Source: Argopecten irradians
Taxonomy: Eukaryota; Mollusca; Bivalvia; Pectinida; Pectinidae
Length of the DNA stretch: 64,000 nucleotides
Reading direction: 5' to 3'
Assembly: GCF_041381155.1 (NCBI RefSeq)
Contig: NC_091137.1
Location: 14,441,765-14,505,764, forward strand
Shown: positions 1-64,000 of the stretch, one piece after another
Layout: each line of letters begins with the position of its first letter
How positions within the stretch are numbered: the first letter of the stretch is position 1
Notes under the pieces: generated by a model
Seen by the model: only the letters and a program-made list of their open reading frames with translations
Told to the model about the DNA's origin: nothing
The model's database searches: none
Program-made: the position numbers and the translations under genes

Positions 1-859
1 ACTAAGTAAACCATTATTGTTATCTAAAGACTGGCAAGTTATAAAACTATGAAGTATGCAAGTAAATAAGTAGCTAATATAAATGTATATAAGCTGTAAA
101 GTGATTATCAGGATCAATAAATAGAGATAATTTGTTATTAAACAACTTAATCAGTGAAGAGAGGTATTAAGCTTTAACAACTTAATCGGTGAAGAGAGGT
201 ATTATGCTTTAACTCTATAATCTAGTCATTTCTTAAATTGAATTTCAAAACATGCCATAAAAGACAATTTACCCTCACAAGTGTCCTAATGAGTATTATA
301 AGTATTATGTACATATGTTGTATGATGTTTTCTCAGTTCTGCAAAGTATTGCTATGATGACACCTAGACCGTTCTGCAGAGTAGTACTATTATGACACTT
401 AGAGTGAAAACTTAATGTTGAGATAAGGATGTTTGTCACAATTAAGACCCACAGCTAAATATTGGGAGTGAATCTTCTGAATAGAGTATTGTTATAGTAG
501 AATTTTATAAATACTTTATACTGGTTGTGAATCTTGCTGTGGGCATGATTTGTTTATAAAGTCCAATTTTGATCAATAAATCATGATGGCGATCTACTTG
601 GACATCTTGGCCTGTAGGTAGTGGGCATTTGCATGAATATCATCTGTTCTATTGTTCTAGTACACTGCAGTACAACACCTGGTCCATTGGCTCGTTTACA
701 CATGGTCTGCATTATATAAATTTATACTAATACAAAGTTGTGTTACTGAGGCAACATGTGCATGATAAGAATGTATGCTGATTCTGCTATTGAAATGGCT
801 TTACATATACTACTTTCAAGTTTGAAAAGTCATTAAGACATTATATTTGTGGTTTTCAG
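1..859. other. Upstream or intronic sequence without a recognised exon
   Basis: AT-rich sequence with no convincing coding exon. It ends in a good 3' splice site (ttttcag just before 860), so at least the downstream part is intron of the zinc-finger gene. It holds a clean 35-bp tandem duplication (141-175 and 176-210, differing at two bases). A second, diverged duplication of about 35 bp lies around 335-405, each copy containing gttctgca and atgacac. Confidence 0.6.
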
Positions 860-1797
860 GTGAAGAAGAAGATGAAAGCCCCACAAAATCTACAAGAAAA
901 TCTTCAATTCACAAAAAGGCTATTTCGGATGACAATGGGAACATTGTAACACCATTGCGCACAACTAGAGTAACTCGTAGTAAAGGTGCTCCTCCTTCGG
1001 GTAAAACTCCAGGTTACATCACCCCAAAGAAGACTGAGAAAGAGAAACAAAAGAAAGAGAAAGAAAATTCTGTGGAAGATGAAATCAGCGAGAGAAGTGT
1101 AGATGAAGACAAGGAAGAAGAGGAGGATATAAGGAATGAGAGAGATAGTGATGAGTCAGACGAAAATGAAAATGAGTCCGAGGATGGAAATGTAGATAGT
1201 ACTGAAAACATTCCTGATGGTGAGGGTTCCACGGATAACATAGTTAAAGATTTGAAGTCTGAGGACCAAATGACTGAACAAAGGATGGATTCTGAAACTG
1301 AATCTAAGCAGTTAGATATTGTCAAAACAATTAAAAAGGAAATAGACAGTTCTAAAAATACTTCAGGTAAGGAGACTGTCAATGAAAGTGGTAAAGGTGA
1401 TCGGTCAGATGTCGAAAGTATGGACAAAAGAAGGACAGAGGAAGATATGGAAGAGAAGGACAATGCTAGTGAAAAAGATATTAAAACTGATTCCAGTGTA
1501 GAACTACAGCATGCTGACCAAGATGATAACCTATCAGAAAACAATGAAAGTGAAAAAGAGGATGGTGAAGGTATGGAATTAGAGGAGGACGAAGGACAAC
1601 TGTGTATTGATGAAGCAAGCGACGAGGGAGAAACCAAGAAGGAAGTTGACAGCCAAAGGGAGGAAACTCTTAGTAAAGGATATAGCTCCTCTCTGAAGGA
1701 CAGGACATGTAACTTCTGTTCAGTGGTCAAGAAAAGTCCAGCAGATCTTCAGCGACATATCCGTAAACACACTGGGGAACGTCCATTCAAATGCATG
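860..1797 (+). CDS. Zinc-finger gene exon A: acidic domain and finger 1
   Basis: The exon starts in phase 1 after ttttcag and ends in phase 0 at TGCATG|gtaagt. It encodes about 312 residues. A short Thr/Arg/Lys-rich stretch (TRVTRSKGAPPSGKTP) is followed by roughly 200 residues dominated by Glu, Asp, Ser and Lys, which are probably disordered. Finger 1 (CNFC with RHIRKH) and the linker HTGERPFKC close the exon. The donor falls inside the C-X2-C of finger 2, after C-M. Confidence 0.88.
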
Positions 1798-4700
1798 GTA
1801 AGTCTTAGTTATACCCAACCTTGTGGTTTCATCATATAGCCTGTAATCAGGATTCTTTGATTTACTAGGAGTGTTTTTCTGGGACGGGTTGATCGCCAGC
1901 GACCTGGTACCCCAATCAGTAGAGCAACCAACTGTTGTTCCGAGGGTCACAAGTTAAAACCCATGTCAGGCCGTCTTTTTTTTCTCTCCTCTTACAGGTC
2001 CGCTGTGTGGATGTTGTGGCTGTATATTTCTGTCAGCTTGAACTATATAGCTGAGTAGTGATAGCATTTTAACATTGACTTATATGGCTGAGCAGTGATA
2101 GCATTATAACATAGACAACAAATCTTCAGTGCTATATATAGGAACACAAACAAAAAGATTCATGATGTCTCCCCAACATAATATCGCTCACCTAACTTAT
2201 TCTGTATTTGTATATTACAGAGTCATCTGCTCTTGCAGGTAGGCATTGATTGTGATGTCAAGTGTTTGCGAGTGTAATGTCGTACTTTTCGGAGAAAATT
2301 TGTGAATTTTCTCATAAAATAATGAAGGAACAATCGATACCTACCAGCAAGGGAGCTAACTCTAATATGCAAAGAAGGAATACACAAGGGAGGTCGTCCT
2401 CACCCATGACTGTAGAAGTTACTAGGAATAATTTAAAACCATTTTGAACTATAGAAAACATTAATTTTGAAGCATTCTTGATAAAGAAACAGTAATTGAA
2501 GTAATATTATAAAAGTAATGAATGTTTTTCTGAATTTCAGATGTGCAGTCGTATGTTTAAAGCAAAGCGTAGCCTTCAATACCACCAGTTTATGCATCAT
2601 GGCATCAAGAGTGAAAACAGTAACATATCTCAAAAGTACTCACTCATGAGGAAACGGAAACTGGAGATGGATCAGCTTCGAGCTGAGCTCATCTCTCCAG
2701 ATGGAACGAAGCGATTTAAGTCGGAGGACTCACCAGATGTTACCCTAATGGATGGTATGACCAGACAGGATGGGAAGGATTCCAGCACAAGTCCAGAGAG
2801 TGGAGCTGATGTGGAGAGTCAGAGTGACCGCACTTGCTATGTATGTGGAAAACTCTGTCTGAAGCCCAGCGACCTTAAACGACACATGATGTGCCACACC
2901 GGGGAACGACCCTTCAAGTGTGATGTAAGTAATTAATATATATTAGTTATATAAGTATTTTATAGTGAAAACTGGTCAACAGAACTTTGACCAATAGACA
3001 AGTAATTAAGATATTGTGGGACACTTTGACAAAAAGACAAAAAAAATTCACATACCGGGTATTAACATAACCTGTAATTATTCCCAATATTAACAAAATA
3101 AGGTAAGCTTTAATTAACCAGATCTTCACCATTTCAGTATTTACTCTTTTTCAATAAAGAAGGTCCAGGAGATCAATTATGAAAATTATTTGATTTTATT
3201 TTTCTTTTACCCAATTTTAAGATAACTAGAAGCGTAAAAATAATGTAAAATGTATTTGTTATAGGTCTGTGGAAAACCATTTCGTGCCAAGAACAGTATG
3301 CTCTACCATAAGAAATCTGCTCACGGATTTGACATAGAGCTCAGTCCAGGGCTGGAGGAACGCTTCCTTCGTCTGAAAAAACAAACAAATCTACACACTA
3401 TTGCTACAAAAATGGCTAATCAGAATGTTAGCAACAATGTTACTCCAAAGCCTTCGAGTTCCAATAACTCTGTGGAAGCTGATGAAGATGATGACTCTGA
3501 TGAAACCTCCTCCATTCCAACTTTGGACAATTACCCGATAGAGAACGGAAATAAAGTCTTCTACAGTTGTGGTTACTCAAACTCATTCCAAGATGGTGAA
3601 GTAGAGTTAGATGAATCAACAGGATTGTTCAAACATAAGTTAGCAAACGGAAGTCAAGTGATGATGGAACAGGGTGATTCTGACATGATGGATGAATGTA
3701 AGGACCAGCCTATTGACACTGACAATTTGGACCCGCCAGACATTACACAGATGATCAAAGATGGATCCAGTATGGTTGGGGCGGAGATCATTCACGGGTC
3801 TCATTTCACTAAAAATAGAATCAGTATCCGTAACGAGACAGTGCTGATCACGCGGCTGGATGGAGTCAACCTTACCACTGGGAAAGACATGAGTCTGTAC
3901 AAGTGTTACTTATGTGGTAAGGTGTTTAACTACCTGAGTAAGGTGCAGTGCCACTTGTCAATGCATTTTGAAAAAGATATAGTGATTTTTCAGTGCCAGT
4001 TATGTAAGGCCTCATTTTGGTTTAAGAACCAAGTGATGCAGCATATTAGAAAAAAGCATCCCTCAGAGGTGGACCATGCAAGTAGGAGACAAGAGAATCA
4101 GTGTAAGAATAATGATGCGGACAATGATACATCTAACTCAGACATGGATTCAGGAATTCAGGTGAAGTCAGAGGGGAATGATGAGAATAGTGATGAGAGG
4201 GAAGGCAGTTCATCGCCCATCGAAAGCAAGATAGACGATGAGGATATATTCAAGAAAGATTCAGAAGAGCGTGATAATGATATGTTGTGTCGCTTCTGGC
4301 GTGGATTGAAATATCGAAAAAACAGCAATGGTTCGTATGTATGCCTAGTGTGTCGTAAATCATTCCACCGGGAGATTTCCCTACTCAAACATATCAAGAT
4401 ACACAGTGGACATAAACAGTGCTATTGTCAGGAGTGTGGGAAGGGCTTTATGGAGTTCACAGCTCTGCGTCAACATTTATCCATGTTTCACGGTCTCCAG
4501 GACAACAGCCATACTGTTAAACCTCATATCAAAGCCTCTACCAAACATTCACTGCTGTCCAACCTCCTCAGTAAAAAGACAAGTTCAAAGCCTGAGGCTG
4601 ACAACACACCACGCCAGTCACAGGAGGAAAGAGCTCGAGAGTTACTCATCAAAGAAGGTATACAAGAAGATGTTACTGTTGTGATGCCTTGTGGACCAGA

Positions 4701-7364
4701 TGATGACCCTGAGGTTGATGCTGGTCCACGTCTTTTGGATGTCTGGTCCGAACGAGACTCAGAAGAGAGTAGTGAAGCCAACAGCCAAGATGGAATTGTT
4801 GCTCCAGTATTATCCAAACGGTCACTAGCAAAGGAAATAAGCAAGTCCAAGCGCAAATCATCTCAGCCTGTCAAACTCCAAAACGCTTCTATCCCACCAC
4901 CACCACCTTTACAAATATCCATTCCTCCCCCTGCATCAACTGTGGCACATGTTCCAATCCCAATTCCTACCCGACTCCTCATCAACGGTGAGGCAGCTGG
5001 AGCAAATCTAGCAGCCTTACCTGGAAGTGTAGAACTGCCGGGTGGTGTACAGATCAAACAGGAACCATTGTCCCCTCAACCTGATGTGCCTCCTACAACT
5101 AATTCAGCACCTAACATTGTCAATCCTAATACCCCTGTGGCACAGTTTGTGATGAACCCTGGTCAGCAGATGATACTGACCAGTGCTAGTGGAGCTACCA
5201 CCGGTCAGCCTCAACCTATGATGCTTCTCTCTAACTCTGCCTTCCCTTCTCCAATTCCTGGCAATATTATTGGCATGGTGCAAGTTGCCAACTCACCCAA
5301 TCAAATTCCAGCCAAGGACTCTGTTCCCTTGGACAGCTCCACTCCAATGTCATCGGAACCGTCGCCTTCTAACACTGAGGGTAGTGACAGAGATACGCTC
5401 GTTGGATTTCCTCGGGTTCAGTGGTCTCCAAATGAAACACCTACCTCGTGTACCTCAGTCCCGGGCTACGCTTGGAGCCAGATATCTGCTGATGGACGTA
5501 AAGTTACCTCGCTTTCTCGAACACACTCAAGGTATGTTTTCATAAATATAGAAAATATCAATATACACAAACAGATTGCAATTTCATCTTATGGAACACC
5601 ATATATGACATTAATGTAGTAAAATTAGTTCATTTTTAGATAAAAGAAATATTAGTGAGTATGTATTTTCCCATTAAATGATAGATAAATGAAATCAAAT
5701 AAAAATGCACTGAACAAAAGATTATGGTGTTATTTAAGAGAAAATATCGACTTCATATAGAAAACTGAAGTATTTGGTTTTACATACAGCTGATCAGTTG
5801 AATTCTTTTTTTTCTTTTTTTTTTCTCTTTTTTCTTTTTTAAATTTAAAGTTGAATTCTTTATGTTCTTCAAAGGGATATCATTTGATGGTTTCCCTTGT
5901 TTAATTATGTTTACAATCACACATTGGTTTCCTCCTTTTAGACTGCCAATTGTGAATGCACCGGTAAACAGGGATAAAGTTTGTAAGCCAATGACATTGA
6001 CAGATGGCCGTGTAGTATATAGATGTCCATTCTGTAGTAAAGACTTTCTCTCCTACTCTGACATCAACAGACATATGGACTTCCATGAAGGTATGATCAC
6101 TACTGATGTATTAACAGCAGTTTGTTTTCTTGGTTAAAGTAGAAGTGATACTAGTGATACTCAGGGCCCAGTTTAATGAGCATTTCTTAATGTAAGGAAT
6201 TTCTTAACTAAATCTAAGGAAAGCATTACAGATTTTAAGGAAGGCTCCTTAAATTAAGACTTTTTTCTTAACCCCTGTATTGCTTTCCTATAGGGAATTT
6301 TAAGTTAAGGAATTCCTAAAGATAAGGAATGTTCATGAAACACGGCGAAGTTCTATCATCTGACATAATCATTAATTGGATCAATATTAATAGCAACACT
6401 AAGTTCTATACAATTTCTTCATCTGAATCAGTAGAAAGGAAAGTATTCCTAGATTTCTTTGACTTAAACCTTAGTGTCATCGATATAAATGACTACAATA
6501 AGATTTACTGTTACCAAAAGTACAAGTAATACTAGTCCCGGGTCTAACATTGTAATATATAACACGTAGTTGTTTTGATTAATTTTTGATTTAAAGTATA
6601 TTTTTGTTGACAGATATCCGACCATACAAGTGTAAATACTGTGACTACTTTGCCCGTACCAACAGTCAACTCAAGGTCCATATGATGCGACATCAAGGTA
6701 GGTTTGGTTGGAATCCAGGTTTTATTGCATTAATAAGACAATTGTTATACACTCTTACCTGTAATCAATATGTAAGTTCTTTCAAACCTTCTGACACAGG
6801 AAAATTCTTTGAGATATGATTGTTCCAAACAAGGCTTTCATGTCTGCGTTTAGATCAGTACATGTTGATACCATTTTGTCTGTACAGTAAATCTTATTAC
6901 AACATTACAATTGTACAGCAATCTACCATGATATCTATGACTATGATAAAAGTAACTTATTTCTCAAAACATTTTTTTCAATCTAGAACAATTCAGTGTC
7001 AAGGTTTAATCTAAAAAAATGTTTTTAGAAAACTTTAGACATCAAAAATTAAATTATATACACCATTGATATTTTTTTTTAAGATCAGATTTACTGAATC
7101 TATTTGACAGGTATACGTGAGTTCTGCTGCAAGGTATGTAACTACAAGGGAGTAACCCAGTCTGATCTGAACCGTCACATGAAGTCCCAAATTCACATCC
7201 TCAAGTCTCGCAATGAGTGTAGGCACTGTGGCGAGGGCTTTGTCACACAGAAAAACCTGGAGAAACATCTCGATGGAAATTGTATCGTGAAAGTTACAAA
7301 GTTAGAGGATACTTCAGACTTCTATGCTACCTCCAAACTAGAAAATGTTGGTTTGGAGGCCTAA
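860..7364 (+). CDS. Multi-C2H2 zinc-finger protein, six exons, 5' incomplete
   Basis: Exons: 860-1797, 2541-2924, 3265-5531, 5942-6090, 6614-6697, 7111-7364. All introns are GT-AG and all junction phases agree, giving about 1,357 residues with stop TAA at 7362-7364. The first exon begins in phase 1 behind an acceptor, so the start codon lies in an unseen exon. Order: an acidic Glu/Asp/Ser/Lys-rich N-terminus; fingers 1-4 with HTGERPFKC linkers; fingers 5-8 spread through the long third exon; a Pro-rich low-complexity segment; fingers 9-12. Finger 12 ends H-X4-C. Short psi-K-x-E motifs (IKKE, VKSE, IKQE, FKSE) are possible SUMO acceptors. Clustered C2H2 fingers normally mean a nuclear DNA-binding regulator; that role is inferred. 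I do not recognise the exact vertebrate orthologue, so no symbol is given. Confidence 0.9.
1880..1980 (+). repeat. tRNA-like SINE head in an intron
   Basis: The intron after exon A contains a tRNA-like promoter layout. An A-box-like stretch ending in cagtagagc lies near 1915-1924, and a B-box-like stretch (gagggtcacaagttaaaacc) at 1942-1961. A T-rich run follows at about 1975. This is the usual head of a tRNA-derived SINE. The arms are too degenerate for a functional tRNA. Confidence 0.45.
2202..2378. repeat. Short TIR (MITE-like) repeat, copy 1
   Basis: This intronic repeat of about 175 bp has imperfect inverted ends: tatattacagagtcatctgc near the left end and gggagctaactctaatatgc near the right. 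A diverged second copy lies at 7409-7550, in the 3' region of the same gene, with the same two ends and similar interior. I saw no target-site duplication I could trust. Confidence 0.5.
2541..2924 (+). CDS. Zinc-finger gene exon B: fingers 2 (rest) and 3
   Basis: 128 codons, phase 0 at both ends. The exon opens with M-C, completing C-M|M-C of finger 2 (CSRMFKAKRSLQYHQFMHH). After a Lys/Ser/Asp-rich spacer it encodes finger 3 (CYVCGK with KRHMMCH) and HTGERPFKC. The donor again lies inside the next finger's C-X2-C, after C-D. Confidence 0.92.
3265..5531 (+). CDS. Zinc-finger gene exon C: fingers 4 to 8 and Pro-rich region
   Basis: Long exon of 755 codons plus two bases. It begins with V-C of finger 4 (CDVCGKPFRAKNSMLYH), then runs through an acidic spacer, fingers 5-6 (CYLCGKVF and CQLCKASF), another acidic Ser/Asp spacer, and fingers 7-8 (CLVCRKSF and CQECGKGF). 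A long tail rich in Pro, Ser, Gln and Asn follows, including a short Pro run (IPPPPP) and IKQEPLSP. The chosen donor is TCAAG|gtatgt. Read-through of that donor would extend the frame to a stop at 5617-5619, so a shorter isoform lacking fingers 9-12 is possible. Confidence 0.92.
5805..5850 (+). repeat. T-rich low-complexity tract
   Basis: A run made almost entirely of T with single C interruptions lies in the intron before exon D. It is too far from the acceptor at 5941 to be that site's polypyrimidine tract. Confidence 0.7.
5942..6090 (+). CDS. Zinc-finger gene exon D: finger 9
   Basis: Starts in phase 2 after cctttttag and ends in phase 1 at CATGAAG|gtatga. It encodes a short linker and finger 9 (CPFCSKDFLSYSDINRH, then DFH). 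Phases match exons C and E. Confidence 0.9.
6163..6343. repeat. MITE-like repeat rich in CTTAA motifs
   Basis: The intron holds a block of repeated ttcttaa/ttaagg words with loosely inverted ends: gggcccagtttaatgagcat at the left, and gttcatgaaacac, whose reverse complement resembles it, at the right. A diverged copy in the opposite orientation lies near 20507-20633, and a fragment starts near 21086. This suggests a dispersed non-autonomous element. Confidence 0.45.
6614..6697 (+). CDS. Zinc-finger gene exon E: finger 10
   Basis: 84 bases, phase 1 to phase 1, encoding IRPYKCKYCDYFARTNSQLK and the finger-closing histidines of VHMMRH. Acceptor ttgacag, donor CATCAAG|gtaggt. Confidence 0.92.
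7111..7364 (+). CDS. Zinc-finger gene terminal exon F: fingers 11 and 12
   Basis: Starts in phase 1 after tttgacag and ends with TAA at 7362-7364. It encodes finger 11 (CKVCNYKGVTQSDLNRH with a long H-X5-H) and finger 12 (CRHCGEGFVTQKNLEKH), whose last ligand is a cysteine (LDGNC). A hydrophilic tail of about 27 residues follows. Confidence 0.9.
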
Positions 7365-7408
7365 ACACTCACCTCCGTCAGATCCTTACAAAAATACCTC
7401 CGCAGAAG

Positions 7409-7550
7409 TCTGTATTTGTATATTACAGAGTTATCCGCCCTTGTGGGTTGTTATTGATTGTGCTAGCGTTACATGATACTTTTCAGAGAAAACAAAATAA
7501 TGATATCAAAAGTGTTACCTACAAGGGAGGTAACTTTGTAATACGCAAAG
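7409..7550. repeat. Short TIR (MITE-like) repeat, copy 2
   Basis: Second copy of the repeat at 2202-2378. It shares the left end (tgtatttgtatattacagag), the interior words attgattgtg and acttttc, and a right end with gggaggtaactttgtaata. It sits 45 bases downstream of the zinc-finger stop codon. Confidence 0.5.
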
Positions 7551-9819
7551 GTGAAATAGAACATTGTAAGGATCAGAAAGTTGATGGATTACTGATTACT
7601 ATCACACAAACTGGTGATATGGAATAACGGAAAATTGTTTGCTATTCCTTAGTTGATGTCTTTTGCTGAAAACGGAACCATATGAGTATGAGATTGATTA
7701 ACATATTATACAATCAAGACTACTCCAAATATGAGGAATAGAGACTCTTGAATAAAACATTGACAGCTTTGTTAACAGAGGTGAGGAATTGGAAGAGGTT
7801 TTATTAATTTTTTACCACTATTGGACATGTTTATTTGAAATGTCTGATGTATGCTACTGAAGTGGAGAGAGTGACTTTTGTCCAATGCATGTTGCTGCGG
7901 TGGGATATTTTAACTGAGGCATTGTTTCATTGGGACCAATGGTTAAAATTGTGGGTCCAATATTATGTGAAAAAAGCATGCTCAATTTAATTTTGTGAAT
8001 TTGCTATGTTTTTGTTGACATATTATTGTTTTATATGATGATGTGGACCATTTATTCTTTTAAATACTATACAGATATTTTGTAAATACAAATTGATGAT
8101 ATCAAGATATATATGTACATAAATATTATGGCTACATACGATTATGACAAGTGCAGTACTTTATGTTAAACAATGGAATATGCCTAACTGTTTGTCCAGT
8201 AAAATCACTCTCTTCCAGACAAGGGCCTTTTGTAGAACAATTGATTTCTGTAGATTTTATATTTTTCTCCCAACTAATTACACGAAAAATAATTGAAATA
8301 CAGATATTTCAACTTTTGAAGTCTTTTAGATGTTCTGCATAAAATCTATCACATCAATTCTGTATAAATAATTTTCTTCAAACTTTGTATTAAACTTTTT
8401 CAGTCATTCTGTATCCCCTTTTTCTTACCCACTCATCCATTACCTTCCACAAGAATACAGTGGAGATAATATAATGCAATTTTAAAACTCCAATTGTGTA
8501 GATGATAAACATTTTCATTTTTATTCCTGAGGGACCAATGTTCACCATTCCTCTTTGATAGATGTCAAAAACAATATTCCAAAAGCTATTCATTCTGATT
8601 GCAATATTTGTTGAAGTTATGAATTAAATTTCTCCTTATTGAAATAGCTGATATAAAGAGAAAACTGACATAGTTATCAACAGGACCAAATACTGAAAGC
8701 ATACCGGTACTTATTTTACCTTGCTCAAATTTTAGCACAAATGCTAAATATGTTGACTATGGTTTATTAGCGCAGATATCAGTATAGCGAAATTCGGTGG
8801 TTAATACTGGAAATGCCCTTTTTACAAAATTTAAGACACAGCGCTTAAAAAACTACCACTAAAATAAGTATGATTACAGCATTGTTGTTGTATTGGTTTT
8901 TTTTCCTCCTGTGAAAGATGTTGGTTATTTCAAAGACAATTATTTGTTGAGGGCATTGTGATTTCAATTTTTCTGGGACCATCTTACTATTTCTATATTG
9001 GTGAAAAGAAGGACCAAGTTTTGTTACAAATTTGTTGATTTATTACTTTGTTATTAGCAGTAGTTTTTGAAAAATCTAATGACAGTTCCAAATGGCTGTC
9101 TCCTGTTTATATTAATTGTGTGTTAATTGTTTACACTGTTGAACCAAGGCTGATTTGGGGAAAGGAGACGTTGAGTTGGCATAGAACCATTTTTTAAACT
9201 CGTGTAATTTGAGCATTCCATTTGTTTGAATATCTGTTAATATGTGTTTTGTGAGAAAGCAGTCAAGTTATTATATTTCTTACATTAAATTACTGATTTA
9301 ATATAGACTAAATAATAGTATTACCTGAAAGTGAGCATCCATTTTTTGTATGGAAGCCTGCAGCACATTGTCTGTGTAACGGAAGCAATCTCCAACACTC
9401 TGAATTAAAATGTTCATATGAAATATTTGGTGAATCAAAGAATTTGAAATGTATATATTGCATTCATAGAAATCGATGGAAATATTGGGATAAATTATAG
9501 ATTATGAATTAAGAGGCCAGTTTATGAAAGGGTTCCATAGTCTTGATTTGGGAATCATTAAATACACTACAGTTTATTCCTTTCTGTTGACATGAACCTC
9601 GCACACCATGCGGTGGGGAACAATGTTTTTGTGTCGTTCAGCTCGTGTTATTATGAATTATATGAATTGTTTTATTATCCACAGAGTTTATGTAGATTAT
9701 GTGATGTCTGTTAATTGTTGGTTTGTAATTCCTGTGAAAGAGTAAACATTCACAACTGTATTTTGTTTATTCCTGTCAATATATATCTATATACAATACG
9801 TTGATTTAGTGTAGTTCTC

Positions 9820-9825
9820 AATAAA
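9820..9825 (+). terminator. Candidate poly(A) signal for the zinc-finger gene
   Basis: AATAAA in the sense strand about 2.45 kb after the stop, followed by T-rich sequence. It is one of several candidates; transcript data would be needed to choose. Confidence 0.3.
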
Positions 9826-10375
9826 TTCTTTATATACCTATATTAATCATGTTGTACCAACTTGTTTTGTTAATTTTTTTTTTAATTTTTTTTTTGAGAA
9901 AGAATATAATCATCACTGCTAAAACGCCTGATAATGAAATCAATTGTATATTTCTGTACATAAAAGTAGTTAAATTTAGTTGTGATTGATGAATATGTAT
10001 AAATGTATCTTCTAAGACTGAAAATATTGCAAGTAGTTAGACTTTAGATACTCTTTCACAGTTTGGGAATTTGTTTATGTTTGACTGTATCAAAATAGCA
10101 AATCAACTAAAAATTCTAAAAATGCATTTTCACAATAATAGAAATCTCTAGCTGTATGCAGCCACAATAAGCCATTTGATAATAAGGATTTTGAAATTGA
10201 AATACATTGTACCATAGTTCCAATTTAAATTTGATAAACTTCTATTGATTGTAGTAATATATAGTTTCCAGGGTTTATTACTTAAACTTCAGTAGAAAGT
10301 AAGCATTGTAAGAGATAAAAAAATTACTTGAAAGAATGTTGATAAAAAAATACATTATACAGAGAAGAAAAATGT

Positions 10376-10470
10376 TAGCTATCTTTCCTTTGCCTCTAAT
10401 ACCCAATAAACCTTACTGACGATTATTGTTGTTAGCAGGATGTTAAACAAAATAAACCAATCCAATTTTC
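10376..10470 (+). repeat. SINE 3' tail fragment
   Basis: The segment with aataaaccttactgacg, then gttagcaggatgttaaac and aaaataaaccaatcc, has the look of the 3' tail of common mollusc tRNA-derived SINEs (a GTTAAAC motif followed by an AATAAACCAA-type tail). The SINE body is absent. Recognition is from memory of the family style, so confidence is low. Confidence 0.35.
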
Positions 10471-12661
10471 TCTATAGGGAACAAAATTAATTGATCATGA
10501 ATTGGCCCTTTTTACATATTAAAGTATGAAGAGCTGTTATGGGAAAAATTGTATATCAAATATTGTTATAAAAAATCATGTTGTACAAGTTATGTTTATA
10601 TAGTCTATAATTGTAAATAGATTAACACTGTTATGGGTAGTGATTTATATTACAGAACCAAGGGAATAGTTGGTTGTAGACAGATAGTTGAATTAGGCCA
10701 TTCCACTTTTTGTCAAGAAACTTAATAAATTGTTAAATGAGAGTTCAAGGTTACCAGCAAAACTGTGGATCTCTCTCTTCCTCCATGGACTTAGTATTGC
10801 GGTTACAGTGACTAAAGGAATGTATTTAATCGGGTATTGTTCAGATAAGAGATTGTGTTAATACTATTGGTATGTATAGTATGGAAAAGTTAATATTCAG
10901 TAATTATCAGGTTTTATTGTTGAGTTTTATTCTGTAAATTATTGTATTATATCTACATAGTACTAGGACAGTGTAGTTGTGTTTAATCTTCAGAAGATGT
11001 TTATATACAGAAACAATTCAACCATGAAGTCAGACTTGACACCTCTCAGGAAAGCTCTGATCCCTTCTTGTACTGTGATTCAGGAACTTACCCAGTAGCA
11101 TGTTTTGGAAGCATGTGTAAATGGAAAACATTTGAAATTATTTGATAAAAAAATCAAAGCACAGAAAACTTATTAACACATTAATTTGTTTTTCTTATGA
11201 TCTTGAACCAATCATTACATATGCTGAATTTTGATGCAAAGACTTACTGTTTTAGTATTTGGTCTTTGTAAATAAACAAAACTGTTGAATGATGAAGTTG
11301 TGCTGTGATAAAAATATTAAGTTCTGTCATAGTTGAGTCCATCAATTTTTTGTTTTCACTTTATAATTAATTTGCAAGGTAATACAAAGTTATTAATTAT
11401 GAATTTTGTTCTGGAAAGGAGCAGGATGACGTCCTCTCATTGGAATGATCTGTTATTACAAGTTTGAGTACATGTGGTTTTGAAATGGGTATAAGAGAAA
11501 ACATTTCCAAAATGATATTTTGTAATATAAAGATATTATTGAATATGAATGTTTATTTTGAGAAGATTACAGTTTGTATGTATCATATCAAATTCATCAT
11601 CATCGCCAATGAAATTTCATTTTCTATATCACTTCAACATTAACCACACTAACAAAAGATTACAACCAAATACACCAGGTTTTCAATTCTATCTTTTTTG
11701 AGCAAAGAGTCCATGATTGTTTTTATTGAGGGTAAATTGAAATGATGATCTTCATAGATTTTGGTTTTCTTCTTGTTTTTACTAAATTCCTTAGTTGGTT
11801 TGTTGCTGCAGATCTACTTCACTACTAAGTACAGAGACAGCATAATTCTACATTTATTGTGACATCTAAATAGGATGACGTCAGTGACCTGTTTACATAT
11901 ACAGATTTATAAAGGTCATTTGTACGTTAGAACTGTGTATATATATTATATTCTAGTGATGAATAACTATTAGTACTTATGTCATTCTTTACACCATTGT
12001 TGTATAAGGAGATGTACAAAAATGAAATAACAGATTTAAAGAAAAGAAATAGCAAGTGTTGATTAGCTATTGACTAATCATGGATCCTAAAAAGTATCAA
12101 CAATGGTGTAAAGAACTGATTTGACTCAAATAAAAAACATTCCTGAAATATGATTGTACTATACTATCTTTATATACATAAATGCCTTTATTTTCATGTG
12201 ATAAAAGTGCACCTTTAATCATGGTTCTTTTCTCTTTGTTTTCCCTATTTGAAATGAAAAGTTGCTAATTAAAATGTATAGTTGGTTCCCCTTTGCCATA
12301 AACTAAATGTAAAGCATACATGCATGCTGTACTATAGAGGATTTTATAACTTGTTTCAAATTTTTGAAATGTTTCTTAATTAATTTCTGTATCTTGCACG
12401 ATTAATTATCCATTAGTATTTTAACATCTTTTTTTTTTTTACATATTTTTATTAGCATGAGTTTTATTGGTTGTCTCGCATCAGACAGGGTTTTACATTG
12501 ATCAGAACCTTAGTCCGTTATACAGTCAGGAATTCCTTGGATATCCAATTGTACACAGTATAGTCACATTGTCCACAAACTAGCTTCTACTATAATCATT
12601 ATCTTTTACCACATGTTTGACCTTCAAAGGAGTGTACCTTTGCATAAATATCTCCATCACA

Positions 12662-12744
12662 GGAGATCCATGGTTGGTTGCTCTACACTATGCTACACTT
12701 ACCAAGTGTAGAGTTGAGCTCAGTGGAAGCAACTGTGGATCTCC
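12662..12744. repeat. Short inverted repeat
   Basis: Left arm ggagatccatggttg pairs with right arm caactgtggatctcc. An inner pair, ctctacac and gtgtagag, makes a nested stem. The total length is 83 bp, so this could be a small fold-back element or an RNA hairpin. Confidence 0.6.
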
Positions 12745-13565
12745 ACTTTATAATTTTCTTAAAATTATTTAAGAAAATTGTGTGCATTATTTAGTTCCAA
12801 TCATTGACCACTCTTGAAAATTTAGAAGTTGGTACAAGGGTAAAACAGTTTGTACTATACATGTCATGTATCCAAATCCAGTAGGTTTTAAGTTGATCAT
12901 TTGATGAAGATAACTAGCTGATGTGGACAGTGTGTCTATAACACTATAGAGGGCGATACCGCACATGAACGGTTTAGTCTGTCCTCTCTATTCTATTACA
13001 TACCTCTGTCCATTCATTTTCAAACAGTTTGAAAAAAAAAGAGATTTTTCTACCTCTGAATATCAATGAATGATGTTAAGCCAAATCATGCTTATACACT
13101 AATTTCAATAAATGTTTTAACCAATAGAAATACTATAGTCTTTGTTTTCTTTGATTAATATGAGTATGTGTCTATCAAAACATGTTGGTCCTTTAAATTC
13201 AAAAACATTTTAATTCACCTAGCAATGCCATGGAACACTGTTCATCCATATTTCCTACTTTCATGTGTGTAGTCATGGATAATGAAGAAGATTGTTACCA
13301 AAGACCTGAAGCATCCTTGGAGAATGGGGAACTAATTTTGTCTGAAATATGTTTACCATGGGCCTCCAGGAGTCGAACGGCCAGATTGGTGGGGCATAAT
13401 CAGGGAATAGATTGCAAATCCTTCTGTAGGATGGAAAGAATCTGGTTCTTATTTGAATAATGAACTTGATGCGTGATGTAGGTGAGATAGTGTGTATGAA
13501 ACAGGTCATTGTGATCAAACTTTTATCTTAACTTCAAAACAAATTTTTTTCCATTACTGAATGAA

Positions 13566-15300
13566 GTGGCCTGATATGTAGAGCCATTGAAAGGATGTCC
13601 ACCTTAACCACTCCACCAAAGTGACCTGATCTGTAGAGCTAGTGGAAGGATGTCCACCTTAAACACTTCACCAAAGTGACCTGATATGTAGAGATAGTGG
13701 TGGGATGTCCACCTTAACCAGTCCACCTTAGTGACCTGATCTGTAGAGCTAGTGGAAGGATGTCCACCATAATCACTCTACCAAAGTGACCTGATGTGTA
13801 GAGCTAGTGGTGGGATGTCCACCATAATCACTCTACCAAAGTGACCTGATATGTAGAGCTAGTGTAAAGATCTCCACCTTAACCACTCTACCAAAGTGAC
13901 CTGATATGTAGAGCTAGTGGAAGGATGTCCACCTTAACCAGTTAACCAAAGTGACCTGATATCTAGAGCGAGTGTAAAGATCTCCACCTTAACCACTCCA
14001 CCAAAGTGAGCCGATATGTAGAGCTAGTGGAAGGATGTCCACCAAAGTGACCTGATATTTAGATCTAGTGTAAGGATGTCCACCTTAACCACTCCACCAA
14101 AGTGATCTGATATGTAGAGCTAGTGGTGGGATGTCCACCTTAACCAGTCCACCAAAGTGACCTGATATGTAGAGATAGTGGTGGGATGTCCACCTAAACC
14201 ACTCCACCAAAGTGACCTGATATCTAGAGCTAGTGGAAGGATGTCCACCATAATCACTCCACCAAAGTGATCTGATATGTAGAGCTAGTGGTGGGATGTC
14301 CACCTTAACCAGTCCACCAAAGTGACCTGATCTGTAGAGCTAGTGGTGGGATGTCCACCTTAACCAGTCCACCAAAGTGACCTGATGTGTAGAGCTAGTG
14401 GAAGGATATCCACCTTAACCACTACACCAAAGTGATCTGATATGTAGAGATAGTGGTGGGATGTCCACCTAAACCACTCCACCAAAGTGACCTGATATGT
14501 AGAGCTAGTGGAAGGATGTCCACCATAATCACTCCACCAAAGTGATCTGATATGTAGAGCTAGTGGTGGGATGTCCACCTTAACCAGTCCACCAAAGTGA
14601 CCTGATCTGTAGAGCTAGTGGAAGGATGTCCACCATAATCACTCTACGAAAATTGACCTGATGTGTAGAGCTAGTGGAAGGATATCCACCTTAACCACTA
14701 CACCAAAGTGATCTGATATGTAGAGCTAGTGGTGGGATGTCCACCTTAACCACTACACCAAAGTGACCTGATATGTAGATCTAGTGGAAGGATGTCCACC
14801 ATAATCACTCTACCAAAGTGACCTGATATGTAGAGCGAATGTAAAGATTTCCACCTTAACCACTCTACCAAAGTGAGCCGATATGTAGAGCTAGTGGAAG
14901 GATGTCCACCTAAACCACTCCACCAAAGTGACCTGATATCTAGAGCTAGTGGTGGGATGTCCACCTTAACCACTACACCAAAGTGACCTGATATGTAGAG
15001 CTAGTGGAAGGATGTCCACCTAAACCACTCCACCAAAGTGACCTGATATCTAGAGCTAGTGGTGGGATGTCCACCTTAACCACTACACCAAAGTGACCTG
15101 ATATGTAGAGCTAGTGGTGGGATGTCCACCTTAACCAGTCCACCTTAGTGACCTGATGTGTAGAGCTAGTGGAAGGATATCCACCAAAGTGATCTGATAT
15201 GTAGAGCTTGTGGAAGGATGTCCACCTTACATGTAACAACTCCATCAAAGTGACCTGATGTGTAAGACCTCATGGAAGGATGTCCACCTTAACCACTACA
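13566..15300 (+). repeat. 55-bp minisatellite, about 31 copies
   Basis: The unit contains gacctgatatgtagagctag, then a variable word (tggtgggatgtccacc or tggaaggatgtccacc), then ttaaccactccaccaaagt. Units differ by substitutions and a few deletions. Higher-order similarity is visible: the blocks around 14090-14310 and 14360-14580 resemble each other over several units. The minus-strand frames it opens are by-products of the repeat. I see no link to an exon of the neighbouring gene. Confidence 0.95.
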
Positions 15301-18258
15301 GCTACCCAATCGGAAGAGAGGATTAGAGTCCCGGACGATGACGTGCAGTGGAAAAGAGTCCAATATGTTTCTTAACCTACACGGCATCCTGTCCTGGAGT
15401 TAAAAGCACAATCATTGATGTAATATTCAATTCTCAATATCTTAACTAGTAGGTTATTTCAACCCAATTCTGGTCTCAAATCCTTCAAACCTGTTACAGG
15501 TATTTAATGAATTACAAATATTGACTTCATCTTTGATAAATAGTTATGGTGGTTGTAAATCTGTAACATCCCCCGGGTCTATGCTTTGTATCATTTTTCG
15601 TATCTCTTTCCTCCTAGCAAATTTTCCTTCTGGAATCTTGAACGAAAGAAACCCATGGAATGTTCCTTTTACTTTCCCTGTAGAGATTATGGAGTAATAT
15701 CTCCACGAAAGTTACAATGACTAAAAGTTCTTTCCGTACGGCACAGTATAGCTCCGCTCTAGACAATGTGCAACTTGCATATAGAATATAATATCATTCT
15801 TCCCTTATTGTCAATCTCCTGAAAGGTTATACAAGACATTTTTTGTAAAGTCTGAGTTAGTGAGAATGGGAACATATTCGTCTGTCTAGATGAATTCCTT
15901 ACCCTTTTCAGTTATGCAATGAAAGCATTTAGCTATGGCAAAAACTAACAGATAGATCTTCTGTAATATCTACAGAGTCCAAAGAATGATCTTACATTTG
16001 TAGCCTATGTGTTGATGATTCACCTTTTCGGGTCAGTGGCTATTTCTTCTTAGGTAACAATGTGACCCAGGAAGTATACAAGCTTTGCAAACAGCCATTA
16101 CTTTTTCGCTGTGAGTTTCAAGCCAGCTGCTTGCTGTCTGTCGAAGACCGTTGCGTCGTCATATTCTCAAACGTTTTTCCCAATTATGATAACATGCTCG
16201 ACGTATACAAGCCTTTGCCATTTTCTATCCTACATGGACCATCTCCATTGGCCTTTAGAAAGTTGTGGATACACAAACCAAATGGCATCAATCGGAATTG
16301 AAACATTCTTTTTCTTATCGCAAACACAGTCTTTTTTCTATCGCTCTAATCCACCTCCACTTTCAAACATCCTGAGTCCTGGTCAAGGGTTGTGTGCTGC
16401 AGCCTCTGTTCAAATTATACTCCGGCGGCACAAATTCAAGAACCGATTAACCTGTGCAATCTCTTTACTAGGTAGTTCAACGATACCTTATCCCCTCAGT
16501 TTCCAACACTGGTCCAGGACATATAAATTCTGATCGGGGTGAAACGGTAACTTTCTCAAGAGGAGTAAGACTAAAGCATCCAAATGATGCCCAGAAGCAA
16601 CTCCATGGAAGACAAGTGCAGTGTTGTTTGGCCTATTATTTATTATTTCTCAATTTACATCAATAGCAGTACCATATGCCCGTGAAACATGCCCAATCTG
16701 AACTGTTGGTCGTCGAGTGCAACAGCAAGAGTTCTTTTCTCGAAAGTACCATGTCACTACCTCCGACTGCTGACGCCAGGTATGTGATTTTAGAGAGATC
16801 TGGCCTTTTACCCAACGGTAGGCGTTTGTATAAATGTACTCGAGAGGTTTGGATCAAGAGGCTACTGTGTAGATCAGGAAAGTCGCGCAAGTTTCAAACA
16901 CATTCTCTTTAACATACAACCCGGTTCCTTGGCTACTTAGCCGAGCTTACACTAATTGAAGGCGCAACATGCGTTCTCATATCTTCGCACGTTTGCAAAC
17001 AATTTGCTATCGGCTTGGTATTGTCTAAACTTCTATCACAGTTCCTGCTTAAAGATATTTTCCTCTTCAATGTTGTACACCGCCTTTTCACATGACTCGT
17101 TTTCTTTGTGATGTCTTTATCTTCCATGTCATAGTGCTTTTAGTAGTCTCACTAAGCCGGTGTTTACCTTCATTTGGGTCATATCCTTTTGCAACTGATT
17201 TAACTTTTCGCATATCTCCCGCATAGCTTTATTCGTCTAACGCATATCTGTGTCATCTTAGAGGTTTTCGTTGCATTCGCTGCTTTCAAATGACCACGTT
17301 TCTTTACACCATTGCTATACTTTGCAGAATACCCCAGCCCTACTGTGAGGCGAATAGCGACTGCTTTGTTCTTATGCGAATCGATGAATTAATTGTTCTT
17401 TAGTCAGTATGTCTTTAATCTCTCTAGAAGTTGTATGATATGTCTGGCTCGCCTTGCCTATTTCTGAGGGGCTGTAGTCTTTGACTTCTCTGGCGGCTGA
17501 ACTCTGTACATGCAATTCAACCTGGCTCAGTGGCGCAAACATTTATTCCAATGATTCCATTAGCACGCTGTAACGCTTTCTTGTATAATCACGAAGGAAA
17601 ATTGTGCGCCTGACCACACATATAAACTTCCAAGATACGTGCAAATTTCTACTCTACTCCAAAAATGCAACTTGAAATCCTTCCAGAAGCCAGAACCAAA
17701 GCGAGTTTTGACATGGACACTGTCACTGCGCCTGTCTGTTCGCCTTTTCCTTCTGCTTTTTCATCATCAATGCTCCGCAATTATAGAAATTACCTCTTCA
17801 TATGTACCATCTCTATCCCATGTGAAGCACCGTTGGCTCTAGCACCCACAAATCAGACAAGTGTGCATTTTAAACACTTTGTTTCCTTTAGTATCGCATC
17901 TATGCTGTTTGATACAAGGCATTTTGCCTCCGATGTCAGCAAACGATCGATCCTTCATATTATGCAGCTTTTGGATGTCCAGCTGTAGCTAGAATCCATC
18001 TAGCCGAATCTTCAGTTTCACTGTACATTCACGTACTTGTTACGCCGGACTTGGGTGTCAAGGGCTCATAACTCATTTTATCGCGTCCTCAATTGTTTCA
18101 GTATTGACAACTGCGTATCAATCTTCTTGATCTGAACTTCCATTTCCTACATTTTGTACGCAGTTGCTACTACACTTTATGTATCAAAGGCACATAGCAA
18201 TATCCCACCTTTACCGACATTCGCTATATGAACAGTCTTACACACGTAAATATTAATT
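15301..18258 (-). mobile_element. Decayed Ty3/gypsy-like retrotransposon region
   Basis: Sequence of different texture from its flanks, with only broken frames. The one part I can identify is a reverse transcriptase on the minus strand (16053-16387). On that strand any gag would lie towards 18.2 kb and RNase H/integrase towards 15.3 kb, but neither is recognisable. No LTR pair or target duplication was seen, so the outer limits are nominal. Confidence 0.5.
16053..16387 (-). pseudogene. Ty3/gypsy reverse transcriptase remnant
   Basis: Read on the minus strand from 16387, the frame gives LDQDSGCLKVEVD, a stop, then KKTVFAIRKRMFQFRLMPFG. This matches the conserved gypsy pattern of LDL-SGY-Q-V-V, EKTAF and F-F-V-MPFGL. 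After a frame change it continues with RLVYVEHVIIIGK, at the place of the catalytic YLDD box. It ends with AAGLKLTAKK, a stop, then FLGHIVT. The catalytic Asp pair is replaced (YVEH) and there are several stops and at least one frameshift, so the enzyme is dead. Confidence 0.75.
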
Positions 18259-19130
18259 ATGACAAGAGGTCCAATCGACCACTTGATAACAACTAAACAC
18301 CAAACGACCTCGAATAAAAGTCAATGTCATTTATCCCAACAAACTTGGTAGCCCTTCATCCCAGCATGCAACAGTCCCAATATCGGGTCTCTTGGTTATT
18401 CAGAAGAAGTTGTTTTAAAAGTTTTTAGCCTTTTTGGCGCTTTTGAACTTGAATGAAGGTCATTCATTTTACAGGCCCAATATTGCATTTCTAGACCTTT
18501 TATAGTTATTGACAAAAAGTTGTTTCAAAGAGTTTATCCTTCTGCCATCTGTGACCCTAAATAAGGGTCATGGTCATTCATTTGAACATCTAAACTTTGT
18601 AGCACTTCATATGCCCAATATCAGGTCTCTATGTGTTTCAGTTATTGACAAAATGATTAAGTTGTTTAAATGATTTTAGCCAATTTTTTCCTTAAGCTTA
18701 TGACCTTGAACTTGGTAACACTTCATCCTAACATATAAGTGTCAATATCGGGTCTATTTAGATATTGACATTTTTTTTTATTAAAGATTTAAGCCTTTTT
18801 GACCAATGACTTTGAATGAAAGTCAAGATAATTCGATCCAACAAACTTGGTAGGCCTTCATCCTAGCAAGGTACAGGTCAAATATCGGGTATAGGCCTCT
18901 TAGCCAAATAGGGTAACCCTTTTATTACAGCATGTCACAGGTTTCAATTTTCGGACAAGAAGTCATTTTCAAGATGTTAACCTTTTTAACCCCTGTGACC
19001 TTGAATGAATGTCAAGATCATTCATTAAACAAACATAGTAGCCATTCATCCTAGCATGCTACAAGCCTAATATGAGTACCCTTGACCTTTTGGTTAATTG
19101 AGAAGTCGATCGAATGAAAAGGTTATGGAT
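18259..19130 (-). mobile_element. Reversed hairpin/tandem-core repeat, family 2
   Basis: Five or six diverged units of about 145 bp containing gaccttgaatgaaggtca, agcccttcatcc and agcatgctacag. They are the reverse complement of the units at 32500-32900. The start gacaagagg at 18264 matches the reversed 3' terminus (cctcttgtc) of the element at 32461-34193. The opposite, hairpin-bearing end is missing. Confidence 0.65.
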
Positions 19131-20016
19131 GGAACATGACTATTCATCAGGACCCTTTTACTAGTATTGAACTTCTTCGCAATAACCAAGATGTCCTAAA
19201 CCATGTTGTTTTACCCGAGGCATGCTTTGACCTTTATCTAAATCGAAAAGAGATCACTTTCATTACCCAAAAGAACTTCATACGACCTGAAGACCTAGGC
19301 ATCAGGTCTATAGCACGGATCACGAGGTAATGTAACACTAATTTTCTTTTGTATTTAGTGCCGTAGGTGCTGATTAAGTTTAATACATAGATGAGTCAAG
19401 GCTTCTTGTTTTCTCCTCTTAAACATATACAGTAGAACTTGTTTAAACAGGATGTCGCTGGGACCACCGTATTTGGTTGATATAGACAGGCTCAGGATAT
19501 TAAAATATGTGTTTTAATTTTTTATTTATATTGTAAATTAAGAAGGCAAATGCCACATGACTACTCTGGAATAGACACTCTTGAACTCATGATCATGTCA
19601 GTTTGGACAGGTTATACTCTATGTGTTATAAATGTTTCTGAGCATGCGAAACAAGTCAGAAATTGGGGATGAATAGAAGCTTAAGACAGAGTCCAAGATG
19701 CTTCTCCAAACAGACGTTAGATTACATTACATTGGTTATGTAGACAAAACTACAAAGCAAAATATCTGTACAAACAAAACTTTTATTCAAATTCTAAGCC
19801 TTATTTCGAAACTTGATGGAATTAAATCAAAATCAAGGCCAGTAGAAACAGACACATACACCTCTAGTACATCCAAGTCACTATATAAATAACCATGTGA
19901 GGACCACTATACACCACAAGATGTACAATCCAACTCCGCCTCACACAGAACATGTTTAAAATCCTGGCTGATAAATTGATGTTAAATCAGGATAATGTCC
20001 TTAACACATCTGATGT
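19131..20016. other. Spacer and 3' UTR of the NDUFA4-like gene
   Basis: No coding exon recognised. The part next to 20017 is the probable 3' UTR of the minus-strand gene, with a reverse-strand AATAAA at 19782-19787. A fragment starting cagtagaacttg at about 19430 resembles the end of a TIR transposon, but no partner end was found. Confidence 0.45.
19782..19787 (-). terminator. Candidate poly(A) signal of the NDUFA4-like gene
   Basis: TTTATT on the plus strand is AATAAA in the sense of the minus-strand gene, 230 bases past its stop codon, a usual distance for a compact gene. Confidence 0.5.
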
Positions 20017-20148
20017 TTAGTGCTCTCCCTCGCCATGGTGGACCAATTTCTTGTAGTCCTTGCTGCTGAGGAGGACCTTGCCGTGGTATCCCTCAGGGTG
20101 ATTAGGGTGAGGCTCTAGCTTTTTGTAGTCCAAGCTAAATGAGAACAG
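20017..20148 (-). CDS. NDUFA4-like gene exon 4 (terminal)
   Basis: 44 codons including TAA (20017-20019 on the plus strand). The acceptor is ctattacag. It encodes LFSFSLDYKKLEPHPNHPEG and a basic His-rich tail ending HHGEGEH. Confidence 0.82.
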   Translation of the reverse strand: MFSFSLDYKKLEPHPNHPEGYHGKVLLSSKDYKKLVHHGEGEH

Positions 20149-23100
20149 CTGTAATAGAACAAAACACCTATTTAAAATTACAGTTCAAGAAGAGAGCACC
20201 TGTTAATACCATGAAATTCACATTATAATCTTTGTTTGAAACTCAACACTCTATTTTTGAGTCCATATGAACTCCAGGATAACATGTATCCTTAATGTTA
20301 ATCTAAGTTACATCCAAGATACTTTAAATTTGTATCCTTCATGCATTTCAATGCATTTAAGAACTAGCAATTAGTTTGAAGTGTTTAAACATATTCATCT
20401 AGATTTTAAGATTTGTTATCCATACCATTGTGTATAGCTATCTATGTCAATTTCAAAACAACATTCACTGGCATGGTCAGACTTAGCCTTTCACATTTTC
20501 CACTGAACATTCCTCAACTTTTAGAAATTCCCTTAACTTAAAATTCCCCAAAGAAAAACACTACTAGTACATAAACTTTCTTACAGTTCAAATTGAAGAA
20601 TATTTCCTTAATTTCTACCTGGGCTCACACTAACTTTCCAGTTTGCTTAGCAAAAGTTGCGAAAGTGATTTTTTTTCTCTTTAGCAAATAAAAATTTCAT
20701 TTTGCAAATTGTGCATTCACAACATTTCATTATGAAAAACATTAAATTACATATAAGCATCTAATATTGTATTTTATACATCAATTGAAAAGTACACACA
20801 TACAAAAGCTCCCGATCATTCATTAAACCATACTCCGCCGTGCATATTGTTGCTTTACATCCCTTCAACATTAAAACATAAATGGTACAGTAATGATTAA
20901 TTCAACTGTTTTAGACTTGCTATGAAAGTAATGTGACTGAAAAAAAAACAATATTTGAAGCACGTGTCCGCTTAATTGGATATTGGGAGTGTGAAGAAAA
21001 ACTTAGGCATTTTTTGCGATTTTGGATGAATTTATTCTAGCAACTAGCCAGATTGATTTGTTAATAATGAAAATAGGTAGCATGAGCCCAGTTTACAACG
21101 CTTTCAAATAAAGAAGTCAAAGAATTTCCTTAAGAAATGCTGTTATTTAAAAGCAGAAAAAAACTGTCTCAAATCATTCTACTACAGCTCACTACATAGA
21201 ATTATCATTTTAATTGGACTTGCCTTATACTGGTGTGTGATGGGCTTCATCAACCATGGGTGGCTACGAGTGTCCTTTTTCAGCCTGCAAATAATCAATT
21301 CGAAATTGTAAGATTTCCGCAAATCTTTCAAAACCAAATACACAATCATGCTAGATTCACTGACTTTATATACACCATACAGTTAAAATACATACATGTA
21401 TATTGTATGCATCTCCTAATTCTAAATATTGAGATATTTGCATCAGTTGTCTAAATGTTCGTCCATAGGAAGAAAGGCACAGGTGTCAAATATCATCTCT
21501 AATGCAGATATTGAAATTTAATTTAATGAAGATGATGTTTAATTGATGATAATGTTACGAGTCATGCTAAAGTTAGGAGATGAAACAGGAAGATTCCGGT
21601 TCAGTTTAATTTCAGTGTACTCAGTGATTTCATTCTTAAGTGCTGAAAATAACACTTCTGTTGTTTCATTTGTATATGATTGTTCATATGTATTTGAGGA
21701 AAAAGACACAAAAGAAGATTTCAAGGCCATTATAAACATTAACCAAAAATGATCATGCCTGCACATGTATTTACGGAATTCATGATCTGAGTGAGAAGCC
21801 CGAAGTAGCGTATTTGTTAAGTTAGCGAGATACAAACAACATGTTTCATTTCGAACATTAGGCTAAAAAATGTGATTGTTTTGTATGTTTATTGGAGTCA
21901 AGAGATGCATAATTATACCCAAAAATATATAGCATTTATTCATATCAGTTAATAGCTCATATCAATTAATAGCGGGACAGAATTTGCTGTATTATAACGG
22001 CATGAACAGTGTACTTTATCCGTCTCAGATGGTATTTAAATTCCAGAGTTGAAATGTTACTGGATGCAATCCTTAGACTGAAACCATACAAAGTACGACT
22101 TAAGTCAAAAATGAATTTAATGCACTAAGCCTAAAACAGAAATAGGTACAGAATAAAGTTTAGCGCAGAGATATACTTACATGACATCAGAACTGAAGAA
22201 CAAGGACCTAGCCATGTACCATACACACACAACACATCCTCCAAGAGTTACCAGATGGATTGGCAGCAGCTGAAAATCACAACAAAACAATAAATAAACA
22301 AACAAGAATTACACATAATTATTTGTTGTGTCTATATCACGTTGTTATGTCAGGAAGGCCTAATCGCCGCTGAGAAGCTAAGGAGCGGAAGGAGCAGTAG
22401 TCTTTATCATTTTAATTTTACTATTGCATGTGTTTATCATATAAAAAAAATGTTTTTGTTCATATTATTATTGAAGATTATAAGAATTGTTGATTTATTT
22501 CAATTTATTTTTGATCACGGAAATGAAAAAGTTCACTGACTAAAGTTTGGTCACAGTGATTCAGATTTGGTTTATTAGTCATACATGTTACAGTCACGTC
22601 AAAACAGTGGGTTAGCAGAGACTGGATAATACGATGTTACACAAGAGTTGTTGATTTATTTTAATTTTCTATCACAGAAATGAAAAAGTTCATTGACTAA
22701 AGTTTGGTCATTTCACTCCATGGCGATCCAGATTTGCTTGATTAGTCGTACATGTGAAGGTCACGTCAAAACAGCAGGTTAGCAGGCTGGATTTAAGCGA
22801 TGTTAGTGTTGCCTTCAATTCAAGTGATTAATTGATTTGAAATCAATTAAAATGTGACCGAATAATCGATTACAAAAATTACTAATCGTTTCAGCTGTAA
22901 TAGGTGCCGGGTTTTTTGGTGAGGGAAAGCAGGAATATCAGTTGAAAAACCAACAAGCAGTCAGTACCTGGCAACTGCCCTGCATGGAATTTGAACTCAC
23001 AACCTTGAAGTGGAAGGATTGTGGTAAAATGTCTGGACATCTTACCGCCGTATTCTGATAAATGCTACCTTCATTTAGTAATTTCAATGGTTATATGGCA

Positions 23101-23685
23101 CTTGGGGAATCCTTTCAATAGTTAATGGCATTTATTTTTAGAAAGGTACAAGTTACATACATGTATCGTACATTGTCCATTAACAATAATAATTAAATAT
23201 TGGTTCTTCATTTTGCTTCTCCAAATTTGAATGGCATGGTCCCAATCCCTTGACCGTTAACTGTTTGATATCCTCGTGTACAGTGTTTTATTTTTATTGA
23301 AAGATTCGGCTATACTATGGTGTTGAAGGTCATCTCCTAAAATTGAATTTCAATTAGGCCTACTCCTAAATTTTCATGAGAATCACCGTTGACCGCAGAT
23401 ATACTATTATTTCGTGTGAAAAGGAACTTTCATTGCCGAAAATGAGAAATGCCATTGACAGTTAAACGTGTGCGTGATACAGTCACGGTGTGGCGAGTTG
23501 GTGACATTGGGCATAAGTCAGAGGTTAACAACAAAGCGTTACTATTCAGTTAAGATCTCAATACTTACACTGCTATAATGATTTTTTGTGTTTAAAACCT
23601 CTTTACCGGCCCCAACCATAAGTCTAGGGTTGGTGTGGTATGGCGTAGGGCCACCATGGCGTAAAAGTTTCGTTAAGTGCACCAT
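20017..23685 (-). CDS. NDUFA4/NMES1-like (B12D family) mitochondrial protein
   Basis: Four coding exons on the minus strand: 23599-23685, 22181-22269, 21224-21284, 20017-20148. Together they give 122 residues with consistent phases. The N-terminus (MVHLTKLLRHGG) is basic. Exon 2 is one hydrophobic membrane segment (LLPIHLVTLGGCVVCVWYMA) ending F-SSDV. The family core follows: a Pro-Trp pair (RSHPWLMKP) and QYKLFSFSLDYKKLE, matching the NDUFA4/NMES1 layout of LIPL-membrane helix-DV, NPEPW and YK-VDY-KL. Known family members are small inner-membrane proteins associated with respiratory complex IV (NDUFA4) or its alternative subunit (NMES1/C15orf48). The His/Lys-rich tail of about 30 residues is longer than in vertebrates. 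I cannot tell which of the two paralogues it matches better, so no symbol is given. Confidence 0.82.
20507..20633. repeat. MITE-like repeat, reversed diverged copy
   Basis: Words such as gaacattcct, aaattcccttaacttaaaat and atttccttaatttc, closing at cctgggctc, match the reverse complement of the element at 6163-6343. It lies in the intron between exons 3 and 4 of the NDUFA4-like gene. Confidence 0.4.
21224..21284 (-). CDS. NDUFA4-like gene exon 3, with GC donor
   Basis: 61 bases encoding LKKDTRSHPWLMKPITHQYK, after a split Met codon. The acceptor is atttgcag. The donor is TATAAG|gcaagt, a GC-AG intron in which the remaining donor positions match the consensus, as is typical of such introns. 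Confidence 0.8.
22181..22269 (-). CDS. NDUFA4-like gene exon 2: membrane segment
   Basis: 89 bases, phase 0 to phase 2. Acceptor gattttcag, donor GTCAT|gtaagt. It encodes the single transmembrane helix and the FFSSDV motif at its end. Confidence 0.85.
22489..22790. repeat. Two-copy tandem duplication, about 159 bp
   Basis: Copies at about 22489-22626 and 22648-22790 share gttgattta, gaaatgaaaaagttca, gactaaagtttggtca, cagatttg and gtcacgtcaaaacag. They differ by substitutions and small indels. The pair lies in intron 1 of the NDUFA4-like gene, and I see no coding content. Confidence 0.75.
22895..23055 (-). repeat. tRNA-derived SINE
   Basis: On the minus strand a B-box-like stretch (ggttgtgagttcaaattcc) is followed by gcagggcagttgccaggtac, a T-rich ggtttttc segment and a tail with ctttccctcacc and cccggcacc. 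This order is common in mollusc tRNA-derived SINEs. The A-box side is poorly preserved and the 3' tail is missing. Confidence 0.6.
23599..23685 (-). CDS. NDUFA4-like gene exon 1 with start codon
   Basis: 29 codons from ATG (plus-strand 23683-23685) to GGTAAAGAG|gtttta, phase 0. The region just upstream contains in-frame stops, so this is the first usable ATG. The peptide has basic and Pro/Gly residues, as expected of a short matrix-side N-terminus. Confidence 0.75.
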
Positions 23686-23708
23686 TTCAGAGGTTGCAGA
23701 GTTAAACG

Positions 23709-23720
23709 AAAATGGCGGCG
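23709..23720 (-). promoter_or_regulatory. YY1-like site at the NDUFA4-like start
   Basis: AAAATGGCGGCG on the plus strand matches the core of the YY1 consensus (AA-ATGGCGGC). It lies about 24 bases upstream of the minus-strand start codon. YY1 sites near the transcription start are frequent in animal genes for nuclear-encoded mitochondrial and translation proteins. Its role here is inferred. Confidence 0.5.
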
Positions 23721-25774
23721 TACACTCTCCACTTGAAGTAAGTCAGGTGTAAATGACATATACATAAATAAAGGAAATATACCAGCTCGATTTATTTAAT
23801 CTATGCTGATATTTTAATTAGATTATTAACATTTATAGCAAAAATATGCTTTAGATTTGACATAATTTGGTATACTGATAATTTTGATTAGAGATTAAAT
23901 TTTCAAGCGTGCCAAAGATGCAGATTCAAGCGCCGTTGTGAGGTTTCACGTTAGACCGGTGGGAGAGTAGAAAAACTACGGCAGGCAATCCAGTCTAGCT
24001 GCAGCATCTCTCACCATGGCAGAAAACAACTTAGCATTAGAAGAGGTTGACCCAAGTGTTGAATTTTTATACAAGACAATGTGTAAGTTATCAGATAAAG
24101 TTGTATACAAAAGATTAATCTGGCCATTAAGCTAGTTGTCGTTAGCTCTAAGAACCTCCTCGAGCTCTTTTCTATTCGGACTGTTAGGATTGCTTCATGG
24201 AATAATCTACCTGAATATGTCGTTACATCTAAGAAATTGGATATTTTCAAAAACAGATTGGACAATCACTGTAACGAGCAGGAAATCAAATACAATAACT
24301 ATAAAGAGAATATCAGCTAGGAAGTGACTATAATCATAATATGTAACTAAATAATATTGTGAGTCCAGCAAAGAAGATCTATAAGGAGCCTGTGCTGGAA
24401 AACATCATTAAGAAAAGAATATAGTGCCTATTAATATGACTGAAGCCAAGGCCTTAATGTGAGATGTTTTAATATGAATCATGCATGGCAAAGGAAGGGC
24501 AAAGCCCTACTTGTTTGTTTTATTTTCTATTTCATGAAGAAGACTATGAAGACATAATTAAGAAATAAAAGGACACACTTTAAACTATAGAAGTATATGA
24601 TGTAATATGAATTTAAGGCAAAGCCTCATAAGAGCGCAGCTACATGTAAAATGTAAATATAGTTAGGATTGTAACCTCAGAACGAGATTAAAACTGTTTA
24701 AACTTGTAGTCCGATCATTGATTTTTATTAAGTGCTATTCTTCAATACTATAGATTAATGTTTTGTGTCTAGCAATATATTGACAGTCGTCATATACAGG
24801 CCAGAAAGACACATTCAACTGGAATAGTTCAATTTCCTTTCCATCTTGTTTCTCTGTAAGGCAGAAAACTTGGCAACATGCCATGTACTGTATCAAAAAA
24901 GCACGGGAATATGTGCCGTCATCTTTGGCACCAAGCTTCCTAACATCACGGCTGACGGTGAGCTTGACAACACACAGACAGTATATTATTTGACCAGTAC
25001 ATTTATTGCATCGTTCGTATCTTTGTGTAGTTATCTTAAACTACTTACAGTAATTTCAAAGTGTATCCTGGTGATACATTTTCTCTTTAGAAAAAATTGC
25101 AAATCTTGTCGTGCTGATAACGAGAATTAAAACATGGCTGCCTGCATGGAGACGCGAGACTTTTCCCGCGGGACACAATTTCAAAGTCCAAGGGGTACTG
25201 GGATGTATTGGATCTTTATGCTTACGCACATGTTATGGTTAGTAGAGCTTCTGTCTATGCGGCCTTCGGCCGCGCAGAGAGCTGCGCTCTTAATCATTGT
25301 CTAGTATAAACTCAAAGAAATGAACTCAAAGATTAGGATTTCTCTGTGTCCATTCAAGGCCTGGAGCGCCACGTATGTGAATTCTATGAATTCCATTTGT
25401 TGACATTATGTGACGTCATGATTCCTTGTGCTCATCTTTGCCTTGGTAGATATTTTGACTGCATTCTATAGCTTTTAATTTTCAAAGTGTTATAATTATT
25501 ATTAAAAAAATAATAAATAGATGTTTAATTACCCCAGTTCTGCTTTTGCATTAATTAAATATATATTTACTTGGGAGAGCAGTACTGGAGCAATGCATAA
25601 CCTCCCCATATGTATGAAAAAAAGGCGGCCACAAACTGAAGCTGTCAGTGTGTAGGATTGAATTTTGAAGATTGTGTTTTTCTTATATTTTCGTGTATCT
25701 GTTACCTAAGAAGTGCTTCTCATTATGTGCCCTTTGTGCTGCGCACTTACAAGGTCATTATTTGACATTTTCAG
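23721..25774. other. Divergent intergenic region between the NDUFA4-like gene and PHF14
   Basis: The two genes point away from each other, so this interval of about 2 kb should hold both promoters. It contains a LINE fragment (24133-24320) and a patch near 25140-25290 that is richer in CpG than the surroundings (cgcgag, cccgcggg, ggccgcgc), which could mark a PHF14 promoter. The first PHF14 coding exon must end in phase 1. Candidates are ATG 25134 with a donor at AAGGG|gtactg and ATG 25616 with a donor at GTCA|gtgtgt. Neither can be chosen from sequence alone. Confidence 0.45.
24133..24320 (+). pseudogene. Non-LTR retrotransposon (LINE) ORF2 3' fragment
   Basis: The frame contains LFSIRTVRIASWNNLP, EYVV and LDIFKNRLDNH, then a stop at 24318-24320. 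This matches the C-terminus of animal LINE reverse-transcriptase proteins, where a WN-LP motif is followed by a short F-LD block. Only about 60 codons remain, with no reverse-transcriptase core. Confidence 0.65.
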
Positions 25775-25897
25775 TACAAAGAGATCCAAAGAAACGCAGA
25801 GTTAAACCAGTACAGCGTCATCTCATCCAGGTGGACTTCGGAGGGGGAGATGACAGCGATGACGATAGCGACTTTGATGTAGAAAAACATCACAAAG
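25775..25897 (+). CDS. PHF14: PHF14 exon: basic start and acidic patch
   Basis: Acceptor acattttcag, donor CACAAAG|gtttta. It enters needing one base from upstream and leaves in phase 1. It encodes QRDPKKRRVKPVQRH, then an acidic DDSDDDSDFDVE, aligning with the very N-terminus of vertebrate PHF14. Only a few residues should precede it. Confidence 0.82.
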
Positions 25898-28800
25898 GTT
25901 TTATATTTAGCACATGAACTTGTTTGTGTGGTTGTATTTATAATCATGTGCATAATGATCAGTTTTAGAAATATTAGTAATTGATCAATTCTAATATTGT
26001 TTTTCAATAATCATTTATAGGAAATTAAGCTTGCAAAGCATCAAAGAGTTTTATTTTGTTTTCACACTATTCTTTTAAATTCAAAGACTTGTGTATAGAT
26101 AGAACATTTCATTGTCTTGTAGGATCAGATGACTCAGATGCTGCAGAGCTAAGTGAAAAAGATGACAATAATGATGATGAAGAAGATGACAGTGATGAGG
26201 ACGATGACTCCAGTGATTCTTCTAGTGAAGAAGAAGATGACTATCATAAACCAGAAAAACATGTCACTGAAGGACTCAAGATAGAGACAATTGGTCTAAA
26301 TGTCCCGTCTGGTAGTGATGTCAAACAAGAAATCCCTATCTCCAGTGGAAACGGGGTGGTAGAGGTATGAATAAATCACTATGTCATTTTGGTAATGTTA
26401 TCATATTGATTCCTGTATTGATTCCTGTCCCCTTGTTTCTTTCCTAAATGTTCCTACAGGTAGTGAATCAGAAAAAGTTTCCTGTTGCTTCAGGACAGAA
26501 CTGAATTGGACAAAAATTGGCATCTACTATTAGCAGAAGCTAGATGTATAGTTAATTTTATCTAATCTACTTGTATTGTCTTCCTTTAATTAAGGTAAAT
26601 TAAAAAAAAGAAATTAAAAAAACCAGATAGGGTGTTAGAATTTTAACTAATGCCTCCATTGCATGATTGTTATATAAATGACTAAATCTGGGATCTTATC
26701 TTTTGTCTTCTACATTATTTACTTTCTTATTCCTTATATCTCACCACATCCTCGCAAAACATAAAGACACATTGCACATATGGGAGGCCAGCCACCCTTT
26801 AATGACCCTAGTTGTTACAGCGCCGTTACAACAAGTGTTCCTGTTTACATTCATTCACTCGATAGACACGTTGGCTGGTAGCTGATCTAGTAGGCTGGTA
26901 ACTGATGCAGTAGATTAGATTTTAGGTGGCATGTAACGAAGGCACTGATTGGCTGAAGCATCGGCAGCCCGACTGATTGCCCCCTGACAAGATCGCCGAC
27001 AACATTAAGTAGGCGGAGCCAGCGGATCTTTGATGTTCAAACCCTATCTACGTATCTACCAACGTTCCAATGGATCAAACTTTTCATCGTGTTGATTAAT
27101 ATGTTGGGTTTAGATCTATTGTATCCATTCTAATGTTACATGTAATGTAACAGCCGAATCTAACGTTAGTTACTGTTGTACCTTCTGACTGACTTTTCCG
27201 CTGCAAGGTCCGTTTGGTGTGGAAAAACAAATCAGGTACGGCTGACAATAGATTATGTCTTATCAGAATATATTCCGATCAAACACGGTTTTGATACATA
27301 CCTGGATGTTACATGTAGTAGGGGATGTTATTCAAGTTGTAGACTTTGAGTTTGAATGCATTGCCTAAATATTTATAATTTTATTTTATTTATATTCCAG
27401 GTAATGTTCTCGGACGTTGGCGCATGCGCGGCGGTAGTTTACAAAATGTAGGTTGATTTTAGCCGAAAAATTGTCAACACTAGTTTCAAATGCATCTCTC
27501 TGATTAAATACTGGTGACAAAGTTAAAAAAATCTACGCCTACAGCTGGAAAAGCATCCCCTAACATCCAGGTATGTGTCATAGCCGTGTTTTATCGGAAT
27601 ATATTTTGACAAGACACGATGGTCGGTTCCGGGTTGTACATTGTACCCGATTTGGTTTTCACACACCTTGTGGTAAAGTTTTATAATTAGTCAGAAGCAG
27701 GTGATTTCTTTTCCGTACAATTTCTGACTGACTTTTCCGCTACAACAGTGGCTCTTTCCATAGGTACTTCACTGATTAGCGCTGATTTAGAGTCTATACA
27801 TGAGGTAATTAAAATGTATTTGTGTAACCTTTTTACATTATGAAGCTTACGATGCCGATCATTTTATGTGGTAATCGACGACAGACATTTCCAACTGTAT
27901 TAGCTCCGCCCCTACATTGAAGCGACAGCCAATGAGGGCCATGCTTAGACAGCTTATTGAATGTCGTTGGCAAACTGACTAACTACCATGCAACCTGATT
28001 GTCTACCAATCAAGCCAACCACCTACTAGACTGGCCGTCACACGTACGCTTATTGTAACGGCGCTGTAATAGGACTTGAGCGTTATCAACCAACCAATAG
28101 AATGCCTAATGTTCAAGATCATAAGTGAGAGCATAACATACCATTGATTGTAATATGACATTTTTAGCTCACCTGGCCCGAAGGGCCGGTGAGCTTATGT
28201 CATGGCACGGCGTCCGTCGTCCGTCCGTCCGTCCTTCCGTCCGTCCGTCCGTCAACATTTCCTTTAAATCGCTACTAGTCATAGAGTTCTGCATGGATTG
28301 TAACCAAATTTGGCCACAAACATCCTTGGGGGAGGGGAAACAGAACTTGTATAAATTTTGGCTCTGTCCGCCCCGGGGCAGGAGGGGCGGGGCCCAATAG
28401 GGAAATAGAGGTAAATCCTATAAATCGCTACTTGTCCTAGACTTCTGCATGGATTGTAACCAAATTTGACCACAAACATCCTTGGGGGAGGGGGAAACAG
28501 AACTTGTATAAATTTTGGCTCTGGTCCCCCAGGGGCAGGAGGGGCAGGGCCCAATAGGGGAAATAGAGGTAAATCCTTTAAATCGCTACTTGTCGTAGAG
28601 TTCTGCATGGATTGTAACCAAAATTAGCCACAAACATCCTTGGGGGAAGGGGAACAGAACTTGTATAAATTTTGGCTCTGACCCCCCGGGGGCAGGAGGG
28701 GCGGGGCCCAATAGGGGTAATAGAGGTAAATCCTTTAAATCACTTCTTGTCATAGAGCTCTGAATGGAATGTAACCAAATTTGGCCACAAACATCCTTTG

Positions 28801-31800
28801 GGGAAGGGGAACAGAACTTGCATAAATTTTGGCTCTGGTCTCCCGGGGGCAGGAGGGGCGGGCCCAATAGGGGAAATAGAGGTAAATCCTTTAAATCGCT
28901 ACTTGTAATAGAGTTCTACATGAATTGTAACCAAATTCTACCACAAACATCCTTGGGAGAAGGGGAACAGAACTTGTGTAAATTTTGACTCTGGTTCCCA
29001 GGGGGCAGGAGGGGCGGGGCCCAATAGGGGAAATAGAGGTAAATCCTTTAAATCGCTACTAGTCATAGAGTTCTGAATGGAATGTAACCAAATTTGGCCA
29101 CAAACATCCTTGGGGGAAGGGGAACAGAACTTGTATAAATTTTGGCTCTGGTCCCCCGGGGGCAGGAGGGGCGGGGCCCAATAGGGGAAATAAAGGTAAA
29201 TCCTTTAAATCGCTACTTGTCGTAGAGTTCTGCATGGATTGTAACCAAATTAGCCACAAACATCCTTGGGGGAGGGGGAACAGAACTTGTATAAATTTTG
29301 GCTCTGGTCCCCCAGGGGCAGGAGGGGCGGGGCCCAATAGGGGAAATAAAGGTAAATCCTTTAAATCGCTACTTGTCGTAGAGTTCTGCATGGATTGTAA
29401 CCAAAATTAGCCACAAACATCCTTGGGGGAAGGGGAACAGAACTTGTATAAATTTTGGCTCTGACCCCCGGGGGCAGGAGGGGCGGGGCCCAATAGGGGT
29501 AATAGAGGTAAATCCTTTAAATCACTTCTTGTCATAGAGCTCTGAATGGAATGTAACCAAATTTGGCCACAAACATCCTTTGGGGAAGGGGAACAGAACT
29601 TGCATAAATTTTGGCTCTGGTCTCCCGGGGGCAGGAGGGGCGGGGCCCAATAGGGGAAATAGAGGTAAATCCTTTAAATCGCTACTTGTAATAAAGTTCT
29701 ACATGAATTGTAACCAAATTCTGCCACAAACATCCTTGGGGGAAGGGGAACAGAACTTGTGTAAATTTTGACTCTGGTCCCCCAGGGGGGCAGGAGGGGC
29801 GGGGCCCAATAGGGGAAATAGAGGTAAATCCTTTAAATCGCAAATAGTCATAGAGTTCTGAATGGAATGTAACCAAATTTGGCCACAAACATCCTTGGGG
29901 GAAGGGGAACAGAACTTGTATAAATTTTGGCTCTGGTCCCCCGGGGGCAGGAGGGGCGGGGCCCAATAGGGGTAATAGAGGTAAATCCTTTAAATCGCTA
30001 CTAGTCATAGAGTTCTGAATGGAATGTAACCAAATTTGGCCACAAACATCCTTTGGGGAAGGGGAACAGAACTTATATAAATTTTGGCTCTGGACCCCCT
30101 GGGGGCAGGAGGGGCGGGGCCCAATAGGGGAAATAGAGGTAAATCCTTTAAATCGCTACTAGTCATAAGAGTTCTGCATGGATTGTAACCAAATTTGGCC
30201 ACAAACATCCTTGGGGGAAGGGGAACAGAACTTGTATAAATTTTGGCTCTGGTCCCCCCCGGGGCAGGAGGGGCGGGGCCCAATAGGGGAAATAGAGGTA
30301 AATCCTTTAAATCACTTCTTGTTCTAGAGTTTTGTTTGGATTGTGACCAAATTTGGCCATAAACATCCTTGGAAGAAGGGGAACAGAACTTGTATAAATT
30401 TTGGCTCTGAACCCCTGGGGGCAGGAGGGGCGGGGCCCAATAGGGGAAATAGAGGTAAATCCTTTAGATCTCTACTTGTCCTAGAGCTCTACATGAATTG
30501 TAACCAAATTTGGCCACAAACATTCTTTGGGGAAAGGGAACAGAACTTGTATAGATTTTGGCTCTGATCCCCCAGGGGCAGGAGGGGGCGGGCCCAATAG
30601 GGGAAATAGAGGTAAATCCTTTAAATCACTACTTGTCATAGAGTTCTGAATGGAATGTAACCAAATTTGGCCACAAACATCCTTTGGGGAAGGGGAACAG
30701 AACTTGTATAAATTTTTGGCTCTGGTCCCCCGGGGGCACGAGGGGCGGGGCCCAATAGGAGAAATAGAGGTAAATCCTTTAAATCGCTACTGGTCATAGA
30801 GTTCTGAATGGAATGTAACCAAATTTGGCCACAAACATCCTTTGGGGAAGGGGAACAGAACTTGTATAAATTTTGGCTCTGGTCCCCCGGGGGCACGAGG
30901 GGCGGGGCCCAATAGGAGTAATAGAGGTAAATCCTTTAAATCGCTACTAGTCATAGAGTTCTGAATGGAATGTAACCAAATTTGGCCACAGACATCCTTT
31001 GGGGAAGGGGAACAGAACTTGTATAAATTTTGGCTCTGACCCCCCGGGGGCACGAGGGGCGGGGCCCAATAGGGGAAATAGAGGTAAATCCTTTAAATCG
31101 CTACTAGTCATAGAGCTCTACATGAATTGTAACCAAATTTGGCAACAAACATTCTTTGGGGAAGGGGAACAGAACTTGTATAAATTTTGGCTCTGATCAC
31201 CCCCAGGGGCAGGAGGGGGCGGGACCCAATAGGGGAAATAGAGGTAAATCCTTTAAATCACTTCTTGTCCTAGAGTTTTGTTTGGATTGTGACCAAATTT
31301 GGCCATAAACATCCTTGGAAGAAGGGGAACAGAAACTTGTATAAATTTTGGCTCTGAACCCCTGGGGGGCAGGAGGGGCGGGGCCCAATAGGGGAAATAG
31401 AGGTAAAATCCTTTAGATCTCTACTTGTCCTAGAGCTCTACATGAATTGTAATCAAATTTGGCCACAAACATTCTTTGGGGAAGGGGAACAGAACTTGTA
31501 TAAATTTTGGCTCTGATCCCCCAGGGGCAGGAGGGGCGGGGCCCAATAGGGGAAAATAGAGGTAAATCCTTTAAATCACTACTTGTCATAGAGTTCTGAA
31601 AGGAATGTAACCAAATTTGGCCACAAACATCCTTTTGGGGAAGGGGAACAGAACTTGTATAAATATTGGCTCTGGTCCCCCGGGGACACGAGGGGCGGGG
31701 CCCATAAGGAGTAATAGAGGTAAATCCTTTAAATCGCTACTGGTCATAGAGTTCTGAATGGAATGTAACCAAATTTGGCCACAAACATCCTTTGGGGAAG

Positions 31801-34800
31801 GGAACAGAACTTGTATAAATTTTGGCTCTGGTCCCCCGGGGGCACGAGGGGCGGGGCCCAATAGGAGTAATAGAGGTAAATCCTTTAAATCGCTACTAGT
31901 CATAGAGCTCTACATGAATTGTAACCAAATTTTGGCAACAAACATTCTTTGGGGGAAGGGGAACAGAAACTTGTATAAATTTTGGCTCTGATCCCCCAGG
32001 GGCAGGAGGGGCGGGGCCAATAGGGGAAATAGAGGTAAATCCTTTAAATCACTTCTTGTCCTAGAGTTTTTGTTTGGATTGTGACCAAATATGGCCATAA
32101 ACATCCTTGGAAGAAGGGGAACAGAACTTGTATAAATTTTGGCTCTGACCCCCTGGGGGCGGGAGGGGTTGGGCCCAATAGGGGATTTAGAGTTAATATT
32201 AAAAAATTCCTTCAGAAAAGAAACAAGATGAACCTGTATTCAGAAACATTACTTGGCATTACAAACGCATGATCAGGTGAGCTAATAAGTTTAGATCTCT
32301 ATACCAGCTATTGTATTACTTTACAGATGAACAGTATACCGGCCAGCAGTTTGTATCCTCTCTACAGACACAAACAGATCCGAGTCACCATCTGTTGTGT
32401 TTGTCTAGGAGATATCAGGTATTCATATTTAAAATGTCTCCATTCTAAGATTTCTTTTTTTTAGGTCATCTGACCCGAAGGGTCAGTTTGACCTATAGTC
32501 ATCATGCACTATATTTGGCCTGTAGTCATGCTGGGATGAAGGGCTACCAAAGTTGTGAAAATTAATGACCTTGACCTACTTTCATGGTCACAGGGGACAA
32601 ATAAGCTAAAATCTTTCAACGACTTCTTCTCAATAACCATAAGGCCCAGAGTACTCATATTTGGCCTGTAGCATGCTGGGATGAAGGGCTACCAAAGTTG
32701 TGAAAATTAATGACCTTGACCTACTTTCAAGGTCACAGGGGTCAAATAGGCTAAAATCTTTGAATGACTTCTTCTAACTAACCAAAAGGTCCAGGGTACT
32801 CATATTTGGCCTGTGCCATGCTGGGATGAAGGGTTACCAAAGTTATTGAAATGAATGACCTTGACCAACTATCAAGGTCAGGGGGGTCAAATATTCTAAA
32901 ATCTTGAATTTTGAACTTCTTCTCAAATTCTGCCAGTGTGATTTAGCTGATACTTGCATGAAATGATCCTTGTCATGGTCGTGACCAACTGTTTTTATAT
33001 CTTATCTTATGTTGATCTGAAATCCAAGATGGACACCACTCCCGCCATCTTGAAAATATAGTTTGAATTTATTCTCAAGGTCTACCAGTGGGCTTTTGCT
33101 GGAACTTGTCTGAATAATTTTAAGGATACAGACATTGTCCCAACAAAGTGTAGTTATTTGTCGGGTTGACCCGAAAACCAAGATGACCACCAAAGCTGCC
33201 ATCTTGAAAACACATTTTGAACTTCTTGAAGTTCTACCCATGCAGTTTGACTAAAACTTGCATTAAATGATCCTTACATGGCAGGGATCAATCTAGGTTT
33301 TGGGGGAAACTACCCTTTTTCTAAATAGGGGAAAAGTTTGGCAAAATATAGGGGAATTTTAATCTTCTTATTTTAGTCCGAAATTATCTTCATTTTGATG
33401 AAAAAGTACTGTAAACCAACTAATTTTATTTTTAGATTTAGTAAAGCAAGATTTTAAAGATGCTCCACGGCCGGCAGAGCATAAATTATGTTCATCATTT
33501 GAACAATAATTGGTGTTTAATCGTGTATATAATAGTATAATTAACACAAAAAATAATATAAACTAATTTATTTTGCCTTTGGTGCATGCGCATTCAGTAG
33601 TTCATTCCATATAGGATATAGTGGTACGGAATTTTTTCGGGATGCAATTAATTGTTTTTCATATTTTTAACTTGAAGTAAAATTAGATGCTCAAACTTTT
33701 CAATGGTGGTAATGGTGTAAAGTAAGTAACTTTTGTAACTGAAGAAAAATACTTAATTGTCTTCTCCTGTTTTTAATAGTGAAAAAATACCATTTGTCAG
33801 CGGTGGAGCATCTTTAAGCTCAATAATGTAAAATTTGAGTTTATCATAAAATATGCAGTAGCTGTATGATATATATGAAGAAATCTCCAACAAAAGTCTA
33901 AAAAAAAAAAAGAAGAAAAATAAGTCACAGGGGAAATTGTGTTACAAAAACAGTCATTTTTTCGCTTCAAATGGGGAATTTTTTTAATATTCAGGGGAAT
34001 TTTAGGCCAGAGGGGAATTCATTCCTTGAGGGGAAATTTACCCATAAACGGTAATAAATTAGAGCTAGATTGATCCCTGCATGGTCATGACCAAGTGTTT
34101 TTATTTTTTAACCATGACACCATATCTAATTAATTTCCTATACAGCTATTGCCAAGGTAGTCAGATGACCATTAAGGCCCTTGGGCCTCTTGTCTACATT
34201 AATCTTGCATTAAAATGGTCTTCATTCCAATATTTTCTTTTTTTCTATATTCAGATTCTTTTTGAGTAAAAGGGGGAGCGATATTTGTTCTCTATTTAGG
34301 TTCATCTAACAACAGTAATCTGAGTAGAATTTGCAGTTAAAGCTTGTTTTACTGGATGTAGAAATGAACCAATGATATCAGAGTTTTTCAAGCTTATTTT
34401 GTGTTTAATATTTTGATTGCAATTCTTAAAGGCTTTCTATGATTGAAACAACTTCACTGTCATATCCTAAATTGAGCAAAAAACAATAAAAATATTGTTG
34501 ATACTTTTAGACCAAAACAATCTCCTACTGTCTAAATTCAGTGTTAAGCCCTTTATGAGATGAAGTGATTAACATCTAGTATTTCTGATTAACAGTGAAG
34601 AAGATGACGAGATTGTGGAGTGTGATAACTGTGGAGTTTCTGTTCACGAAGGTAAACTACCAACAAGTTAAAAAACATGGAAATTATTTACTTAATGGAA
34701 AGACAATTTTGATGAAGACAAATGCCCCTTAGAAAATCGTCTTGTCATTTGGTCAATATTGAACTTCAATTAAACAACATTTTCTGCCATTTAATCTACA

Positions 34801-37800
34801 CTGTGTCAGTGTGATAGAACTATGGAGTTTGTGCAAATAAATGACCTTAACCTCTATGAAAGACACAGGATTCATTGGTTTGATATATAAGACTTGACAA
34901 TCAATACCGGTATATTATAATGGACAGACTGAGCAGTGCAGATCCTGTGGGGTCATGCTTATGAAAATTCAACAAACAGGATTGAAATATCTTTATGTCT
35001 TCTCTGGGTCAGGGTGTGTGTGTCTTATTTGTGATGAAATATAGTATGTCCTATTTCTGATGTCATTATTATGTGTTTCAGGTTGCTATGGCATTAGTGA
35101 GAACCAATCCAATGCCAGTACTGAATCGTCAGCCAGTACAGAGCCGTGGTTCTGTGATGCCTGTAAGGCGGACTGTAAACCGGTAAATACCAAATCACGA
35201 TCAAAAATCTAAACATATTAGATATGATTTCACTTTGGAGATTTAAATTTTATATCAAATTTTGCTACATAAGAAGTGTTGTATTTGACATCACTGCAGA
35301 CAAAAAAAATTGACATTTCAGTGGAACTTTTGGTGAAAAACCTTCTAAAGTCAAAGGAAGTTCTGTCACTTGAACTTTGAAAGAAGTAAATCTTTGTTTC
35401 TATTTTGTAAAGGAATTTTTTTATAGTCACATTTCTTTTCTTGTATAAACGACAGAATGAAAAAATACTACTCTTGATTTCAATAATTTGTGGTCTTGAT
35501 TCAGACATGTGAGCTGTGTCCAAATCCTGGTGGAATATTCAAAGAAACAGATGCTGGAAAGTGAGTATAAATATCCTACAGAGGAAAAAACTGATCAAAA
35601 GTTTTTGAGGAGGCACTGATTTTATAGGGTCGGTCAGGTTACCGGAAACACCAATATTTTTTTTGTATGGTAAAAACAACAACATCACACAATGACATGT
35701 TTGCAACAATAACTTTGTAAATGTATATACATGTATGTATATCTAAGAAAATAATATGATGAAAATAGATACAGTATTACATTAAATATAAATTGATGTA
35801 AATGTACAACAGTCTTTGATGAACCTGTACCTACCTCACACAAACAATGGGATATTTACTTATTAAATTGTCTTCTTTGCCAACAGATGGGTACACTTAG
35901 TCTGCGCCCTGTACACTCCTGGTGTGGCATTCGGAGATGTGGACAAACTTAGTCCTGTTACACTGTTTGAAATGCCTTATACGAGGTGGGGAGCTCGGGT
36001 AAGTATAGAATATATGTTCCTTACACGAAGGAATGAACTCAGAAATGGAAAGAATGTGAATTACCCAGTTTAAATGGCACGATAAAGTTAGAGGCTTGTA
36101 TAGGCACAGACTCTGTTATCATGTTGTACAGAATACATAATAAAATATTTAAGATACCTAACACAAGGCTATGGAGCTGGAAAGGATAATAATACTCCAC
36201 TTTTGTCCAAGTTTTTCTGTTCTATCGCCTTTATATAGGCCTTGAGCAGATGTTTATGAAATCAAAACTTCATCAAGGCCCATATTAAAAGATGATAAAA
36301 GGGCAAATTAATAACTACTTTAGATATCTTAAACAAGATTTGTAGCTCAACATGTAGGCACATACAATGTGGATTCTTCTTTCTGAACCTTTTCTCTTGG
36401 TCATTTAATGCTTCTCTGTACAGAAAGGGTAAAAGTGTGTTTTAAGTTGTAAGAACATGTAAAAGGATATATTTTAATGTCAGAACAATCTTTTCTACTC
36501 CTGTTTGGTTTTAACTGTAACAGGAATGTTCGCTGTGTGAGGATGCACGCTTCAGCAGGACCGGTGTGTGTATCAGCTGTGATGCTGGCATGTGTAGGAC
36601 CTACTTCCATGTCACATGGTAGGTAGCACATCCTAGAACACTTTTTGTCATGTATTGGGCATTCCTTTTCTCCCATGTATTGCACATTTTCAAAAAATAA
36701 TATTTTCATCTTGCTAATAAGATACCTACAGTATAACTGTTATTTTTGTGAGGATGCTATTTTTGACATCTCGCAGGTCATCGCATGGCCGCAAAATTTT
36801 GATCGATGAAAAATTAACAATGTGTTCAATTGTTTATAAAGAACAATGAATAATGATATAATAAAATTTTCTAGTTTAAGGTCCAAATTGTGAAAATTTT
36901 GACTCGCTAAGATAACCGGTTATTCAGTATTTAATATTTAGCAGTGTTCTCCCCAGGATTTTTTCACTGCGCAATGGTAATTTTTTTCCCGTTGCAAACT
37001 GCGCGGCGCAGCGCGAATAATCTTTTTTGTACCACAATTTAATTATAATGACCTAGTGTTATAATTAAAATAAAAATAACAAAAAATAATAACATTTTGA
37101 TCTCACTGTCACATTTACTGAATCCAGATTAATTGCATTTAAAAATTATTAGAATTATTTAAATTTTTAAATTAGAATTATTTTAATGTGTTTCACAATT
37201 CTAGATTATTATAGGATTATGCACCCATCACTGTTTGTGTATTTAAAATATTTAAAACAAACTTTAGACAGTACAATCTGGCAGGGCACCCCTGCGGATC
37301 ACATGTAATCAACACTGTCACGGTCGTAAAAATGGACCCAACCACATGGCATAGTGGCATGACAGACACCGTAAATTCATAAGAATACTACTTGTCAGGT
37401 AGCAGGAGGGATTTATTATGAGGTTTATATTCAGTAGACCTTCTTAGAGAAAATGGGGGTCTGATTTATTGATGTACAACGGGAGGCCGAAAGTGCGCAA
37501 CGGAAGAAATTCCAGTGCAACGGCTCAAAATTTCCACATAACGGGACCGTTATGCGGAAAGGGCCTGGGAGAACACTGTTTAGCTTATGCTAGGCAAGAA
37601 TGAAAGGTAGCGTCATGTTTGTCTACTGAATTAATGATGACAGTGGTCAAGGTCACAATTAATTGCGAAATATTTATATTTTCTAAATGTGACATTTTAC
37701 CATTGAAAATACACATGTATAGATTTGAACAATATTTAGTCTGGTCAGTGGTGATGTACTGTTGGATGGAATGACAGATGCTATCTGTTGTCTTGTTTCA

Positions 37801-40800
37801 GTGCTCAGAAAGAAGGCTTGCTGTCTGAAGCTGCCCCAGAGGAATGTATGGTATGTTGTACAGTTTTTGCAGTCCCATATTGAATTCTTATATTCCAATA
37901 AGTTTATAAAAAAAATTACGGTAGATTCTCTCCGCTCAAGTATAATTTATACTGCAATGTTTTTATTTCATTTTGAAGAAGTTGCCACATGAAGATGCCA
38001 ATGATTTGTTATAGTGCAAGTGTACTCATACTTTTATTTTCCTTGTCGGATGAGTCTGTGTAAATTCCGCTATGCGCAAATTCCAACTGCGCATGCAATA
38101 CCGGAAGTCAGTGTCTTATAGCGTTTATATATTTCGCCATGATTTAGTGACACCAAACTTTCAAAAACCTTTAAAGATATACTTGTCAGCGATAATCTAC
38201 TGTAAGTTAACAACAGTGACATTACACAGTGCTAAACACATTTGTTTTGTGTAAACTTCAAGCGGCTAATCATACAAACTCTTGCATCGGTCATTCTATT
38301 CTAAGCATCTGATAGACTTTGGAAACTTCTGGAACAATACAATGCATTTCAGGTTTATTTAGTCAACAAAAGAAAGTGACAAAACGGATAACTTTTAGTA
38401 CCGGCCACATATTTAATTTATTCCACATCATCCTAGGTCCTAGGTGTATGTTGCACTATCACTTACTAAACCCTGTGACCATAGACCGCATTTGCTGCAG
38501 TTCTAATTTTTATAAATATAAAATAACACAGGTTTGCGTAAGAGAAGCAGAATAAAAAAACACATTATAAAATACCAGTCTGAGCTCTAGATCTAATGTA
38601 CCCCAGAAAGGTGTTCAAGCATAACACAGGTAAGTCACCACTTGCACAGAGACTGGACGGTGTTCTAGCGAACGACTATTTGAACAGCGAAGCAAGTGTA
38701 TCGTATCAGATACTAAATAATGTTTTCTCCTTAAATGTATCTTAATAGTGAAGTTATATCACAGAAAGATCAATTAATGAAGAATTATATAACTGCATTG
38801 GTAGAATATTGAGCTTGATCTTTACTGTTTCTACTCTAATGCTTTTCATAACTGTCATTAATGTATAAGGTGATTTTTTTTTTTGCTTGAAATTTGAGAA
38901 TTGCTTTATTGCATTTAGCCTTCATAAATTTCTATGCAAATGAAAAAAAAATCAAGTTGGCAAAGAACGTATTGCTGAATACTTTTATTATTATTGGTTG
39001 TTTTTCCACTGTAGGACATTGCGGATCCTTTCTTTGCCTACTGTAAGATGCATGCTGATAAAATGATGGCCAGAGCTAAACGGAGAAATTGGTTGGCTAT
39101 ACAGTCACATATAAAAAAACACACAGAAAAAGTGATAGAGGATGAGAAAGAAAAGGTATTTAAATTTGTTATTTGATTGTTGGTCGAGTAATTTATTATA
39201 GAAATGATATTTTATGAAAACAACAATATGTAATGTCCTACTGATTAATATAGGTAGACCCAAATGACGGAACATCCGACGCCAGATTTCTATCTAGTAA
39301 TGTTTAGTTACTTTTATTCCTTAGGCCAAAAAAATATGTCTTTTTAGGGTTACATTGGCATAAAAAATAGGGTTGTTAGGAAGTGTGTGTTTTTTGGTTG
39401 TTTTTTTTTTTTTTTTTTTTATAGTGTCTTTCACTCTGAAATAATTGCCTGAACCGGAGTCTGAGATCAAATTCCCGACTTTTAATTGGATAATATCAGA
39501 AGACACTCACTTATCAATGAAAAAATGTAAACTTATCTAAAATCTATTTGCCGTTTTGATTGAAATGTTTTGAAGTTAGGTTTCAATTAATTGTGTTTTA
39601 TTTCTAGACACGATTTGACAGAAAACTTAACCGACATCGGCAAAAGTACAGAATTTCAAAATTCAAGCGTCCGCCATCATGGGGTAGGTTAAAAATAATT
39701 TTCATGAGTTCTTTAACAAACAATAATAGTCTCATTTGATGGATTAATTGAGAATTTGAAATAGTTTTTGTATGTTTTTCTTTGTCTCATACTTCACAAT
39801 ATTCCAAAATGATGCTAGAAATAATACGGAGAATTTAACACATTAGAATTTAACACATTATATCAAACATATGGTAGAATGGTTATATTAAAGCTAAAGA
39901 TTTCCATCACACATACTTTTAGTAATGTGAAATATTATCTGTCCTCCATCATTCACACCTTCATTTAGACATTATAATTGTAATTGTGTGTGTACAGTAC
40001 CTACACAGAAACTGGTGAGATACCTGACATCCAGTCCTTCCTGTGTGAAGAAGATGCTGAGAAAGGCAGAGCTGATGGGCATTATCACTCAGGTACAGCA
40101 CGTCACCGAGGAGAAACAGGAGATGAGAAAGAAGACCCATATATCTCCAGCTTTGTCAGTTTAGAGTTCATCAGTTACTACCTCGGTATGTACTAACTTC
40201 ATCAGTTACTTCCTCGGTATTAGGAGTGTCACGGTTAACCGAAAATACGGTTAACCGAAAAATTCAACCGTACGGTTCGGTTCGGTACGATAATTCTAAG
40301 TTTCGGTTCGGTTCATTAAAAAAATAACTGTCCTATAATACCTGTAATTTACGTGTATAAACTGTATTGCAGATTATTTCATTGAAAATACGGCGAAGTT
40401 GTTTGTCAGAATCCCGAGTAATATCATATAACTTTTTATCAGTGTACTACCTGGCAGAAAAAACTCGTGTACTAACTTCATCACTTATGACCAGTATGTA
40501 TATATATTAAATCTGCGTCATGTAAAACTCATCATTAACCTCAGTTTACTATGTACGAACTAATAGTATACCAGGTATACGTATATATGTATCTCTATCA
40601 GTGACTATTAAGGTGTAGGAGGATCAGTCTCTATGTGACAATTGTATGACCTCAGGTATGTAAACTGAAACGTACTGGGGGAGATTCATCATGGTGGCAG
40701 GAGTATATGTCCTATGTATCATCATATACTATAATTAATAACTTCATCAGTCACTACCAGGTATACTAAATTATATATATAATCTGGGGGACTAATGGGT

Positions 40801-43800
40801 GGCAGGAGGACTCTCTCTATGACAATTGTATAATTGTACATGGTTAGATATATATAATCTTCATCAGTCACTACCTATATCAATAGTTACTACCTAGTAT
40901 GTCTAAAGCAGTATATATACTAAATCTGTACTATAAGGGTCAGGAGGACGTCGGTATATGACTTAACTTCATGTACTACCACAGTATTAGTATATATTCT
41001 GGGGGGGAGGGGGCAGGAGGATGTACTAACTTCATCAATCACTACCTCAGTATGTACTAACTTAATTATAATCACGTCCTATGACAATAGTATGGACTAC
41101 TTATATGATGGTATGTACTCAAACTTCATCAGTTACTACCTCAGTATGTACTAACTTCAGTAGGTACTAACTTCATCAGTCACTACTCAGTATGTACTCA
41201 GTAGATATATATCAACTACCTCGGTATGTACTAACTTCATCATCACTACATCAGTATGTACTAACTTCATCAGTTACTACCTCAGTACTAACTTCATCAG
41301 TACTACCTCGGTATGTACTACTTATCAACTATCTCAGGTATGTACTAACAATAGTATGTATAACCAGGTATATCTATATGTACTAACTTCATAGGGTAGG
41401 TATGTACTATGACCTCAATATCTAGTATACTAATATTCATCATCTACTAGAGGGATGGCATCAGGAGGATGTCCTAACTTCATCAGTATACTCTAAGTAT
41501 GTACTAACTTCATCAGTAGACCTCAGTATGTACTAATTAAATCAGTCACTACTATCTCGGTATGTACTAACTATCATCAGTTACTACTCCTGTGTATGTA
41601 CTAACTTCATCAGTTACTATATCAGTATGTCTTGGGGAGGGTATGTACTACCTATGACAAATATATTACTACCTCAGTATGTATATACTTCATCAGTTAC
41701 TATCTCAGTATGTACAGGAACTTCTATCAATAGTATACCTAGTATGTACTAACTTATAAATACTAAATCATGGGGGTTTCATCAGACACCGATACCTCAG
41801 TGTGTACAACTTCATCAGTTTTACTACCACTATGTACTACTTCATCCCGTTACTAACATCGTATGTACTAACTTCATCAGTTACTACTACCTAGAGTATG
41901 TACTTAACTTCATCAGTCACAACCTCATATGCCACTACCACTCCGGTATGTACTAAAAACTTCATCAGTTAACTTCATCAGTTAATATCTCAGTATGTCC
42001 TACCTTTATCAGTTACTTACCTCGGTTTGTACTTAACTTCATCAGTTAATTTTCTGTAACTACTAAACTTATCATTTACTACTCAGTATTGTACTAAACT
42101 TCATTCAGTCACTATCTCTGTTTGTACTAACTTCATCAGTCCACTATCTCTTGTCATGTACTAAACTTCATCAGTCTAATACCTCAGGTTAATGTACTAA
42201 CTTTCATCAGTTAATATCTGCAGTATGTACTAAACTTCATCAGTGACTACCTAAGTATGTCACTAACTTTAATTCAGTCTAAACTATTCATGTATGTACT
42301 AACTTCATTCAGTCACTACATCGGTATGTTCTAACCTTCATTCGTTACTACCTAGTATGTTACATAACTTCAATCAGTTACTACCCTCACAGTATGTAGT
42401 TATCTTCATCAGTTTCTACCTCGGTATGTAACTAACTTTCAATCAGTTACTACTCTCTCAGTATTACAAATATCAGTTAATATCTCTGTATGTACTAACT
42501 TCATCAGCTTTACATACCTCGGTATGTACTAACTTCATCAGTTAATATCTCAGTACTGTACAACTTCATCAGTTACTACCTCAGATGTAATAACTTTCAT
42601 ACAGTCACTACATCCAGGTATGTACTAACTAACATCAGTTAATATCTCAGTAAGTACTCACTTCAATCTCAGTTACTACCTCAGTAGATGTACTAAATTC
42701 ACTCAGTCACTACCTCGGTATGTACTAACTTCGAACATGTTACTTATCCCTCGGTATGTTACTTACTTCATCAGTCACTACATCGGGTAGTACTAACTTC
42801 ATCAGTTTACTATCTCAGTATGTACTATCTTCATCAGTCACTACCTCCGGTATGTACTAACTTCATCAGTTAATAAACTGGTATGTCCTACCTTTATCAG
42901 TTACTTCCTCCGTATGTACTAACTTTATCAGAAGAAGACCCATATATCTCCAGCTTTGTCAGTAGAGTTAAATCTTGGGGGAGAGGGTGCAGGAGGATGT
43001 CCTATGACAATAGTATGACAGGTAGATATATATAAATCTGGGGGAGAGGGTGGCAGGAGGACGTTCCTATGACAATAGTATGACCAGGTAGATATATATA
43101 TAAATCTGGGGAGAGAGGTGGCAGGAGGATGTCCTATGACAATAGTATGACCAGGTAGATTTATATATCAATCTGGGGGAGAGGGGTGGCAGGAGGACGT
43201 CCTATGACAATTGTATGACAAGGTAGATATATATAAATCTGGGGGAGAGGGTGGCAGGAGGACGTCCTATGACAATAGTATGACCAGGTAGATATATATA
43301 AATCTGGGGAGAGGGGGTGGCAGGAGGACAGTCCTATGACAATAGTATGACCAGGTAGATATATATAAATCTGGGGGAGAGGGTGGCAGGAGGACGTCCT
43401 ATGACAATAGTATGACCAGGTAGATATATATAAATCTGGGGGAGAGGTGGCAGGAGGATGTCCTATGACAATAGTATGACCAGGTAGATATATATAAATC
43501 TGGGGGAGAGGGTGGCAGGAGGACGTCCTATGACAATAGTATGACCAGGTAGATATATATAAATCTGGGGGAGGGGGTGGCAGGAGGGGTCCTGGACAAT
43601 AGTATGTCACAGGTAAGATATAATATAAATCTGGGGGAGGTGGCAGGATGATGTCCTATGACAATAGTATGACCAGGTAGATATATATAATCAGGTGGCA
43701 GGAGGACGTCCTATACCCTAGTATGACCAGGTAGATATATATAAATCTGGGGGAGAGGTGGCAGGAGGACGTCCTATGACAATAGTATGACCAGGTAGAT

Positions 43801-46800
43801 ATATATAAATCTGGGGGAGAGGGTGGCAGGAGGACTGTCCTATGACAATAGTATGACCAGGTAGGTAGATATGGCAAATAAATGAGGGGTGGGGGAGTGG
43901 GTGGCGATGGAGGATTCTATGACAATTAGTATGACCAGGTAGATATATATAAATCTGGAGGATAGAGGGTGGCAGGAGGACATTCCTATGACAATATATG
44001 ACCAGGTAGGATATATATAAATCTGGGGAGAGGGTGGCAGGAGGACATTCCTATGACAATAGTATGACCAGGTAGATATATAATTAAAAATCTGGGGGAG
44101 TGGGTGGCAGGAGGACGTCCTATGGTCGATCTTATGACCAGGTAATATATATCAAAATCTGGTGGAGAGGTGGCTGGAGGATGTCCTATGACAATAGTAT
44201 GACCAGGTAGATACTATATAAATCTGGGGGAGAGGTGGCAACGAGGATGTCTATGACAATAGTATAGAGGGGTAGATATATATATCAATCTGGGGGGAGG
44301 GTGGCAGGAGGATGTCCTATGACAATAGTTGACCTAGTATGACAAGTTAGATATATATTAAATCTGAGGAGGAGGGTGGCAGGAGGACGTCCTATGACAA
44401 TAGTATGACCAGGTAGATATATATAAATCTGGGGGGGAGGGTGGCAGGAGGATGTCCTATGACAATAGTATGACCTGGTAGATATATATAAATCTGGGGG
44501 AGAGGGTGGCAGGAGGACGTCCTATGACAATAGTATGACCAGGTAGATATATATAAATCTGGGGGAGAGGGTGGCAGGAGGACGTCCTATGACAATAGTA
44601 TGACCAGGTAGATATATATAAATCTGGGGGAGAGGGTGGCAGGAGGACGTCCTATGACAATAGTATGACCAGGTAGATATATATAAATCTGGGGGAGAGG
44701 GTGGCAGGAGGACGTCCTATGACAATAGTATGACCAGGTAGATATATATAAATCTGGGGGAGGGGGTGGCAGGAGGACGTCCTATGACAATAGTATGACC
44801 AGGTAGATATATATAAATCTGGGGGAGAGGGTGGCAGGAGGATGTCCTATGACAATAGTATGACCAGGTAGATATATATAAATCTGGGGGAGAGGGTGGC
44901 AGGAGGACGTCCTATGACAATAGTATGACCAGGTAGATATATATAAATCTTGGGGAGAGAGGGTGGCAGGAGGACGTCCTATGACAATAGTATGACCAGG
45001 TAGATATATATAAATCTGGGGGAGAGGGTGGCAGGAGGATGTCCTATGACAATAGTATGACCAGGTAGATATATATAAATCTGGGGGAGAGGGTGGCAGG
45101 AGGACGTCCTATGACAATAGTATGACCAGGTAGATATATATAAATCTGGGGGAGAGGGTGGCAGGAGGACGTCCTATGACAATAGTATGACCAGGTAGAT
45201 ATATATAAATCTGGGGGAGAGGGTGGCAGGAGGATGTCCTATGACAATAGTATGACCAGGTAGATATATATAAATCTGGGGGAGAGGGTGGCAGGAGGAT
45301 GTCCTATGACAATAGTATGACCAGGTAGATATATATAAATCTGGGGGAGAGGGTGGCAGGAGGACGTCCTATGACAATAGTATGACCAGGTAGATATATA
45401 TAAATCTGGGGGAGAGGGTGGCAGGAGGACGTCCTATGACAATAGTATGACCAGGTAGATATATATAAATCTGGGGGAGAGGGTGGCAGGAGGACGTCCT
45501 ATGACAATAGTATGACCAGGTAGATATATATAAATCTGGGGGAGAGGGTGGCAGGAGGATGTCCTATGACAATAGTATGACCAGGTAGATATATATATAA
45601 ATCTTGGGGAGAGGTGGGAGGAGGTCTTTATATATAAATCTGGGGAGAGGGTGGCAGGAGGACGTCCTATGACAATAGTATGACCAGGTAGATATATATA
45701 AATCTGGGGGAGAGGTGGCAGGAGGATGTCCTATGACAATAGTATGACCAGGTAGATATATATAAATCTGGGGGAGAGGGTGGCAGGAGGACGTCCTATG
45801 ACAATAGTATGACCAGGTAGATATATATAAATCTGGGGGAGAGGGTGGCAGGAGGATGTCCTATGACAATAGTATGACCAGGTAGATATATATAAATCTG
45901 GGGGAGAGGGTGGCAGGAGGATGTCCTATGACAATAGTATGACCAGGTAGATATATATAAATCTGGGGGAGAGGGTGGCAGGAGGACGTCCTATGACAAT
46001 AGTATGACCAGGTAGATATATATAAATCTGGGGGAGAGGGTGGCAGGAGGACGTCCTATGACAATAGTATGAACAGGTAGATATATATAAATCTGGGGGG
46101 GAGGGTGGCAGGATGACGTCCTATGACAATTGTATGACCAGGTAGATATAAATAAATCTAAGGGGAGAGGGTGGCAGGAGGACGTCCTATGACAATAGTA
46201 TGACCTGGTATTAAACATGTGTTTGAATATGTCAGGGATTATTGGGGGGGTTGTGTCCTGTGGATGATTATCATGTTGTGTGGTATCTGTGCATGAACAC
46301 TGGTAATATAATATATCAAGGCTCATAGTCCCTTTTATTACTGAAATGTTATATACTTTAAACCAACATACGGTATACTTTCCATTTCTTTTCATGAACC
46401 TGCCCTGTGGGTAGGAGTTAGAATTGTAACTGCTAAATTTATTGCATAATCGTAAAAGGTGACTCAGATTTGGATCTTATCTTTTCTTCTTCCTAACTAA
46501 CTTTCTGTTTCCCCTTTGTGTCTCTTGACACAGACTCACTTTGGCCTTTGGTTGAGTGCTTGCCCCTGTGAGGTAGGCTGGTTGAAACATATCATATTCT
46601 ACCACATCGGACTGAGATATCTGCACTCTCGGTGAGGGTAAGATTTCTCTGTCTTACCCAGGGCAAGAAAGCTTGCATGGGTAGAACATATACACAATGA
46701 TAAACCGGAAGTTGTAAAACGTCATATGAAAATATAAATTAACCTGTACAGTCCAATTGGACAATCAATATCATATGCGTACTCCAGCTTGTGCTTCACT

Positions 46801-49800
46801 TGCGTGCTGAACTTTGACTTAATGATCATGGCAATCAGAATTCCACTCTGTAAAAATTTAACTGGTTTTCATAAATATAATTGTATTTCTGTGACTCTGA
46901 ATATTTCAAAATGATTTAGATTTTTGTTTGTCACAGTGCAACAAGTTTTTGACACAGTATACCGGTAATAGAAATTTTCAAGTTGAATTATTATTATTCT
47001 TGGGTCTTTTTTTAATTGCGTATAAAGTAAAAACCTGTAATATCGCTACCTGTTTTACCGACAAACCCGCTTATTGCCTTGAATTTATTCAGAACGGAAT
47101 TCCCTCCATACAAATACACCTGTTATACCGCCAAACCCGCCTACCGCCATCCGCTATCACATTCGTGGAACAAATGATTAAAATAACACTATAATGACCT
47201 CGTTCATATCTCCAAATTCTGTTAATAGGGACACATGTTTCAGTGCACATGCACAGACTGCTTTTTCCCAAATACATTTTAGATCATTTATATTAGATGG
47301 AAAGTATAAACCGCGCATATTTGACATATATTTTCAGTCTAACATTTGTTTGAAAATTGTCACCTCTAAGCCTTATACTAAGGCGAAACGGGCCGATATC
47401 ACGAGTGGAACCATGCCTCTTTATAATTAACAATGTTTGTATTCTTATCTTTTTGATTTCCTGTATGTAGGTCGTATATACTTAAACTTCCAAATATGCA
47501 TATAGGAGCCGTGTTTTTATCTGCTATTCAATAGTTTTTATTCTTAGTGCTCATGTACTGAAGACTAGCTACGTTAGCCATGATTTGCCGGTTTAGTTTC
47601 ATGTGTTAGTTTTAAATACATCACCCCATTCCTTTAATTTTCAAATAATTAATGATTTGTGTTGTATTTGAAACGTTGATAATTCAAGAAATGAAATGGC
47701 ATATCTCATTATTAAAGTAAAAACAAATGGTATTTCATAGAAGTAAGCACTTTTTATAATATAGCCGCTTCGGTAACTTGTCCGGTTGTTCCAGTTGCCG
47801 CTTAGGTGTTTGCAAAGAAATTCGCTTACGTCATTGAGAAATGACAAATCGCCTGTTACGGCACGATACTTGGTAACACAAACGAGTTCAGTTTTCATGT
47901 TTTACTCACATAAAGCTGACATATCTATTGAATGACTACTATTGAAATTAACTTTGATATCAGTTTAATTTTGGAACTTTTTATATTGCAAAATACATAG
48001 TGGCCCTACAGTACACAGACTGACTAGAAGATCTGTTTCAGCACAACACCATAGAACCGACTTTAGTAGGTCACAGCATGATTAGTTAATCATGGGTTAC
48101 AAATCTGATATACCCCCAAACTTGATATATCGTCAAATTCTAGGGAAACAGAAGGTGGCAATATAACGGGGTTTTAATGTAGTAGCTTTTAACAACTTTG
48201 GGTAATTACAGGGGCAGAAAAAGGATCACCTATATAGAGAGTAGGACAGGGAAATCTCTACCCTCAGAGATGATTCAGGACAGTCTAACCCTCAGCAAGC
48301 CTCAGGTTAGATAGTTGTGAATCTCCTCCTTGGGTAGAGATTTTTCTGTCCTATCCTTGAGTTAGGGAAAGATTATAAAAGTCTATTAAAGTGGTAGTTT
48401 CTGCTCCTGCTCATCGCTCAGCATAAAGGGAGTGGGACAAAGGGTTTGTCTGTTGGACAGTGTTGGCGGTATGCTTCCGTGTGATATACCATAAAAAGCA
48501 TAAACATATTGAAAATATCTGTTTGCTAATACCATTTGAAGGACCTTTCCTAGAAATTCAATATATTTCCAGGAAAAAGATTTGTATAATTTGATGATCT
48601 TTCTTCTGCTTCTGTTGCTTCAGCTGCTTGCTGATATTGACCAGTTGAAGGACCATTCACAGCAACTGAAACTGGAGGGAACCAACATTTATAGTACACT
48701 TACAGATATGACTGTCAAGGTGAGAAATCAGCATTGGGTAGAGTGGTCTTCTTTGCATATATTTAAATGTGTGATAAGGAAACAGATTTGTATGAATTCT
48801 TTCTGGATCCACTGATTTGTATGAAATTCGCTGCATTTTTTGTTGCCTTTGTAAAATGAGATAAGGTATTAATAATTGAAAAGTATGTTTCATCTGATAA
48901 AGGCGATGATCTAAACATGTTGAAATATTGATATCCTGCCTCCAGCCGCTGACCATGCCCGAGATGTTCAGCACCAAGCGCACCCCAGTCAAACCTCCTA
49001 CAAGGCAAGATAGTGTGCCATGTGTGTCACCACCAGCTATCATTAACCAGTGAGTAAAAATTATTAACCTTCCTTTGGGGAGAGTTCAGGATAACATGGT
49101 AGTTATCTTATAGAGGCTTAGAGTGTATGTTGTATAACTATAAAAGAAGTAGTATTGGTATATCTAATACAATATACTGGTGCTGTAGGATGTGATGATA
49201 TCAACAAAATGGCCATTTTCTTGCTGAACTTGGAACATCCTTTTTAGAAATCATCATGGTATGACAGTAGATGGCATGTATAGCAGTTGTTTATTAGCTT
49301 CCTTACCTGACAGGTGTGTTGTATGTTAGTTTACTATGTAAGATTAGTGTTGTTAATTAGCTTCCTTACCTGACAGGTGTGCTGTATGTAAGTTTACTAT
49401 GTAAGATTAGTGTTGTTAATTAGCTTCCTTACCTGACAGGTGTGCTGTATGTAAGTTTACTATGTAAGATTAGTGTTGTTAATTGAGCTTCCTTACCTGA
49501 CAGTGTATGTGCTGTTATGTAAGTGTGCTGTGTAGTTTACTATGTAAGATTAGTGTTGTTAATTAGCTTCCTTACCTGACAGGTGTGCTGTATGTAAGTT
49601 TACTATGTAAGATTAGTGTTGTTAATGAGCTTCCTTACCTGACAGGTGTGCTGTATGTAAGTTTACTATGTAAGATTAGTGTTGTTAATTAGCTTCCTTA
49701 CCTGACAGGTGTGCTGTATGTAAGTTTACTATGTAAGATTAGTGTTGTTAATGAGCTTCCTTACCTGACAGGTGTGCTGTATGTAAGTTTACTATGTAAG

Positions 49801-52800
49801 ATTAGTGTTGTTAATTAGCTTCCTTACCTGACAGGTGTGCTGTATGTAAGTTTACTATGTAAGATTAGTGTTGTTAATTAGCTTCCTTACCTGACAGGTG
49901 TGCTGTATGTAAGTTTACTATGTAAGATTAGTGTTGTTAATTAGCTTCCTTACCTGACAGGTGTGCTGTTTGTAAGTTTACTATGTAAGATTAGTGTTGT
50001 TAATTTGTTTTCCTTACCTGACAGGTGTGCTGTATTAAGTTTACTATGTAAGATTGTTGTTAATTAGCTTCCTTACCTGACAGGTGTGCTGTATGTAAGT
50101 TTACTATGTAAGATTAGTGTTGTTAATTAGCTTCCTTACCTGACAGGTGTGCTGTATGTAAGTTTACTATGTAAGATTAGTGTTGTTAATGAGCTTCCTT
50201 ACCTGACAGGTGTGCTGATGTATGTTTGTAAGTTTACTATGTAAGATTAGTGTTGTTAATTAGCTTCCTTACCTGACAGGTGTGCTGTATGTAAGTTTAC
50301 TATGTAAGATTAGTGTTGTTAATTAGCTTCCTTACCTGACAGGTGTGCTGATGTAAGTTTACTATGTAAGATTAGTGTTGTTAATGAGCTTCCTTACCTG
50401 ACAGGTGTGCTATATGTAAAAAGTCATGTAACCCACACCTGCTGGTCCGGTGTGACCTGTGTAAAAAGTACTATCACCTTGGCTGTCTGGATCCCCCACT
50501 CACTCGCATGCCGAAGAAAACCAAGCTCATGGGCTGGTAAGTGGTCTATTAGTTTGTATGGAGTTTTCAACTTAGCAGATAACAACATAGTTCATAAAGT
50601 AAACTAAGGCCTAGTGTGAGTGGTAGAATGGGACAAATTGGATCACACATTGCTTGTTATTATTAATTAGGAAATGGTGTCATTTCTGAATCAATGATAA
50701 TTCTATTTGGATAACATCATGTGCATTCTATGATCTACTTTATGCTTGCCATGTATGCATAGTAAAGAGTATTCTTTTGTGTCCATATTGATTTGTTACA
50801 TTACCATTTCCCCAGGCAATGTTCAGAGTGTGATCACTCGAGTAGTGGCCCAGAGGAGGGCAGTAAAGAGGACATGAATGCTCCACGCAGACTCAGAGAG
50901 AAAATCAAAGAGCCCTTCAAGTGGTCACCTGACCTTAAATACGAATTTGAAAAGGTATGAAAAACTGACAGAAGAAAGGTGCTGTCTGTAGTGAAGATAT
51001 AAATTCATGTTTAGTGAAATATATGTATGTCTTTGACTGGATTTTCCGATCCCAGTTCACTTATTGAGATATCCTTTTGACTAGCGGTGACCATTGTTGT
51101 AAGATAATGTTACATGTTCACATTTTCATCTTGTTCTAAATACCCCATAGAACCATATTTGGTCTGTAGTTGTGCTGGTATGAAATGCTACAAAATTTGT
51201 TCAAACAAATTACCCATCACTGGAGTCAAATAATTATGCTAATGCAGAGTTCTTAAAGAACTTATGTATGAGTCTAAGAGACCATGTTTATTCAAACAAA
51301 TGACCTTAACTTTCATTCAAGGTTACATGAGTCAAAAAGGCAAAAACCTTCTCAATAAACAATAGCATACTGGTATGAAGCACTATCAAGTTTGTTCATA
51401 TGGCAAATGAATGACTTTGACCTTTATTCAAGGTGAAAGGTATCAAATATGAGGAAATCTTTGAACAAGATAAATTTGATAATGAAAGGCTTAGACACAC
51501 AACAATTTGTCTGTAGCATGCTGGCATGAGTTCTACTAAGTTTGTTAAAAATATTATGCTTTTACTTTGTGTTCAGAATGCTAAAATCTATTAATTCTTA
51601 TCAATAATTTTGTGGTTTACTTTATATCATTTTTCATTACACATGTTTAGTTACCAAAGTACGTGAAAGGCGGTGCCAAGAAAGGGAGACAGAAGAAGAA
51701 AGTGAACAAGGATGATTTATCATCAGTAAACAGTCCTACTACCAGTAAACCTAGTGTGGACCAAGCAGATACAGGGGGATCTAATGTAAAGGTACCTATT
51801 GGTAATAAGTCGAAAACCACTGTGTCTAAGGGGCTCAATTTGTGAGAAACTTAAATAACTGACTCAACTTAATTCAATTATTACTGTCGGCTCGGGATTT
51901 GAAAGGCATGGCTGCATTACTTCCTTATGTGGATGGACTAGTTACCTGTGCATCTATACACACGACTGTAGGTTTATTCTGGGAATGCAGCGCTTGTTTT
52001 TATTGGTTGACCCATTTCTATAAACACGCCCATTTCCCCAAAAATAAGCTTCAGAAAAAACGTGCATTCGAATTATTTGAGTTCAAATCGGTAAAAATCA
52101 GTTTCAGTACCGATACATATCTGACATAAGTGACATAAAGTAGAAAATTTCTAGGAAAAGCACACATTTTGCTGATTTACCTGAAAGATATTTCAGTATG
52201 TACATGTAGCAGAAGTCATGCATGCAGGCCCCAAACAGCACCGTTTGTGATCCAGGCCTAAAATCTACATTGACGTCCGTAATTATTTAAACCACAGAAA
52301 ATCTAGTTATCGATTAGTCCTTTGTTATATAGAGGTTACACAATGAGTGGTTGTTGAATATTGAAAGTGGTTGTTGAATATTGAATTTATTCCAAATGAG
52401 TGTGTTATTTTTTAAAAGTTACAAAAGACATGAGCTTTAGCGAGTGTCTTTTGTAACTTTTAAAAAATAACTTACGAGTGTGGAATAAATTCAATATTCA
52501 ACAACCATGAATAGTGTAACCTGTTTCTAACACAATAATATTCGGTTTTAGCCGATAGAAATACGGCAGGGATACGGTAACATGTATTTACCGAAATATG
52601 CAAATAAGGTGTAGTAATATTTATCCCCCGCCCAACAAAGTTGGCGGGGGATATACAAATGGGTTCCGTCTGTCCGTCCGTACGAATGGTTTCCGGAGCA
52701 TAACTCTAAAACCAGTAGAGATATTTCCACGAAACTTCATACACACATTGGTCTTATGGTCTAGTAGTGCCTTTTGCTATTTTTAGGTTTTCATTTTTTC

Positions 52801-55800
52801 CATTTTTTCTGTAACCATGGAAACATTGCTGAAAATATCATATTTTTGTACCAGGTTCGTTTCTGAAGCATAACTCTAAAACCAGAAGAGATATTTCCAC
52901 GAAACTTCATAGACACATTGGTCTTATGGTCTTGTAGTGCCTTTTGCTATTTTTAGGTTTTCATTTTTTCCATTTTTTCCGTAATCATGAAACATTGCTG
53001 AAAATAGCAGATTTTTGTGTAAGAATCGTTTCCGGAGCACAACTCTAAAACCAGAAGAGATATTTCCATGAAACTTCATAGACACATTGTTCTTATGGTC
53101 TAGTAGTGCCTTTTGCTATTTTAAGGTTTTCACTTTTTGTACTTTTTTCTGTAACCATGGAAACATTGCTGAAAATGGCAGATTTTTGTGTAAGAATCGT
53201 TTCCGGAGCACAACTCTAAAACCAGCAGAGATATTTCCATGAAACTTCATAGACACATTGTTCTTATGGTCTAGTAGTGCCTTTTGCTATTTTAAGGTTT
53301 TTCACTTTTTGTTCTTTTTTCTGTAACCATGGAAACATTGCTGAAAATGGCAGATTTTTGTGTAAGAATCGTTTCCGGAGCACAACTCTAAAACCAGAAG
53401 AGATATTTCCATGAAACTTCATAGACACATTGTTCTTATGGTCTAGTAGTGCCTTTTGCTATTTTTAGGTTTTCACTTTTTGTACTTTTTTCTGTAACCA
53501 TGGAAACATTGCTGAAAATAGCAGATTTTTGTGTAAGAATCGTTTCCGGAGTACAACTCTAAAACCAGCAGAGATATTTCCATGAAACTTCATAGACACA
53601 TTGTTCTTATGGTCTAGTAGTGCCTTTTGCTATTTTAAGGTTTTCACTTTTTGTTCTTTTTTCTGTAACCATGGAAACATTGCTGAAAATGGCAGATTTT
53701 TGTGTAAGAATGGTTTCCGGAGCACAACTCTAAAACCAGCAGAGGTATTTCCATGAAACTTCATAGACACATTTGATGTAGGACTTCTAATTTTGTATTA
53801 TGCTTTACTTTTTATTTAATATGCATGCAGTAAAACTCAGATATATCAAACTCAATTACTATGAACATTCACTTAATTCCTATGTAACTCGTCGCTGTTT
53901 AAAACAAATAAAAAATCGCACTGTTAGCTGCTGAACTTTGTTAAAGCTAAGATCAGTTCTGGTATTTTTCAAAGAAGCAAATGTTTTCAAAGTTGGTTTC
54001 ACTTTGTTAAAAAAACCATAAATATGTTTTGTATATATTCTTCAATTGCAGTTGGGTTTTAAAATACTTTCCCTATACTCTTACTAGCATATAAAATTAA
54101 TGCATTAATTGATTTAGCTCTCCATTGGCAGGGGATCTGAATGACTATGTCCTTGTTGGGAACATCTTTAGGGTCAAATAATACTCATTTAACGTCTTAT
54201 TGAGTTCAAATCTTCAAAATTGCTTCCAGAAAATAAAACTCAATGTCATACTACATGTATACATGTAAAAGCATTCGCATGACACGGCATCGTCTATTTC
54301 CCGCCAGATAATCATCAAGCCATTACCGTCAAGATCAAGTTTGTTTAATACACGTTAAAACTATGAAACTCAACAGTAAAATCCTTGTCCGGCAAGATAT
54401 ATAATTAGTACTAAAGGTCAATTTAACATGTATGAAAACGTCACATATTTTGACACAATGACCATGGCGCATACGCTTTCCAACAGCAGTTTTGGACGTC
54501 AAGCAGCCATCAAAACATAGAATGACGTCATTTGATTATTGATGACGTTGACAATGATGACGTGACACAGGGAAAGAAGTAGTTCGGTTAAAGTTCACCA
54601 TGTCAGCCAATCAGAGTGCGTACAGAGTTTATACCACGTGTGGTATAAACAAATTGTTAATCAACAGCGGCAGTGTTTATTCCATGTCCTGAGAGTTGAA
54701 TAACACCGCCTATTGTGGTAGAAATTTTGTTCCTAACTTTGTTATATTTCATTCCTACACATGTTTTTTAGCTCACCTGGCCCGACGGGCCGGTGAGCTT
54801 ATGTCATGGCGCGGCGTCCGTCATCCGTCCGTCCGTCGTCCATCCGTCAACATTTCCTTTAAATCGCTACTAGTCATAGAGTTCTGCATGGATTGTAACC
54901 AAATTTGGCCACAAACATCCTTGAGAGAAGGGGAACAGAACTTGTATAAATTTTGGCTCTGACTCCCCGGGGCAGGAGGGGCGGGGCCCAATAGGGAAAA
55001 TAAAGGTAAATCCTATAAATCGCTACTTGTCCTAGAGTTCTGCATGGATTGTAACCAAATTTGGCCACAAACATCCTTAGTGGAAGGGGAACAGAACTTA
55101 TGTAAATTTTGGCTCTGACCCCCTGGGGGCAGGAGGGGCAGAGCCCAATAAGGGAAATAGAGGTAAATCCTATAAAACGCTACTTGTTCTAGAGTTCTGC
55201 ATGGATTGTAACCAAATTTTGCCACAAACATCCTTGGGGGAAGGGGGACAGAACTTGTAAAAATTTTGGCTCTGACCCCCCGGGGGCAGGAGGGGCGGGG
55301 CACAATAGGGGAAATAGAGGTAAATCCTATAAATCGCTACTTGTCCTAGAGTTCTGCATGGATTGTAACCAAATTTGGCCACAAACATCCTTGGCGAAAG
55401 GGGAACAGAACTTGTATAAATTTTGGCTCTGACCCCTGGGGGCAGGAGGGGCGGGGCCCAATAGGGGAAATAGAGGTAATCTTATAAATTGCTACTTGTC
55501 CTAGAGTTCTGCATGGATTGTAACCAAATTTGACCAGAAACATCCTTGGAGGAAGGGGAACAGAACTTGTATGAATTTTGGCTCTGATCCCCTGGGGGCA
55601 AGAGGGGTGGGGCCCAATAGGGGAAATAGAGGTAAATCCTTTAAATCGCTACTTTTCCTAGAGTTCTGCATGGATTGTAACCAAATTTGGCCACAAACAT
55701 CCTTGGCAGAAGGGGAACAGAACTTGTATAAATTTATGCTCTGACCCCCCGGGGGCAGGAGGGGCGGGGCCCAATAGGGGAAATAGAGGTTATCTTATTT

Positions 55801-58800
55801 CCCTATTTGGCCCGCCCCTCCTGCCCCAGGTCGAGCAAATTTTATACAAGTTCTGTTCCCCTTTCGCCAAGGATGTTTGTGGCCAAATTTGGTCCTAGAT
55901 TTCTGCATGGATTGTAACTAAATTTGACCAGAAACATCCTTGGGGGAAAGAGAACAGGAAATTGTATAAATTTTGGCTCTGACCCCCTGGGGGCAGGAGG
56001 GGCGGGGCCCAATAGGGGAAATAGAGGTAAATACTGTAAATCGCTAATAGTCATATAGTTCTGCTTGGATTTTAACCAAATTTGGCCCAGAAACATCCTT
56101 GGGGTTAACAGAATTTGTATAAATTTTGGCTTTGACCCCCTGGAGCAGAAAGATGGGGCCTAATAAGGGAATTCAGAAAAGAAACAATGAACTTGAATTC
56201 AGAACATTCCTAGGCATTACAAACCAGGTGAGCGATACAGGCCCTCTGGGCCTCTTGTTTTAATTACATTACTTGGCATTACAAACCAGGTGAGCGATAC
56301 AGTAAAACAGTCAACAGTAAACTCAACCAATTTAAAAGATTTACAATGTTGAGTAAATTTTAAGATAAAGGAGAAGGTACGTTAAGACTCGAATATGGCC
56401 CCAAAATTAATTCTCCAGTAAAGAACAACATACTTTGCCATATAACAGTTGAATACATTTGTTAACACATTACATCCTGAAAATATCCCACATGTGCCAA
56501 TTATGTTCACTATGACGTCATCAACATGCAGTTTCCTGCCATTTTTCACAAAAACCCTTGAAAAATCATACTTTTTGAGTGGTTTTCTCTAAAAATGAAT
56601 GTGGCCGCCTTCGTGGAGCAGAAAGATATTTTCACACGTTGTGTATCATGTATTTACGCATATCCATGCAAAATATAAAGTTGCTCGAATGTGGCGGCCA
56701 AATCCATTTCAAGCCTTTTCTAACCTAAAGATAATGAATTTTTAACAAAATTTGGCGAAAAGAGGAAAATCATCAATTTGATGACGTCATAGGTGGAGCA
56801 CATCGTGTACATGGTTATACAAAGTTATGTTTTGATGAATGGCAAGTATGAGTGTATTTATTGAAGTGAAATTGATGTGGATCAGAGTTAATATTTTTCA
56901 GCCTGAAAAATTAAGGCCAAAGACTGGTCCTATCATATCTACTTCTTTATGATACTACTAAAGTATTAATGAAAATCTCTTTACCATAAAAAATTGTTGA
57001 GTTATCTATCTATATGTAAATGTTTATGTATCCTATCTACACTCATTTGTACTGATGGGCTGCAAATTATGAAATGAATTAAAATTGACTCAAATTAAAT
57101 ATACCTTGTACATTGAATACCTCAACATAAAAAAGTATTGATTTGTAATTATCTATTTTTTCATTTGAATGCTGTAGACTGAACCAACACCTGACACATT
57201 AATCAAACTGGGCCAGCCACCTCCATCCAAGAAACAGCGGGGAGGGAAAGAGGAACAGTCCCGCGAGGAGTTAATGTGTGCCGTATGTAACGGTCTGGGG
57301 GACTTTACCAACACTGTCAGGTACATAGTGTAGTGTGATATAGGATAAAGATAGGCTCCCAGGAATGTGTGTCGTGTGTAACAGTCTGGGGGACTTTACC
57401 AACACTGTCAGGTACACAATGTAGTGTGATATAGGGTACAGATAGGCTCCCAGGAATGTGTGTCGTGTGTAACGGTCTGGGGGACTATACCAACACTGTC
57501 AGGTACACAGTGTAGTGTGATATAGGGTACAGATAGACTCCCGGGAATGTGTGTCGTGTGTAATGGTCTGGGGGACTATACCAACACTGTCAGGTACACA
57601 GTGTAGTGTGATATAGGGTACAGATAGACTCCCGGGAATGTGTGTCGTGTGTAACGGTCTGGGGGACTATACCAACACTGTCAGGTACACAGTGTAGTGT
57701 GATATAGGGTACAGATAGACTCCCAGGAATGTGTGTCGTGTGTAACGGTCTGGGGGACTATACCAACACTGTCAGGTACACAGTGTAGTGTGATATAGGG
57801 TACAGATAGACTCCCAGGAATGTGTGTCGTGTGTAACGGTCTGGGGGACTATACCAACACTGTCAGGTACACAGTGTAGTGTGATATAGGGTACAGATAG
57901 ACTCCCGGGAATGTGTGTCGTGTGTAACGGTCTGGGGGACTATACAACACTGTCAGGTACACAGTGTAGTGTGATATAGGGTACAGATAGGCTCCCAGGA
58001 ATGTGTGTCGTGTGTAACGGTCTGGGGGACTATACCAACACTGTCAGGTACACAGTGTAGTGTGATATAGGGTACAGATAGACTCCCGGGAATGTGTGTC
58101 GTGTGTAACGGTCTGGGGGACTATACCAACACTGTCAGGTACACAGTGTAGTGTGATATAGGGTACAGATAGGCTCCCCAGGAATGTGTGCGTGTGTAAC
58201 GGTCTGGGGGACTATACCAACACTGTCAGGTACACAGTGTAGTGTGATATAGGGTACAGATAGACTCCCGGGAATGTGTGTCGTGTGTAACAGTCTGGGG
58301 GACTATACCAACACTGTCAGGTACACAGTGTAGTGTGATATAGGGTACAGATAGGCTCCCGGGAATGTGTGTCGTGTGTAACGGTCTGGGGGACTATACC
58401 AACACTGTCAGGTACACACAGTGTAGTGTGATGTAGGGTACAGATAGACTCCCGGGAATGTGTGTCGTGTGTAACAGTCTGGGGGACTATACCAACACTG
58501 TCAGGTACACAGTGTAGTGTGATATAGGGTACAGATAGACTCCCGGGAATGTGTGTCGTGTGTAACGGTCTGGGGGACTATACCAACACTGTCAGGTACA
58601 CAGTGTAGTGTGATATAGGGTACAGATAGACTCCCAGGAATGTGTGTCGTGTGTAACGGTCTGGGGGACTATACCAACACTGTCAGGTACACAGTGTAGT
58701 GTGATATAGGGTACAGATAGACTCCCGGGAATGTGTGTCGTGTGTAACGGTCTGGGGGACTATACCAACACTGTCAGGTACAGTGTACAGTGTAGTGTGA

Positions 58801-61800
58801 TGTAGGGTACAGATAACTCCCAGGAATGTGTCCGTGTGTAACGGTCTGGGGGACTATACCAACACTGTCAGGTACACAGTGTAGTGTGATATAGGGTACA
58901 GATAGACTCCCCAGGAATGTGTGTCGTGTGTAACGGTCTGGGGGACTATACCAACACTGTCAGGTACACAGTGTAGTGTGATGTAGGGTACAGATAGACT
59001 CCCGGGAATGTGTGTCGTGTGTAACGGTCTGGGGGACTATACCAACACTGTCAGGTACACAGTGTAGTGTGATATAGGGTACAGATAGGCTCCCGGGAAT
59101 GTGTGTCGTGTGTAACGGTCTGGGGGACTATACCAACACTGTCAGGTACACAGTGTAGTGTGATATAGGGTACAGATAGACTCCCGGGAATGTGTGTCGT
59201 GTGTAATGGTCTGGGGGACTATACCAACACTGTCAGGTACACAGTGTAGTGTGATATAGGGTACAGATAGACTCCCGGGAATGTGTGTCGTGTGTGTAAC
59301 GGTCTGGGGGACTATACCAACACTGTCAGGTACACAGTGTAGTGTGATATAGGGTACAGATAGACTCCCGGGAATGTGTGTCGTGTGTAACGGTCTGGGG
59401 GACTATACCAACACTGTCAGGTACACAGTGTAGTGTGATATAGGGTACAGATAGACTCCCGGGAATGTGTGTCGTGTGTAATGGTCTGGGGGACTATACC
59501 AACACTGTCAGGTATACAGTGTAGTGTGATATAGGGTACAGATAGACTCCCGGGAATGTGTGTCGTGTGTAACGGTCTGGGGGACTATACCAACACTGTC
59601 AGGTACACAGTGTAGTGTGATATAGGGTACAGATAGGCTCCCGGGAATGTGTGTCGTGTGTAACAGTCTGGGGGACTATACCAACACTGTCAGGTACACA
59701 GTGTAGTGTGATATAGGGTACAGATAGCTCCCAGGAATGTGTGTCGTGTGTAACGGTCTGGGGGACTATACCAACACTGTCAGGTACACAGTGTAGTGTG
59801 ATATAGGGTACAGATAGACTCCCGGGAATGTGTGTCGTGTGTAACGGTCTGGGGGACTATACCAACACTGTCAGGTACACAGTGTAGTGTGATATAGGGT
59901 ACAGATAGGCTCCCGGGAATGTGTGTCGTGTGGTAACGGTCTGGGGGACTCTGGACTATACCAACACTGTCAGGTACACAGTGTAGTGTGATATAGGGTA
60001 CAGATAGGCTCCCGGGAATGTGTGTCGTGTGTAACGGTCTGGGGGACTATACCAACACTGTCAGGTACACAGTGTAGTGTGATATAGGGTACAGATAGAC
60101 TCCCGGGAATGTGTGTGTCGTGTGTAACGGTCTGGGGGACTATACAACACTGTCAGGTACACAGTGTTAGTGGAGTGTGATATAGGTACAGATAGACTCC
60201 CGGGAATGTGTGTCGTGTGTAACGGTCTGGGGGACTATACCAACACTGTCAGGTATACAGTGTAGTGTGATATAGGGTACAGATAGACTCCCGGGAATGT
60301 GTGTCGTGTGTAATGGTCTGGGGGACTATACCAACACTGTCAGGTACACAGTGTAGTGTGATGTAGGGTACAGATAGACTCCCGGGAATGTGTGTCGTGT
60401 GTAACGGTCTGGGGGACTATACCAACACTGTCAGGTACACAGTGTAGTGTGATATAGGGTACAGATAGGCTCCCAGGAATGTGTGTCGTGTGTAACGGTC
60501 TGGGGGACTATACCAACACTGTCAGGTACACAGTGTAGTGTGATGTAGGGTACAGATAGACTCCCAGGAATGTGTGTCGTGTGTAACGGTCTGGGGGACT
60601 ATACCAACACTGTCAGGTACACAGTGTAGTGTGATATAGGGTACAGATAGGCTCCCGGGAATGTGTGTCGTGTGTAACAGTCTGGGGGACTATACCAACA
60701 CTGTCAGGTACACAGTGTAGTGTGATATAGGGTACAGATAGACTCCCAGGAATGTGTGTCGTGTGTAACGGTCTGGGGGACTATACCAACACTGTCAGGT
60801 ACACAGTGTAGTGTGATATAGGGTACAGATAGGCTCCCAGGAATGTGTGTCGTGTGTAACGGTCTGGGGGACTATACCAACACTGTCAGGTACACAGTGT
60901 AGTGTGATATAGGGTACAGATAGACTCCCAGGAATGTGTGTCGTGTGTAACGGTCTGGGGGACTATACCAACACTGTCAGGTACACAGTGTAGTGTGATA
61001 TAGGGTACAGATAGGCTCCCAGGAATGTGTGTCTGTGTGTAACGGTCTGGGGGACTATACCAACACTGTCAGGTACACAGTGTAGTGTGATATAGGGTAC
61101 AGATAGGCTCCCAGGAATGTGTGTCGTGTGTAACAGTCTGGGGGACTATACCAACACTGTCAGGTACACAGTGTAGTGTGATATAGGGTACAGATAGGCT
61201 CCCAGGAATGTGTGTCGTGTGTAACGGTCTGGGGGACTATACCAACACTGTCAGGTACACAGTGTAGTGTGATATAGGGTACAGATAGGCTCCCGGGAAT
61301 GTGTGTCGTGTGTAACGGTCTGGGGGACTATACCAACACTGTCAGGTACACAGTGTAGTGTGATATAGGGTACAGATAGACTCCCGGGAATGTGTGTGTG
61401 TGTAACAGTCTGGGGGACTATACCAACACTGTCAGGTACACAGTGTAGTGTGATATAGGGTACAGATAGGCTCCCCGGAATGTGTGTGTGTGTAACAGTC
61501 TGGGGGACTATACCAACACTGTCAGGTACACAGTGTAGTGTGATATAGGGTACAGATAGGCCCCCAGGAATGTGTGTCGTGTGTGTAACGGTCTGGGGGA
61601 CTATAGCAACACTGTCAGGTACACAGTGTAGTGTGATATAGGGTACAGATAGACTCCCGGGAATGTGTGTCGTGTGTAACGGTCTGGGGGACTATACCAA
61701 CACTGTCAGGTACACAGTGTAGTGTGATATAGGGTACAGATAGGCTCCCGGGAATGTGTGTCGTGTGTAACGGTCTGGGGGACTATACCAACACTGTCAG

Positions 61801-62773
61801 GTACACAGTGTAGTGTGATATAGGGTACAGATAGGTCCCCAGGAATGTGTGACATGTGCAACGGTCTGGGGGACTATAGCAACACTGTCAGGTACACAGT
61901 GTAATGCGATATAGGGTACAATAGGCTCCCGGGAATGTGTGTAACGGTCTATGATATTTTAATTAAAGAAACCTTTGGAGATGGTGTGTACAGTTCTTAT
62001 ATGATGGTTTCTCAAGCTTTCTTTCATTCTTCCCAAATGTCTGATCAAATGCATGTATAACATGTATTTAAGTATTTAAACACATTTTTGTAGAATTTTT
62101 TTAAATATTACATTCATGTGTTATTTTGCTGTTAGTTATATGTCAGCTAGAAAGAGAAGAAAATGTTAATTTCATATGTAAATATTTGACAGTTGTGATG
62201 AGTGCAAGCTGAGCTACCACTTTGGATGTTTGGATCCACCAGCTAAAAAATCACCCAAACAGCGTGGATACTCCTGGCATTGTGAGGCCTGTGACCCTAC
62301 AGATAACTCGGTACATCTAACGCTTCTATCAAACCATTATAATACTTAGTTCGAATATACATTTGGAGATGGATTCAAAGATATGTGCACCAATACGTTG
62401 TTATAAGGGGAGATAATTTTTGTTAAGCTCCCAATATGAAATTGGCGTGGATGGTTTGCTCTGTTGTGTCAATAACTTTCTTTCTTAATTTGGACAACAT
62501 TATTTTTGTTTTAAGGGGATAATACTTTCTTTATCGCTTGTGTGGATATGCCATTAATGAGGGAAATAACTTACTACAATTTTAATTTGCTTTCATTTTG
62601 ATATATAAAGATGGTCTAGTAATAAGGGGAGGTAACTTGCTTTCTTGATTAATGTAGATATTTTCATTATAAAATATCTATTAAATAATGTGTATGATAT
62701 ATTTTAGGATGAAGAGGAACAGGATATGGAGGAGGATTCTGGCAGCAAGAATGATGAAAATGTGGGAAAATAA
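25775..62773 (+). CDS. PHF14: PHD finger protein 14, 20 exons recognised
   Basis: Exons: 25775-25897, 26123-26364, 32327-32419, 34596-34651, 35082-35182, 35505-35560, 35887-35998, 36524-36618, 37802-37850, 39015-39155, 39608-39683, 39998-40185, 48624-48719, 48946-49049, 50405-50536, 50816-50954, 51651-51791, 57178-57320, 62193-62310, 62708-62773. About 755 codons were recovered. Order: basic start and acidic region; PHD1; zinc knuckle and extended PHD (ECSLCED to YFHVTCAQKEGLL); helical linker; PHD2 (CAIC to YYHLGCLDPPL); basic linker; PHD3 (CAVC to YHFGCLDPP); acidic tail. This is the vertebrate PHF14 layout. PHF14 is a nuclear histone H3 reader linked to transcriptional repression. The start exon and one coiled-coil exon are missing from my model, and exons 3 and 12 carry frame breaks. 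Introns total over 34 kb, much of it repeats. Confidence 0.92.
26123..26364 (+). CDS. PHF14: PHF14 exon: acidic low-complexity region
   Basis: 242 bases ending in phase 0 at GTAGAG|gtatga. The first half is almost all Asp, Glu and Ser. The second half holds VKQEIP, a psi-K-x-E SUMO-type motif. Such a region is expected to be disordered. Confidence 0.85.
26625..26713 (+). repeat. SINE-like dispersed repeat, copy 1
   Basis: Shares gttagaattttaact, attgcatgattgt, tgactaaatctgggatctta and tcttttgtcttc with the segment at 46399-46490. The shared order suggests a dispersed short element, probably a SINE body. Neither copy has a clear RNA polymerase III promoter. Confidence 0.5.
26818..28066. mobile_element. 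Non-autonomous TIR DNA transposon, 1.25 kb
   Basis: The ends are cagcgccgttacaacaag and its inverted counterpart cttattgtaacggcgctg, one mismatch in 18, flanked on each side by TA (26816-26817 and 28067-28068). A TA target duplication suggests the Tc1/mariner superfamily, though the identity is uncertain. No transposase frame is present. Two internal segments recur: actgacttttccgct near 27190 and 27725, and an aatatatt-containing block near 27265 and 27595. Confidence 0.7.
28166..32283 (+). mobile_element. Hairpin-start element with 157-bp tandem core, family 1
   Basis: It begins after a T run with a palindrome (agctcacctggccc, GAA loop, gggccggtgagct) and a TCCGTCC-type run. About 25 units of 157 bp follow, each with atcctttaaatcgctac, gtaaccaaatttggccac and ggggcggggcccaatag. 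It ends with a short unique tail and caggtgagct, an inverted match to the start. Composite bivalve elements with a tandem core of about 160 bp (the pearl type) have this design, and some have been linked to Helentron-like transposition. That link is inferred here. The GGCCC-GGGCC terminal hairpin present in the second copy is missing. Confidence 0.85.
32327..32419 (+). CDS. PHF14: PHF14 exon: first PHD1 ligands, with a frame break
   Basis: Acceptor actttacag, phase 0, in agreement with the preceding exon. The frame reads to RVTICCV and then TTG TCT, whereas the family requires ICCVCLGD. Dropping one T of the four at 32399-32402 restores CLGDIS and the phase needed by the next exon. The break falls in the first zinc-binding pair of PHD1. 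I regard it as a probable sequencing error or allele. Confidence 0.8.
32461..34193 (+). mobile_element. Hairpin-start element, family 2, with nested insertion
   Basis: It starts after a T run with a stem formed by ggtcatctgaccc and gggtcagtttgacc. Three tandem units of about 145 bp follow (tgctgggatgaagggctacc, tgaccttgacctact), then a diverged region. It ends with cagatgacc, an inverted match to the start, and a terminal hairpin (ggcccttgggcc) followed by tcttgt. A 798-bp TIR element is inserted at 33282-34079. The reversed copy lies at 18259-19130. Confidence 0.75.
33282..34079. mobile_element. TIR element nested in the family 2 repeat
   Basis: The ends are cagggatcaatctag and ctagattgatccctg, perfect 15-bp inverted repeats, flanked by a 5-bp direct repeat catgg (33277-33281 and 34080-34084). 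The surrounding family 2 sequence reads on across the insertion (catggtcatgacc, compare 32973-32985). The interior has gggga-rich subterminal repeats near both ends and no transposase frame. CAGGG ends resemble hAT elements, but those usually make 8-bp duplications. Confidence 0.75.
34596..34651 (+). CDS. PHF14: PHF14 exon: PHD1 second ligand pair
   Basis: 56 bases encoding EEDDEIVECDNCGVSVHEG, which includes the C-X2-C and the histidine of PHD1. Acceptor ttaacag, donor CACGAAG|gtaaac. It requires two bases from the preceding exon, which is how the frame break there was detected. Confidence 0.92.
35082..35182 (+). CDS. PHF14: PHF14 exon: end of PHD1
   Basis: Encodes CYGISENQSNASTE, a Ser/Thr-rich loop, and EPWFCDACKADCKP, closing PHD1 and giving the first zinc-knuckle cysteine. 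Phase 1 to phase 0. Confidence 0.93.
35505..35560 (+). CDS. PHF14: PHF14 exon: zinc knuckle
   Basis: Encodes TCELCPNPGGIFKETDAGK, which is nearly identical to the vertebrate knuckle. Acceptor gattcag, donor GGAAA|gtgagt, ending in phase 2. Confidence 0.93.
35887..35998 (+). CDS. PHF14: PHF14 exon: WVHLVCALY segment
   Basis: 112 bases encoding WVHLVCALYTPGVAFGDVDK and the following LSPVTLFEM, the link between the zinc knuckle and the extended PHD. Highly conserved; ends in phase 0 at GCTCGG|gtaagt. Confidence 0.93.
36524..36618 (+). CDS. PHF14: PHF14 exon: extended PHD core
   Basis: Encodes ECSLCEDARFSRTGVCISC and DAGMCRTYFHVTC, holding most zinc ligands of the extended PHD. Acceptor ctgtaacag, donor GTCACATG|gtaggt, phase 2. 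Confidence 0.93.
36942..37578. mobile_element. TIR element with 5-bp target duplication
   Basis: The ends are cagtgttctccccagg and cctgggagaacactg, inverted with one extra C in the left arm. They are flanked by the direct repeat tttag (36937-36941 and 37579-37583). Length is 637 bp, with a GC-rich subterminal zone (gcgcggcgcagcgcg) and an AT-rich middle, and no transposase. The CAG start and 5-bp duplication are shared with 33282-34079. Confidence 0.78.
37802..37850 (+). CDS. PHF14: PHF14 exon: AQKEGLL segment
   Basis: 49 bases encoding AQKEGLLSEAAPEECM, the end of the extended PHD. Acceptor cttgtttcag, donor TGTATG|gtatgt, phase 0. Confidence 0.9.
37851..39014 (+). other. PHF14 intron, nothing recognised
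   Basis: AT-rich intron between two exons whose phases agree. I found no exon, element ends or tandem repeat in it. Confidence 0.6.
39015..39155 (+). CDS. PHF14: PHF14 exon: DIADPFFAYC and basic helix
   Basis: 47 codons, phase 0 to 0. DIADPFFAYCKMHADKM matches the family. A Lys/Arg/Glu-rich stretch follows that is probably helical. Confidence 0.93.
39608..39683 (+). CDS. PHF14: PHF14 exon: basic linker
   Basis: 76 bases encoding TRFDRKLNRHRQKYR and KFKRPPSWG, strongly basic. Acceptor ttatttctag, donor CATGGG|gtaggt, phase 1. Confidence 0.85.
39998..40185 (+). CDS. PHF14: PHF14 exon 12, with an in-frame stop from an extra TT
   Basis: Encodes VPTQKLVRYLTSSPSCVKKM and LRKAELMGIITQ, in family order, up to HISPALSV. 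The frame then meets TAG at 40162-40164, because the sequence reads GTTTAGAG where GTAGAG would give VEFISYYL. A partial second copy of this exon end at 42931-42970 reads GTAGAG without the extra TT. With two T fewer the exon is 186 bases and ends CTCG|gtatgt in phase 1. Probable sequence error in a repeat-rich, noisy stretch, though a real lesion cannot be excluded. Confidence 0.8.
40166..42930 (+). repeat. 31-bp minisatellite made from the PHF14 exon 12 donor
   Basis: The unit is ttcatcagttactacctc followed by ggtatgtactaac. It equals the last 19 bases of exon 12 (encoding FISYYL) plus the 5' splice site and the first intron bases. Some 80 units follow, many with insertions, deletions or truncation. 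Between about 40580 and 41050 fragments of the neighbouring 65-bp unit are mixed in. Variation is far heavier than in the other arrays, suggesting consensus errors as well as real decay. Confidence 0.85.
40221..40440 (+). mobile_element. DNA-transposon end fragment inside the 31-bp array
   Basis: The segment opens with gtgtcacggttaaccgaaaa and contains repeated ggttcggttcgg words, which look like a TIR-transposon terminus with subterminal repeats. No matching opposite end is present, so it is a truncated insertion. It separates the first array unit from the rest. Confidence 0.4.
42931..42970 (+). pseudogene. Second partial copy of the PHF14 exon 12 end
   Basis: The segment agaagacccatatatctcc followed by agctttgtcagtagagtt repeats exon 12 bases 40131-40168 with the intact GTAGAG form. 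It marks the junction of the 31-bp array with the 65-bp array and runs directly into the first 65-bp unit. Confidence 0.7.
42966..46210 (+). repeat. 65-bp minisatellite in the PHF14 intron, about 50 copies
   Basis: The unit contains gtagatatatataaatctgg, gggagagggtggcaggagga and cgtcctatgacaatagtatg, then accag. Units from about 44360 to 46080 are nearly identical, differing mostly at one C/T position (gacgtcc or gatgtcc). Units before 44350 are ragged. Each unit has a cag|gtagat junction that could act as a weak donor. I found no exon that the unit derives from. Confidence 0.93.
46399..46490 (+). repeat. SINE-like dispersed repeat, copy 2
   Basis: Matches 26625-26713 in order: gagttagaattgtaact, attgcataatcgtaa, gtgactcagatttggatctt and atcttttcttcttcc. 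It lies just past the 65-bp array. Confidence 0.5.
48241..48354. repeat. Short inverted-repeat element
   Basis: The arms gtaggacagggaaatctcta and agagatttttctgtcctat are complementary apart from a few mismatches, 114 bp overall. A MITE-like remnant is likely; a related tract (gtaagatttctctgtcttac) lies at 46638-46657. Confidence 0.5.
48624..48719 (+). CDS. PHF14: PHF14 exon: end of the helical region
   Basis: 32 codons, phase 0 to 0: LLADIDQLKDHSQQLKLEGT and NIYSTLTDMTVK. The heptad-like Leu/Ile spacing fits the C-terminal end of the vertebrate coiled coil. The acceptor follows a strong CT tract (ttctgttgcttcag). Confidence 0.85.
48946..49049 (+). CDS. PHF14: PHF14 exon: linker before PHD2
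   Basis: 104 bases encoding a Pro/Thr-rich linker (PLTMPEMFSTKRTPVKPP) and SPPAIINQ. The last codon is split (CA|gtgagt) and completed by the G that starts the PHD2 exon. Confidence 0.87.
49275..50404 (+). repeat. 63-bp minisatellite made from the PHF14 PHD2 acceptor
   Basis: The unit contains ttagcttccttacctgacag, gtgtgctgtatgtaagttta, and ctatgtaagattagtgttg before the next copy. The end of the polypyrimidine tract, the cag acceptor and the first codons (G TGT GCT -TA TGT AA) match the true exon start at 50405. There are about 18 copies, and the last copy merges into the exon. Two units (near 49500 and 50220) carry internal duplications. Confidence 0.93.
50405..50536 (+). CDS. PHF14: PHF14 exon: PHD2
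   Basis: Encodes CAICKKSCNPHLLVRCDLC, KKYYHLGCLDPPLTRMPKKT and a split Trp, the bulk of PHD2 with seven of its eight zinc ligands or close. Nearly identical to the vertebrate sequence. Starts in phase 2 and ends in phase 2. Confidence 0.95.
50816..50954 (+). CDS. PHF14: PHF14 exon: end of PHD2 and basic linker
   Basis: Encodes QCSECDHSSSG, closing PHD2, and a charged linker with RRLREKIKEPFKWSPD that matches the vertebrate R-IKEPVKF region. Phase 0 end. Confidence 0.93.
50955..51650 (+). repeat. PHF14 intron with diverged family 2 tandem core
   Basis: From about 51130 to 51560 there are four decayed units with ggtctgtagttgtgctgg, tgaccttaactttcattcaa and ctgtagcatgctggcatgag, the same family as 32500-32900. 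No hairpin or terminal parts remain. Confidence 0.55.
51651..51791 (+). CDS. PHF14: PHF14 exon: Lys-rich linker
   Basis: 47 codons, phase 0 to 0, with KGGAKKGRQKKKVNKDD (nuclear-localisation-like) and a Ser/Thr/Pro spacer. The donor GTAAAG|gtacct is chosen because the next exon needs phase 0. Without splicing, the frame ends at TGA 51843-51845, which would give an isoform lacking PHD3. Confidence 0.82.
52334..52521. mobile_element. Fold-back (long inverted repeat) element
   Basis: Two arms of about 85 bp are almost perfectly complementary: ggttacac...ttattttttaaaagttac, and gtaacttttaaaaaataact...gtgtaacc. They enclose a loop of about 14 bases near 52430-52445. The left arm has an extra 20-bp tandem copy (gtggttgttgaatattgaa). 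The transcript would form a long hairpin. Confidence 0.8.
52622..53775 (+). mobile_element. Hairpin-start element with 171-bp tandem core, family 3
   Basis: It starts with a stem (tatcccccgcccaac, AAA loop, gttggcgggggata), then gtctgtccgtccgt, then about 6.5 units of 171 bp (ggagcacaactctaaaacca, tggtctagtagtgccttttg, ctgtaaccatggaaacattg). It stops inside a unit at cacattt without a terminal hairpin, so it is 3' truncated. Confidence 0.8.
54770..56257 (+). mobile_element. Hairpin-start element, family 1, more complete copy
   Basis: It has the same start palindrome and TCCGTCC run as 28166-32283, and about eight 157-bp units. The end is complete: ccaggtgagcg (inverted match to the start), then a 13-base hairpin ggccctctgggcc at 56240-56252 and tcttgttt. 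A stretch near 55790-55890 is inverted relative to its neighbours. The last 40 bases of the tail (from cattacttggcatt to gatacag) are partly repeated at 56266-56300. Confidence 0.85.
57178..57320 (+). CDS. PHF14: PHF14 exon: linker and first half of PHD3
   Basis: Encodes a Pro/Lys linker (TEPTPDTLIKLGQPPPSKKQ) and ELMCAVCNGLGDFTNTV, the first ligand pair of PHD3. Donor GTCAG|gtacat, phase 2. Its last 47 bases are the seed of the array that follows. Confidence 0.92.
57321..61960 (+). repeat. 91-bp minisatellite made from the PHF14 PHD3 exon donor
   Basis: Each unit contains a near-copy of exon bases 57274-57320 (atgtgtgtcgtgtgtaacgg, then tctgggggactataccaaca, then ctgtcag), the donor gtacac, and 40 bases of intron (tgtagtgtgatatagggtac, agatag, ctcccgg or ctcccagg). 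There are about 50 units, highly homogeneous. The first unit keeps gactttacc as in the exon; later units read gactatacc. The array fills almost the whole intron. Confidence 0.95.
62193..62310 (+). CDS. PHF14: PHF14 exon: second half of PHD3
   Basis: Encodes CDECKLSYHFGCLDPPAKKS and PKQRGYSWHCEACDPTDNS, the remaining ligands of PHD3, almost as in vertebrates. Acceptor atttgacag, donor AACTCG|gtacat. Confidence 0.95.
62708..62773 (+). CDS. PHF14: PHF14 terminal exon
   Basis: 21 codons and TAA (62771-62773): an acidic tail DEEEQDMEEDSGSKNDENVG and Lys, comparable with the acidic end of vertebrate PHF14. Acceptor tatattttag. Confidence 0.9.
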   Translation, partial: DEEEQDMEEDSGSKNDENVGK

Positions 62774-64000
62774 AATGTGTCATTATGAACCGATGTAACC
62801 AGTTTACATACAACAGTATAGTCCCAATTTTTCATTTCTAGAATCTCATGCATGCCCATGAGAAGAAAAACAAAAATCTACTTTCGTTTTACCTGTAGAC
62901 AATTACTCCAACAACAAATGGTAATTGAGGTGATATAAAGAAATATCAACATGAATGCTTGCCAAATCAGAACAGTGTTTTATATACTATTGTTTTGTAC
63001 CTGTCTTCCTATCAAATATAGATATCTATGTGTCTATCAAAACAAATATCCCATATCTTTTTATAGGCTTGATAATTATGTACCATATCTGTGGTACCTT
63101 GGTAGTTGTGCATAGACCACATTGGGACCAAAATGGTGGTAAGCAGCTGTCTTGGATTATACAATTGATAGTATTATAGTGCTGACTTTCCGGAGAGAAC
63201 GGACTAGTAATACTTTATTCATACATTGGTGACATGTTATAACATACTATTGGAATTCATTCCAATTCTTAGGAGAACAATAATGCATGAACCAAAACAA
63301 ACATCTTCCACAAGTGTTAGAATGTATAATAAAACATGTTATTTAATCCTGGTCAACGAAATGGAGAATTTTATCTCCCTAAATCTTAAAAAAAAAAAAA
63401 AAACATGAAAAGAAAAGGGGATATATATTTGTGAAGAAACATCGACATTTCATCATTTCTTATTGTTAATAGTGCTTACTTAGACTGATGTACATTTTAG
63501 GGTCTGTTCGGTTCATCACTAGATAGATAAGAATGAATTATTGTTAGCTTATGGGTGCTATGATAACACTTAATCATGTCAAGTGGAGAAAGTATTGTTT
63601 TCATTTTGTTACATACACACTTGTACATACTGACTGTATATATTAAAGTGCAATAAATGTGATGATATCATTAAAATTTTGTTTCATCTAATTATTACAA
63701 GAACATGGAATTCTTAAAATTCTCAAGTTGAAGGATCATATAGAATGAAAGAATTTTGTTAATGGTTATCACTAATACAAACTTAAGAAAATATTCTAAT
63801 ATTGTAATTACAATACTTCATGTCTATTTTTCAAGACACTAGAACAAGGTAGTAATTATAATGGATAAATAAATTCTATCAATGACAACCAAAACTTGAC
63901 ACTTTATCTTAAATCTTTTCTTTATTGTTTGTTACATAACAATTTTACATAAAATACATATGGTAAATCAATGAAAAAACTATGTACAAAATCTACACAA
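62774..64000 (+). other. PHF14 3' UTR and downstream sequence
   Basis: AT-rich, with no exon recognised. A poly-A stretch lies at 63389-63404. After the candidate poly(A) signal at 63652 the sequence stays AT-rich. A reverse-strand AATAAA (ctttattg near 63922) could belong to a convergent gene beyond the window. Confidence 0.5.
63652..63657 (+). terminator. PHF14: Candidate poly(A) signal of PHF14
   Basis: AATAAA 880 bases after the stop, followed within 25 bases by tgtgatg and a T-rich stretch, as expected downstream of a cleavage site. Confidence 0.5.

Follow-up and report, generated by a model that had tools for sequence, protein, structure and literature searches.

What leads the introns of a single gene to hold long tandem repeats built from that gene's own splice junctions? 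The question is raised by a scallop gene lying in a window of 64,000 nucleotides from Argopecten irradians, the window being the whole stretch of DNA that was analysed. The gene occupies the + strand from ~24.0 to 62.8 kb of the window. Its first coding exon (MAENNLALEEVDPSVEFLYKTM; 24016..24081, 3′ edge approximate) was placed by tblastn of the N-terminus of a protein, P0001 (E=1.4e-11), and the gene model sets 20 further exons with AG/GT junctions at 25775..62773 (+). P0001, of 813 residues, is the best protein match and is identical to the model at 745 of 755 aligned residues, with seven of the ten differences sitting in the corrupted end of exon 12. The source of P0001 is probably the same species or a sister species, and its 3061-base contig suggests that it is probably transcript-derived. 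The closest named protein relatives come from the scallops Ylistrum, Mizuhopecten and Pecten (83-85% identity over the searched region). The gene model, P0001, the PHF14 chains 7d8a and 7d86 of the PDB, which part of the model matches, and the PHD-type Pfam domains found in P0001 all uphold the identification of the gene as PHF14 made in an earlier note on this DNA.

That note had also described minisatellites of 31, 63 and 91 bp, each spanning a PHF14 splice junction, and all three were found where it had placed them, on the + strand like the gene. Array A starts in the exon at 39998..40185, which supplies its 5′ splice site (CTCG/GTATGT, cut at 40185/40186). Its 31-bp unit consists of 19 exon bases and GTATGTACTAAC, with 12 of its bases intronic, and is clean for 1.7 copies at 40167..40220, where wraparound alignment gave a mismatch of 0.019 and zero indels. 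Only this part of the 31-bp array is secure; the remainder is noisy and probably misassembled. Array C (49286..50419) has 18.0 copies of a 63-bp unit that carries a 3′ splice site (TTACCTGACAG/GTGTGCTGTATGTAA) and 15 exon bases, and it runs into the PHD-finger exon at 50405..50536 (CAICKKSCNPH...), whose 3′ splice site is 50404/50405. Array E (57273..61942) begins inside the exon at 57178..57320, which ends in MCAVCNGLGDFTNTV. Its 91-bp unit, present in 51.2 copies, consists of 48 exon and 43 intron bases around the 5′ splice site GTCAG/GTACAC, and the exon's own site is at 57320/57321. The arrays and their junction content are thus direct observations.

Self-comparison of the locus, with 50 bases taken around every one of 39 PHF14 junctions, gave many local junction-spanning copies only at arrays A, C and E (52, 17 and 50 matches, respectively). 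Among the other 36 junctions, 35 had no match within 6 kb in this comparison and the 5′ splice site of exon 11 had one weak match within that distance; a few had single weak matches farther away than 6 kb. Units were assigned by wraparound alignment, and three control stretches of the window gave zero matches.

The units of arrays A and C contain further splice-like motifs. Between 40150 and 42960, the 31-bp unit holds GTATGT, TACTAAC and TTCATCAG in that order, with 43 GTATGT and 27 TACTAAC in the stretch. The three motifs resemble the yeast consensus for a 5′ splice site, for a branch point and for a 3′ splice site, so each 31-bp copy looks as if it held the few signals that an intron needs. 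In array C (49286-50419), most of the 63-bp units have TATGTAAGT just past the 3′ splice site, a good look-alike of a 5′ splice site, by which a copy could in principle serve as a micro-exon of ~11 bases.

A fourth array, B, was absent from the earlier note's list. It lies at 42969..46210 (+), with 49.6 copies of a 65-bp unit containing the 5′ splice site CAG/GTAGAT; the two commonest forms account for 30 of the 38 units compared. Its link to PHF14 comes from a protein match to P0001. The exon ending at 40185 and the exon starting at 48624 are separated, in P0001 as in the three named scallops, by 36 residues (ERNSKIDNIKRNITENITQNNILQKQEDVLRRQYDK in P0001), and tblastn of this 36-residue peptide found no full copy of the corresponding exon in the window. 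The last 11 codons of the missing exon are nevertheless repeated through array B, as tblastn against the window revealed. The commonest unit ends CAGGAGGACGTCCTATGACAATAGTATGACCAG/GTAGAT and encodes QEDVL(stop)Q(stop)YDQ, as compared to QEDVLRRQYDK in P0001, and this reading stops precisely where the exon does, with the phase that the following exon requires. Taken alone, a match of 11 codons is weak (best tblastn E-values of 0.25-0.35 in the window), but the position, the phase and a splice site placed exactly where the exon ends agree, which lends the assignment weight. On this combination of sequence features, array B is therefore most likely the missing PHF14 exon's 5′ splice site. It would add a third 5′ splice site to the two 5′ sites and one 3′ site that had been described correctly as repeat units. 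The inner differences, R, R and Q changed to TGA, CAA and TAG, require a single C-to-T or G-to-A substitution each if the ancestral codons were CGA, CGA and CAG, as this reading assumes.

The loss of that exon coincides with a faulty stretch of the assembly. Exon 12 (39998..40185) as assembled contains an in-frame TAG (GTCAGTTTAGAG) and reads ...ALSV(stop) because of two extra bases, whereas P0001 reads ALSVEFISYYL. A second copy of the exon-12 coding end, without the stop, was read directly at 42932..42968 (+); it fits neither unit, is joined directly to array B, and is a probable assembly join. Between these two ends lies the noisy rest of array A (40221..42931, +). There, wraparound alignment found 770 bases assignable to neither unit, followed by short pieces that switch between A-like and B-like and, after these, ~35 A copies. 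These ~35 copies have 0.083 mismatches, 0.075 insertions and 0.019 deletions per base, while arrays E, C and B have insertions of 0.004-0.015 and deletions of 0.003-0.009 per base. Three shorter pieces of array A are indel-rich as well (insertions 0.028-0.069, deletions 0.034-0.053), and not always insertion-rich. The first ~240 bases of the stretch (40221-40460), which stand between copies of array A and are unlike either array, contain ACGGTTAACCGAAAAT repeats and GGTTCGGTTCGG; we would guess that they are possibly a transposon end, which would be hAT-like.

Overall, the sequence at 40221-42968 is probably misassembled or raw-read sequence. Since it is indel-rich, with a doubled exon-12 end and the next exon missing, array A is secure only at 40167-40220. 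Its apparent length and the missing exon reflect this fault, and the expected true order would be exon 12, array A, the missing exon, array B. A broken allele at exon 12 is possible, but is less likely than misassembly because P0001 is intact. Drafts of the bay scallop genome are reported to have been gap-filled with PacBio reads (PMC7090048), which would fit the noise at 40221-42968. Copy numbers of arrays B, C and E are given as assembled and may be wrong. Draft assemblies and gene models can evidently have their exons broken by such junction arrays, as has happened to PHF14 here.

The copies at the edge of an array differ from those in its interior. In arrays C and E, the interior copies are near-uniform and the exon's own copy is unlike them. 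The exon entered by array C reads CAICK, and 12 of the 15 decoy units compared read CAVCK. In array E, the commonest exon part, found at 28 of 49 junction sites, encodes MCVVCNGLGDYTNTV (MCVVCNGLGDY), while the exon has MCAVCNGLGDFTNTV (MCAVCNGLGDF). At the last of these positions, F is confined to the exon and the adjoining copy; 46 of the 47 others have Y, and one is unreadable. Several of the interior states are those of other scallops. CAVCK is found in all three named species, as is the final Q of the missing exon, which is K in P0001, and the GDY of array E is found in two of the three.

The array thus probably keeps an older scallop codon at several sites, as judged by comparison of the copies with related proteins. 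Where this exon has changed, some of the array codons agree with other scallops, so the arrays are probably older than the exon changes. The argument does not extend to every difference. The V of array E at the A/V site matches only Pecten among the three named scallops, so not every array difference is ancestral, and V as the older state in array C holds within scallops only, since I is common at this site in non-scallop molluscs. In the 34 full-length units of array E, six of the 91 positions are CpG-related and carry 23 of the 61 differences. All of this fits old, homogenised arrays whose edge copy would be held apart by selection on the protein.

The repeats supply the gene with a large number of decoy splice sites. 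Array E has 49 junction sites including the real one, leaving 48 decoys with CTGTCAG/GTAC. Array C has 17 decoys (CCTTACCTGACAG) besides the real 3′ splice site, array B has 38-40 with CAG/GTAGAT, and noisy array A has roughly 43-52. With array B included, the sum comes close to the earlier estimate of about 150 decoys. Most interior copies have intact splice signals. P0001, a single intact protein, is correctly joined at all four array junctions, with the exon-proximal site used each time, and for this reason the decoys seem to be silent; as read from one protein, this would be compatible with minor use of decoys. If transcription products did read on past the real site, they would meet a stop before the next decoy in arrays E, A and B. 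Translation from the array C decoy at 50280 likewise meets stops, and from the one at 50343, where the spacing is 62 instead of 63, it reads open but shifted. A rule under which the most upstream 5′ splice site is used, as in the human F7 gene, would explain arrays A, B and E, and a mirror rule favoring the 3′ site nearest the exon body would explain array C.

We regard it as highly probable that the arrays are intronic minisatellites of the kind called mirages in amphioxus, formed by junction duplication and array growth, with homogenised interiors and silent decoys. In each of the four introns, a short exon-intron junction segment would have been duplicated in tandem, and the array would then have grown by ordinary tandem-repeat turnover, through slippage and unequal exchange. 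The outermost copy would be the real exon edge, subject to protein-level selection and outside the homogenisation of the array. Interior copies, being non-coding, would drift together, with some keeping codons since changed in the exon and others gaining stops or losing CpGs. Splicing would take the exon-proximal site, meaning the first 5′ or the last 3′ splice site, and the ~150 decoys would normally be silent across tissues. The founder duplication and the age of the arrays are what we infer from the present copies.

Two explanations would give the arrays a very different standing, and we consider both very improbable. That the arrays are assembly artefacts has a strong case at 40221-42968, given its indels, the alternation of A and B, the duplicated exon end and the lost exon. 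The indel rates of B, C and E are low, however (0.024, 0.013 and 0.007 per base), copy variants recur within these arrays, and junction content cannot arise from random error. Were the arrays instead kept for a function, decoys would give frame-broken transcripts that tune the PHF14 level. In E, A and B, use of the next decoy does run into a stop, as it does at one of the two C decoys translated, and the preserved signals of the interior copies could be read in the same way. Homogenisation alone accounts for intact signals, though, P0001 is normally joined, and amphioxus repeats of the same kind are reported not to disturb splicing (PMC3087553, PMC3902484).

Other explanations concern why there should be four such arrays. 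Scallop introns rich in minisatellites may simply contain four arrays that happened to start across junctions, which we hold to be a serious possibility if short of an even chance. A model that scattered founder segments uniformly across the 37-kb gene, with its 40 junctions, and required at least 10 exon and at least 6 intron bases gave single-array probabilities of 0.017 for A, 0.054 for B, 0.052 for C and 0.080 for E. The joint probability was 7e-5 for A, C and E and 3.9e-6 for A, B, C and E, and this last product speaks against chance. Considering all eight arrays in the gene (those with at least 2.8 copies, with the CGTC microsatellite at 28211 and repeats of two copies set aside), the probability rises to 0.003 for at least four and 0.028 for at least three, where the missing exon was placed arbitrarily and two of the eight (28260, 54855) belong to one 157-bp family. 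No figure is a clean significance level, because the locus was noticed before the test, and a scan of many windows would yield such cases. On the other hand, selection should, we expect, rather remove duplications that touch coding edges. A shared process behind the junction arrays is plausible, and so is a hotspot for minisatellite birth at junctions, which might involve splice-motif microhomology, transcription-linked breaks or R-loops at exon edges in this lineage. The four junction arrays within one gene favor a real hotspot, as does the presence of repeats of this kind in several genes of amphioxus (PMC3087553, PMC3902484), but 36 of the 39 junctions compared show nothing similar, and we view the hotspot as tentative and rather unlikely. 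Inspection of the array ends by eye revealed no clear founder microhomology. It is tempting to speculate further that scallop exon-intron junctions are preferred birthplaces of minisatellites, that many genes have such arrays, and that each preserves an older exon edge. This broader proposal is doubtful, less probable again than a hotspot as such; if true, arrays beside living exons would be a within-gene record of coding change. The case makes two questions testable: whether splice junctions are minisatellite hotspots, and how the spliceosome chooses among dozens of near-identical sites.

The window has other repeats and features. The 157-bp tandem family is present at two places in introns of PHF14 (28211-32196 and 54815-55798), in both cases preceded by a short repeat resembling CGTC or CGTCCGTC, and looks like a dispersed repeat element. 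At 52346-52510 there are two direct copies of a 20-bp repeat (AGTGGTTGTTGAATATTGAA), with an inverted copy of most of it ~105 bases on, at 52490; a 171-bp array at 52680-53773 adjoins this region. The Pecten maximus PHF14 protein (P0004) has five tandem 12-residue units resembling SPST(N/S)RPSVDKF, in a stretch that matches the window exon at 51651-51791, and these units represent a coding minisatellite in the PHF14 of another scallop. Upstream of PHF14, a 55-bp array at 13564-15297 contains ~31 copies, as judged from its length, with periods of 110 and 165 bp too. Farther upstream, the + strand at 826-7361 is C2H2 zinc-finger coding, with Pfam zf-C2H2 above the cut-off in two of the three stretches scanned. 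RNA genes were not found in the window, either by ARAGORN (no tRNA) or with Rfam at gathering thresholds.

The idea that exon-boundary satellites belong to no described class cannot be maintained, as comparable repeats exist in the human F7 and CBS genes and, above all, in amphioxus. Human F7 resembles arrays A, B and E in having homologous repeats that carry 5′ splice sites, with the real site first. Intron 7 of F7 has a variable number of 37-bp repeats, the first of which contains the genuine 5′ splice site, and splicing normally selects just the 5′ splice site lying farthest upstream (PMC6627357). F7 differs in that there is one array and splicing was tested in cells, while PHF14 splicing is read from one protein. 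The human CBS repeat is like array A, a 31-bp tandem repeat at an exon-intron boundary in which each unit holds a splice site; the reference for it is reportedly Lievers 2001, and CBS has one array in one human gene. This VNTR is listed at exon 13-intron 13 (PMC1395315). Tandem repeats at human exon-intron boundaries in segmental duplications are also discussed (PMC2812944). Tandem genomic duplication is described elsewhere as a route to intron gain (PMC3443670). Such duplications resemble those in PHF14 in placing splice-like sequence in tandem inside genes, and differ from them because in PHF14 there is no new intron and the copies stay within old introns.

The closest parallel is the mirages of amphioxus, minisatellite-like repeats that span intron-exon boundaries in Adh3 and the globins BflGb6 and BflGb9 (PMC3087553), with TnC and PGBD5 added to the list of genes by another paper (PMC3902484). 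In the first of these papers they are reported to leave splicing undisturbed, with concerted evolution inside the clusters from which the cluster boundaries are excluded (PMC3087553). The same features are found in PHF14. Units span a boundary in C and E as whole arrays, in the clean 1.7 copies of A, and in B by its protein match; AG/GT signals are present in the repeats of E, C and B; a regular mRNA is indicated by P0001, which is protein evidence; and C and E have a concerted interior and an excluded boundary. As described for amphioxus, the units span 5′ or 3′ exon edges and supply decoy AG/GT signals with a normal mRNA, the boundary copies stand outside homogenisation as in C and E, and the draft genome was misassembled at the BflGb6 mirage, as PHF14 probably was at 40221-42968. 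The differences are the host, a mollusc and not a cephalochordate, the presence of four arrays in one gene, and the copy numbers, 18-51 in PHF14 versus 3 in one BflGb6 haplotype and 6 in the other. Among the titles listed in a search of one open-licence library for exon-boundary repeats in scallops, bivalves and molluscs, none dealt with such repeats in a bivalve. The PHF14 arrays are an unusually dense case of a known and little-studied class, unusual for being four in one gene and for occurring in a mollusc. They extend a little-known lancelet phenomenon to molluscs, with a single gene that offers four cases of it, at both 5′ and 3′ splice sites.
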